Source: a virus. Taken from it: a stretch of 35,558 bases of DNA. The notes below the pieces were generated by a model that saw only the letters and a list, made by a program, of their open reading frames with translations, was not told the DNA's origin and searched no databases. The position numbers were made by a program, and so were the translations under genes. Every line of letters starts with the position of its first letter. Position 1 is the stretch's first letter. The stretch is taken from positions 1 through 35,558 of IMG/VR virus record IMGVR_UViG_3300049489_000672. One strand, written 5' to 3'. Positions 1 through 35,558 of this stretch are shown one piece after another.

Positions 1-110
1 CATTTAAATGGCTCTCGGGACCGCTCTCCGGTGCAAAACAAAAAACCTCGCATTTCTGCGAGGTTTCTCTAAGCTTTTTTATTTAGGACGGGACCGTTAT
101 ATCTTAAACT
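1..110. repeat. Left copy of 110-bp terminal direct repeat (candidate attL or circular overlap)
   Basis: Bases 1-110 are identical to 35440-35549. The copy holds a strong intrinsic terminator hairpin (43-66) and the left arm of a second inverted repeat (85-96). The phage-side sequence beyond the repeat carries a small Xis-like gene, the integrase and three 11-bp repeats, the usual arrangement beside an attachment site. Two readings remain: the common core of attL and attR of an integrated prophage, or the overlap left by assembling a circular genome. The nine unmatched bases after the right copy argue against a simple overlap. Confidence 0.9.
43..66 (-). terminator. Intrinsic terminator ending the leftward transcription units
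   Basis: A perfect 10-bp stem (AAACCTCGCA paired with TGCGAGGTTT) closes a TTTC loop. Read on the minus strand it runs into TTTTTTG, a good termination tract. On the plus strand the U tract is weaker and begins a few bases later. It lies past the last leftward gene, where the genome-length transcript should stop. An identical copy sits in the right repeat. Confidence 0.85.
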
Positions 111-128
111 AGATAGCGGTGCCGTCCT
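85..128. other. Imperfect inverted repeat spanning the repeat boundary
   Basis: AGGACGG-x-ACCG (85-96) pairs with CGGT-x-CCGTCCT (117-128), with one mismatch and a 20-base central segment. The direct repeat stops at 110, inside that central segment, so only the left arm exists in the right-hand copy. Inverted arms flanking a crossover segment are the normal layout of a tyrosine-recombinase core site, so this is a candidate integrase core. It could also be a second transcription terminator. Confidence 0.45.
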
Positions 129-207
129 TAAAATTTTGCTTTAAGAAACCTCGCGGACTGGCAGCTCAATATGAATCTTTAATGAACTTTCTGAATTATA
201 CTCTCAT

Positions 208-251
208 ACTCCTTACGACGCAAAGGCTCATCTGTGGATAACTCCTTACGA
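208..251. repeat. Two tandem 11-bp repeats ACTCCTTACGA (candidate arm-type sites)
   Basis: ACTCCTTACGA occurs at 208-218 and again at 241-251, 33 bp or about three helical turns apart. A third copy lies at 480-490. The three copies flank the small HTH gene and sit between the integrase and the terminal repeat. This matches arm-type integrase sites or Xis sites in an attP region. The second copy overlaps the stop codon of the HTH gene. Confidence 0.6.
233..241 (-). promoter_or_regulatory. DnaA-box-like sequence
   Basis: The minus strand reads TTATCCACA, a perfect match to the canonical DnaA box, between the two tandem ACTCCTTACGA repeats. A single box does not make an origin. It may be incidental or may bind DnaA as an accessory factor at the attachment region. 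Confidence 0.3.
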
Positions 252-458
252 CTTTAAAAACTGAGGGTATTTCCTTTTTATCAATGCAGAAGCAAGGGCT
301 TTTTTATCTCCCCTTTTTGCCTTTTCTCGTACGATAATTTCCTGTACGGTTGCTTTGCTTTTTCCGTACTTCTTAGCGAGAAATCCCAACGTATATTTTT
401 TCGGATCGAGATCATACAAAGCGAGAATCTCGTCGTTTCTGTCTCTTTTGGCTTTCAT
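246..458 (-). CDS. Small HTH DNA-binding protein, possible excisionase
   Basis: A 70-residue basic protein. The middle section (about 11-45, with YTLGFLAKKYGKSKATVQEI) reads as a helix-turn-helix: residues 17-25 give a first helix and KSKATVQEI a recognition helix. I start it at the ATG at 456-458, not at the longer in-frame start at 560, because GAGGG lies five bases upstream and the longer form would run into the integrase gene. It is the last gene before the terminal repeat and is flanked by ACTCCTTACGA sites. Position and size suggest a recombination directionality factor or an integrase regulator. The sequence alone does not exclude a Cro-like repressor. Confidence 0.6.
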   Translation of the reverse strand: MKAKRDRNDEILALYDLDPKKYTLGFLAKKYGKSKATVQEIIVREKAKRGDKKALASALIKRKYPQFLKS

Positions 459-479
459 AATTACCCTCAATATACCATT

Positions 480-490
480 ACTCCTTACGA
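480..490. repeat. Third ACTCCTTACGA repeat
   Basis: An exact third copy of the 11-bp repeat found at 208-218 and 241-251, placed just upstream of the small HTH gene. On the minus strand it reads TCGTAAGGAGT and includes an AAGGAG string followed by a three-codon ORF, so it could instead act in translation initiation. The matching copies elsewhere favour a protein-binding site. Confidence 0.5.
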
Positions 491-513
491 TTATCAATTT
501 TTTGTGTTGATAA
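491..513. other. Perfect inverted repeat between integrase and HTH gene
   Basis: TTATCAA (491-497) and TTGATAA (507-513) form a perfect 7-bp inverted repeat around a T/G-rich nine-base centre, immediately after the integrase stop codon. No termination tract follows on the minus strand. It may be an operator or a weak hairpin. Confidence 0.4.
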
Positions 514-1434
514 CTACTGGCCTCTGAACTTCCGATACCTCTTCTCCACCTGCTTGCCATACATCATTGTGTACACCATCGAGCTCTCTATGCAGGAGTG
601 CCCGAGGATGTTCGTTACGTCAGAGTTAGCGCCTCCATTCTCGATGATCATCCGGCCCATGTAGTGACGCATCGAGTGAGCATTGAGAGGTCTTTCAAAC
701 CCTGCTTTGTTCGAATAATTGCGCAACATCTCGCACACTCCGCTTGCTCTGAAACGATAGCCTTTTGTTTTTTGTGAGCCAGAATTGTAGAGAGATAAAA
801 AGAGCGCATTCGGATCTCTGAGAGGCATCCTTTTTTGAATCTTCTCCCTTTCTTTCAACCAAGCACGAATATATTGATTTGTTTTTTCTGTCCAAAAGAT
901 TTCACGAAGTGGCCGGCGAGTTTTTGCCTTCTCTGTCTTGATCAAAGCTTTTTTATTCACAAGATCGAGGTCATCAACATCGAGCGCGAGGATCTCCCCG
1001 TTGCGAGCTCCGGTATCCCATAGCAGATGAATGATGGCGATGTTCCGCACGAGTCGCAGATCCTTTCTTCCGTCCTGCACCACCTCAATGAGCTTGTTGA
1101 ATTCCTCCTCTGTTGCGATTCTCGGTATCTTGTATTGCTTCTGCGGTACCGGTATCAGCCTCTCATCGATTGTGCGGAAACCTCGTAGATTGCAGAACTC
1201 AAAAAACTTTTTCAACGCCATGCACTTTGACACGAAACTGTTTGATGCCCATCCCATTTCAACCATGAGATTCAGATATTCCATGACATGCTTGAGCTCA
1301 ATGTTTTCGAGATGAGGATTTCGTAAGAACACACAAAATTGCCGAAGGTCTTTGTCGTTTCCCCGGAGTGTTGTCGATCCGAGCTTGAACTTTCTCCAAG
1401 CTGTAAATTCATCTATTGCGTCTTTGAATAACAT
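514..1434 (-). CDS. int: Phage integrase, tyrosine recombinase
   Basis: A 306-residue XerC/D-type recombinase. An N-terminal SAM-like core-binding domain (about 5-85) precedes the catalytic domain. Catalytic residues are visible: Arg144 in TGARNGE, Lys169 or Lys171 in TEKAKTRR, His253 and Arg256 in HSMRH, His279 in LGHS and the nucleophile Tyr288 in MVYT. The frame stays open upstream to 1644, but I use the ATG at 1432-1434. That start leaves a complete binding domain, whereas the longer form would have to be translated through a strong terminator hairpin (1443-1473). It should catalyse site-specific integration and, with the adjacent small HTH protein, excision. Its message must pass a structured leader and terminator, so expression is probably conditional. 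Confidence 0.88.
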   Translation of the reverse strand: MLFKDAIDEFTAWRKFKLGSTTLRGNDKDLRQFCVFLRNPHLENIELKHVMEYLNLMVEMGWASNSFVSKCMALKKFFEFCNLRGFRTIDERLIPVPQKQYKIPRIATEEEFNKLIEVVQDGRKDLRLVRNIAIIHLLWDTGARNGEILALDVDDLDLVNKKALIKTEKAKTRRPLREIFWTEKTNQYIRAWLKEREKIQKRMPLRDPNALFLSLYNSGSQKTKGYRFRASGVCEMLRNYSNKAGFERPLNAHSMRHYMGRMIIENGGANSDVTNILGHSCIESSMVYTMMYGKQVEKRYRKFRGQ

Positions 1435-1442
1435 ATAAAGCC

Positions 1443-1473
1443 AAAAAGCCCGCCGATGAGAGTCGGACGGGCC
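1443..1473 (-). terminator. Strong intrinsic terminator just upstream of integrase
   Basis: Minus-strand stem arms GCCCGTCCGA and TCGGCGGGC (one bulge) enclose CTCTCA and run into TTTTT. The T tract ends nine bases before the integrase ATG. Transcripts from the lysis genes or from the promoter at 1678-1706 should stop here unless antiterminated. It resembles the terminator at 4252-4289 in stem and loop. Confidence 0.85.
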
Positions 1474-1671
1474 TTCTGGCGATTCCACACCAACGTGGGC
1501 GTGGGCGTGAACCCTAGCTAGGGTTGTCGTATCGTTGCCAATACGGCTCCTTAATCTTAATTCATATCTTGAATTAAGAAAAGCCGTATGTAAAGACTCC
1601 GTTGCTCTCATCAAGTCATTGCTGACTGATCCCTTTCGGGACAACGAAAAACTTAATCTATTAAATTGTGT
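1443..1671 (-). ncRNA. Highly structured leader RNA or small RNA upstream of integrase
   Basis: This stretch holds no convincing gene but much RNA structure on the minus strand. First is a three-way junction: CGTTG at 1642-1646 pairs with CAACG at 1600-1604. It encloses TCCC-GAAA-GGGA (1630-1641) and AGTCA-GCAA-TGACT (1614-1627), both with GNRA tetraloops. Next is a long hairpin, ATACGGCT with AGCCGTAT (1541-1589), having an inner 9-bp stem. Then a 16-bp palindrome (1510-1525), and finally the terminator at 1443-1473. The segment at 1541-1545 can instead pair with 1529-1533, which would make a switch. It is either an attenuating leader of int or an independent RNA of about 230 nt. Confidence 0.5.
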
Positions 1672-1677
1672 ACCGAA

Positions 1678-1706
1678 ACATTACAACTTGAGGTTTGGTA
1701 AGTCAA
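1678..1706 (-). promoter_or_regulatory. Sigma-70-type promoter for the integrase leader
   Basis: On the minus strand, TTGACT (1701-1706) and TAATGT (1678-1683) are separated by exactly 17 bases. The predicted start, near 1671, lies just upstream of the structured leader. The promoter is intergenic, between the transglycosylase stop codon and the leader. Confidence 0.55.
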
Positions 1707-1724
1707 GCACTACGTACCCATGAT

Positions 1725-2195
1725 CTAGCGTGGCGGAAGTCCGTTTTTTCGGACACAGTCCGGAAATTGTTGGTGCCAATTCACGCTTTTATCAGAGATC
1801 ATGTGTGTCACGATCTCTCTTTGTGCTTCGTAGCTTTTGAGCATCTCACTCAACTCTGCCGGCGATGTTGTTGCTGCAATGACTCCGTACTTTATCCCAT
1901 AATTAAGAAAAGTGGCAGGCTTGAATTGAAAGCTGTAATAGCTCGGTGTGCCATCACGATCCTCGGGATTGACCGCAGTCTTTACTCCCCGACTTTCGCA
2001 CCACTCGAGCGCATATAGCCAAACTTCCTGCTCATGCGTTAATTTTGGAACGATTGGGATGATTTCAATGTCTTCGATGACCTGTACTGGCTCGACTGTC
2101 TGCACATATTCCTCCGGAGTCTCTACTCTTTGAGGAAATGCAAGAAGCGCGAATGAGACGATGCTTGTCAGAGACAATGCAATGAATTTTGTCAT
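1725..2195 (-). CDS. Exported lysozyme/transglycosylase-like lysis protein
   Basis: A 156-residue protein. Residues 1-20 form a hydrophobic export or anchor sequence (FIALSLTSIVSFALLAF), followed by an acidic Pro/Val linker to about 50. The C-terminal domain matches a compact lysozyme-like transglycosylase: WCESRG gives a candidate catalytic Glu67, and the NPEDRDGTPSYYSFQFKP stretch is typical of resuscitation-factor/SLT-like folds. Cys66 and Cys147 could form a disulfide, consistent with work outside the membrane. It is the last gene of the lysis cassette and should cleave glycan strands while the upstream papain-like enzyme cuts peptides. Signal-anchor release, as in SAR endolysins, is possible but not shown. 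Confidence 0.7.
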   Translation of the reverse strand: MTKFIALSLTSIVSFALLAFPQRVETPEEYVQTVEPVQVIEDIEIIPIVPKLTHEQEVWLYALEWCESRGVKTAVNPEDRDGTPSYYSFQFKPATFLNYGIKYGVIAATTSPAELSEMLKSYEAQREIVTHMISDKSVNWHQQFPDCVRKNGLPPR

Positions 2196-2200
2196 AGTTA

Positions 2201-2218
2201 GGCAGATATAGCTCTGCC
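2201..2218 (-). other. Hairpin between holin and transglycosylase genes
   Basis: GGCAGA and TCTGCC form a 6-bp stem around TATAGC, directly before the transglycosylase ATG. There is no T tract. It may limit translation or protect the message; no stronger claim is possible. Confidence 0.35.
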
Positions 2219-2224
2219 CGAGCT

Positions 2225-2443
2225 TTAGTTGCTTGCTGAGTAGTCAGCAATGAACTTGCGTGCCACGTTTACGAGAATCGATGACAATGCAACAGCTACC
2301 GGAGTAAAGTCTCCGAAGTCGATCTGTGCAACTACCTGCGTGAGGTATGTCAGAAGTGCACCACCAACAGCAACGAGTGCGCCGGTTGCGATCTTCTGTA
2401 GATCTGTTTTATTAAGTTGAAACTTTTTGCTTGTGTTTTCCAT
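2225..2443 (-). CDS. Small holin-like membrane protein
   Basis: A 72-residue protein from the ATG at 2441-2443. Residues about 15-35 (KIATGALVAVGGALLTYLTQ) form a clear membrane helix. A second amphipathic or hydrophobic stretch (TPVAVALSSILVNVARK) follows, then a polar tail. Size, topology and position between the endolysin and the transglycosylase fit a holin that opens the inner membrane. The frame is open upstream to a GTG at 2561-2563 that lies inside a perfect Shine-Dalgarno string, so a longer N-terminus cannot be excluded. The ATG is preferred because the upstream segment is structured and does not look like holin sequence. Confidence 0.6.
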   Translation of the reverse strand: MENTSKKFQLNKTDLQKIATGALVAVGGALLTYLTQVVAQIDFGDFTPVAVALSSILVNVARKFIADYSASN

Positions 2444-2556
2444 TTGATTAAATTTACTTGATAAATGGCACCATGCCTTTGGTGTAATAAGAAGTGAGGC
2501 ACCGGCATCCATGCTGATGCCCCACTTGTGTGAGGGGATTAGCCTCACGTAGATTT

Positions 2557-2570
2557 GGATCACCTCCTTT
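2557..2570 (-). promoter_or_regulatory. Perfect extended Shine-Dalgarno with no start codon at normal spacing
   Basis: The minus strand reads AAAGGAGGTGATCC, complementary to the whole 3' tail of 16S rRNA. No ATG, GTG or TTG follows at 5-9 bases. The candidates are a GTG inside the motif itself, a GTG 14 bases beyond AGGAGG (2546-2548) and the holin ATG more than 110 bases away. It overlaps the stop codon of the 25-codon ORF upstream. On the plus strand the same bases copy the 16S 3' end. Most other genes here lack such a site, so it probably serves regulated translation in the lysis region. Confidence 0.6.
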
Positions 2571-2647
2571 CAGCGACATGATCGCCAGTATTCTGTGTAT
2601 TCTCTCTTTGTGACAAGAGAGCCGTCTGGAAGCTGATACAGATCCAT
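2570..2647 (-). CDS. 25-residue peptide with strong ribosome binding site
   Basis: The ATG at 2645-2647 follows AGAAAGGAGGTGAAAAGT, one of the best ribosome binding sites in the window. The product is MDLYQLPDGSLVTKREYTEY followed by WRSCR. It sits between the endolysin and the holin and its stop codon touches a second perfect Shine-Dalgarno. The product is soluble-looking and I do not recognise it. It could be a small lysis regulator (an antiholin-like role is only a guess) or a translated leader coupling ribosomes to the holin. Confidence 0.55.
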   Translation of the reverse strand: MDLYQLPDGSLVTKREYTEYWRSCR

Positions 2648-2652
2648 ACTTT

Positions 2653-2665
2653 TCACCTCCTTTCT
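2653..2665 (-). promoter_or_regulatory. Canonical Shine-Dalgarno for the 25-residue ORF
   Basis: AGAAAGGAGGTGA lies five bases upstream of the ATG at 2645-2647. It is notable because almost all other starts in the window lack a purine-rich site. It shows that the host ribosome retains a standard anti-Shine-Dalgarno tail, if the phage sequence is a guide. Confidence 0.7.
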
Positions 2666-2709
2666 AAAGAGCTGTTGCGTGGGTTTAACGACATCATCGG
2701 TCGTCGGCT

Positions 2710-3876
2710 TTATTTGCCGTATAGCTCGTTCAATTTTGCGAGAGTCTTCGCTCCTACTCGCTTACCGTTGAGATCAGTGAGCTCTTTTTCAGAAGCAACT
2801 TTATACTTAATTTGAAATGCGAGTATCGCCTTTCGGGTAAGGTTGTGATAAAGGCCGGTGCTCGTTATATTTGATGGGAATAGCCCCTCTTTTTTGAGAA
2901 TGTCCTGCAGCGCGATCATGTCTGCTTTCTGTGTCTCGTGGATTGGTTTGTACACTGGCAAGATCTCCTGTGTGACAGGATCTAGCTCGATGAAGACGAG
3001 CTCTCGAGCAAAGGTGTTTTTCTTTGGCTCCGGTACGATTTCAGTATCGAACTTGAGATCAATCGGATATGCTGCAAAGGTATTTCGGACCTTGTAGAAG
3101 CTTTCAGTGATCACACGCTGTCCCTCAAAGCCTTCTGTGTTTCCCCAACTCTCATCAATGACAAGTGCTTTTTCATCATTCCAAAGAGTCGCATCAACTG
3201 AGGCGATAGAGTGGTGAGCAGGTGCGAGAGTATATAGAATTTTTGGTACAGCATTCCATTCTCGATTATCGAAACGTACCCAAGTCATGACTCCCTTTTT
3301 GGTTGTTTGAATGACTGAGGCAACTGTCTCAAGATCTCCAATGGGCAAAGTAATCCAATTTTTTATTTTGAGTCCTACTGACTTGTGTAGCTCGTTTTCG
3401 TAGAGCTCATTGATATTCTTTTCGCTCAGATTCATGCTCGGCATGAATTCCTCGAGAGTCACACCTTGCTGTGCGATTTTGAAAACGTCATCAGCAACCA
3501 TACCCTCGCCATTTCCCCAAGCCTTATTGATTCGGCGGATGTAAATGTGTCCGGCTGATAGAACTATGAAAATACCAAAACGCAGATAGCCGAGAATACC
3601 CATGAGCTTTGCCATTGTCTGAGCAACGCATGATCCGGATCCGTCTTGGTTACGAACAGGAAAGCGACGCCATGTCTTATCATTAAAATCGAACTGTAGG
3701 CCCTTTGGCTGTATCTTCTTGAGCCACTTTACCGGAGTCGCAGAGGCAACAATCTCGGCAAAAACAAAATCCTTCGCTTTCTCTTCCGGAGCACGAGTGT
3801 CGGGAATAGCCCCAGTGCCATGTGTAGGCTGTTCTGGTATCGAGCTATTGAAAAGTTGAAGGATGTATTTGAGCAT
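2710..3876 (-). CDS. Endolysin: papain-like cysteine peptidase with peptidoglycan-binding domain
   Basis: A 388-residue protein. Residues 72-270 carry the marks of a C1 (papain) fold. NQDGSGSC supplies the oxyanion Gln77 and the nucleophile Cys83. His221 or His222 lies in LAPAHHS. DESWGNTEG (241-249) occupies the place of papain's NSWG motif, but with Glu242 where the catalytic Asn normally sits. Residues 318-387 form a PG_binding_1-type repeat ending in KRVGAKTLAKLNELYG. It starts next to the stop codon of the XhlA-like gene. I infer that it cuts the peptide part of peptidoglycan after holin opening. Papain-type lysins are uncommon in phages, where CHAP, NlpC/P60 or amidase domains are usual. 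A host-protein target is an alternative. Confidence 0.72.
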   Translation of the reverse strand: MLKYILQLFNSSIPEQPTHGTGAIPDTRAPEEKAKDFVFAEIVASATPVKWLKKIQPKGLQFDFNDKTWRRFPVRNQDGSGSCVAQTMAKLMGILGYLRFGIFIVLSAGHIYIRRINKAWGNGEGMVADDVFKIAQQGVTLEEFMPSMNLSEKNINELYENELHKSVGLKIKNWITLPIGDLETVASVIQTTKKGVMTWVRFDNREWNAVPKILYTLAPAHHSIASVDATLWNDEKALVIDESWGNTEGFEGQRVITESFYKVRNTFAAYPIDLKFDTEIVPEPKKNTFARELVFIELDPVTQEILPVYKPIHETQKADMIALQDILKKEGLFPSNITSTGLYHNLTRKAILAFQIKYKVASEKELTDLNGKRVGAKTLAKLNELYGK

Positions 3877-3877
3877 G

Positions 3878-4165
3878 TTATTTTGCGTAATTTAAAATGA
3901 ACTGAATAATTGTTAAGGCACCTATCGCAACGAATCCCCACTGTTCGAGCCTTCTCACACGTCGCTCGAAGTCGTCATGAGTCTTTTCTGAGCTCGTGAC
4001 GAGACTTCTGACCTCGTCCTTGGTAATCATATTTGTCTCGAGAGTATTCACCCTCGCAGCAAAGTTGTTTTTGAGCTCGTTGATGTCGTTTATGGCCCTT
4101 TCGAGCTTGACATCTATCTTGACAAGGAGCTCTCGCTCTTTTTGGTTAAATTCGTGTTGATCCAT
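3878..4165 (-). CDS. XhlA-like membrane-anchored coiled-coil lysis protein
   Basis: A 95-residue protein. Residues 5-70 are charged and heptad-like, a probable coiled coil. It is followed by the basic RRVRRLEQWG and a C-terminal membrane helix (FVAIGALTIIQFIL). This layout matches XhlA/haemolysin-type proteins that assist holins in Gram-positive phages. It opens the lysis cassette, and a GTAATGCAAC motif and a terminator lie in the 143-base gap upstream. The role is inferred from shape and position. Confidence 0.6.
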   Translation of the reverse strand: MDQHEFNQKERELLVKIDVKLERAINDINELKNNFAARVNTLETNMITKDEVRSLVTSSEKTHDDFERRVRRLEQWGFVAIGALTIIQFILNYAK

Positions 4166-4232
4166 GACTTTGTTTATGCTTATTTTGTTGTTGTGATGCT
4201 CTTAATCTTAGGCTCACATTTCTTATTTTTGT

Positions 4233-4243
4233 GTTGCATTACT
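4233..4243 (-). promoter_or_regulatory. AGTAATGCAAC motif, copy 1
   Basis: Minus-strand AGTAATGCAAC, about 70 bases upstream of the lysis cassette and just downstream of the terminator at 4252-4289. A new transcript would be expected to begin here. An A-rich stretch follows and a CCTAAGAT string lies about 20 bases beyond. Family evidence is in the findings. Confidence 0.65.
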
Positions 4244-4251
4244 GAGCAATA

Positions 4252-4289
4252 GCAAAAGGCCCATCCATGAGAGTGGACAGGCCCTTTGC
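4252..4289 (-). terminator. Terminator hairpin after the 4309-4629 gene
   Basis: On the minus strand, CAAAGGGCCTGTCCA pairs with TGGATGGGCCTTTTG around CTCTCA. TTTT falls within the 3' arm. Loop and stem resemble the terminator at 1443-1473, so the two may be related copies. Confidence 0.6.
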
Positions 4290-4308
4290 TTTCATAAATA
4301 TGGACAGT

Positions 4309-4629
4309 TTAGTCTTTCTTGTGCGCCTCTTTGCGTATTCGGCTGTAGAGGTTCCTTTCCGGTCCATCAAGTGGATCGTCGAGCTTTACCGCCACCTCGA
4401 CATACGCCCGGCTGATTTCCTCAGTCGTGATGTCTTTGGTGTCGAATTGAGGCACCCTGCCCTTTAATACCTCGGTGAGGATGTATTCCTCAGTCGAAGA
4501 AAGCGGAGCGCTCATATTGCTCTTGACCCGCGTAATCTCGCTATCCGAGAATGTCGACGCGTCGTGTACCGCAGCTCCCGTCAGAGCCATGGTCCCGATG
4601 ATGAATCCGATTGTTGTTTTTTTGTCCAT
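4309..4629 (-). CDS. Small exported or membrane-anchored protein of unknown function
   Basis: A 106-residue protein. Residues 1-22 (Lys-Lys then IGFIIGTMALTGAA) form a probable signal or anchor sequence. The rest is polar and charged (DTKDITTEEISRAYVEVAV) with no recognised domain. It lies between the second recombinase and the lysis cassette and ends just before a terminator. Possible roles are lysis accessory (spanin-like or anchored regulator) or envelope modification in lysogens. Nothing in the sequence decides. Confidence 0.6.
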   Translation of the reverse strand: MDKKTTIGFIIGTMALTGAAVHDASTFSDSEITRVKSNMSAPLSSTEEYILTEVLKGRVPQFDTKDITTEEISRAYVEVAVKLDDPLDGPERNLYSRIRKEAHKKD

Positions 4630-4646
4630 AAGTTTAAATAATTATT

Positions 4647-5477
4647 TTACACGTAGCTTGGCACGAATTGCTCGTACTCATTCTTCACACCGTACTCCGT
4701 AGAGTGGATGTAGATCATGGTACTTTCTATGAACACGTGACCGAGCTGTTGTTTGACTGTGAGCAGGTTTGCCCCTCGATTCAGCATGTTTGTGGCAAGT
4801 GAATGTCTGAGAAGGTGTGGCCATACTCTCTTGGTAAATCCTGCTCGCTTGGAAACTGTCTTAACAAGTTTTCTGAGCGCTGCGCCGAGATATTTCTTTT
4901 TTCCGTTCGGTGCTATCGTCGTGAACAAGAAATCATCATCGCCTCTCGGATATTTCTCAAGATATGAGAGCAGTGATTTTATACAATGCCCGGACACGTA
5001 GACGATTCTGTCCTTGAGTCCTTTTCCTTGAGTAATTCTGAGGGTGTTGCTCCCAAAGTCGATGTCTTTCACTTTGAGATTGCAGAGCTCCTTGTTTCTG
5101 ATGCCGGAGTAAGCAAGTGTGGTGATGATTGCGACCTCTCTCGCGTTGTGGCAGCTAAATATCATTTTAGTGATCTCAGCTTCCGACAACGGAGTCTTGA
5201 GGAGCAACTTTGGTTTTTTCTGACGGCCGAAACGTGTCGGTGTCCCGATAAAATCCATCCACTGCTCAATGCCCAGTACCGTATTGATCTTGTGACTATA
5301 CGAGTACTCGCTGCGGTAGAGATCATAGACGTAATCGTCCATCTCTTCGATTGTCGGTTTGAGCGTTCCGAGCTCGCGCAACACTTTTCTAACGACCGTC
5401 ACATATCCTCTGACAGTGATGGGTTGAAGTCCTTTTTTGATAAAAAGAAACTTCTGAAAATCTTTATATTCATCCAT
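4647..5477 (-). CDS. Second tyrosine recombinase, XerC/D-like
   Basis: A 276-residue protein with the full catalytic set: Arg127 in SGIRNKE, Lys152 in QGKGLKDR, His221 and Arg224 in HLLRHS, His247 in LGHVF and Tyr256 in MIYIH. An N-terminal core-binding domain covers 1-85. It is clearly distinct from the first integrase. Its place beside the fibre genes and upstream of the lysis cassette is unusual, because an integrase normally borders the attachment site. Options are resolution of genome multimers, use of a Xer/dif-type site, or DNA inversion affecting the nearby fibre genes. I saw no pair of matching inverted repeats around the fibres. A promoter and attenuator-like leader precede it. Confidence 0.85.
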   Translation of the reverse strand: MDEYKDFQKFLFIKKGLQPITVRGYVTVVRKVLRELGTLKPTIEEMDDYVYDLYRSEYSYSHKINTVLGIEQWMDFIGTPTRFGRQKKPKLLLKTPLSEAEITKMIFSCHNAREVAIITTLAYSGIRNKELCNLKVKDIDFGSNTLRITQGKGLKDRIVYVSGHCIKSLLSYLEKYPRGDDDFLFTTIAPNGKKKYLGAALRKLVKTVSKRAGFTKRVWPHLLRHSLATNMLNRGANLLTVKQQLGHVFIESTMIYIHSTEYGVKNEYEQFVPSYV

Positions 5478-5513
5478 AATGTTTAATAACCTATACGCTA
5501 TTAATTCGACAAC

Positions 5514-5599
5514 GGAAAAGCACGCAAGAGGTATAGCTCTTACGTGCTCAATTACGATCCCGTCGGATCAACCGAATTACCACTAGGGTAATTGAGCAC
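5514..5599 (-). promoter_or_regulatory. Attenuator-like leader of the second recombinase
   Basis: On the minus strand GTGCTCAATTAC (5588-5599) pairs perfectly with GTAATTGAGCAC (5544-5555), enclosing GATCC-GACG-GGATC. The 3' arm overlaps by four bases the 5' arm of a terminator, GCACGTAAGAG with CTCTTGCGTGC (5520-5547), which runs into TTTTCC. A third small hairpin, ATTACC with GGTAAT, shares bases with the long stem. Mutually exclusive pairing of this kind is typical of transcription attenuators or riboswitch expression platforms. It could alternatively be the recombinase's own DNA target site. Confidence 0.6.
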
Positions 5600-5632
5600 A
5601 TTTTATCACCTTTTCAAAGATCGATACAGTGC

Positions 5633-5661
5633 ATAATACACTACTATTGACAATATATCAA
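5633..5661 (-). promoter_or_regulatory. Strong sigma-70 promoter for the second recombinase
   Basis: Minus-strand TTGATA (5656-5661), 17 bases, then TATTAT (5633-5638). It fires into the structured leader at 5514-5599 and the recombinase. It is one of the best consensus matches in the window. Confidence 0.7.
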
Positions 5662-5671
5662 TATAGTTGTC

Positions 5672-5986
5672 TTATGCTACCTCTTCCGCCGGGATAACAT
5701 CCTCAGCCTTCTCGATTACCGGTGCAACCTCAACATCAGTCTTTGAGAGCTCCTGCACCTGTGCCTCAAGGGTAGTCTTTTCTGTAGAAATAGCCTCAAT
5801 TTTAGCCGTTTTCTCGCTGATTATGGTGTCCTTTTGGACCACCTCTGCCCTTGCGTTCTCGAGTACCTGCAACTCTGGCGCAAATTTGTCCTCTAGGACC
5901 GATACAGCGAGGTTTAGGGCATCTGCCTCAGCCTGTTTTGAGGCTGCAGAGGCTTTTAAAATGTCGATTGCTTGTGTTAGTTCCAT
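5672..5986 (-). CDS. Small coiled-coil protein
   Basis: A 104-residue protein starting at the ATG at 5984-5986, 19 bases after the fibre gene's stop codon. It is Ala/Glu/Lys-rich with long heptad-like stretches between about 1 and 88 (KQAEADALNLAVSVLEDKF), then an acidic Pro/Val tail. I recognise no domain. Placed after the fibre and surface genes, it may be a fibre chaperone or a small virion component. Confidence 0.6.
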   Translation of the reverse strand: MELTQAIDILKASAASKQAEADALNLAVSVLEDKFAPELQVLENARAEVVQKDTIISEKTAKIEAISTEKTTLEAQVQELSKTDVEVAPVIEKAEDVIPAEEVA

Positions 5987-6005
5987 GATCGTAATTTTGT
6001 TATTT

Positions 6006-7217
6006 TTAATAAATTGTCCTCCACGCATACGCGTCTCCGGCGTCTTTTGCGCACACCTCATAGGTGTCTTTTACACCAGCGCCCCCTTGGAAGAACCAAG
6101 TTGTGCCTCTTACAGTCGAGTCGCATGTAGGTTTTGACGTCGCGGTGTTTTGTCTGATTCCACCGTTCACTTCGAGCTTTTGAGTAGGGCCAGTAGTCCC
6201 AATACCCACCGCTCCAGCAAAGGTAGAGGTAGCGGTAGTAGTTGTGGCAACAAAATAAGAAGCATCAATCAAACCAGATGCGCGTATTGCACCAGTAACC
6301 TCCAAAGGATACGTTGCATCACTGCCTTTCTTTACCGAGATAAGTCCAGTCTGGCTGACACGCAAGCCTTCTGTGAATGCCCCTCCAACACCTCCGTAAA
6401 AGAGCATTCTTCCGGAGTCAGCTGCTGTGCCCTGCTCAAAAATAATGCCACCAACACGAGTCTTGCTCGATTCGTCTCGTGGGGCAATTTCTCCAAAACG
6501 GCAGCTTGCACTGTTGCAATCTGCCCCAAACATGAGGGCTCCGTAGCTTCCGCCGTTTACAGACCCTCCACCGTCCCAGGTAGAGAATGCCACCGACTGC
6601 GTTCCTGTTTGATCATACAAAGAGAAGGCGCTCGCTGCAGTCGAAGTGGTTCGAGGGCGCTTGACGACGAATGCAGGAAGAGTTGACGACGTCTGGTCTA
6701 TGTCCAACTTTGAGAATGGAGAAGTGGAACCTATACCCACGTTGCCAGAGGCATTTATTGTGAGACGATCTGCGCCTGCAGTTACGAATCTCAAAATGTC
6801 ATTTCCTCCGCGATACATTCCGGTATTTGTGTCCGCTGTAAAGGTCACGCTTGGCGTACCTACCGCACCATCGGCGAATTGAGTGACGCCGGTGACAGTG
6901 AGCACTCCGTTGATGGTTGCGTTACCGCTTGAGACTAGGGAAACAGGTGCATAGAAGTTGCCATCTACCCTCAAATTGCCCTTTATATAGGCGTTTCCGC
7001 TGAATGTAGAGGTTGCTGTGGTGCTCGAGGTGTTGATTGAGTCCACTGTAGGGCTAGAAGTGGCCGATATAGGGCTTTTTCCGTTTCCTACGAGTAATTG
7101 ACCGGCAGGCAGAGTCTGAGCTCCTGTACCTCCTTGGTCAACGATAAAAGGCGCTGCACTCGCTAGAGCAGGGCTGATAAAGGCTAAAACGGCTAAAATT
7201 GTGATTATTTTTTTCAT
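6006..7217 (-). CDS. Signal-peptide-bearing surface or fibre protein, host-like style
   Basis: About 403 residues from the ATG at 7215-7217, seven bases after the preceding stop codon. The longer frame to 7304 is rejected because it overlaps the upstream gene. The N-terminus is a clear Sec signal (MKKIITILAVLAFISPALAS, cleavage near SAA). The body is Ser/Thr/Gly-rich and beta-rich, with fibre-type segments such as NTGMYRGGNDILRF and two VGIGxTxP repeats. The C-terminus (VCAKDAGDAYAWRTIY) and TTATSTFSG-like runs are, to my recognition, typical of Parcubacteria surface proteins. Tail fibres do not normally carry signal peptides, so lysogenic conversion or a host-derived surface adhesin is plausible. 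A tail fibre with an unusual N-terminus is the alternative. Confidence 0.65.
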   Translation of the reverse strand: MKKIITILAVLAFISPALASAAPFIVDQGGTGAQTLPAGQLLVGNGKSPISATSSPTVDSINTSSTTATSTFSGNAYIKGNLRVDGNFYAPVSLVSSGNATINGVLTVTGVTQFADGAVGTPSVTFTADTNTGMYRGGNDILRFVTAGADRLTINASGNVGIGSTSPFSKLDIDQTSSTLPAFVVKRPRTTSTAASAFSLYDQTGTQSVAFSTWDGGGSVNGGSYGALMFGADCNSASCRFGEIAPRDESSKTRVGGIIFEQGTAADSGRMLFYGGVGGAFTEGLRVSQTGLISVKKGSDATYPLEVTGAIRASGLIDASYFVATTTTATSTFAGAVGIGTTGPTQKLEVNGGIRQNTATSKPTCDSTVRGTTWFFQGGAGVKDTYEVCAKDAGDAYAWRTIY

Positions 7218-7224
7218 AGTTTTG

Positions 7225-8256
7225 TTAAGGTGTTCGCTCATAAAATGCATCAAAAGGCAGTCCCGAATACGATGCGTCCGGTGCGCTGTTGAACGTGATC
7301 TCATTGCCCAACAGGGTGTACCTGCTAGGGCTTACGAGAGCCTCGTTGAGAAATAGCTGCAAAGTGAATTCAACTGGCTCATAGTCGAGGGTAAATACTG
7401 TGTTCACTCCGTCGATTGTCTGATCAGAGAGAGACTCCTGTGCGCGGATATTTACTGCACCTCCGCCACCGGAAATCTGAACAACGACACGATCACCGAC
7501 TTTGCTGACAGTAACGCCGGACCCTGTGAAGTTGATCCTTCGAATGAGTGATGCGATTTCCTCTCCCGATCCTTCGATTGCGATGCCCGGATCCTGTACA
7601 GGCTGATTCTTCACACGATTGAACATCGCTGCGAAGTCCGGCACATCTTTGAGGTCATCAAGGGAAAGTTTCTCGCCCTCTTTGAGTGAGCGAAGTTTCT
7701 TCACAATGTCCTGCGCTGTGTCCGGTGTGATTTGCTTTACCTCCTTAGGCTTTGGCAAAAGTGGCAAAAGCTTTGTTGCAATTTCCTCATAGTTGAGTAC
7801 AGCGTCTTTTCCCGGATCTCCATCCTTTGGTTTCGGGATTCTTGAGACTACTTCGCGAATGAATGAGTCAACCTCCTCGGCTGTCATGTAGTCGACACCC
7901 TTCTCCGGAGTCTTGCCGTCTTCCGGCGTAGGAATCAGATCTCGAATGCGTGAGACGATCTCATCCAACTCTGACTCAGTGAAATAATCCACACCTTTCT
8001 CGGGTGTTTTTCCGGCTTCTCCCGGCTCTCCGGGATCGCCTTTTATCGATGCGAGAAAATTCGTAATGAATTCTGCAGATGAATTTACCTGCTTCATCTG
8101 TGGGACCGCCTTAGCGATTTTGTCCAATGATACGGCCACGCTTTCAGTCATGACCATTTTCTCTGGATCACTGTCTCTACTTGAAACAAGGTAAGACTGC
8201 AGAGTCATTACTAGCTCTTGCAGAGTCGTTTTTATTTCGTTTAGATCATTTGGCAT
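7225..8256 (-). CDS. Tail fibre with collagen-like segment and internal repeats
   Basis: A 343-residue protein. A helical N-terminal part (1-70) is followed by a short collagen-like run (GDPGEPGEAG, 73-82). Two copies of a 30-residue repeat starting GKTPEKGVDY then follow (about 82-111 and 114-143), with a degenerate third. The C-terminal part (about 235-343) is beta-rich and ends in a phage-type receptor or capping domain (FTLDYEPVEFTLQLFLNEAL). It is the first gene after motif copy 2. I infer a trimeric fibre or baseplate-attached host-recognition protein. The collagen-like Gly-X-Y segments support trimer formation. Confidence 0.7.
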   Translation of the reverse strand: MPNDLNEIKTTLQELVMTLQSYLVSSRDSDPEKMVMTESVAVSLDKIAKAVPQMKQVNSSAEFITNFLASIKGDPGEPGEAGKTPEKGVDYFTESELDEIVSRIRDLIPTPEDGKTPEKGVDYMTAEEVDSFIREVVSRIPKPKDGDPGKDAVLNYEEIATKLLPLLPKPKEVKQITPDTAQDIVKKLRSLKEGEKLSLDDLKDVPDFAAMFNRVKNQPVQDPGIAIEGSGEEIASLIRRINFTGSGVTVSKVGDRVVVQISGGGGAVNIRAQESLSDQTIDGVNTVFTLDYEPVEFTLQLFLNEALVSPSRYTLLGNEITFNSAPDASYSGLPFDAFYERTP

Positions 8257-8291
8257 ATGTTAAAGCCTATAGGATAAAAACAGCCTTTTTC

Positions 8292-8302
8292 GTTGCATTA
8301 CT
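8292..8302 (-). promoter_or_regulatory. AGTAATGCAAC motif, copy 2
   Basis: Minus-strand AGTAATGCAAC, with its TAA serving as the stop codon of the HNH gene. It lies about 40 bases upstream of the fibre gene at 8256. GAAAAA follows and a CCTATAG string lies about 20 bases beyond. Confidence 0.65.
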
Positions 8303-8933
8303 TCTTTACAGGAGTCTCAAAAACCCTCTCTATTGGCCAACCTTCGTCAACCCTAGATCGGAGTACACTATATGGAATATTAAGTTTTTCTGCCCATTCA
8401 CCTATCCACATTCTCTCACCTTTGTAAGTAAATATTCTGCTTTTTCTTGTATTTCTCGCCTGCTCTGTATTTGTAACCCATCGACAATTTTTCCTTGAAT
8501 AGTTGCCATTCACATCAATGCGATCAATTTCTGTATCTTTTTCTCCAAAAGAATCTACGTGTGCTAGATACGCGTCATACATATCTGTTTTAAATTCATC
8601 AAAGGACTGCCAGTCAATTTTTATACCCCTGCCACCATAGTCTTTATAACTTCTTGTTTTCTGATTCAAACATCGGCTACGCATATTTGTCCAAACTTGA
8701 TAAAATTTTGTGTAGCGAAGTCCATGTTTTCTGATCACATTTTTTGTGAAATTTTCTCTTGAGTAGCAACCACAACTTTTTGAAACTCCTTTTAAAACGG
8801 CCCACAAACGAATTGCTTTTACTTTTCCACAGTCACATTGAAATACCCAGTGAATCTTTCCCCACCTGTCTCTGTGAGAAAAGTTTACAGCTGTCAGTTT
8901 CCAAATTTTTTTGCCTTTTATATTATCTTTCAT
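8298..8933 (-). CDS. HNH homing endonuclease
   Basis: A 211-residue protein. The core (about 90-170) reads as a phage HNH/AP2-type endonuclease: FYQVWTNMRSRCLN, the YKDYGGRGI element, TEIDRIDVNGNYSRKNCRWV and the EQARNTR ending. An N-terminal zinc-ribbon-like part (CDCGK, with CGC about 20 residues later) and a C-terminal helical DNA-binding tail complete it. It is most likely free-standing, inserted between the virion genes and the fibre. I see no intron boundaries interrupting a conserved gene next to it. Its insertion may have brought the flanking motifs into their present spacing. Confidence 0.85.
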   Translation of the reverse strand: MKDNIKGKKIWKLTAVNFSHRDRWGKIHWVFQCDCGKVKAIRLWAVLKGVSKSCGCYSRENFTKNVIRKHGLRYTKFYQVWTNMRSRCLNQKTRSYKDYGGRGIKIDWQSFDEFKTDMYDAYLAHVDSFGEKDTEIDRIDVNGNYSRKNCRWVTNTEQARNTRKSRIFTYKGERMWIGEWAEKLNIPYSVLRSRVDEGWPIERVFETPVKK

Positions 8934-8944
8934 TTTTTAAATTC

Positions 8945-9124
8945 TTAGATTCTGTAGGTGCGCCCCCTTTCCCCCACAAAGGTCAAGCTTGTGAAGAAAA
9001 GAGACGCATCACTTTCAAATTCTTGAGTTCTGACGGCGATTTTCTCTGGCCGCGAGATGCGCTGGAACGAGATAATTTTGTGTCCTCTCGTTATACCCCC
9101 GGACAATGTTGGCCCTAGAAACAT
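8945..9124 (-). CDS. Possible 59-residue ORF downstream of structured RNA
   Basis: An open frame from the ATG at 9122-9124 to the TAA at 8945-8947, ending 11 bases before the HNH gene. The product (MFLGPTLSGGITRGHKIISF at its start) has no recognised domain and an undistinguished composition. Its start codon is the last three bases of a 12-bp hairpin arm, so translation could be gated by the predicted pseudoknot. With no homologue in mind, chance is a fair alternative. If it is not coding, 8934-9121 is a noncoding leader of the HNH gene. Confidence 0.3.
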   Translation of the reverse strand: MFLGPTLSGGITRGHKIISFQRISRPEKIAVRTQEFESDASLFFTSLTFVGERGRTYRI

Positions 9125-9185
9125 AAAAGGGAGCTTCGTATCCCTGTTGCGAGTGATACGACTCTCCCTTTTATGCGCAACAGGG
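9122..9185 (-). ncRNA. Predicted pseudoknot RNA element
   Basis: On the minus strand CATAAAAGGGAG (9164-9175) pairs perfectly with CTCCCTTTTATG (9122-9133), with an inner stem CGTATC/GATACG (9155-9160 with 9137-9142). The loop contains CGCAACAGG, which pairs perfectly with CCTGTTGCG at 9176-9184, directly 5' of the hairpin. Three interleaved perfect helices of 12, 6 and 9 bp make an H-type pseudoknot or a two-state switch. It lies 40-110 bases downstream of motif copy 3, so it would be near the 5' end of that transcript. Confidence 0.6.
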
Positions 9186-9222
9186 TCACTTCATATTCTG
9201 CTAGAATAAAAATGATTATTTT

Positions 9223-9233
9223 GTTGCATTACT
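9223..9233 (-). promoter_or_regulatory. AGTAATGCAAC motif, copy 3
   Basis: Minus-strand AGTAATGCAAC followed by AAAATAA, with TTCTAGCA about 18 bases further on. It precedes the predicted pseudoknot and the HNH gene and is the only copy in a divergent intergenic region, with the plus-strand genes starting at 9377. Confidence 0.65.
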
Positions 9234-9302
9234 TTTGTGTTGAAAAACAAGGATATTTCTTATTTTTTAAGTTTATTTTTAAGTGAATACAACAAACTCG
9301 GT

Positions 9303-9376
9303 ATACCAGTGGGATACCAGTTGCACACCAAATTCTTGAAAGGTTTGACAAGATGTGCTACATTGTTGTCAATAAT
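9303..9376 (+). promoter_or_regulatory. Candidate operator/promoter of the plus-strand operon
   Basis: Two direct repeats ATACCAGT (9303-9310 and 9314-9321) are spaced 11 bp, one helical turn. Downstream, TTGACAA (9345-9351) and TTGTCAA (9366-9372) form a perfect inverted repeat, and TTGACA is a consensus -35 element. The -10 element is weak (GTCAAT at 17 bases, AATAAT at 20). The layout suggests a repressible promoter, but the exact start is uncertain. Confidence 0.4.
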
Positions 9377-9592
9377 ATGATTGCTAAAATAATATTTGCT
9401 ATATCTTCTCTGCTACTAGCTACATCAGCATTCTTTTTTGTTGTGGTTGAAAATAAAAAAGTTGAAGTGCAGCGCAAAGCTGGATACGCAGAGTGTTTAG
9501 GAAATTATGCAAATGGAAAGTATGCAATACCAAATGATGACAGAGATCTTTCGGTTGATTGGTTTGTAGCCTGCGACAGGCTTAAATATTAA
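9377..9592 (+). CDS. Small membrane-anchored protein, first gene of plus-strand operon
   Basis: A 71-residue protein on the strand opposite to all other genes. Residues 1-24 (MIAKIIFAISSLLLATSAFF) form a membrane anchor or signal. The remainder is polar with two cysteines (ECLG, ACDR), perhaps a disulfide-bonded extracytoplasmic domain. I prefer the ATG at 9377 to the in-frame ATG at 9353, because the latter adds a short segment that would break the anchor and overlaps the promoter-like repeat. Orientation, location and small size mark it as a moron. Superinfection exclusion or another lysogen-expressed envelope function is an inference. Confidence 0.6.
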   Translation: MIAKIIFAISSLLLATSAFFFVVVENKKVEVQRKAGYAECLGNYANGKYAIPNDDRDLSVDWFVACDRLKY

Positions 9593-9596
9593 AAAT

Positions 9597-9764
9597 ATGT
9601 TTATACCCATCTACATCTTAATTTTGGCGCTAGTAATAACTTTTTTCATTACAAGATTTGCATATAAAAAAGGCAAAGAATCAGAATCAAAAGCTGACTC
9701 TTTAAAACGTCCTTATATTCCCATGACTGCAATCATGGATGACGCTACAAGAAACAAAAAGTAG
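9597..9764 (+). CDS. Second small membrane protein of plus-strand operon
   Basis: A 55-residue protein starting four bases after the previous stop codon. Residues 1-18 (MFIPIYILILALVITFFI) form one membrane helix, followed by a basic tail (RFAYKKGKESESK) that should face the cytoplasm. Its stop codon is two bases from the stop codon of the convergent ejection-like gene, with no terminator between, so each transcript would run antisense into the other. Function unknown; co-transcription suggests partnership with the preceding anchored protein. Confidence 0.6.
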   Translation: MFIPIYILILALVITFFITRFAYKKGKESESKADSLKRPYIPMTAIMDDATRNKK

Positions 9765-9766
9765 CC

Positions 9767-11338
9767 TTATTTAACTGGTAGATTTTCAATTTCTATAAAC
9801 ATCTTCTCTATAGCTCTATTCGGATCATTTAGATATTTGTAGAAAGTAGCGATTGCCTTTTGTGTTGCCCCCTTTGCAATTAGTCCCGGATTAAGAGTAA
9901 GCAATCCATTCACAACATCTCCTCCTGAAAGAACATCTGTAAAGTCGATAAGTCCCTTTGTATTTCGTCGTGCATCTCTTAACGCAGCCTTGATAACATC
10001 TCTTTCCACAGTCTTTAACGCGCCGTATTGCTGTTTCAGAGCACCGTATTGTGCTCCAGTAAGTCCGTTGATACCCTCATCAAGAGCCTGTCTCATTCTA
10101 TTTGCGATCATTGCATCAATTGCAGCCTTAGACGCTGTATCATAGTTTGGATTTCTATAAAATGCCTCGAGAGACTTGTTGTAATTCTGTATAACATCTT
10201 GAGTGGTCTTTGCATCAAGCCGGCCATTCTTAATAAGACGATCCTTTAATTCCTCAGCATATTTAATTGAGCTTGGGCTTGTAATCTCTAGGGCGCGGTT
10301 TTGAATCACTCCATCGAGTTCGTCTGCAATCGGTTTTAGGTCCACTTTTAATCCTGCCTCTCCTGCTTGAGTTGCTAGATCGTCGTATTTAGTAAAGATT
10401 GATTTTTTTGTCTGTTCGATTGCCTCTGAGAGTTGCTGCAATGTTTTTGGATTTTGTCCTGCGATCTTTTCTCCAACTTCATCGCTTAGCGAGAGATTTG
10501 GTTTGTTTTCATTTATTGTTTTTACAGCTTGAACAATGTCATCTCTGTAATCAGCAACAGCACGGGGGTTTGCACGAGATGGAAGAGTCGGCTTCACTCC
10601 CTTTTCAAACCTGTTAACAATGGTTGACTCTATTTGCTTTTCTGACTTTGTAGTAAGACGTTTTGCAAGATCGCCAACCTCTAGTCCGATTTTCGAAAGA
10701 GATGTATCAGTGCCCCTTGTTACTGGCCGAGCAATTTTTGCGATAGCGTCTCCTGCACCATCTGCAACAACCTTCTGACCTCCATATAGAAGACTTGGAA
10801 TAAGCAACGGATCCTCAATACCCACCTTTGCAACATCACTAACCGCTTGAGCAGGGTTCTGCCACGCATTCTTTGCTCCAGTGCTTATTGAGTTCAATAC
10901 ACCCTTTCCAGTGTCCACAAAGCCTCCTACCACATCTTTTGCCCCTTGTACGACTCCTCTATCCTTTACGATACCTGAAAGCGCCTGTGCGCCTTTTACA
11001 ATGTTTGAGCCTATGTTTAAAGGATGCTCTGTGTCAAATGGATTGACCGGAGCAACAATAGCTCGTCCAAGGTTAACTGCAGAGCTTGGGATATTTCCAA
11101 ATGTCTTTGCAATATTCGGCAACAAAGTACCTGCCCCACCTTCACTTGCTTTAAATTGTGGCTCTTGATTTTTTACAGCATTACCAAATGTTGAAATAAA
11201 ACCATCCCTTTTTTGAGGTTGCTCTTGTACCGGCTTTGGCTTAGGCAAGGTGTTTAGCCATTCTTGAATCTCAGACTGTGACGCTCCTTGTTTTTCCAAT
11301 GCTTCGATATTCTGTTGTATCTGTTCTCGTGTAAGCAT
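9767..11338 (-). CDS. Probable internal virion / DNA ejection protein
   Basis: A 523-residue protein, mostly helical, with no recognised enzymatic motif. The N-terminus (LTREQIQQNIEALEKQGAS) is a short helical segment followed by a Pro-rich linker. Residues about 90-200 are Gly/Ala/Val-rich and amphipathic (NIVKGAQALSGIVKDRGVV and similar), the kind of sequence that can insert into membranes. The C-terminal half is charged and helical. It follows the LysM protein at the end of the virion block. Podovirus ejection proteins are often large, helical and poorly conserved, so I infer this role. A minor tail protein is the alternative. Confidence 0.5.
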   Translation of the reverse strand: MLTREQIQQNIEALEKQGASQSEIQEWLNTLPKPKPVQEQPQKRDGFISTFGNAVKNQEPQFKASEGGAGTLLPNIAKTFGNIPSSAVNLGRAIVAPVNPFDTEHPLNIGSNIVKGAQALSGIVKDRGVVQGAKDVVGGFVDTGKGVLNSISTGAKNAWQNPAQAVSDVAKVGIEDPLLIPSLLYGGQKVVADGAGDAIAKIARPVTRGTDTSLSKIGLEVGDLAKRLTTKSEKQIESTIVNRFEKGVKPTLPSRANPRAVADYRDDIVQAVKTINENKPNLSLSDEVGEKIAGQNPKTLQQLSEAIEQTKKSIFTKYDDLATQAGEAGLKVDLKPIADELDGVIQNRALEITSPSSIKYAEELKDRLIKNGRLDAKTTQDVIQNYNKSLEAFYRNPNYDTASKAAIDAMIANRMRQALDEGINGLTGAQYGALKQQYGALKTVERDVIKAALRDARRNTKGLIDFTDVLSGGDVVNGLLTLNPGLIAKGATQKAIATFYKYLNDPNRAIEKMFIEIENLPVK

Positions 11339-11343
11339 AATTT

Positions 11344-12960
11344 TTAATATGGTAAGACGTATGTTTTTCCGCTCGTGCTCTGGAATCCTGCACCAGTATT
11401 GTTCTGACCGCTTTGTGGACTTTGCTGTATGTTTTCCATCGTGTTGATGATGCCCTCAAGTGTTGCCTTAAATTCTGGCTCTGACTGTGAAAGATTAAGT
11501 TTTGTTGCAGCATCAGCAAGCAGCTTTCGCTCTGCGTCAGAGATAGCTCCACCTCCCTTTAACAATTTTGCATTATCAAGGGAAAGTAAAGATTTAAGAT
11601 TGTTGAATTGTTGAACGAAGTCTGCTCTTTCGGTTCCGGGTATCAGCGCTGCTCCAAATGTACCGAACATTCCACTTTTGCCGACTGCAGATGTTCCTTT
11701 TCTCGCATTGAATTTATCAAGCAGTTGTTTTGCTGAGCTGACAGCTTCGAGTTTTACTGCACTAGGAGCTTCTACGCCTCCTGTCGCACCGTTTAGAGCC
11801 TGTACAACCGCATTTTTGAGGTTTGCAGGCACGTTTGAGATTGTTGCCTTGCCGGCATTGATCTGGCCTACCCATGAGTCAACTGCAGGATTTGATCCGG
11901 GTACATAACTACCCGACCCACTTCCGCCAGATGAAGTTTCCGACTTGTATGTTTTAGGCATATTTGCGATCTGTTCATACTTTCCAGTTGTTGGATTGTA
12001 GGTGAAATATGATTGACCCTCTGAAAGCCCAAATGGTTTATTAGCGGCCATCTCAGCAGCCTTCTTTTCTTGTTCAGTGTTGTTGTAAATTGAGGCGATA
12101 CCACTTCGATCAAGTCCGTAAGCGGTTAGGAGATCATTTTTAAATTTCTGATCACTATCATATTTTGCAAGAACATCATCGAGGGAGTATCCAGCAGCAA
12201 TCCATTGCTTAATACGTTCAAGGCCTGCTTGATTTCTTTGTTTCATTGCATCCTTTGAATACTGTATATACTCGTCAAAACCTTTTGCAATAGATGATCT
12301 CCTTCTTTCGTTTTCCTCAAATGCAGCCTTGCTTGCTTGACCTTCTAGAGCAGCGACTTTAAGCGCAGCATCTCTTCTGTAGTAGTTTTCCTCATCGTCA
12401 TTTGTATCTTCTGTCCTTCTTACTTCTGCCTCTCCGGTTGCACTTCCAACACGGCCACCTGCTGCAGCAAGGGAATATGTTTGACCCTCTCTATCTCTAG
12501 CCGTAGTCTTTCTAAACTTTGCAATCATATCTGCAGTAGACATATTTATCGCGTCAATTTGGGTCTGTAGAGCAGCTCTCTGAGCTTGATATATTCTCTG
12601 CTTTTCTGCCTCAGTAAGATCGTTTGTGTTCGGATCAATATACCTGTTAAAAGACTCTTTCTTTTGATTGTTAACTTTATCCATTTCCATAAATGCGCCA
12701 GTGTCTTCTACATAGTCCGGTACAGTAATCTTCGCAACCTCAGCAATGGTCTGCTTTTTCTGAGTGTTTGTGTTTTGAGTGTTTTGGCTATTTACTGCCG
12801 GAGTTGGAGATCCGGAACCCAACGACAAAGTACGGCCAGCGACGATCTTATTAGGATCGGTGATTGAAGGGTTGAGCTTCATTATTTCCTGAATGCTCTT
12901 GCCGGTTTGTGCAGCGATACCCGAAAGCGTGTCGCCGTATTTTATCGTGTATTGATTCAT
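11344..12960 (-). CDS. LysM-bearing helical virion protein
   Basis: A 538-residue protein. Residues 2-47 form a LysM domain (YTIKYGDTLSGIAAQTGKSI, then LNPSITDPNKI), which binds N-acetylglucosamine polymers such as peptidoglycan. A Gln/Asn/Thr-rich linker follows, then a long charged helical region (about 90-290) and a Gly/Ser-rich C-terminal third. No lytic motif is visible. In the virion it would contact cell wall during entry. It pairs with the next gene, only five bases away, as a candidate ejection apparatus. Confidence 0.62.
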   Translation of the reverse strand: MNQYTIKYGDTLSGIAAQTGKSIQEIMKLNPSITDPNKIVAGRTLSLGSGSPTPAVNSQNTQNTNTQKKQTIAEVAKITVPDYVEDTGAFMEMDKVNNQKKESFNRYIDPNTNDLTEAEKQRIYQAQRAALQTQIDAINMSTADMIAKFRKTTARDREGQTYSLAAAGGRVGSATGEAEVRRTEDTNDDEENYYRRDAALKVAALEGQASKAAFEENERRRSSIAKGFDEYIQYSKDAMKQRNQAGLERIKQWIAAGYSLDDVLAKYDSDQKFKNDLLTAYGLDRSGIASIYNNTEQEKKAAEMAANKPFGLSEGQSYFTYNPTTGKYEQIANMPKTYKSETSSGGSGSGSYVPGSNPAVDSWVGQINAGKATISNVPANLKNAVVQALNGATGGVEAPSAVKLEAVSSAKQLLDKFNARKGTSAVGKSGMFGTFGAALIPGTERADFVQQFNNLKSLLSLDNAKLLKGGGAISDAERKLLADAATKLNLSQSEPEFKATLEGIINTMENIQQSPQSGQNNTGAGFQSTSGKTYVLPY

Positions 12961-12972
12961 TGCTTTTTACTT

Positions 12973-15066
12973 TTAGTCGATATTTGTGACCATGCTTGGA
13001 ATCATGAAGAACAGGTCGACCGATCCTGTATTCTTGATCTTCATTGGAACCTCGAGGCGGTTTAATGTGATGAGCACACGCACACCCTCAATGACACCCG
13101 GCATTGTTTTGTTATATGTTCCAACAAGTTCGTCATCAATGTAGACTTCGAAGCTGAATGTCTTATCGGTCCATAGATACAGTGATCCACCAGTGTTGTT
13201 GTCGGTTGCTACGAATGCCCAGCCATTTGTCGTCTTGATGGGATCACAAGCACGCTGAATGTTGTTTGTCTCATGAAGTTTCTTCATGAAGTTCGTCTGC
13301 TGTGTATCGTCATCCCAGATCGTAGTTCGGTAAGGGATGTCATTGATCTGCATTGTGTTTGCAGTAAGGTCCAAAACAAGCTTTGCAGCGCGTCGCTGAG
13401 CATGGTTTGTTAACATCCAGTTGTTTGCATCAAGCTGACTGAAGAATGTGATGTTTGTGTCGTAGATAGTATTTCGCAACTCAAGCGTATGAGAGATCGA
13501 TGTCGTATTTGAAGACACAGTAAGCATAATGAGCTTTGCACGATCTCGTCCTCGGTACGGATGAAGTTGCCCATTAGGGTGGTAATAGATAAATTTGTCT
13601 GTTGCCACCTGTCTAAGCTGATGTACCTTGTACGCCTGAGTAATTTCATACCCGATGAGAATTGATGCCTGTATTGTAGGGGTTGTGCCGGTCACAGTAA
13701 TCACAGCAGATCTCATTCGTGATGTTGCAGTTTCAGCGTACACGAGTTGAGCTTTGTCAGTGCCGTTTTGCACTATCTGAGGGTAAGTTGAAGTCGCTTG
13801 AGTAACGATTGATCCGTATGATGGGACGGTGCCGGTAATAGTAACAACTACAATCGAGAGAGTTGTACCTGTGTAGTATGCAAGCAGAGCCTTGTCGGTG
13901 TTGAGCTTGCAAAGCTTCTTCCATGTGTATGCTACTGCTGCAACCTGAACACTTGTATTTTTTGATACCACAGTACCCGAAACCGTAAGTGTGCATGTCT
14001 GCATGAAGTCTGACGCTCCTTCTCCAAAGGTTGCAAGGATTTTGTCGGTTGACACCAGTACTGCATCAAAGTTTGCATCATACTGATCTCGTGCTGTTAC
14101 AAGTACCGGAGTTCCCCAAGTCACTGTGCCGGCAGCTGCCATCTGTCCAATGACAACATAGATACCAGTAGTACCTGCCTGCTGTCGGTAAAACACTGCG
14201 AATCTGTCATCGCCCATTTCTACGGCGTGGAATACGATGTTATTTGTTGACTCTGCAAATGGCGAATTGAGAGTTTGAAATTCCGGCCTTTTCATAAAGG
14301 CTTTAATGTTCATTGCGTCGTATCGCTTGATGTTTCGATCAAAGTGATTTGGTTGGAATAGTTTGCGAGTTGCGCCGGCAAGAAGTTTGTACTCCTTCAT
14401 CGGGAAGTTTTGTACCGCTCCTTTGTGCTGCCATAGTCGATCATCAGATGCGTCTTCTTCACCTGCACCATGATAGTAAAGTTCGCGCACGTTGTACTGC
14501 TGACCAGAGTTGTTGTTTACGCCTCCGTAGTAGTGAGGGTGGATGATTGAATCAGCATCAGATTCATCTGCGCCTGCTACTGTAGTTCCGAGAGTTGCAG
14601 CATCCCATTGATTACCTGCGCCTGCGAGTGTTTCAGTTGTGGCTATAGAGTTACCTGCAACACCCCCAACTTTCGCAATAGCCACCATCTTTGCTGTAGT
14701 GGATCCTACTTTTGCGTAAACAGTAGGGTGCAAGGTTGTCTGAGTTGAATATTGAGTATTTGGAGTACCGGCAAGGTTAATTGCAGCGATGAGATTTGCA
14801 ATGGTTTCCTCTTTGTTAGCACCAATTTTGACCTGCCCATCTACACCTGTAATGGTGTTCACAAACGTGTACACCTTTGAGTCAATCGTGACAGCTTCGC
14901 CGTTTGAGACGTTAAGCGCCAAGGTTAGTGTGCCCCTTGCTTTGACAGCAGGGTATCTTGCTTGGCCGAGACGGTTTACCTCCATCATCATTACTTGAGG
15001 GAAAAGCCACTCACCTTTTGGCGATACGGCTCCAGTTTTTTTGTCAGTGATTAGTGTGATGCTCAT
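12973..15066 (-). CDS. Large beta-rich tail or adhesin protein
   Basis: A 697-residue protein. After a short N-terminal segment, residues about 45-165 form a beta module (VYTFVNTITG, ETIANLIAAINLAG, GVAGNSIATTETLAG) also found in the major capsid protein. From about 250 to 600 there are repeated strands of the FAVFYRQQ / ILATFGEGAS / ALLAYYTGTTLSIV type, suggesting a beta-propeller or tandem sheets. The C-terminus (about 640-697) looks like a small attachment domain. It lies between two tail-region genes, so a tail spike or hub component is likely. Sugar binding is possible for a propeller but unsupported by motif. Confidence 0.55.
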   Translation of the reverse strand: MSITLITDKKTGAVSPKGEWLFPQVMMMEVNRLGQARYPAVKARGTLTLALNVSNGEAVTIDSKVYTFVNTITGVDGQVKIGANKEETIANLIAAINLAGTPNTQYSTQTTLHPTVYAKVGSTTAKMVAIAKVGGVAGNSIATTETLAGAGNQWDAATLGTTVAGADESDADSIIHPHYYGGVNNNSGQQYNVRELYYHGAGEEDASDDRLWQHKGAVQNFPMKEYKLLAGATRKLFQPNHFDRNIKRYDAMNIKAFMKRPEFQTLNSPFAESTNNIVFHAVEMGDDRFAVFYRQQAGTTGIYVVIGQMAAAGTVTWGTPVLVTARDQYDANFDAVLVSTDKILATFGEGASDFMQTCTLTVSGTVVSKNTSVQVAAVAYTWKKLCKLNTDKALLAYYTGTTLSIVVVTITGTVPSYGSIVTQATSTYPQIVQNGTDKAQLVYAETATSRMRSAVITVTGTTPTIQASILIGYEITQAYKVHQLRQVATDKFIYYHPNGQLHPYRGRDRAKLIMLTVSSNTTSISHTLELRNTIYDTNITFFSQLDANNWMLTNHAQRRAAKLVLDLTANTMQINDIPYRTTIWDDDTQQTNFMKKLHETNNIQRACDPIKTTNGWAFVATDNNTGGSLYLWTDKTFSFEVYIDDELVGTYNKTMPGVIEGVRVLITLNRLEVPMKIKNTGSVDLFFMIPSMVTNID

Positions 15067-15080
15067 AAAATTTTTTATTG

Positions 15081-15857
15081 TTAATTAGTTACCTTGCTAA
15101 TAAATCTGCCATCAACGGTGGTCAGTTGTGTACGCTTTGATCCATCGTATACACCCGACACCTTTCCGTTTTCGTCATACTCCAACACATACGTTTTACC
15201 GTTTATGTTGTCGTGGATTGATCGGATGGTGTTGTCGAGATTGTAGGCAATGTCCACGTTTTCAAACCCTGCTGCGATACCAACAAGGGCAGCAGCCATA
15301 AGCTGCGCGAGGGTTACAGGTTGGCTTGACGACACAGCGTCCGGAATACTAGGCGAAAGTGCGAATGTGTTATTTCCTGCAAAGTTGTTGTTTCCGCTTA
15401 CTGACGCCTTGTCAGCAAGAGAATCGTCGACATACTTTTTTGCTATTAGCTGCTTTTCGTCGCTGTATGTGGGATTTCCGTCATATTTGAGCGGATTGTC
15501 CTTGTCGAGAGTGTCTTCACCGTTCAAGACATCAACAATCACTTTCAGATTCACGAAGTCGGTGAGATAACACTTTGAGCCGGCTCGGTGTCCGTTTGCG
15601 TTCTGCACACCTGCAGTCTGTACACCCTGTCGTGAGACGCTCTTGATGTTGGTCATTGCTACGCCTGAAAGATCGAAAAGCAGATGCTCTTCGTCTCCGG
15701 TACCTCGATCAACGATCATGCAGTATTTACCGGCCGGAAGAGTGACGCTGTTCTTGTCAGTTGCGCTTGAGAGTGATCCTGTAGTAGCACCAAAAGCAAG
15801 CTTTGCAGCTATTGATGTTTCGAAGTTTGCGATGACTTTGGTGAGTTTGGATGCCAT
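15081..15857 (-). CDS. Tail or neck structural protein
   Basis: A 258-residue protein. Residues 1-110 are beta-rich (LPAGKYCMIVDRGTGDEEHLLF). Next is a KKYVDDSLADKASVSGNNNF-type segment characteristic of fibre-like phage proteins, and then a beta-rich C-terminus with the GKTYVLEYDENGK strand pair. It is the first gene after motif copy 4 and lies among tail genes. I infer a fibre-attachment or minor tail protein. I recognise no exact family. Confidence 0.5.
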   Translation of the reverse strand: MASKLTKVIANFETSIAAKLAFGATTGSLSSATDKNSVTLPAGKYCMIVDRGTGDEEHLLFDLSGVAMTNIKSVSRQGVQTAGVQNANGHRAGSKCYLTDFVNLKVIVDVLNGEDTLDKDNPLKYDGNPTYSDEKQLIAKKYVDDSLADKASVSGNNNFAGNNTFALSPSIPDAVSSSQPVTLAQLMAAALVGIAAGFENVDIAYNLDNTIRSIHDNINGKTYVLEYDENGKVSGVYDGSKRTQLTTVDGRFISKVTN

Positions 15858-15891
15858 ATATTTATTTTGTACTTAAAATGTTGATTTTTTC

Positions 15892-15902
15892 GTTGCATTA
15901 CT
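15892..15902 (-). promoter_or_regulatory. AGTAATGCAAC motif, copy 4
   Basis: Minus-strand AGTAATGCAAC with its TAA used as the stop codon of the 633-residue nozzle-like gene. It is about 40 bases upstream of the gene starting at 15857, and GAAAAAATC follows. Confidence 0.65.
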
Positions 15903-17799
15903 GGTCCGTTTCAGTTCCGTCGAGGCTGACATGCTCCTTCTGTCGGTAGAGCTTTGGCAGCTTGTCCTCGTACGTCAAAATATCCCAATCTACGGCTTCC
16001 ATTATGCTTACGTAGCCGATTCCCTTGGCAATGAATCGAAGGCTTCGGCGTCTGAATTTCGGTATCTTTACAGCCTTGATCTGCATTTCGTATGGGTATA
16101 CCGTTGTCACCCCATCGCCACCCACTGCCACCTCTCCCACCATGGTTGTACCCACGCTTGAAGGGCTTGTGCGGTTTACGTATGAGGCGTCACCTCGAAT
16201 TGTTCCTACGAGCGTATATCCGGCTCCATCGAAGTCCGCATACACTTCGACATACTGAGCAGGATCTATTTCGCCTCTGTATCGCAAGCGTCGATACTTT
16301 TTTAGTCTTCTCATTCCATACGTTTCGTATTTGCTGTCCCAGAAGTTCTCGAGCGTTGCGCCATCATCATCGAATCCGTTGAGCACCTTGTAAACTGTCT
16401 CGGTGTGAGGGCTTCCGCCATAAAGCACGCCTCCGTCCTTCGAGAGAGATTTCATTCCGTAGTTCGTGATGTCGACGGTCTGCTTCGTAATGTCGATTAT
16501 GAGCATTCGGTCGTTGACGATGCTTCCTTCCTCTCGGCATGAAAGCAGCACGAATTGTCCGTATGTCTCCATGAAGGCATCGGAGTAATCGAATTGCTCC
16601 CACGCAAAATGTGGGATGAGCTCTGTCGCAAGAATGTCGTCGCCGAGCGGATTTTTTTCGAGCACTGTGAGCTGAGGCCTGTCCGGATTCGCAGTGTTGA
16701 TGAATACCACACCTCGTCCGGTTGCTACAGCACTCCTTCGAGTCAGAATACCGATGTTTCGGCGCACAACTTGGTTATTAAAAGTCTTGTCATCATCAGC
16801 ATATTTGTGCTGATAGGCACTCTGCTTCTTGATCGAGTAGTAATTGCCGTCGATGCCAATGACGAGCTGCTGAATTGAGTCGCCTCCCTCGTCCTGTCGG
16901 ATCACGTCACCCTCTCCGGCGAGCCTTGTTGCGCTGTATGTAAAATCGGCTACGCCCTTCGATGTGCTGTCTTCCCAAACGTAATCGGCTTTGACGTTAT
17001 TCGCGCTGTTTGAAGGCACAGTGACAAACGTGACGCTCCACGCGCCGGTGATGTAGTTGATCGTGCCTGTACCGCCTGCAGAGCCCTTTAGAACGCCGTT
17101 TTTGTCGTCTGTGAAGATTTCTCCGCTTCCGTCAGTACATTTGACGGTCACGAGTCCGCAGTTTCGCTTTGCTCCACCTGCCTTGAATGAGAGCGTACCT
17201 GTGAATGTGACCTGCACGCCGTTTCCGCTTGCGAGGTTTTCATTGCTTACCTGAGTGAAGCTTGTGCCTGCCCTCTGAGCGTCGATGTAGCTTCGATAGA
17301 GCGCAGTAGCGTCCTTTGCAATACCCCAAAGGTACATGCGAGCCTTGTCGATGAGAGGATAACCGCAAAAGAAGTCTGTAGTTGTGTAGAGCTGAATGTA
17401 ATCACCCGGATTTGCATTTGAAAACTTAAAGAGTCCGCCCGGACCGCCTGCGAATGTCCATGCTCCAGTGAGCGAGCTGTAGTTTGTGAAAACATATAGA
17501 TCAGCGGCATTAAGGCCAATGACCACATCAACCCATTGAGAGCCATTGAAGTATTGGATCTTGGTGCTGATCTTGCGCCACAAAACAGCGACACCGTTCG
17601 CTTTGTATCCCGGATGAATCGCAGGACAGTTTCCTGCTGCGCCCTCATCGCCGACTGTCACCTTTCCTCGAGCAAGCTCTGTGCGTCCGTCGATAGTAGT
17701 CCAGTTTAAAGCGTCCTTGGCGCTGTCTTTTGGAGTGTCCTCATTGTCTTCGCGGTTGTGCACTCCGGACCCAAATTTTTTGATTTCATGATCAGCCAT
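15898..17799 (-). CDS. Probable tail nozzle / stabilisation protein
   Basis: A 633-residue protein with alternating beta strands throughout. It begins with an extended segment (ADHEIKKFGSGVHNREDNED) that may thread into the connector. Repeated strand patterns such as GVAVLWRKISTKIQYFNGSQ and VYVFTNYSSLTGAWTF-like stretches suggest a beta-propeller, as in P22 gp10 or the T7 nozzle. It immediately follows the connector gene (three-base spacing), the same order as in many podoviruses. The assignment rests on order, size and fold impression. A tail-fibre hub is the alternative. Confidence 0.5.
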   Translation of the reverse strand: MADHEIKKFGSGVHNREDNEDTPKDSAKDALNWTTIDGRTELARGKVTVGDEGAAGNCPAIHPGYKANGVAVLWRKISTKIQYFNGSQWVDVVIGLNAADLYVFTNYSSLTGAWTFAGGPGGLFKFSNANPGDYIQLYTTTDFFCGYPLIDKARMYLWGIAKDATALYRSYIDAQRAGTSFTQVSNENLASGNGVQVTFTGTLSFKAGGAKRNCGLVTVKCTDGSGEIFTDDKNGVLKGSAGGTGTINYITGAWSVTFVTVPSNSANNVKADYVWEDSTSKGVADFTYSATRLAGEGDVIRQDEGGDSIQQLVIGIDGNYYSIKKQSAYQHKYADDDKTFNNQVVRRNIGILTRRSAVATGRGVVFINTANPDRPQLTVLEKNPLGDDILATELIPHFAWEQFDYSDAFMETYGQFVLLSCREEGSIVNDRMLIIDITKQTVDITNYGMKSLSKDGGVLYGGSPHTETVYKVLNGFDDDGATLENFWDSKYETYGMRRLKKYRRLRYRGEIDPAQYVEVYADFDGAGYTLVGTIRGDASYVNRTSPSSVGTTMVGEVAVGGDGVTTVYPYEMQIKAVKIPKFRRRSLRFIAKGIGYVSIMEAVDWDILTYEDKLPKLYRQKEHVSLDGTETDQ

Positions 17800-17801
17800 A
17801 G

Positions 17802-18431
17802 TTATACGAGTTTAAAGCGTGCGTCACGCAACTTGAGATTTTTCATGTAGCGCTGATATTGCACTTGGTTGATCTCCATGCTGCTTCGAGCCTTCTCTGA
17901 CTTCTTGATGATTTCCTCATCGACGAGCATTGCAAAGACGATCATTGGATGGAAGTCTGCAGGCAATTTCGGTGATGTGCCGACTGCAATGTCTTCCGGT
18001 GAAGTCTTGTAGTCGAATTCATACGCCACTCCAGTGCCCGGAGACTGCACAAAGGTAATTTTTCCTGTTGAAGGGTCGTACCAACACACATTGCTGTAGT
18101 TGTTGGCGTTTCTTTGGCCCATAGGAATGACAAAATAAGGCGCTTTTTCGCTTCCGATGTAGACAACCTTCGTGAGAGGCTCGCTCACGCTTGGATCCTC
18201 GCTGTAATTCTCCATGAGCTCGTCAAAATCGCTCGGCACAGAGATTTTTCCGTCACTCTCGATGACTCCGGCCTTGCTTCGGCGCAAGAATTCCCATGGC
18301 TGCTCCATGTAGATGACTCGGAGCTTGTCGTTTGCAAGAAGAATTTCCTCATCACTGGACAAATCAGTAGTATCGTCCGTATACATTTCGAAACGTTGTA
18401 TGATTTCTTGTCCTGTGAGTGGTGTTGCCAT
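17802..18431 (-). CDS. Head-tail connector / adaptor protein
   Basis: A 209-residue protein. The helical start (LTGQEIIQRFEMYTDDTTDL) and the helical end (about 165-205) bracket a small beta domain (WYDPSTGKITFVQSP). This helix-beta-helix layout and the location directly after the major capsid gene match gp6/gp4-type adaptors that join portal to tail. The C-terminal basic helix could fit into the portal. The family is inferred from position and layout, as no single motif is diagnostic. Confidence 0.55.
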   Translation of the reverse strand: MATPLTGQEIIQRFEMYTDDTTDLSSDEEILLANDKLRVIYMEQPWEFLRRSKAGVIESDGKISVPSDFDELMENYSEDPSVSEPLTKVVYIGSEKAPYFVIPMGQRNANNYSNVCWYDPSTGKITFVQSPGTGVAYEFDYKTSPEDIAVGTSPKLPADFHPMIVFAMLVDEEIIKKSEKARSSMEINQVQYQRYMKNLKLRDARFKLV

Positions 18432-18458
18432 AATATTGTTTGTTATTTATTGCTCAGT

Positions 18459-18512
18459 GGTAGAGGCAAGAGGCTCCTGTCTCTACCGCCAAGCCCGAGC
18501 TTGTGGCTCGGG
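18459..18512 (-). promoter_or_regulatory. Tandem hairpins between capsid and connector genes
   Basis: Two stems lie in the 93-base gap: CCCGAGC with GCTCGGG (18494-18512), and GGTAGAG with CTCTACC (18459-18487). Neither has a T tract. Such structures after a capsid gene often stabilise its message or reduce read-through, which would suit a high ratio of capsid to connector. Confidence 0.45.
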
Positions 18513-18524
18513 TTGGTGCTGCGG

Positions 18525-19730
18525 TTAGGCAGCGATTTTTACATCGAGGAACTGAGGCTTTCCATCTGCGAAAGTTTTGATTCCGTAGATAGCGTCAGCA
18601 CGCACGATCTTTGCTCTCTGGTATGGATCGTCCACCATTTCCATTTCGGCAAGGTCTTGGATGACCACGTCGATCGCACCCTTCTTACCGTAGTAAGAGT
18701 GGATGAGGTTGGAAGTAACGGTGTAAGTCGCAGTACCTCCGAACACAAGTCGGCCTGAGCCTGTACCTGTGATGGTGATCGTGTCAGCTGCGTCAGAGTC
18801 AACTGCAGCAAGCTGTAGATCAAGGAAGTTGGACTGTACGTAATCCGGATCAGCGTCAGCGAAGAGGACATGCTTTGTACCTGCTCCGGTAGATGACTGA
18901 TGGATACCGCTGATCAAGTTGTCGCGAGTAGCGTCAACACCTGCTTCGATGAGCACGTTACCGGCAGTTGTGCCGATAGTTGTCACAAAAGTGAAGGTGA
19001 AGCCGTTGATCGTGAAGGTCTGACCGTTGGTTGGGTTTGAAGCCATCGTGATCACAGCCTCTGCATAGAGGTTTTCAGAGAGGTAAAGCTCTGCGCCTCC
19101 AACTGGACCGGCATAGCCGTTCTTGAATGCAGCTGCTGCAAGGTCGATGTTCTTCGACATTACGTACTGCTCTACGATAGAGCCTCCGTAACTGTCGATG
19201 ACCAACGCAAGACTGGTAAGGTCCTGATTTCCTCTTCGCAACTTCGCACGTCCCTGAGCAAGAAGCTGAGGAAGGTTAGTAGTTGAGAGAGTGATTGCAG
19301 TACCGTTTGACGACATGGTAGTAAGGTCGCCAGTGTCGAATGTGTAAAGCGCATTCTTCACTTCTGCAAAGACATCGGCATCGACGTATCGAGACAATTT
19401 CTTTGCTACTTCTGCGCCGATTGTTTCGGCAGGATTCAAGGGACCAGCCTGAATCATCTCTTTCTTAGAGATACGGAAGTCAGCACCCTTGTTTTTGTTG
19501 ACCAAGAGAGTCTCGCCAGAGTCATTGAGTGAATCAATGGTTCGGTTAACTCCAAGAGTGATGTTACGTACGCGGATTGGTGCGAGTGCGTACTTTACTC
19601 GTTTTACTGATGCACCGTACTCGAGCTTCTTTTCAAGTCGAGTGTTTGCGATTTCCATCGCAACGAGCACTTTGTCGAACACTGCCTGATAGGCGTTGTC
19701 GAACTGCTCTTTAAAGTTTTCTAAGCTCAT
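18525..19730 (-). CDS. Major capsid protein with inserted beta domain
   Basis: A 401-residue protein directly downstream of the scaffold. The N-terminal third and the C-terminal segment (about 345-401) are consistent with an HK97-like fold: a helical start, then extended strands (RKRNITLG-like and MVDDPYQRAKIVRADAIYGI). Residues about 230-335 are an insertion (INGFTFTFVTTIGTTAGNVL and following) closely resembling a module in the 697-residue tail protein. It probably projects from the capsid as a built-in decoration domain. Capsid identity rests on gene order (terminase, portal, scaffold, capsid) as much as on sequence. No protease gene is seen, so the scaffold may exit intact as in P22. Confidence 0.72.
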   Translation of the reverse strand: MSLENFKEQFDNAYQAVFDKVLVAMEIANTRLEKKLEYGASVKRVKYALAPIRVRNITLGVNRTIDSLNDSGETLLVNKNKGADFRISKKEMIQAGPLNPAETIGAEVAKKLSRYVDADVFAEVKNALYTFDTGDLTTMSSNGTAITLSTTNLPQLLAQGRAKLRRGNQDLTSLALVIDSYGGSIVEQYVMSKNIDLAAAAFKNGYAGPVGGAELYLSENLYAEAVITMASNPTNGQTFTINGFTFTFVTTIGTTAGNVLIEAGVDATRDNLISGIHQSSTGAGTKHVLFADADPDYVQSNFLDLQLAAVDSDAADTITITGTGSGRLVFGGTATYTVTSNLIHSYYGKKGAIDVVIQDLAEMEMVDDPYQRAKIVRADAIYGIKTFADGKPQFLDVKIAA

Positions 19731-19780
19731 GTTATGGGTAAATTTAGTTGGCTAATGCTTACCCTTTCAGAGCTATCAAA

Positions 19781-20659
19781 TTACTTGCGATGACGAGAGC
19801 GGTGTGTAAGGCGGTCAATGAGTGACTCTTGATAAGATTCAAACTCTTTGCCCCCCTTTTCCCGAGATTGAGCGATACGCTTGTGATCTTCCTCGGTAGG
19901 CGACTTGAAGTCCACCTCTTTTGGATGATTGCCTCCTTGAGAGCTGTAGCCCTCAATTCCGGCCGAGTCCTTCTCTTCGCCGTAGAGCTCGTCAATGATC
20001 TCGTCCATCGATCGGCTGAGGTTGTCCTCACTCGACATGATGTACTTCTTCACTGCTTCCTTCTTGGCTACTTTGGCAAGGCTCGGATTTTCGGCGATCA
20101 CGCGGTCAAACTCTTTCGAGATTGCTGCGGTGATCTGAGCGTTCGTTACCTGCTTGGACTGCTCTTCTGTCTTCGACTTAATGTCTTTGATGTCTGAAAG
20201 GTACTCGTCTTCGAATTGCTTCTTGGACTTGTTGAGAAGAAGAGATGAAAGCTCCTTTACGAATTCGGGCTTTAACTCCCATTTCTCGGCGATAGCGTCC
20301 AGTTCGTCCTTAGCTTCCTGTGCGCTTGTTCCTCCACGCTTGACCTGCTCTTGCAGTTCCTTCATGGCAGGGATGACTTCGTCACGAATCATCTTTTTAA
20401 GCTCGCGGTTCTCCTTCGTAAGGCTTTTTATGACATGGCGCTGATCATCACCTTTGTCATCTTCGTCGGCCTTATTTCCGGCTGCACCATCTGCTTTAGG
20501 CTTTTCAGCCCCTGCAACCTGTGCAATCGATTGACCATTTGTAGGGTTGGTACCTTTGTCGCCGGCTGCTTTGTTATCCGCAGCAGCAGCTTCATGACTC
20601 CCTGCAGCGTTTTGTGACTTGTCGTCAGCAGGTGCTGCACCTTCGTTTGGTTTTGGCAT
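19781..20659 (-). CDS. Capsid scaffolding protein
   Basis: A 292-residue protein started at the ATG at 20657-20659, not at the upstream start at 20698, since it follows the AT-rich leader typical of this window. Residues about 1-75 are low-complexity, Ala/Asp/Gly/Lys-rich. Residues 75-215 are strongly charged and helical with coiled-coil character (VIKSLTKENRELKKMIRDEV). The C-terminus is basic (THRSRHRK), as scaffolds require to bind coat protein. Composition and position directly before the capsid gene support the call. Confidence 0.68.
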   Translation of the reverse strand: MPKPNEGAAPADDKSQNAAGSHEAAAADNKAAGDKGTNPTNGQSIAQVAGAEKPKADGAAGNKADEDDKGDDQRHVIKSLTKENRELKKMIRDEVIPAMKELQEQVKRGGTSAQEAKDELDAIAEKWELKPEFVKELSSLLLNKSKKQFEDEYLSDIKDIKSKTEEQSKQVTNAQITAAISKEFDRVIAENPSLAKVAKKEAVKKYIMSSEDNLSRSMDEIIDELYGEEKDSAGIEGYSSQGGNHPKEVDFKSPTEEDHKRIAQSREKGGKEFESYQESLIDRLTHRSRHRK

Positions 20660-20792
20660 ACGTTTGTTTTTATCGAGGGTTTTCGTCCCCTCGCGCACTC
20701 ACTCATCGCGGAATGCTAGCGAATAACGTTTTTAATAAAAGAGGTTCGTCCCTCTATGCTCAAAATGATAGATGTCTTTTTTTGCAAAATGC

Positions 20793-20803
20793 GTTGCATT
20801 ACT
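20793..20803 (-). promoter_or_regulatory. AGTAATGCAAC motif, copy 5
   Basis: Minus-strand AGTAATGCAAC placed just after the terminator at 20814-20838 and about 135 bases before the scaffold gene. GCATTTTGCAAAAAAAG follows and TCTATCAT lies about 21 bases on. A terminator followed by this motif marks a transcript boundary. Confidence 0.65.
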
Positions 20804-20813
20804 TTGAGACAAG

Positions 20814-20838
20814 AAAAAACCACCGGATTGCCGGCGAT
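20814..20838 (-). terminator. Intrinsic terminator after the 20861-21241 gene
   Basis: On the minus strand ATCGCCGG-CAAT-CCGGTGG forms a short GC-rich stem (one G-T pair) running into TTTTTTC. It closes the portal-accessory gene group before the scaffold-capsid group. Confidence 0.65.
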
Positions 20839-20860
20839 CTTTTCTTTACTATTCCTTTGA

Positions 20861-21241
20861 TTACTTCATTGCCTCGGATGCCGCACTCGGACGTTTGAGC
20901 GTGAGCTCTGACATGAGAGTGTCGAGATCGTCCTGCGCTCCTGTGAATCGTCGAAGCATGGTGATTGAAGACTCAAAGAGTGCTACCGCTGCAATAAGCT
21001 TGCCGAGTTCCGGCTCTTCATGAATGACTCTAAAAAGGTCATTCATTGCCTTGTGCGACTCTCTCTGCAATCGGTCAACAGTATCCCTTCCGGCCGGTGT
21101 TTTGGTCCAAGCTACGAGATCTCCTGCAACATCGATCGCCTTGTTGAGCTGATCAACCTCTTGATCATCCTGCTTCTTTAATTCTTCCTCACGTTCCTGA
21201 TTTTCGTTGTGAGGACCTGTTAGGATTTCTTTATCACTCAT
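20861..21241 (-). CDS. Small helical protein of the head module
   Basis: A 126-residue acidic, helical protein. Its first ~30 residues are charged and probably disordered (NENQEREEELKKQDDQEVDQ); a helix follows, then a hydrophobic stretch (LGKLIAAVALFESSI). It overlaps the upstream gene by four bases (ATGA), so the two are translationally coupled. No family recognised. Its place between the portal and the scaffold suggests a head-assembly or minor virion role. Confidence 0.55.
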   Translation of the reverse strand: MSDKEILTGPHNENQEREEELKKQDDQEVDQLNKAIDVAGDLVAWTKTPAGRDTVDRLQRESHKAMNDLFRVIHEEPELGKLIAAVALFESSITMLRRFTGAQDDLDTLMSELTLKRPSAASEAMK

Positions 21242-21612
21242 AGGCTTAGTTGCTTACGGACAATCTTGTCCTCGGTTTGTAATGCTCGCAATGTGCTCTT
21301 TGAGATTTTCTCTTGATCCTTGAACTGCTTTGCCTTGTTCTCTTGGATAGCCAAAAGAGTGAGGTGGTGGCGCTTCTTCGGTGAGAGCTTCTTCATGTAG
21401 GCGACAAGCTCCGGATTCGCGCGTCTGATGTTTTCAGCGAGCGTCTCTTGAAGCTTTGCGTTGCCTTCCATTTCCTTTACAGCCTTTTTCATCTGCTCGA
21501 TGTTTCGGTGAAGCTCCCTCAAAGAGAATTCAGCAACCTGCCCATGCTTGACGATGCGGTGATCGCCCTTCTCCTTCGACTTCTTCTTGATTTTGTAAGT
21601 GAATTTCAACAT
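21238..21612 (-). CDS. Basic coiled-coil protein of the head module
   Basis: A 124-residue, Lys-rich helical protein (ELHRNIEQMKKAVKEMEG and beyond). The start is very basic (KFTYKIKKKSKEKGDH), then a probable long coiled coil. It is coupled to the next gene by an ATGA overlap. The family is not recognised. Basic charge could mean DNA contact in the head or a scaffold-like role. Confidence 0.55.
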   Translation of the reverse strand: MLKFTYKIKKKSKEKGDHRIVKHGQVAEFSLRELHRNIEQMKKAVKEMEGNAKLQETLAENIRRANPELVAYMKKLSPKKRHHLTLLAIQENKAKQFKDQEKISKSTLRALQTEDKIVRKQLSL

Positions 21613-21627
21613 GGTGCGTCAATGAGA

Positions 21628-22032
21628 TTAAAGGCTTGCGCTTCCCTCTACAGGAGCGTTTTCAGTTGTTCCGGCAGTGTTGTCTTCTGACTGAGACACA
21701 TCTGCGTTCTCATCAAGAGTCGCAGTGGTGTTTTCCTGTTCTGGCTGAGTCTCTGCAGGCTGTTGACCCTCGTCGATTGCACCCCTATCAGCCGGAACAT
21801 CGTTTACAGGTGCTTCCGGTGCTGTAGGTTCGGTTTGTGCCTCTACAGGAGCGTTTGAAGGCTCTGACACCTCCGGCAATACTCCGCCCTTAGCCTCATA
21901 ATCTTCACGAGCTCCGCGCTCTGTGTCAAAAAGCTCGCTTCTGCCGATCACTGAGCCGTTTGCATCGTATCGCTTCCACATCCACTTTCCCTTATCTTCT
22001 ACAAATCGAACTGTTGAATTGTCTTGTGACAT
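21628..22032 (-). CDS. Acidic protein with YegP/DUF1508-like N-terminus
   Basis: A 134-residue protein. Residues about 6-50 (WMWKRYDANGSVIGRSELF) resemble the small YegP/DUF1508 beta module, which typically has W/Y, NG and ES or SE motifs in this order. From about 55 it is a highly acidic, Pro/Glu/Ala/Thr-rich tail, probably disordered, with repeats of the APVE type. Placed between portal and scaffold, it may be a capsid accessory or an assembly chaperone. The function is inferred only. Confidence 0.55.
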   Translation of the reverse strand: MSQDNSTVRFVEDKGKWMWKRYDANGSVIGRSELFDTERGAREDYEAKGGVLPEVSEPSNAPVEAQTEPTAPEAPVNDVPADRGAIDEGQQPAETQPEQENTTATLDENADVSQSEDNTAGTTENAPVEGSASL

Positions 22033-22074
22033 AATTTTATTTTAATTATTTTTATAAAGTTTTAATAAATATTG

Positions 22075-24105
22075 CTACTTGAGCGCAGCTGTCTCAGCGA
22101 CCGCTTTTGTCGGATCATTGAGAGGCACTTCTCCAGTGGCCTCGATTCCCGGATCTTTCAATCCGGTTGGATCGACCATACCTCCGCCACCTGTGCCATT
22201 TCCTAATGCGCCGACCTTTGCTTGCTCTTCCATGATCATGCGAGCCGCGTTCTGCTCGACGATAGCTGAGATTTCTTGAGCGTATGCCATGACTGCATCA
22301 TGCTGCTCTGTTGAGAGCTCATGACTGTACTTGTTTGCAAGGTCATTCAAGCGCTGCAAGAAAGCAGTGTTTGCGTCCTTGTAAAGCGGTGGCTTCTGAC
22401 CGCCAATGATCATTTGGAAGGCTTCATCAGCCTGTGCGACGATCTCAATAGCGTTGTAATCGCTCGTATCGAGCAATCGCTTTATGGTGTCATCATCGAG
22501 TCCGGCAATGGTTGCCTGAGTTTCGAAAAGAACTTTTTGGTTGATGGTCTGGTTGTCCTTGTATGCTCCAAGGAAAGTGAGCTTGTTTTTGCTGTCAGCG
22601 AGGTTGCTCTGTGCTTCGGCAAGCGATGACTCGACGAGAATGTCATAGTCTTCCTTATATGGCTTGAGCTCGCGTGCGCTTACCTCTTCGATCTCGAGTC
22701 CCATAGGACCAAGGATCTGCACAGCCATTTTCTTTTTCAAATCCTGCATGACTCCCTCCTTGTGAAGAACGGCAAAGCGGTAATATCCTTCGGCATAGCT
22801 CTTGTTCAAGAGTCCGAAGCGATCCCCTGCCTGCATGAGGTTTCCCTCGTAGATTCCGAGTGTCTCTTCCTCGCTGTTTCCCTTCACTGCTGCGGTCACT
22901 CCGCTTTCAGATTCAACGATTGACTCGAGCTTGTCATAAACCTTGAAAGGTCCCTCGATAGGCGGTGTCTGACGAGTCTGCAGCACTCGATTTACGTCGA
23001 CATTTCCCTCAATTTCAATATAACCGTCCTTTCGGTATCGGACCTGCGCGAGATTTCGAACATAGTCAACGTTTACGGCTGTTTGAGGGCGGTTGATCTG
23101 CTCAGAGTTGTCGAGAGACTGGTTGATACTCTTTTCCTGCGCTTGGAATATCCCGCGTGCAAAGTCACAGTATGAAGGCGTCCAAAACTCACGAGGATCA
23201 GGGAAACACGCCCATGTCCAAATAGGATACTTTCCGCTCTTTCTGATGTCCTTCCATGGCTCGCAACGGATACAGTCACCCGATGGCGTAAGCACAAGGT
23301 AGTAACGCACATCATTTTCGTCAGTGGTAAACCAAGTATAGAAAACAAACTGATTCTCGTTCTTGAATCGCTCTCGAGGTGCGCCGGTGTTCTTTCGGTT
23401 ATCCTTGTCGATGTCCTGCTGAGTCTTTGTGGTAGTTGTGCCACCATCGAGCATGTCCTCAACGACTTTCTTGTAGTAAATGCCGTCTTTGATACCTGCA
23501 TTGAGCTGTGCGCGTGATAGCTTAGTATTCCACCATCCGAGATACTGCGCTCGCTCGATGCCTGCTCCGTAGTCTTCCTCTTCCTCTGTACAGAGTCCGC
23601 CCACATCCGGGTCAATCAAGAAGTCTTTTGGATCAATGAGGCTGAGCACGCTCTTGTAAACGCTCTTCACGTTTCGAGTCATGTAGAGGTAGATCGTTCG
23701 GCCATAGATAGCAGCGTCACGCTTACCCATGAGGTCTTTGAAGTTCCATCGTCCAATCTTCGAGTCCTTCTCCTTGATGGCGTTCATCAGCTTTGCCTTT
23801 TTGTGGTCCGCTGTTTCGCCCTTTACGTATTTAAAAGTGAGAGGAGAGTCGATCTTCGAGAGGATCGTCTGCACGAAGTTGTGCATCTTGTAGAGAGGCA
23901 CTGACGCTCGAGTGTCTCCCTGCTGTTGCTGATATGTGCTGCCTCCGTATGGTGAGGTTACGGACATCGCTTTGTCCGGATTCATCATGTCCTCGTTCTT
24001 GTTCCATGAGGACATTCGAGCTTTCTTGTAACGATAGGCGTAATCAATCTCTTTGAGCGCCTGTTTTGCGAGTTCGTCGCGTTTTTTATAGTGGGCTAAT
24101 GACAT
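22075..24105 (-). CDS. Portal protein
   Basis: A 676-residue protein, large for a portal and typical of podovirus-type forms. A basic helical N-terminus (YRYKKARMSSWNKNEDMMNP) precedes the mixed alpha/beta body. Residues about 320-345 (AQEKSINQSLDNSEQINRP) and about 390-450 (ESESGVTAAVKGNSEEETLG) show the crown and stem region expected. The C-terminal part (about 560-676) is helical and ends in a Gly/Pro-rich tail. It lies immediately downstream of the large terminase. It forms the dodecameric ring through which DNA enters and leaves the head. Confidence 0.82.
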   Translation of the reverse strand: MSLAHYKKRDELAKQALKEIDYAYRYKKARMSSWNKNEDMMNPDKAMSVTSPYGGSTYQQQQGDTRASVPLYKMHNFVQTILSKIDSPLTFKYVKGETADHKKAKLMNAIKEKDSKIGRWNFKDLMGKRDAAIYGRTIYLYMTRNVKSVYKSVLSLIDPKDFLIDPDVGGLCTEEEEDYGAGIERAQYLGWWNTKLSRAQLNAGIKDGIYYKKVVEDMLDGGTTTTKTQQDIDKDNRKNTGAPRERFKNENQFVFYTWFTTDENDVRYYLVLTPSGDCIRCEPWKDIRKSGKYPIWTWACFPDPREFWTPSYCDFARGIFQAQEKSINQSLDNSEQINRPQTAVNVDYVRNLAQVRYRKDGYIEIEGNVDVNRVLQTRQTPPIEGPFKVYDKLESIVESESGVTAAVKGNSEEETLGIYEGNLMQAGDRFGLLNKSYAEGYYRFAVLHKEGVMQDLKKKMAVQILGPMGLEIEEVSARELKPYKEDYDILVESSLAEAQSNLADSKNKLTFLGAYKDNQTINQKVLFETQATIAGLDDDTIKRLLDTSDYNAIEIVAQADEAFQMIIGGQKPPLYKDANTAFLQRLNDLANKYSHELSTEQHDAVMAYAQEISAIVEQNAARMIMEEQAKVGALGNGTGGGGMVDPTGLKDPGIEATGEVPLNDPTKAVAETAALK

Positions 24106-24140
24106 GTATCAAAGTTTAGATGCGAAAATGTGTCTTTTTT

Positions 24141-24150
24141 GTTGCATTAC
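24141..24150 (-). promoter_or_regulatory. GTAATGCAAC motif, copy 6
   Basis: Minus-strand GTAATGCAAC (preceded by G, not A) located in the gap between the large terminase stop codon and the portal ATG. AAAAAAGACACATTTTC follows and TCTAAACT lies about 21 bases downstream. Confidence 0.65.
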
Positions 24151-24157
24151 CCTCGAA

Positions 24158-25840
24158 TCAGATGCCGATGTCAGGGTATTGAGGTCCAATATCGTCGATT
24201 TCTTCCTCGTATGCAGAGCGGACACGCTGAAAAGGGTCATTTGGCACGCTCACCGGCGTATCTTCGCGCGGTTTTTCCACCCCTGCAGGCTTTGCAATGT
24301 CGCTCTGATAGGCAGTTGCATCGCTGCAGTCGTCATGCTCGGCATGTGGAAAACGAATAAGCTCGCCCTCGAGGTCATTACACTCTCCCTCAATGTGTCG
24401 AATGCTCTTTGACTCGTAGCGATATAGCAATCCTGTTCTGATTCGGTCTTCCTTTGAGCGTCCTGCATGTTTGAGCCAGTGGAGCGAGAAGAATACCTGT
24501 CGCTTTCTCATCTCTGCCCGGAGCATAGGCTCAAGTCCTCGTGTGTATGGCGTGTCTTCCCAAGCCATGCGAATGAGTGGCACTCCAAGCTGTGCGAGAT
24601 ACTTCACTGTGTCAAACATCTTCTCGATGATTGCAGTAGGCCCGAGCCTCTCCCTGTTTGCTTTGAGGTGCCAAAGCCCCTCGGTATCCACGAAGTTGAT
24701 GCAGAAGCCCACATAGTCGCCATTTTGATCTACTTCGCCCTCCTTTCGGCTTGGCGTGTCAATGGTGACATACGTAGCAAGACGCTTCTTGAGCACTTCA
24801 TCAAGACTCACAGGAATAAACCACTGTCGCTTGAACAGTGCGCGAGTCTCATCAACAGGCTGACAGAGCATCTCAGCTTGAAAATCAGCGTCACCCTCTT
24901 CCGGCGTCCACATTGAGCGTTTCTTTGCCTCTATGCTGACCTTTCCTGTTACCCTTGCTTCCTCGTCAGTGAGCACCCATCTTTCGGGCCATGTAGGCGA
25001 ATGAAGTCCGGACATGAGAGTCCCTTGACATATCGGCACAACACGCACACGCAATTCAGGATCATGCTTTGCTCGCTCCATGACGCTCTGCACATTTCCG
25101 TATTCACTCAAAATGTTTCCAAGATAAAGCACGCGCCTTCGAGCAGAGTCGAGGCCTCGCTTGAATTCTTGAATATGCGTACGGATCTGCTTCGTAACAG
25201 CATCGCTCTTGAGCGTCTTCTTTGTCTCAAAGTCGTCGAGAATGACAAAGCCCGGGCGCATTGCTCCATGCACGCGACCTCGCACGCTCTCCTGCGTTGA
25301 GTGAGCCTCGACACGAGTACCTTCCTTGAGAATGTTCCCTGTATCATCCTTCTGCGGATTCGTGATGAAGTCCTTGACTCGCTTCATGGTCACTTCGTCC
25401 GGCGATCGAGTGGTGTTGTATTTCTCCCCGAAGTCCTTGCGGAATTGCACATTTTTCTGCAGCTCCCATACAACGTCAAAGAGGATACGCTCTGAGTTTG
25501 TAGTATCGAAAGCATCGGCGTTGATGTACGGCTCGATGTCGAATGCGATCATGTAAAGGACCAGTGCTTTTGCAAAAGATGTCTTCGCACTTTCTCCGAA
25601 CATAAACCAAGCGAGTTCGCGTATTTTAAAATCAAGAAGGTCATGTACGTCAGCCATCATGTCGTAATGAAAAGGCGCAAAGGTGCTGCGCACGTAGTGA
25701 GGTAGATAGTACACGATGAAGTATCCGAAATGCTCTCGGACCGCTTTGAGGCGTGCGTCTCTACTTGCTTCCTTGAGGAATTGAAGCCCCTCTGCCGTTA
25801 TTGGCCGGAGTCTTTGTGTCGGCTGTGGGTTTTGTATCAT
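24158..25840 (-). CDS. terL: Large terminase subunit
   Basis: A 560-residue packaging motor. The ATPase domain has a Walker A-like loop GESAKTSF (82-89), a Walker B strand GFVILDDFE (197-205) and a coupling motif near LGNIL (240-244). The nuclease domain shows Asp361 in VTIDTPS, Glu428 in MAWEDTP and the acidic cluster EHDDCSDATAYQ (501-512). A C-terminal tail from about 520 is Pro-rich. The start at 25840 overlaps the small subunit by 80 bases, which implies coupling. It translocates DNA into the head and cuts at the ends. The packaging mode (pac or cos) cannot be read directly. Confidence 0.93.
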   Translation of the reverse strand: MIQNPQPTQRLRPITAEGLQFLKEASRDARLKAVREHFGYFIVYYLPHYVRSTFAPFHYDMMADVHDLLDFKIRELAWFMFGESAKTSFAKALVLYMIAFDIEPYINADAFDTTNSERILFDVVWELQKNVQFRKDFGEKYNTTRSPDEVTMKRVKDFITNPQKDDTGNILKEGTRVEAHSTQESVRGRVHGAMRPGFVILDDFETKKTLKSDAVTKQIRTHIQEFKRGLDSARRRVLYLGNILSEYGNVQSVMERAKHDPELRVRVVPICQGTLMSGLHSPTWPERWVLTDEEARVTGKVSIEAKKRSMWTPEEGDADFQAEMLCQPVDETRALFKRQWFIPVSLDEVLKKRLATYVTIDTPSRKEGEVDQNGDYVGFCINFVDTEGLWHLKANRERLGPTAIIEKMFDTVKYLAQLGVPLIRMAWEDTPYTRGLEPMLRAEMRKRQVFFSLHWLKHAGRSKEDRIRTGLLYRYESKSIRHIEGECNDLEGELIRFPHAEHDDCSDATAYQSDIAKPAGVEKPREDTPVSVPNDPFQRVRSAYEEEIDDIGPQYPDIGI

Positions 25841-26489
25841 TTTCTTTTTTCGCTTGGCTTATAACTTCGACCTGTGCAGGCAAACGTCCGAATAGCTCAA
25901 AAATGCGTGCTTCCTGCTCCGGCGTCACCTGCACGCCTCCTTGGATCTTCTCGCCCTTCGTCGTGAGATCCTGCTTGCCGATCTGCGTAGGCTCTCCGAG
26001 TTCGGTCTTGATGATCTTCCATGCAGCCTCGACCTCTTTGTGGTCTGGCGTTATTTCGACGAATATAGGCTGGCCATCACGATCAAGCAGCACATCACCT
26101 TTTGTGTTCTTTAAGGGCACCTGTCGAGTCTCTATGAGGCCTACAGCACGTTGTATGGCGAGTATCTTACTGTCTTTGAGCCCCTCAATGACCTTAGTAG
26201 CCCTTTTTAACCTAATTTCGTCTAATCTTTCGCAAAAAAAATATGTGTTGCAGTAGTATTTCAGCTGATTGTAGCTCTTGAATTGGCAATCAACATCCCT
26301 CGTCATGGCGAGCATGTTGCCGTTGTGCTTGTCGTAGTAGGCAAAGAGCGTGTCCCTCTCCTTCGGGTTCAGTGGTCTGTATGGCGGTTTCTTGGTAGCC
26401 CCTTGGTATACCACTGGTTGCACAGGCGAAGGCACCGCAGTCTCCTGTGGCTTGGTGTCTTTATTCTCCTGTGTCTTTTCGTCTTTCAT
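25761..26489 (-). CDS. terS: Small terminase subunit
   Basis: A 242-residue protein. A Pro/Gln-rich N-terminal tail (1-40) is followed by a helix-turn-helix region (about 45-105, LNPKERDTLFAYYDKHNGNM then the SYNQLKYYCN segment). A helical oligomerisation region follows, and a C-terminal Thr/Lys/Pro-rich tail comes from about 205. The LTTKGEKIQ string near 175 is a frequent small-terminase feature. It overlaps the large subunit by 80 bases and is coupled to the upstream small ORF by ATGA. Its role is DNA recognition for packaging. Confidence 0.75.
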   Translation of the reverse strand: MKDEKTQENKDTKPQETAVPSPVQPVVYQGATKKPPYRPLNPKERDTLFAYYDKHNGNMLAMTRDVDCQFKSYNQLKYYCNTYFFCERLDEIRLKRATKVIEGLKDSKILAIQRAVGLIETRQVPLKNTKGDVLLDRDGQPIFVEITPDHKEVEAAWKIIKTELGEPTQIGKQDLTTKGEKIQGGVQVTPEQEARIFELFGRLPAQVEVISQAKKENDTKPTADTKTPANNGRGASIPQGSK

Positions 26490-26680
26490 TTTCTAAAAAT
26501 AACGTCATCAATCACAATGGTCAGATCGTCGCCAGTTTTATGGTTTGTCCGGTTGCCCATCTCTTTAATTCCGTAGGTATGTAGGCCATACCCATCCCAT
26601 CCCTTGAATTTATGGCGCAGTATGTCGTTAATTACATAGGCGATCACTTTCTTGAAGATGTATTGTTTGATTTTATTCAT
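26486..26680 (-). CDS. 64-residue hypothetical protein upstream of terminase
   Basis: A small basic protein (KQYIFKKVIAYVINDILR) with a mixed second half (GIKEMGNRTNHKTGDDL) that ends in two short beta strands (TIVIDDVIF). It is coupled at both ends by ATGA overlaps with its neighbours. I do not recognise it. Confidence 0.5.
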   Translation of the reverse strand: MNKIKQYIFKKVIAYVINDILRHKFKGWDGYGLHTYGIKEMGNRTNHKTGDDLTIVIDDVIFRK

Positions 26681-27048
26681 GTGAATATTTTTCTTATAAA
26701 GTTTCGTATCGTATTAACCCTCTTCGCTCGGTTGATTGCCTTGCGTAGCTCCCTGCGCCTCCCCTTCTCCGCTTCCCACTTTGTCGCTTTTGCTTCCTTG
26801 TGTGCCTCGAATGCTTTGCGCTTGGTGTTTGCGAGCTCGATCTTTGCTTTAGGATCCTCTCGGTGATAGTTGTACTTCCACCTTGAGAGTATGCGATTTT
26901 CAAAGTTGTGCCGGCCGTCAGTATGGAACTTGATGAAGACAGCGCCCGAGTCGAGCACCTCGCAATGCTCCATCAGGAAGTCCCACACTGCCTCTTGGTA
27001 TCCCTTGATGTCCGGAGTGTACTTGTAGTCATGGCTGTTCTCGGGCAT
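26677..27048 (-). CDS. Hypothetical basic helical protein
   Basis: A 123-residue protein. The N-terminal half (1-60) is a mixed fold with KFHTDGRHNFENRIL. The C-terminal half is a long, very basic helix (TKRKAFEAHKEAKATKWEAE onward). It could bind nucleic acid. It overlaps the next gene by four bases and belongs to the coupled run leading into the terminase. Confidence 0.5.
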   Translation of the reverse strand: MPENSHDYKYTPDIKGYQEAVWDFLMEHCEVLDSGAVFIKFHTDGRHNFENRILSRWKYNYHREDPKAKIELANTKRKAFEAHKEAKATKWEAEKGRRRELRKAINRAKRVNTIRNFIRKIFT

Positions 27049-27060
27049 TTTTTCATGGAT

Positions 27061-27483
27061 TTATTGCTTCTCCATCCACCCGGTCATGCTTGATTCGTTG
27101 CACGCCCCAACCTTTCCACTGTCGTCAATGTACTCGTATGTCGGCTTGTTGTTCTTCTGAGGGATGATGCCGATCACAAGGCGCTCCTCGCCTCGATGGT
27201 TCCGGCAGATGGTTCCGAATGTGTAAGTCATCTTCTGCTCAGGGTTTTTCTTCTCCCAGATAGCCTTGAGCGCTCCGAAGAATTCGACTTGAATTGTCTG
27301 CAGATACGCGATGATGGCGTCCTTCTGCTCAGTCTTGAAAATAGGCAGGATTCCATGAGCGCCGATGATCCATGCTCCGACGAGGTCCGGGCGAGCTGCG
27401 AGGAAGCGTGCTGATAGGTTCAAAGGGTTCTTTACCTCCCTTGTTTCTGCTTTGATGTCGGCTTTTTTGTTTATTTTAGGCAT
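27061..27483 (-). CDS. Hypothetical protein downstream of HTH regulator
   Basis: A 140-residue protein. Lys/Glu-rich up to residue 18, then a compact alpha/beta fold (DLVGAWIIGAHGILPIFKTE, then the ERLVIGIIP strand). The C-terminus has an ACNESSMTGWMEKQ motif. No family recognised. Its start lies 13 bases inside the upstream regulator gene and about 40 bases after motif copy 7. Confidence 0.5.
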   Translation of the reverse strand: MPKINKKADIKAETREVKNPLNLSARFLAARPDLVGAWIIGAHGILPIFKTEQKDAIIAYLQTIQVEFFGALKAIWEKKNPEQKMTYTFGTICRNHRGEERLVIGIIPQKNNKPTYEYIDDSGKVGACNESSMTGWMEKQ

Positions 27484-27935
27484 AGTGTTGATTCAATGTT
27501 ATTAAAAGATTTACTGTTAAGGCGTTGCATTACTTCGAAGACGAAAGGGTCAGGTGCCATTGAGTCGGATCCGAGGATTTTTCCGCAACAGGCGCACCGT
27601 ATCGACCATAGCTTGTGCTGACATCCCTCCTGTCGCTTGATCCTCTGCTCTTCCTCCCTGTGTTGGATGTAGGCGTAGGATCCTCTGAGCTTCTTCTCGG
27701 ATCTCACCCTCTTCCGCTCTCGGTATACCTCGATCACTTCCTCCGGCATCTTCCGGACCACCGGCACCCTGCGCACCCAACCGTCAAACTGGATATGGTA
27801 AAAAATAGAGCTCCGATTCACCCCGAGGAATACGGCGATGTGGGCCATCTTCCAGCCCTTTTCCTCATAGAGCAGTCGGGCGTCTTCTACGCCTTTCGTG
27901 TCCAGTTTGTGTCTTGGATTATTTACATTGCGCAT
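27471..27935 (-). CDS. HTH and zinc-ribbon DNA-binding regulator
   Basis: A 154-residue protein started at the ATG at 27933-27935. The longer frame to 28049 is rejected because it would be translated through a terminator hairpin. Residues about 12-45 form a helix-turn-helix (EDARLLYEEKGWKMAHIAVF, then LGVNRSSIFYHI). A highly charged helix follows (about 55-95), then a possible zinc site (CQHKLWSIRCACCG). It has its own extended -10 promoter and attenuator-like leader, so it is probably a regulator rather than a structural protein. It is a candidate activator of the GTAATGCAAC sites or a late-gene switch. Confidence 0.55.
   Translation of the reverse strand: MRNVNNPRHKLDTKGVEDARLLYEEKGWKMAHIAVFLGVNRSSIFYHIQFDGWVRRVPVVRKMPEEVIEVYRERKRVRSEKKLRGSYAYIQHREEEQRIKRQEGCQHKLWSIRCACCGKILGSDSMAPDPFVFEVMQRLNSKSFNNIESTLCLK
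27524..27534 (-). promoter_or_regulatory. AGTAATGCAAC motif, copy 7
   Basis: Minus-strand AGTAATGCAAC followed by GCCTTAACAGTAAATC, about 40 bases upstream of the gene starting at 27483. Unlike the other copies it lies inside a coding region, near the end of the HTH regulator gene, where it is translated as part of VMQRL. Confidence 0.6.
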
Positions 27936-27952
27936 TGATAAATTTGGAATAG

Positions 27953-28001
27953 AAAAAGCTCGTAACGAGCCGCCGAAAAAAATTCGGCAAACGTTACGAG
28001 C
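27953..28001 (-). terminator. Intrinsic terminator or attenuator in the regulator leader
   Basis: A perfect outer stem GCTCGTAACG with CGTTACGAGC (27992-28001 and 27958-27967) and an inner stem GCCGAA with TTCGGC run into TTTTT. It stands between the promoter at 28014-28042 and the regulator ATG at 27935. Transcription would end after about 50 nt unless terminator formation is prevented. Confidence 0.7.
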
Positions 28002-28013
28002 GTTGATGAGAAA

Positions 28014-28042
28014 ATTATAACACATCAGTTTCAAAATGTGCA
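28014..28042 (-). promoter_or_regulatory. Extended -10 promoter for the HTH regulator
   Basis: The minus strand has TGTTATAAT, an extended -10 with a perfect TATAAT (28014-28019). A fair -35, TGCACA (28037-28042), lies 17 bases upstream. It overlaps the region just after the methyltransferase stop codon. Confidence 0.65.
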
Positions 28043-28052
28043 TGTGCACAAC

Positions 28053-28596
28053 TCATCCGATGTGGACATCGCTCTCCACTTCGTCGCCGAACACGTCCCA
28101 TCCATCATTTTTTTCTCTTGCAAACATTTCAAGGCGCGGAATATCTCCCATGAGCTCGACGATTCTTCTTCTCACCTCGTCTGGTTTCTTGCTGTGCTTC
28201 GTCCGCTCCGCAACGACGAGCTGTCTGATGTTTTTTGCAAGCCTCTTTGGTTTACCTTTGACACCCAAGAGGCACATTTCTACATTTCCCATGGTCCACC
28301 GGCCGAGATTTGCCACATCCTTGCCGTTTTTCGTGCGCTTGGACCATACGAATGCGACCGTTTTATATTTAAAGCCCCATGCTTTCATCACCTCGAACGC
28401 TTCCGGCAAAAGAGGAGATACCGCCCATAAGAATAAAACACAATTATCATCTGCTACCCCCCCGAACGTTTAGCGAGGCGATCCAATTCTTGCTCTGCGT
28501 TTTATATTCATGATCAAGCGAAAAGGAATGCCCGGACATCTTGTCGTTGTAGCTCCATGGCGGATCAGCGTAAATTATTTGGTACTTCTTGCTCAT
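28053..28596 (-). CDS. MT-A70 adenine-N6 DNA methyltransferase, split by a G7 tract
   Basis: The ATG at 28594-28596 opens a frame with the DPPW catalytic motif at residues 11-14. It reaches a run of seven G (28457-28463, minus strand) at codons 45-47 and then stops at 28447-28449. Deleting one G restores a single 180-residue reading frame through VADDNCVLFLWAVSP and the downstream part (KAWGFKYKTVAFVWSKRTKN, WTMGNVEMCLL), the recognisable remainder of an MT-A70 fold. As written the gene is off. It would modify adenine in DNA, protecting phage from restriction or changing expression. It is coupled to the preceding small ORF (ATGA). A sequencing error in the homopolymer is the main alternative. 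Confidence 0.75.
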
Positions 28597-28880
28597 AGCT
28601 TTACTTCTACCGTTACCTGTCCGCGATCAAACTTCTCCTTTCCAACAAGTGAGATGATTGCATTCTGAATTTCGTCGTCCTTCATGCCGCGTATGTCGTA
28701 CCATTTTCCGGCGTAGCAGATCACCACTCGCTGAAACTCGCCTTGTCGAGCCTGTCCGATGATGTCATTCGCTTGTTCTCTTGTAATTTCTTTCATGTTG
28801 AATTGTTTAGAATACTGGCCGAGCTTTATAGCGACACTTCGCTGACCGTCTATGAAGCCCTGCCAGTAAGTTTTAGTCAT
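28593..28880 (-). CDS. Hypothetical small protein before the methyltransferase
   Basis: A 95-residue alpha/beta protein (MKEITREQANDIIGQARQ, VVICYAGKWYDIRGM). No recognised domain. It is joined to its neighbours by four-base ATGA overlaps on both sides, so it is translated as part of the coupled run that ends in the methyltransferase. Confidence 0.5.
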   Translation of the reverse strand: MTKTYWQGFIDGQRSVAIKLGQYSKQFNMKEITREQANDIIGQARQGEFQRVVICYAGKWYDIRGMKDDEIQNAIISLVGKEKFDRGQVTVEVKL

Positions 28881-29200
28881 AAATCAAAGAGTCGAGGATT
28901 TTCCTTTTCCTCCAAGGTTTCTCTGTAAAGTTCACGCATTGAGAATTCCTCTGACTTCGACCTGCCAAGGATATTCACGCGGATTCGTCCTTTTCCACCC
29001 CTCACCCATCCGTACTCGAGCGAGTACCACCACGAGCCTTCTCCACCCTCCATGTGTAAGAGCCACTCTAGATCATCTCCAAAAGCAAACACTCTTTTGC
29101 GCATCCAGTTTTTTGCTATTTTCCGCAATGAGCATTTAGTCGCAATTTCTTGATCACGCCAGTGCCATTGTCTGCTGATTTTCAGTGCTTCTGAGATCAT
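28877..29200 (-). CDS. Hypothetical small protein
   Basis: A 107-residue protein, rich in Trp and charged residues (SRQWHWRDQEIATKCSLRKI, then WWYSLEYGWVRGGKGRIRV). A beta-hairpin-like centre and a helical tail are visible. No recognised domain. It is coupled by ATGA overlaps to the YopX gene before it and the small ORF after it. Confidence 0.5.
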   Translation of the reverse strand: MISEALKISRQWHWRDQEIATKCSLRKIAKNWMRKRVFAFGDDLEWLLHMEGGEGSWWYSLEYGWVRGGKGRIRVNILGRSKSEEFSMRELYRETLEEKENPRLFDL

Positions 29201-29637
29201 TTTTTATTTTTCTTAGGCTCATCGGGCACTCGATCAAACTCAGGATTTTGGTATACATTGCCGATAATCTCGTACATGTGTTCTTGATTTCCTATCTCCA
29301 CGAAAGTATCGAGGCCTTTGTCTGTGTCCGCCTCTGCCGGCCATAGCTCATCCGGAGAGTAAAGCTCGAATTTCGCATGATCTTCCATCCAAGTGACCTC
29401 GAATAGGTTTCTGTGGACCTTGTAGATGTAAGGGTTGTCTTTCCACTCAAAATACCTAACGATGTCATTTTCATAGATCGGCTTATCGTGCCTGTCATAG
29501 ATCCCTGTAAATTGCATCAAGCATTTAAAAGTTTTTTGATGTTTAAAAAACTCTTCGAGGCTCGTATAGTCATCCGAGTAATACATGTAGCCGTCTTCGG
29601 TCCATGCTCTGTATTTTGTTGGTGTTCGAGAGATCAT
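29197..29637 (-). CDS. YopX family protein
   Basis: A 146-residue protein. The YopX signature is visible: CLMQFTGIYDRHDKPIYEND near the middle and a C-terminal YEIIGNVYQNPEF. YopX proteins are common in phages of many hosts but have no established biochemical function. It is part of the coupled early operon. Confidence 0.85.
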   Translation of the reverse strand: MISRTPTKYRAWTEDGYMYYSDDYTSLEEFFKHQKTFKCLMQFTGIYDRHDKPIYENDIVRYFEWKDNPYIYKVHRNLFEVTWMEDHAKFELYSPDELWPAEADTDKGLDTFVEIGNQEHMYEIIGNVYQNPEFDRVPDEPKKNKK

Positions 29638-29813
29638 TTTTGTGGAGTTGGTCCTATAAGCTTTTCAATTTTTCGCTCCATCTCATCAAGTATTTCTCCG
29701 ATTGTGTGGATCATATTCAGAGCAGTCGCCAAGTGCTTTGTGTCGGGATCAAAGTTTTTATATCGCTCCTCCGATGCCTTTTTCATGTCTTCGATTCTTT
29801 CAGATGGTTTCAT
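29634..29813 (-). CDS. Small charged helical protein (59 residues)
   Basis: The ATG at 29811-29813 gives MKPSERIEDMKKASEERYKN and a further 39 residues, ending in LIGPTPQK. Its stop codon overlaps the YopX ATG (ATGA), so it fits the coupled operon. It is predicted to be helical, with possible oligomerising heptads from about 25 to 52. No family recognised. Confidence 0.55.
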   Translation of the reverse strand: MKPSERIEDMKKASEERYKNFDPDTKHLATALNMIHTIGEILDEMERKIEKLIGPTPQK

Positions 29814-29817
29814 ATTT

Positions 29818-30135
29818 TTATTTCATGATGTTATGTACTTCCGGATCGACCTTTGGATGCTTTGATGTTGCAAAAGCAAGATACTCGAGCTCATCACGTG
29901 AGAAGCCGTCCGACAAAAAACCTCGCGCAGCTGACAGTGTTCCGTCTCTCAGCGCTGCAGCGATGTCGTCAGTAGACTTTCCGTCCATGGACCACGTCAC
30001 CATCACACCCTCGTGATATATCTCTGTGACCACCCCTTTAGTGCCGGATGGAATCCCGGAGAAGCTTGCTAGCGTCATGCACACCTCTCCGAGAGTGCAC
30101 TGCTTTTCGTCTATTCTTTTCGTAAGGAAAAACAT
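29818..30135 (-). CDS. Hypothetical protein with SH3-like segment
   Basis: A 105-residue protein. Residues about 22-50 (GIPSGTKGVVTEIYHEGVMV) read as a small beta-barrel or SH3/KOW-type segment. The C-terminal half is helical (DIAAALRDGTLSAARGFL) and carries acidic and basic residues. The function is unknown. It lies between RusA and the small charged protein in the early operon. Confidence 0.5.
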   Translation of the reverse strand: MFFLTKRIDEKQCTLGEVCMTLASFSGIPSGTKGVVTEIYHEGVMVTWSMDGKSTDDIAAALRDGTLSAARGFLSDGFSRDELEYLAFATSKHPKVDPEVHNIMK

Positions 30136-30139
30136 AAAT

Positions 30140-30583
30140 TTATTTTTCTTTGGTTATTTTTATAAATACTTTTCCGACTCCATCATCCGCTTTTTTGCTC
30201 TCAAAGGATCCTGCTGTAACATTCTTGTCGTTCACAAAAAGAGCATCGAGAATTCCTTTAAAAACATTGTCACCGTCGGCATGTGCCTCGTTGGCCCATT
30301 CGATGCGGATGTCCATGCGTGCTGTCGACTTATCGAGGCGTATAGGCTTTGCAGGTCTGCCTGTTCTGATCATTTCCCGGACCGCCTGCTGATTATCGAG
30401 ATCGAGATGGAATCCGGATGTCTTTGCAGCTCGTTCGAACTGCTGCACAACATGGTCCTTCCACGCCCCATACCGGAGTGCTTTGTCAGTCCACTTGGTG
30501 CCTTGCGTGACGCGCGTGTAGGGAATCGGGTTGCCCTTTGGATTTTCTTGATTGCCGGTTATTACGAATTCGATGATCTGCAT
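30140..30583 (-). CDS. rusA: RusA-family Holliday junction resolvase
   Basis: A 147-residue protein. The RusA signature HADGDNVFKGILDALFVNDK (101-120) supplies the clustered aspartates (Asp103, Asp105, Asp113, Asp119) that bind the metal in this family. The N-terminal strand pattern (EFVITGNQENPKGNP) fits the fold. It would resolve branched intermediates made by RecT-mediated annealing before packaging. It follows the DnaC-like gene by four bases. Confidence 0.85.
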   Translation of the reverse strand: MQIIEFVITGNQENPKGNPIPYTRVTQGTKWTDKALRYGAWKDHVVQQFERAAKTSGFHLDLDNQQAVREMIRTGRPAKPIRLDKSTARMDIRIEWANEAHADGDNVFKGILDALFVNDKNVTAGSFESKKADDGVGKVFIKITKEK

Positions 30584-30587
30584 GGTC

Positions 30588-31124
30588 TTAGATGTTTACC
30601 TGCACTTTTTGCACGCTTTCCATTCGGCGATCTTCTCCAACAAGCTCGATCACGTCACACATTTCGACGATGCGCGATGCCGTACGATCTCCCACTCGGT
30701 CAGCAAGGTCAGCGATCGGAAGGTTCGAGGTGAAAATGATCGGCAGGTTTTCTTGGTAGCGGTGATTGATGATCAGGTAGAAAGTCTCTGCAACGAAGTC
30801 GGTTATCTTTTCAGATCCGATGTCGTCGAGAAACAGTAAGCCTCTCGAGCCCATGATGCGCTCTTCCTCGCGGTCCCTGTCATAAAGCTTCTTGTCAAAA
30901 TCGTTCTTGATCGATCGTAGGAGCTCGGTTGTGTTCCAAAAGATAGATTTTCCTCCCTGCTCGTCCCAGTGTTTCTTGAGAGCGTATGCGATGTGAGTCT
31001 TTCCGGTGCCCACAGGACCATGGATATACATGCCTCTACGAGTTTCGCGAATCTTCTCAAAGCGCTCGCGGATGTCCTGCGGTACTTTTTCGTATTCTGC
31101 GTTTTGATATTTTGGTGGAATCAT
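30588..31124 (-). CDS. DnaC/IstB-like AAA+ helicase loader
   Basis: A 178-residue AAA+ ATPase. Walker A is GPVGTGKT (36-43), Walker B is LLFLDDIG (96-103), FTSN (131-134) serves as sensor 1, and RTASRI (147-152) supplies the arginine finger. Size and motif spacing match phage DnaC/DnaI-type loaders. It probably delivers the host DnaB helicase to the phage initiator. Its start overlaps the initiator stop codon (ATGA), so both are coupled. Confidence 0.88.
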   Translation of the reverse strand: MIPPKYQNAEYEKVPQDIRERFEKIRETRRGMYIHGPVGTGKTHIAYALKKHWDEQGGKSIFWNTTELLRSIKNDFDKKLYDRDREEERIMGSRGLLFLDDIGSEKITDFVAETFYLIINHRYQENLPIIFTSNLPIADLADRVGDRTASRIVEMCDVIELVGEDRRMESVQKVQVNI

Positions 31125-31807
31125 AGATTTTTGTATTTACCTCCTGCGACGCTGCCGTCTCTTTCTTTGAAATCTCGCTTGACCGCATTGATCAGGAATG
31201 ACTTATAATTTTTGTACACTTTGCCCTTTCTCTCGCAATAGAGCTTGAGGTCCTCGCCCTTGCTCTTGATCTCTTTTTCCGTTGCATTGAATCGTCCTAG
31301 AAATTCTTTGATGTCTTCGGGTGGAATGTTAGACAGGTAGCTGATTGACGCGGTGCTCTTCTCTTCCCTTACCTTACCTTCTCTTAACTTCCCTTCTCTT
31401 CTCTTACGCGGAGCATTGTCTCCCTCTGGTATGTCGTTGGTATCCCTTTGGTTGTCAGAAGGAAATTGACCATCTGGACCGGGGTATTCTGCTCGTCTCG
31501 GCCGGTCACTTCGGAACGTCTGAAAGCTGTCGAAATTTAGAATCTCGATGTACTTTTCTCCCTTGATTTCGTAGATCTGTATGAGCTCGTTTTGCACCAT
31601 AAGATCGAGATCCTGCTGCACTTCCTGCTCAGTGATCGTCCTCATCGGCACGATCTTCGCCTTGATGGATATGGCGTCTCCCTCGAGGTGTCCGAAGTCG
31701 TCTGTGTGCGGAATAAGCCATGTGTAGAGAAGAGCAGAACGATCGGGCAGGCGGTTCACCTTACGGCTCGTCGATATTGTTTTTGAAAGCATGCGTCGTT
31801 CAGCCAT
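31121..31807 (-). CDS. Phage replication initiator-like protein
   Basis: A 228-residue protein. The N-terminal 100 residues form a winged-helix-like region (WLIPHTDDFGHLEGDAIS, TEQEVQQDLDLMVQNEL) typical of phage replisome organiser proteins. A charged, low-complexity linker (about 115-150, RKRREGKLREGKVREEK) precedes a C-terminal helical domain (about 155-215). It sits directly upstream of the helicase loader, as initiator genes usually do. The origin is not identified. Confidence 0.65.
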   Translation of the reverse strand: MAERRMLSKTISTSRKVNRLPDRSALLYTWLIPHTDDFGHLEGDAISIKAKIVPMRTITEQEVQQDLDLMVQNELIQIYEIKGEKYIEILNFDSFQTFRSDRPRRAEYPGPDGQFPSDNQRDTNDIPEGDNAPRKRREGKLREGKVREEKSTASISYLSNIPPEDIKEFLGRFNATEKEIKSKGEDLKLYCERKGKVYKNYKSFLINAVKRDFKERDGSVAGGKYKNL

Positions 31808-31811
31808 AAAA

Positions 31812-33944
31812 TTATTTAATGTTAAACCCTTGAAGTCTCACGAGGCCTTTGTTGCCCGGATACATAAAGAGCATGTCGCCCTTTCCTGCAAGCCTTTCCG
31901 CTCCGGGTACTCCAAGGATCACAACAGAATCAGTCGGTGAAGATGTGGTGAGCGCGATACGTGTAGGAAAATTCGCTTTAATAAGTCCTGTAATAACATC
32001 GACCGATGGCCTTTGAGTAGCCACAATGAGGTGTATACCAACTGCTCGAGCCATCTGCGCGAGCCTTACGATCAAGAGCTCGGCGTTTGCGTCCACTCGA
32101 TTGAGCTCGTCCTCTGCATCGTGATTCTCAAGAATCTCGATGAGATCCGATTTTGTGAAATGGTTTATCGGTGCGAGTCCGCCAGAGCCGAGCTTTGAAG
32201 CTTTCTTGTAAAGCCATGGCTTGCTTTTCGATGAGTAAGATGGACCTTTGTTGCCTTCCTGCGCCTTCGCCTTGATCATGAAGTTTGCGAACTCGTCGAT
32301 CACGACAACTCGGTAAGGCAATCTCTTTGAATGATCGCGCTTTGAGGCATTGAATTCGCTGATGTCGCGCTTTCCTGCCTTTTCGAGGATCTTGTAGCGG
32401 TTTTCCATCTCGTCCACGAGGCCTAGAAGGGCGCGTATCGTGTCTTCGTACTCGTATATGACCTTTCCCTCGACATGAGGCTTTTTGGCAAAGCTACGAA
32501 GCTCTACACGCTTAGGATCAATCAAAGTGAGTCGAAGCATCTCCGGTGTCATCTGCTTGGTGAGTGCCTCGAGTATTGTGTGCAGCAATACCGATTTTCC
32601 GGATCCTGTAGATCCTGCGACAAGCAAGTGAGGCATCTCATCTAGTGGAACGTACATAGGCGTGCCGTTTACGTCGACTCCGATAGGGATTGAGAGCGTA
32701 TCTTTGATTATGAAGTTGTGATCAAGCTTTATTGATGTTCGCTTTTCATTCTCAACCTCAACGCCGATAAGGGATGTTCCGGGAATTGGCGCAATGATCC
32801 GCACGTCTCCTTTAACCTCGAGAGCTCGTGTGATGTCATCCTTGTGTTTTTTAATAGTCGACATTCGCACTCCGGCCGACACCTTGAATCGGTACTGAGT
32901 CACTGATGCGCCTACTTTAGTCTCAACAGGCTCGACAGGTATGCCGAACTCCGCGAGACGCACTTTTACCTTTTCTTCCGGCAAGAGGTTTTTATTGATG
33001 TCGCTATCGAGGCGAGAAGCAACGAACTTCTTTGAGGTAAAAGCAACATCGCGGACCTTGTGCATGACCTCAACGTCCGACATGTCGGAGCTGATGAGTC
33101 CTTGCGAGTATATGGTCCATGCGTGATCGCCGTCGAATGTGTCTGAGAGGTTTGGTAGAAAGACAGGATCACTTGAGAGGAACTTCACGACATCCTTGTA
33201 CAGGTTGTCGAAAATGATGTCATAAGGCTCGTGATCGCAAGGCACAACCCAGTCTCGAATCTGTGGCGGTCTTTTTCCTGTGAGCTCGTCGACTTTGTTC
33301 TCAGTGCGCTTTATTTCTCGGAAGATAACTCTGCGAATCTTGATACCCATTGCAGAGAAAACAAGCCTTTTCAAAAACATCGCTTGAATGATTTTGATGC
33401 CATCCTCGTCTTCGAAGTCTGTAAATTTGTCCTTTACTTTGAAATCGATCACGTCGACGCTTCCATCTCTGTTTTCGACGACAAGATCGGGCTTACCGAC
33501 TCCGGGCAAAGGAAGAATGTCGCCATGCAATGACTTCATTTCTCCTTCGAGCTTTGTCTCGCAGGCAAGGATGTTGTGGTACTGAGGCTCTTCGGCAAAA
33601 TAGAAGTCGAGAGCTTTTGTGTATCCTGTGAGGATTGCCTCTCTGCTTCCGGTCTTTCCGTAGTTGATGTATTCATCGTTCTGCTTTGCGATGTAGTCGA
33701 GGCCGAATTGTCTTGCCTCGCCGCGTGCCTCGATTGGATCCGCTGATACAGGTATGTCTTTGTGACCTCCGTAGTAAAGTTTTAGAGCTTCGTGCACAGC
33801 TGATCCGATGACACCCGATACACCGAGCTTTGTGTCATACACACCGAGGATTTCCTTCATCTTAAAGATGATCGGATTTCGCAAGAGTTGAGTGAGCGAA
33901 GAATATGACAGCTTCGACACCGGCATTAGTCTTTGTTCACTCAT
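31812..33944 (-). CDS. Fusion of RecB-like PD-(D/E)XK nuclease with FtsK-type DNA translocase
   Basis: A 710-residue protein. Residues 1-260 form a RecB/Cas4-like nuclease: SYSSLTQLLRNP near 13-24, His51 in IGSAVHEAL, Asp153 in GKPDLVV, the IDFK motif (Asp167, Lys169) and Gln187 in IIQAMFLKR. Residues about 335-405 match the FtsK alpha domain (RIIAPIPGTSLIGVEVEN). Residues 415-710 are the FtsK/HerA motor: Walker A GSTGSGKS (444-451), Walker B VVVIDEF (546-552) and RLAQMARAVGIHLIVATQRP (627-646). A ~60-residue insertion follows Walker B, and the gamma domain is absent. It overlaps recT by ATGA. I infer that it resects DNA ends processively for RecT. Confidence 0.9.
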   Translation of the reverse strand: MSEQRLMPVSKLSYSSLTQLLRNPIIFKMKEILGVYDTKLGVSGVIGSAVHEALKLYYGGHKDIPVSADPIEARGEARQFGLDYIAKQNDEYINYGKTGSREAILTGYTKALDFYFAEEPQYHNILACETKLEGEMKSLHGDILPLPGVGKPDLVVENRDGSVDVIDFKVKDKFTDFEDEDGIKIIQAMFLKRLVFSAMGIKIRRVIFREIKRTENKVDELTGKRPPQIRDWVVPCDHEPYDIIFDNLYKDVVKFLSSDPVFLPNLSDTFDGDHAWTIYSQGLISSDMSDVEVMHKVRDVAFTSKKFVASRLDSDINKNLLPEEKVKVRLAEFGIPVEPVETKVGASVTQYRFKVSAGVRMSTIKKHKDDITRALEVKGDVRIIAPIPGTSLIGVEVENEKRTSIKLDHNFIIKDTLSIPIGVDVNGTPMYVPLDEMPHLLVAGSTGSGKSVLLHTILEALTKQMTPEMLRLTLIDPKRVELRSFAKKPHVEGKVIYEYEDTIRALLGLVDEMENRYKILEKAGKRDISEFNASKRDHSKRLPYRVVVIDEFANFMIKAKAQEGNKGPSYSSKSKPWLYKKASKLGSGGLAPINHFTKSDLIEILENHDAEDELNRVDANAELLIVRLAQMARAVGIHLIVATQRPSVDVITGLIKANFPTRIALTTSSPTDSVVILGVPGAERLAGKGDMLFMYPGNKGLVRLQGFNIK

Positions 33945-34783
33945 GATATTATTTCTTCGTTATCCGGAACGCTCTGATCTTCGTCTCCGGTGCTGTGTAA
34001 TGCTCGACCTGTTGCGATACCCGACGCGTCACGATTGTCTCGAATGATGTTGCTGTCCTTGTTGTCCTCATCAATAGCTTTTGCGATGGTGTCGTTCTTT
34101 GGAAGAATCTTTGCAAGCTGCTTGATGCAGGTCTTTCTCCACATGTGGAGCTCGGGATCGTTCTTTGAATTCCAAGGCGAATACTCAGATCCTTTTGCCT
34201 GTGAAAATTCCTTGAATTTCAAAACCTCTTCCTTGCTCATCACCTTAAAGACTTTCTCTCCGTTCACGACTGCGATCGCATATACGGCGATTGCGTCACC
34301 TTTCGCACCAACAAGAGTCGGCTTGTGAATGAGTTTTGCTTCGAGCCCCTCTTCGTATGTGAAGTCATCGTTTGCGTAAACGATGTTTGTCTTGATTGCT
34401 GAGACTCCGGCGCGGTAGAGAAGTGTGATGATTCCTTGGTAGCCAAGCTGAAACTGCGCCTTGCCTTTGTATGGCAACACGTATGCTTCGCCGGATACTG
34501 TCGAAGGATAGAGCTTGTACTCTGCGCACGACATGAATGCCGTCATGAGAGATCCTTTGTCACATTTCAAAAGCTCAGGGATTTTCTGCACAGATCGAAC
34601 GATTGAGCTCATGAATTTGAGAGCCTCTTCCTTGTTGCCCTCGAAGTAATTTGTGATTTGTTTTTGGTAGTCGCCGACGAGTGAAGCTTTGAATACTTCG
34701 ATGTCCGTCATCGGCTTTTTGTTCGGAGTAGTGACAACATGTGTCGCTACTTCCGGATTTTCTTGATTGTTTTTTTCAGTCAT
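33941..34783 (-). CDS. recT: RecT single-strand annealing protein
   Basis: A 280-residue protein from the ATG at 34781-34783; five codons more are possible from 34798. RecT hallmarks are visible: LYPSTVSGEAYVLPYKGKAQ, FQLGYQGIITLLYRAG and HMWRKTCIKQLAKILPK. The acidic, Thr/Asp-rich C-terminus is usual. It anneals complementary single strands for recombination and for concatemer formation. It is coupled to the following nuclease-translocase by an ATGA overlap, so the two are almost certainly partners. Confidence 0.92.
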   Translation of the reverse strand: MTEKNNQENPEVATHVVTTPNKKPMTDIEVFKASLVGDYQKQITNYFEGNKEEALKFMSSIVRSVQKIPELLKCDKGSLMTAFMSCAEYKLYPSTVSGEAYVLPYKGKAQFQLGYQGIITLLYRAGVSAIKTNIVYANDDFTYEEGLEAKLIHKPTLVGAKGDAIAVYAIAVVNGEKVFKVMSKEEVLKFKEFSQAKGSEYSPWNSKNDPELHMWRKTCIKQLAKILPKNDTIAKAIDEDNKDSNIIRDNRDASGIATGRALHSTGDEDQSVPDNEEIIS

Positions 34784-34819
34784 ATTTAGTGGGTCCATTT
34801 ACCCCTGCTCATACGCTCC

Positions 34820-34882
34820 GCCTTATAAGTAGAGCTGGCCGTCGATAAGCCCAAAATAAGCAGGTATAGATGGATATAAGGC
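34820..34882 (-). promoter_or_regulatory. Inverted repeat and possible leader peptide before recT
   Basis: GCCTTATA (34875-34882, minus strand) and TATAAGGC (34820-34827) form a perfect 8-bp inverted repeat over 63 bases. Beyond it the minus strand has GGCGGAG, three bases and an ATG opening an eight-codon ORF (MSRGKWTH) that ends two bases before the preferred recT ATG. It could be a regulatory leader, but the structure is loose and no T tract follows. Confidence 0.3.
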
Positions 34883-34884
34883 TT

Positions 34885-35175
34885 TTAATTTTTAATGTCG
34901 TCACTTTCGTCTTCGTCGTTTTCTTTTAGCTGACAGATGCACTTTCGCGTGCCGATCGGTGCCATGTGAGGCTCTCCCGGATACACGTAGTCCATCTCCG
35001 TAACTTCTCCAGTGCCAAGGCAGTCGGCGCATACTTCTTCGACTTCGCACTCCTGTTTGCATTGCTTGCAGGTGTAGATTTCGATTGGATCGTGATGATC
35101 TCGGGGATTGTCTTTAAAGTCTTCGACGAGATCTGCCTTACAACACATGGAGACTTCTGTAGTCTCGTGTGCCAT
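34885..35175 (-). CDS. Zinc-ribbon protein
   Basis: A 96-residue protein with several Cys pairs: CC (11-12), CKQCKQEC (36-43), CADCLGTGEV (49-58) and a late CIC. CADCLGTGEV resembles the DnaJ zinc-finger repeat CxxCxGxG. Two treble-clef or ribbon zinc sites are likely. The C-terminus is acidic. Function is unknown. Being next to recT, it may be a nucleic-acid-binding accessory. Confidence 0.6.
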   Translation of the reverse strand: MAHETTEVSMCCKADLVEDFKDNPRDHHDPIEIYTCKQCKQECEVEEVCADCLGTGEVTEMDYVYPGEPHMAPIGTRKCICQLKENDEDESDDIKN

Positions 35176-35179
35176 AGAA

Positions 35180-35350
35180 TTATTTGATGACCGCTTGCAA
35201 TGCGTGAGTGGTGATCGTGCCTACGTAGAAGTTATCTACTGGACGCTGACCGGATGATGCCCAAGCAAGGAATCCGAATACATCGAGCAAGAGAATTGCT
35301 GCAATGAAGATCCCTGCGAATTGGAATACTGGTGCGTATGTGTTTGTCAT
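35180..35350 (-). CDS. 56-residue membrane protein, first early gene
   Basis: The ATG at 35348-35350 opens MTNTYAPVFQFAGIFIAAIL, with LLLDVFGFLAWAS continuing the hydrophobic segment (about 9-32), then a polar tail ending in HALQAVIK. One membrane helix is predicted. The gene is five bases upstream of the zinc-ribbon gene. It is the first gene after the right-hand repeat on the early side. Host-takeover or superinfection roles are guesses. Confidence 0.6.
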   Translation of the reverse strand: MTNTYAPVFQFAGIFIAAILLLDVFGFLAWASSGQRPVDNFYVGTITTHALQAVIK

Positions 35351-35373
35351 AAATTTGAATTATTAACGTCTCT

Positions 35374-35404
35374 AATAAAATCGACCGAGCGCAGTTTCGC
35401 GCTC
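35374..35404 (-). terminator. Terminator-like hairpin upstream of the first early gene
   Basis: On the minus strand GAGCGC and GCGCTC (35387-35404) close a GAAACT loop, and TTTTATT follows at 35374-35380. It precedes the first gene by 24 bases. It may terminate read-through from the repeat side, or attenuate the early operon. I see no convincing promoter between it and the repeat. Confidence 0.4.
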
Positions 35405-35439
35405 TGCGCCGGAGAAAGATCACCATCAAACGCTCGTAA

Positions 35440-35549
35440 CATTTAAATGGCTCTCGGGACCGCTCTCCGGTGCAAAACAAAAAACCTCGCATTTCTGCGA
35501 GGTTTCTCTAAGCTTTTTTATTTAGGACGGGACCGTTATATCTTAAACT
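35440..35549. repeat. Right copy of the 110-bp terminal direct repeat (candidate attR)
   Basis: Identical to 1-110, including the terminator hairpin (35482-35505) and the left arm of the second inverted repeat. The sequence then departs: ctattagac follows here, where agatagcgg follows in the left copy. In the prophage reading, these nine bases are the start of host DNA beyond attR. In a circular-assembly reading they would be an error or a variant. Confidence 0.9.
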
Positions 35550-35558
35550 CTATTAGAC

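Follow-up and report, generated by a model that had tools for sequence, protein, structure and literature searches.

A repeated box and a candidate phage-encoded activator at putative late promoters of Patescibacteria phages

The window analysed here, a 35,558-nucleotide stretch of viral DNA (positions 1 to 35,558 of IMG/VR record IMGVR_UViG_3300049489_000672), contains seven copies of a 10-mer that very probably constitute the upstream halves of late promoters, at which a phage-encoded activator, the product of gene 27471-27935, would replace recognition of a -35 element. The sequence-only reading had suggested that the motif is a promoter or activator site, specific to the phage, that sets late transcription. 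In support of this, a host-like -10 hexamer follows at a constant distance of 22 nt, a -35 element is lacking, related elements occupy the same late junctions in other phages, and the box covaries with an HTH protein. That all of the box-bearing blocks are expressed late is predicted from their gene content.

The seven same-strand copies reported earlier are all confirmed as exact matches to GTAATGCAAC on the minus strand. Dinucleotide shuffles give an expectation of 0.10 copies and none reached seven, in line with the earlier estimate of fewer than one by chance. An A precedes six of the seven, corresponding to the extended form described for six copies, and the TAA within the motif does serve twice as the stop codon of the upstream open reading frame (8298-8300 and 15898-15900). 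The distances to the downstream start codon, previously put at 35-75 nt and twice at 100-140 nt, are only roughly right: four copies lie ~35-41 nt from the start codon, and the others 68 nt (4233), ~95 nt (20793) and ~290 nt (9223, measured to the HNH gene).

Alignment of the seven copies reveals a second conserved element. A YCTA string 18-21 nt downstream had been proposed; the element found is a NANNNT hexamer located exactly 22 nt after the box in 7/7 copies. When seven gene-upstream positions were drawn at random 20,000 times, no more than six of seven carried NANNNT at any single spacing from 0 to 40. If the hexamer is read as a -10 element, the box spans approximately -44 to -35 and so occupies the position of a -35 element; no TTGACA-like sequence lies between box and -10.

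The putative promoters are distributed along the leftwards-transcribed late region, with each box and hexamer on the minus strand. The first late promoter (box 27524-27533; -10 TAACAT, 27496-27501) has a predicted start at ~27489 and is upstream of a 140-aa gene (27061-27483). The portal promoter (box 24141-24150; TAAACT, 24113-24118), situated at the same place in all relatives, has a predicted start adjoining the portal ATG at 24105. The scaffold/capsid promoter (box 20793-20802; TATCAT, 20765-20770) is likewise in the same place in relatives. The promoter of a 258-aa gene in the tail region (box 15892-15901, with its TAA ending the upstream frame; CAAAAT, 15864-15869) is predicted to start at the A of the ATG at 15857 and to be leaderless. 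Upstream of the 343-aa collagen-like fibre gene (7225-8256), the box (8292-8301) includes the HNH stop codon and the hexamer TAGGCT (8264-8269) places the ATG at the predicted +2, and the lysis-side block has a box at 4233-4242 and TAAGAT at 4205-4210. The remaining copy (box 9223-9232; CAGAAT, 9195-9200) is followed by a long leader with no close gene before the HNH gene, and was counted against the activator-box reading.

Relatives were found by searches with TerL and portal among viral contigs and Patescibacteria genomes. Some sit inside contigs of 359-409 kb (L028, L029, L068) and several are prophages in Patescibacteria genomes, which identifies the host group as Patescibacteria (Parcubacteria/Paceibacterota); the host of the window itself is, by extension from its relatives, probably also a member of these ultra-small bacteria. 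Absence of the motif from equivalent positions in relatives had been named beforehand as a finding that would count against the proposal. The literal 10-mer is absent from the relatives searched, but position and architecture are retained and the sequence has co-diverged: a related element is present at the same TerL-portal junction, spelled GTAATGCACC, GTAATACACC, GTAATGCACG, GTAATTCCTA, CCAATACCTA, TGATTGCACA or TGAATCCGTG, and in each genome the lineage-specific word is repeated before the scaffold gene, the 258-aa gene, and often a fourth (lysis-side) block.

In one count the hexamer is 22 nt from the box in 46 of 47 sites, the sole miss being a degenerate copy in L027, and in a curated set without L027 it is found at this spacing in 51/51. 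Both counts are without L013 and L029, whose boxes were aligned separately and which are the only two phages with the hexamer 24 nt past the box. A direct-repeat or dyad organisation (TGCA...TGCA) was considered and fits only the GCAC classes; no second half-site is claimed, since the 'CA' that most sites have at box positions 19-20 does not vary with class.

The core promoters attached to these boxes look weak. In the curated set there is no -35-like element (0/51) and no TGn (0/51), and the T at -12 is present in only 12 sites, with C in its place in 34/51. Promoters of the host of L028, sampled over 300 kb of this one genome with predicted start codons, read TGnTATACT when the search pattern prescribes T-12, A-11 and T-7; once T-12 is no longer imposed, 44/53 host sites have a T at -12 and 20/53 have TGn. 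The phage sites thus look like host promoters reduced to a weak -10, suggesting that the affinity they lack is provided by the box together with its protein.

The same host genome has a peak of TANNNT 6 nt before the ATG (34/171 genes, versus ~4 per position elsewhere) and little Shine-Dalgarno signal (23/171, versus 11 at a control position), so that leaderless mRNA seems to be widely used by the host too. In the phages, all 15 promoters of the 258-aa gene have the predicted AUG 6 nt past the -10, and in the portal promoters this distance is 6-10 nt, from which both mRNAs are predicted to be leaderless or to carry only a few leader bases. The scaffold promoter differs, with ~60-110 nt following it. 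Its leader (window coordinates 20665-20760, minus strand) contains three hairpins conserved across 15 phages; in 17 leader pairs 96% of cells are paired, compared with 29-60% in slid controls, and six pairs have changed on both sides, the covariation support coming from helices 2 and 3 since helix 1 is invariant. An Rfam scan of the leader gave nothing at the gathering threshold.

The host-like -10 half would also be expected if the box were a host promoter element or a site for a host transcription factor. This was addressed with a genome-wide search of six whole host genomes (0.6-1.4 Mb) using the pattern GTAATNC, 26 nt, ANACT. The pattern matches three prophage promoters in five of the six, and the class-specific sites are in the prophage only; the remaining matches have other spellings and are about as numerous as those of a reversed-pattern control. 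The sixth genome (G016), whose box falls outside the search pattern, was used as background only. These results reject a host factor, and with the box following a phage gene in the covariation described below, a host origin for the element is highly improbable.

Among the non-structural genes upstream of the late block in the window, only RusA and gene 27471-27935 have counterparts in nearly all relatives. The latter (minus strand) encodes a 154-aa protein and belongs to a family of 126-154 aa proteins present in every relative covering the region. An AlphaFold model of moderate confidence (mean pLDDT 70) has a trihelical HTH (helices 13-24, 30-37 and 41-51), in which residues ~41-51 are the predicted recognition helix; this is followed by a middle region, also helical, and by a zinc knuckle with the invariant pattern C-x-H ... 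C-x2-C. A structure search of the PDB returned generic HTH folds only, and there is no homologue in the phage GenBank collection. The second regulator candidate of the sequence-only reading, HTH gene 246-458 (also given as 246-560), has a counterpart in one relative only and is unsupported, whereas the covariation favours the choice of 27471-27935. No HTH homologue was seen within the fragmentary records of two distant capsid relatives (L062, L063) and two terminase relatives (L018, L019). A distant homologue is present in L048 (G179), with no recognisable box in its neighbourhood, which was counted against the activator reading; a repeated CAATACTTCAA in L048 was rejected as a box, being inside coding sequence and away from promoters.

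One family member of 13 has a weak Pfam match to Terminase_5 (20.4-21.0 bits, cut-off 20.3), as might be expected if a terminase-like HTH protein bound the boxes in DNA packaging, replication or recombination. The other 12 lack the match, the expected small-terminase position directly before TerL is occupied by a separate gene (25761-26489), and the boxes precede gene blocks in an arrangement where the placing of -10 and start codon is fixed, all of which make such a role scarcely credible.

The strongest link between protein and box is their covariation. Across 14 phages, distances between HTH proteins and distances between boxes are correlated (Mantel r 0.75), rising to 0.79 without three divergent phages and to 0.92 without those three and the window. 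Other genes give lower values in the same test: 0.01-0.15 for the adjacent 140-aa gene, 0.19-0.37 for RusA, 0.25-0.42 for TerL, 0.27-0.53 for a 126-aa gene, and 0.27-0.54 for portal. With four other genes held constant the partial correlation of the HTH protein is 0.72 (p 0.0001), although the test is not perfectly clean, as portal keeps a partial correlation of 0.48 with the box. Simple linkage is broken by the mosaicism of these phages. L013 and L031 have portals that are 93% identical, yet in L013 the promoter preceding this gene has the L013 box, and the TerL of L024 is closest to those of L016 and L031; promoters beside these genes follow the HTH class.

The correspondence extends to helix 3 of the HTH, where NRSSIFYHIQFDGW accompanies GCAAC, the KKSV/ILFHIRYNGW type RCACC, HRSSIIFHIRFNGW GCACG, and DPRAIRFHAGNNGW TTCCTA; likewise DHKSIRFHMHTNGW is found with AATACCTA, YHSTIHYHVRSKGW with TGATTGCAC, and HRDSVVFHIRKRGW with TGAATCCG. 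A prophage found by its protein (G565), with a recognition helix identical to that of L016 and L031, has the matching GTAATGCACG boxes, a modest test given that it is a close relative. A 12-aa insert in the linker between HTH and knuckle occurs solely in L013 and L029, the two phages with 24-nt spacing, a match that involves two phages and may reflect one evolutionary event. Overall, the covariation shows that box and protein are functionally linked, though not the sign of the regulation.

The same covariation, together with the position of the box directly adjoining the promoter, would hold for a repressor that keeps late genes off in the lysogen with the box as its operator. Such promoters, with neither -35 nor TGn and with C at -12 in two thirds of sites (34/51), look too weak to need repression, and both the fixed 22- or 24-nt spacing and its correlation with the linker insert suggest that the protein touches RNA polymerase. 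Activation is favoured by the constant spacing and the weakness of the core promoter, and repression is unlikely. That the box is read by a single-subunit RNA polymerase or sigma factor of the phage, and not by an activator of the host holoenzyme, is very unlikely. T7-like polymerases typically have promoters that are specific to a lineage, and the box GTAATACAC bears a superficial likeness to the beginning of T7 promoters. However, a two-part layout of 38 bp that includes a host-like -10 is unlike a T7-type promoter, the box is too far upstream for a standard sigma -35, and no match to either kind of protein was found among the window proteins scanned, which comprise part of the open reading frames of a possibly incomplete phage record.

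Activation of the host enzyme by the protein could proceed as follows. The HTH/zinc-knuckle protein expressed from the early region (27471-27935) would accumulate after induction or in the late phase of infection and bind the box, covering -44 to -35 and perhaps reaching out to ~-25. It would thereby hold the host RNA polymerase on promoters that have no -35, no extended -10 and a weakened -10, and transcripts would begin mostly at the AUG or within a few bases of it. Where the protein is lacking, early in infection or in lysogeny, the late promoters would be silent.

It is reasonably probable, if well short of certain, that these proteins represent a new family of late activators (HTH plus zinc knuckle), so far confined to Patescibacteria phages, that takes the place of sigma70 region 4 at the -35 position. 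The family would have diversified into several DNA specificities, the late promoters of any one phage all shifting together, and its transcripts would be leaderless in hosts that rely heavily on leaderless mRNA. We found no published work on late-gene control in Patescibacteria phages in the open-licence literature. The analysis provides a concrete candidate regulator, binding sites and predicted starts that can be tested in vitro or with E. coli reporters and need no culture of the host, and the protein variants matched to ~8 box spellings constitute a data set from which a code of protein-DNA recognition could be read. A further suggestion is that at least one Parcubacteria host lineage makes frequent use of leaderless mRNA and that its phages exploit this.

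Small zinc-binding phage proteins that activate late genes are exemplified by P2 Ogr/delta, whose sites are near -55. The candidate described here is similarly a small phage protein with a zinc motif, and it has no match to the Ogr family in Pfam or PHROGs. In mycobacteria, a TANNNT -10 sets the transcription start of leaderless promoters at the start codon (PMC3898074); the phage promoters share a -10 of this type at start-codon distance, and differ from that case, which concerns host genes, in serving phage late genes and carrying a lineage-specific box. In phage Mu, the activator C binds near -35 of the late promoters lys, I, P and mom, which have non-consensus -35 and -10 elements (PMC4461284). 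Several late promoters with non-consensus elements and a phage factor near -35 (here a candidate) are common to both systems; unlike C, which acts as a dimer, there is no dyad evident across the box classes, and family scans (Pfam, PHROGs) give no match to the Mu C family.

By analogy, T4 MotA appears to be the nearest known mode of action, with Mu C a second analogue. At T4 middle promoters the MotA box replaces the -35 while the host sigma70 -10 is kept, and MotA acts with AsiA in sigma appropriation (PMC2988021). Both systems would combine a short phage box in place of the -35, a retained host -10, a near-fixed distance between them, and a small phage-encoded DNA-binding protein. The MotA box is centred at -30, 12 ± 1 bp from the -10, compared with ~-39.5 and 22 (or 24) bp here; MotA is a double-wing domain protein acting with AsiA, compared with a predicted trihelical HTH and zinc knuckle with no known partner, and it serves middle rather than late genes. 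Searches of the candidate protein against Pfam and PHROGs gave no match to MotA-type domains, and since both protein family and geometry differ, it is not regarded as a MotA member. Compared with the MotA mode, these phages would thus present an unrelated protein family with fast-diverging specificity.

Gene mosaicism is strong among the related phages and prophages (L013, L024, L029, L031 and others), and the nearest relative differs according to whether TerL, the portal or the 140-aa gene is compared. Despite this, a single box, the 10-mer repeat preceding the -10 hexamers, is common to all predicted late promoters within each phage. A distant homologue of the proposed late-gene activator (L048/L050; G179 contig 11) derives from a different Patescibacteria genome, is surrounded by phage-like genes and has an unchanged HTH and zinc-knuckle layout; no repeated box was recognised around it.

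The scaffold/capsid operon has a three-hairpin RNA leader (20665–20760, minus strand). Conservation of this leader extends across 15 phages and includes compensatory base changes; it has no match in Rfam, and may have a role in mRNA stability or translational control. Immediately 3′ of the promoter with its box at 9223, two long inverted repeats cross each other (9110–9190, minus strand; CCCTGTTGCG/CGCAACAGGG and CATAAAAGGGAG/CTCCCTTTTATG), a possible H-type pseudoknot with 10–12 bp stems in the HNH-gene leader.

Other leftwards-transcribed genes include a 710-aa protein (31812–33944) that appears to be a fusion of an exonuclease-like N-terminus (phrog_69/1218) and an FtsK/SpoIIIE-like motor (phrog_1358). 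A 118-aa ORF (28053–28409, minus strand) matches DNA methyltransferase family phrog_359 but aligns only with its C-terminal part (positions 181–297 of 329), and is possibly truncated. Two integrase/tyrosine-recombinase-like genes (514–1644 and 4647–5477, minus strand) are present within this single phage genome.

In one host genome, that of Parcubacteria bacterium C7867-008 (L071–L085), a strong TGnTATACT -10 motif lies six nt 5′ of ATG and the Shine-Dalgarno signal is slight, which together suggest widespread use of leaderless mRNA across this lineage of Patescibacteria.

Follow-up and report, generated by a model that had tools for sequence, protein, structure and literature searches.

In a phage genome, the catalytic motif of an adenine methyltransferase lies in one reading frame and the rest of its fold in another, and the two parts meet exactly at a run of seven Gs. 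Is this gene decaying, is its sequence in error, or is the run of Gs a switch? The window, that is, the whole stretch of DNA analyzed here, is an IMG/VR record of 35,558 bases. As it carries integrases, tail, portal, terminase and replication genes, it represents a temperate-type tailed phage. Two separate integrases, both phrog_1, were found in this record (514-1644 and 4647-5477, minus strand). The features relevant to the question are as follows.

28053..28596, minus strand: MT-A70 family DNA adenine methyltransferase gene (Pfam PF05063, 94.6 bits; PHROG_359, 258 bits)
28457..28463, minus strand: G7 homopolymer tract, proposed slippage switch, at an OFF length (seven Cs on the plus strand)
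28447..28596, minus strand: 49-residue OFF-state stub, by plain ORF reading
28555..28566, minus strand: codons of the DPPW catalytic motif, residues 11-14, by translation
28053..28456, minus strand: downstream two thirds of the methyltransferase, intact, out of frame with DPPW (PF05063, 70.2 bits alone)
28593..28880, minus strand: upstream ORF with no family match; its stop and the methyltransferase start share ATGA
30140..34798, minus strand: replication/recombination module (RusA, DnaC-like loader, replication initiator, PD-(D/E)XK-FtsK protein, RecT), upstream and in the same direction

The length of the tract sets the reading frame of the methyltransferase. With its seven Gs, plain reading from the ATG at 28596 gives the stub, in which DPPW is intact and a stop follows just past the tract. 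With one G fewer, 180 residues are read with no stop to 28053. This read-through protein matched PF05063 over profile positions 1 to 172 of 172, far above the cut-off of 23.9 bits, and the downstream part also matched on its own and contains no stop. Translation and Pfam searches thus confirmed what the earlier note had claimed from the letters, namely that the parts of an MT-A70 enzyme in different frames are joined at the G7, that DPPW is intact upstream of the break, and that removal of one G yields a continuous methyltransferase. That note gave no strand; gene and tract are on the minus strand. No lesion beyond the frame of the tract was found in the 180 codons. D11, P12 and W14 were invariant across the 30 aligned sequences.

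A structure model of the read-through protein had a pLDDT of 89.4, and its best PDB matches were MTA1 and METTL3 (Foldseek; 7yi8, 5tey; E 6e-15 to MTA1). In the model, the tract codes for residues 45-46, in a turn ahead of the strand formed by residues 48-58. Both this site and a second tract site described below are helix-to-strand turns in the model.

The overlap between the stop of the upstream ORF and the ATG at 28596 indicates that the two genes probably form one operon, and the methyltransferase probably belongs to an operon in which it lies downstream of the RusA, DnaC-like, PD-(D/E)XK-FtsK and RecT genes. The PD-(D/E)XK-FtsK protein of that module (31812-33944, minus strand) has 710 residues, combines a PD-(D/E)XK nuclease with FtsK/SpoIIIE motor domains, and adjoins RecT (33941-34798). 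The ORFs scanned on either side of the methyltransferase, three upstream and four downstream, contained no nuclease family, and an HNH endonuclease is present at 8298-8933, some 19 kb away. No other PF05063 or PF01555 gene was found in the record. Searches for phage relatives of positions 26000-31000 returned three records with short matches only, and no plasmid relatives of positions 24158-28596 were found.

Could the tract be there by chance? A first-order Markov model predicts 0.87 runs of at least seven Gs or Cs in the whole window, and runs of six Gs are not enriched in it (3 seen versus 5.5 expected). The tract alone is weak evidence, because a G7 or C7 somewhere in the window is expected by chance, and the argument must therefore rest on relatives. 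Within the 544 bases of this gene, the coding strand is expected to hold a G7 only 0.012 times. The position of the tract at the frame break, together with its recurrence in relatives, is far beyond chance.

Relatives were collected in two ways. A protein scan of IMG/VR gave 80 relatives, and a second scan starting from one of the in-frame relatives (L099) gave 80 loci, one of them common to both. After removal of genes under 350 bases and of near-duplicates, these 159 loci left 110 dereplicated MT-A70 genes. Tracts of at least seven Gs were present in 11 of the 110, a set that leans towards tract-bearing relatives since the query proteins themselves carry the tract. This corresponds to 0.186 per kb in the genes (11 in 59 kb) against 0.017 per kb in the flanks (13 G runs, next to 5 C runs, in 775 kb), an 11-fold enrichment. 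No poly-C run of at least seven was found in the 110 genes. The frame was broken in 5 of the 11 genes with such a G tract, in 1 of 19 with an A or T run of at least eight, and in 0 of 80 with neither. One relative in this set (L052, position 1433) is the sole frame-broken gene to be broken at a T9 rather than at a G run. G9 and C9 runs also occur near, but outside, tract-free methyltransferases of two relatives (L008, 3321; L014, 4840).

Pattern scans for a G run at a fixed distance from conserved motifs yielded further stretches; because such scans pick out tracts by design, the numbers they give cannot be read as prevalences. G8 after DPPW gave 22 stretches, 17 of them with MT-A70 genes (L082, L093, L094, L101 and L102 were dropped as chance), and G7 before xCVLFLW gave 13, 11 of them MT-A70 (L105 and L108 dropped). 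Among 12 stretches from bacterial genomes 4 were MT-A70 and 8 were discarded as chance, and a scan for the second site returned 11, with 10 MT-A70 genes and one stretch dropped (L203). The orientation of the run mattered: C7 in place of G7 before xCVLFLW gave no stretch, and C8 in place of G8 after DPPW gave 8, 7 of them dropped as chance and 1 MT-A70. That MT-A70 gene (L216, 1618-2151, minus strand) has an in-frame C8, coding for prolines, at the usual poly-G site. Downstream of the methyltransferase, three relatives carry poly-C runs (L034, 6102 and 6249; L035, 2158 and 2304; L036, 3597 and 3743) whose lengths differ, 10/9/9 at the first position and 8/7/7 at the second, possibly marking further switch genes.

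At site 1, the position of the tract in the window, 30 distinct records carry G7 to G11 at the same codon position, each counted once. Both states occur among them, the window being counted as OFF.

Site 1, in frame (10 records): L002, L004, L009, L090, L099, L100, L125, L092, L104, L107
Site 1, out of frame (17 records): window, L023, L058, L085, L086, L088, L089, L095, L097, L098, nd4 (L103), L106, L109, L112, L113, L120, L144
Site 1, without a frame call (3 records): L083, L119 with its partner contig, L145

Open-frame length was rejected as a means of calling the state, as it placed the GC-rich L089 and L097 among the ON copies; homology of both halves shows that they are OFF. About one third of the records are in frame, as expected for tracts of random length; this is more in line with frequent slippage than with occasional error. 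The nd4 record annotates its broken methyltransferase as two CDS; this genome comes from a human gut virome and was sequenced on the MiSeq platform (PMC10743442; raw data in PRJNA1027629).

We then compared tract lengths between close genomes. Over 10,531 bases, L009 and L023 share 99.98% identity, the only differences being one mismatch and one G in the tract, which is G9 and in frame in the former, G10 and out of frame in the latter. These two could be assemblies of the same or of sister reads. L085, L144 and L145 are 93-95% identical and have tracts of G10, G7 and G9, respectively; 75-100 substitutions and 0 gaps separate them from each other in the 1,500 bases that follow the tract. No length variation was found within two near-identical sets, L090/L099/L100 (G9) and L112/L113/L120 (G10). 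In Oscillibacter sp. ER4, entered as a strain and not as a MAG, the gene is halved over two contigs of 66,278 and 41,459 bases, and both end in nine Gs exactly at the tract. Such a break would be expected if reads disagree on tract length. These differences in length between near-identical genomes concern relatives and not the phage of the window itself.

Tracts also occur at other places in the same gene. The second site lies in the ELM-G turn, at about residue 149, and has both states in 11 records (4 ON, 7 OFF). The third is represented by one relative.

Second site, in frame: L183, L207, L208, L211
Second site, out of frame: L022 (=L204), L201, L202, L205, L206, L209, L210
Third site, in frame: L016, G8

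Calling by joined HSPs had placed L202, L205 and L210 among the ON copies, their last 30 residues having no separate hit, and this call was rejected after a frame check showed that they are OFF. A tree was built from 125 representatives of 195 gene rows. Tract presence changed on it at least 16 times, with gains and losses pooled; taken alone, site 1 accounted for 10 changes and site 2 for 6. As this was a quick tree without shuffle control, the argument for independent origins rests on the separate sites and not on the tree.

The same arrangement was found beyond MT-A70. DPPY is the motif of other adenine methyltransferases, and a scan for G8 behind DPPY returned 46 stretches of phage contigs (the L223-L263 set) with G8 to G13. 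Homology on both sides of the tract, scored with nine query proteins from this same DPPY set, placed 14 of 29 copies in frame and 15 out of frame, with 17 of the 46 left unclassified; the C-run control described above covered the MT-A70 patterns. Of the 15 OFF copies, 9 were in phase 1 and 6 in phase 2. Pfam assigned eight of nine DPPY proteins to N6_N4_Mtase and one, L228, which has no frame call, to the D12 class.

Are the broken copies still maintained? In three pairs in which both members are OFF, dN/dS was low on either side of the tract: 0.096 upstream and 0.126 downstream for L085/L144, 0.117 and 0.049 for L086/L095, and 0.094 and 0.086 for L089/L097. Some other OFF-OFF pairs were too diverged for dS. 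The 16 OFF copies examined have no stop on either side of the tract. Both halves are under purifying selection in out-of-frame pairs, which is not the pattern of decay.

Taken with the state of the gene in the window, these data make it likely that the DNA adenine methyltransferase of this temperate-type phage is phase-variable, a contingency gene, and that the window shows it in the OFF state. The earlier note had proposed such a switch, and the comparison with relatives supports that proposal through length variants, ON and OFF states, the second site, selection and the break of the Oscillibacter assembly within the tract. The main rival to slippage on DNA is recoding at expression, in which slippage of RNA polymerase or of the ribosome on the G run would supply a constant share of full enzyme at any tract length. 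Some phage and IS genes are established examples of recoding at homopolymers. It would account for purifying selection on both halves even in out-of-frame copies, and for OFF copies being common (17 of the 27 scorable records at site 1). Programmed frameshifting fixes one direction, however, and we found no single direction across relatives, as the OFF copies are spread over both phases: the shift required by L095 and L106 is opposite to that of L084 and L086 at site 1, L202 and L201 are in opposite phases at site 2, and the OFF copies of the DPPY type fall in both. Recoding also has no need of the differences in tract length between near-identical genomes, and in-frame alleles exist. We therefore regard it as unlikely.

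Sequencing or assembly error would mean that the true gene is intact and the G count of the contig wrong. Homopolymers, long G runs included, are error-prone, and the breaks or ends of several contigs coincide with the tract (L119, L145). A tract of seven is nevertheless short for Illumina error. Errors should affect a minority of records, yet 17 of 27 are OFF, and A or T runs of at least eight came with a broken gene only once in 19. Nor can error create the tract itself, with its enrichment over the flanks and its absence as poly-C; this explanation appears very improbable. A plain pseudogene, left by a one-off frameshift and now decaying, would fit the OFF state of the window copy, and no second copy or ON sister of the window phage was present among the sequences returned by the IMG/VR protein scan. 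Against decay stand the lack of a second lesion in 180 codons, the dN/dS of about 0.05-0.13 between broken copies and the ON alleles at the same tract in relatives, so that we give this reading hardly any credence.

How might a phase-variable methyltransferase of this kind operate? The polymerase would slip on the G run during replication of the phage DNA and add or drop a G, although seven Gs are short for fast slippage. About one length in three would leave DPPW and the rest of the MT-A70 fold in one frame. Genomes with such a length would make the full enzyme, which would methylate adenines of phage DNA and perhaps of host DNA. Other lengths would give the 49-residue stub and leave the DNA unmodified, so that the phage population would contain modifying and non-modifying genomes side by side. 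The likeliest benefit would be bet-hedging: modified DNA would survive ordinary restriction enzymes, and unmodified DNA would survive methyl-dependent (type IV) nucleases or be spared the cost of methylation. Switching may in this way help the phage to escape restriction. With the DPPY set included, we lean towards a broader proposition, that phage DNA adenine methyltransferases as a class have repeatedly been made into contingency genes (MT-A70 at three sites, N6_N4 behind DPPY), the switches keeping phage populations mixed for methylated and unmethylated genomes as a hedge between ordinary and methyl-dependent restriction. In prophages they could switch host expression, as a phage-borne phasevarion.

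If this is true, phages keep both states of DNA modification in a population, as do bacteria with phasevarions, and the sensitivity of a phage stock to restriction is a heritable mixture. Phage methyltransferases annotated as 'pseudogenes' would then often be switches, and a phage methylome taken from one stock could mislead. The trade-off between ordinary and methyl-dependent restriction would become directly testable with one gene. Poly-G at fixed methyltransferase positions is a signature that can be mined, and it comes with natural pairs of ON and OFF alleles.

Poly-G tracts have reportedly been found in over 100 phage genera. In the open-licence literature searched, we found no report of a phase-variable methyltransferase encoded by a phage, and the accessible parts of two papers on gut-phage methylomes (PMC10711547, PMC10477858) mention no phase variation or frameshifts of phage enzymes. 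The closest folds, Tetrahymena MTA1 (TM 0.80) and METTL3, belong to eukaryotic complexes and are 25-30% identical to the phage protein. Serratia phage BZS1 has an orphan methyltransferase of the same MT-A70 family, likewise phage-borne, for which the available text of its source describes neither a tract nor switching (PMC7556043).

Poly-G phase-variable methyltransferases of bacteria are already well known. One example, as given in the accessible part of its source, is a Helicobacter M.Hpy300X-like type III methyltransferase gene with a G9 (PMC12003011). As far as these accounts go, the bacterial phasevarion enzymes resemble the present one in having a poly-G within the coding sequence of an adenine methyltransferase and a truncated OFF product; they are restriction-modification genes, whereas the enzyme described here is small, solitary, of the MT-A70 family and carried by a phage. 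In phages, the excerpts available of PMC11868660 and PMC11959909, which describe Sorensen et al. 2021 (Cell Rep 35:109214), report poly-G phase-variable receptor-binding proteins in Campylobacter Fletchervirus phages. On that description the likeness is close, as a coding poly-G borne by the phage switches a gene on and off and yields a mixed phage population. The Fletchervirus target is a receptor-binding protein, in a host that itself uses poly-G, whereas here it is a DNA methyltransferase in other phages. Poly-G switching is thus known for the receptor-binding proteins of Campylobacter phages, and in the literature searched the methyltransferase appears to be a new target for it.
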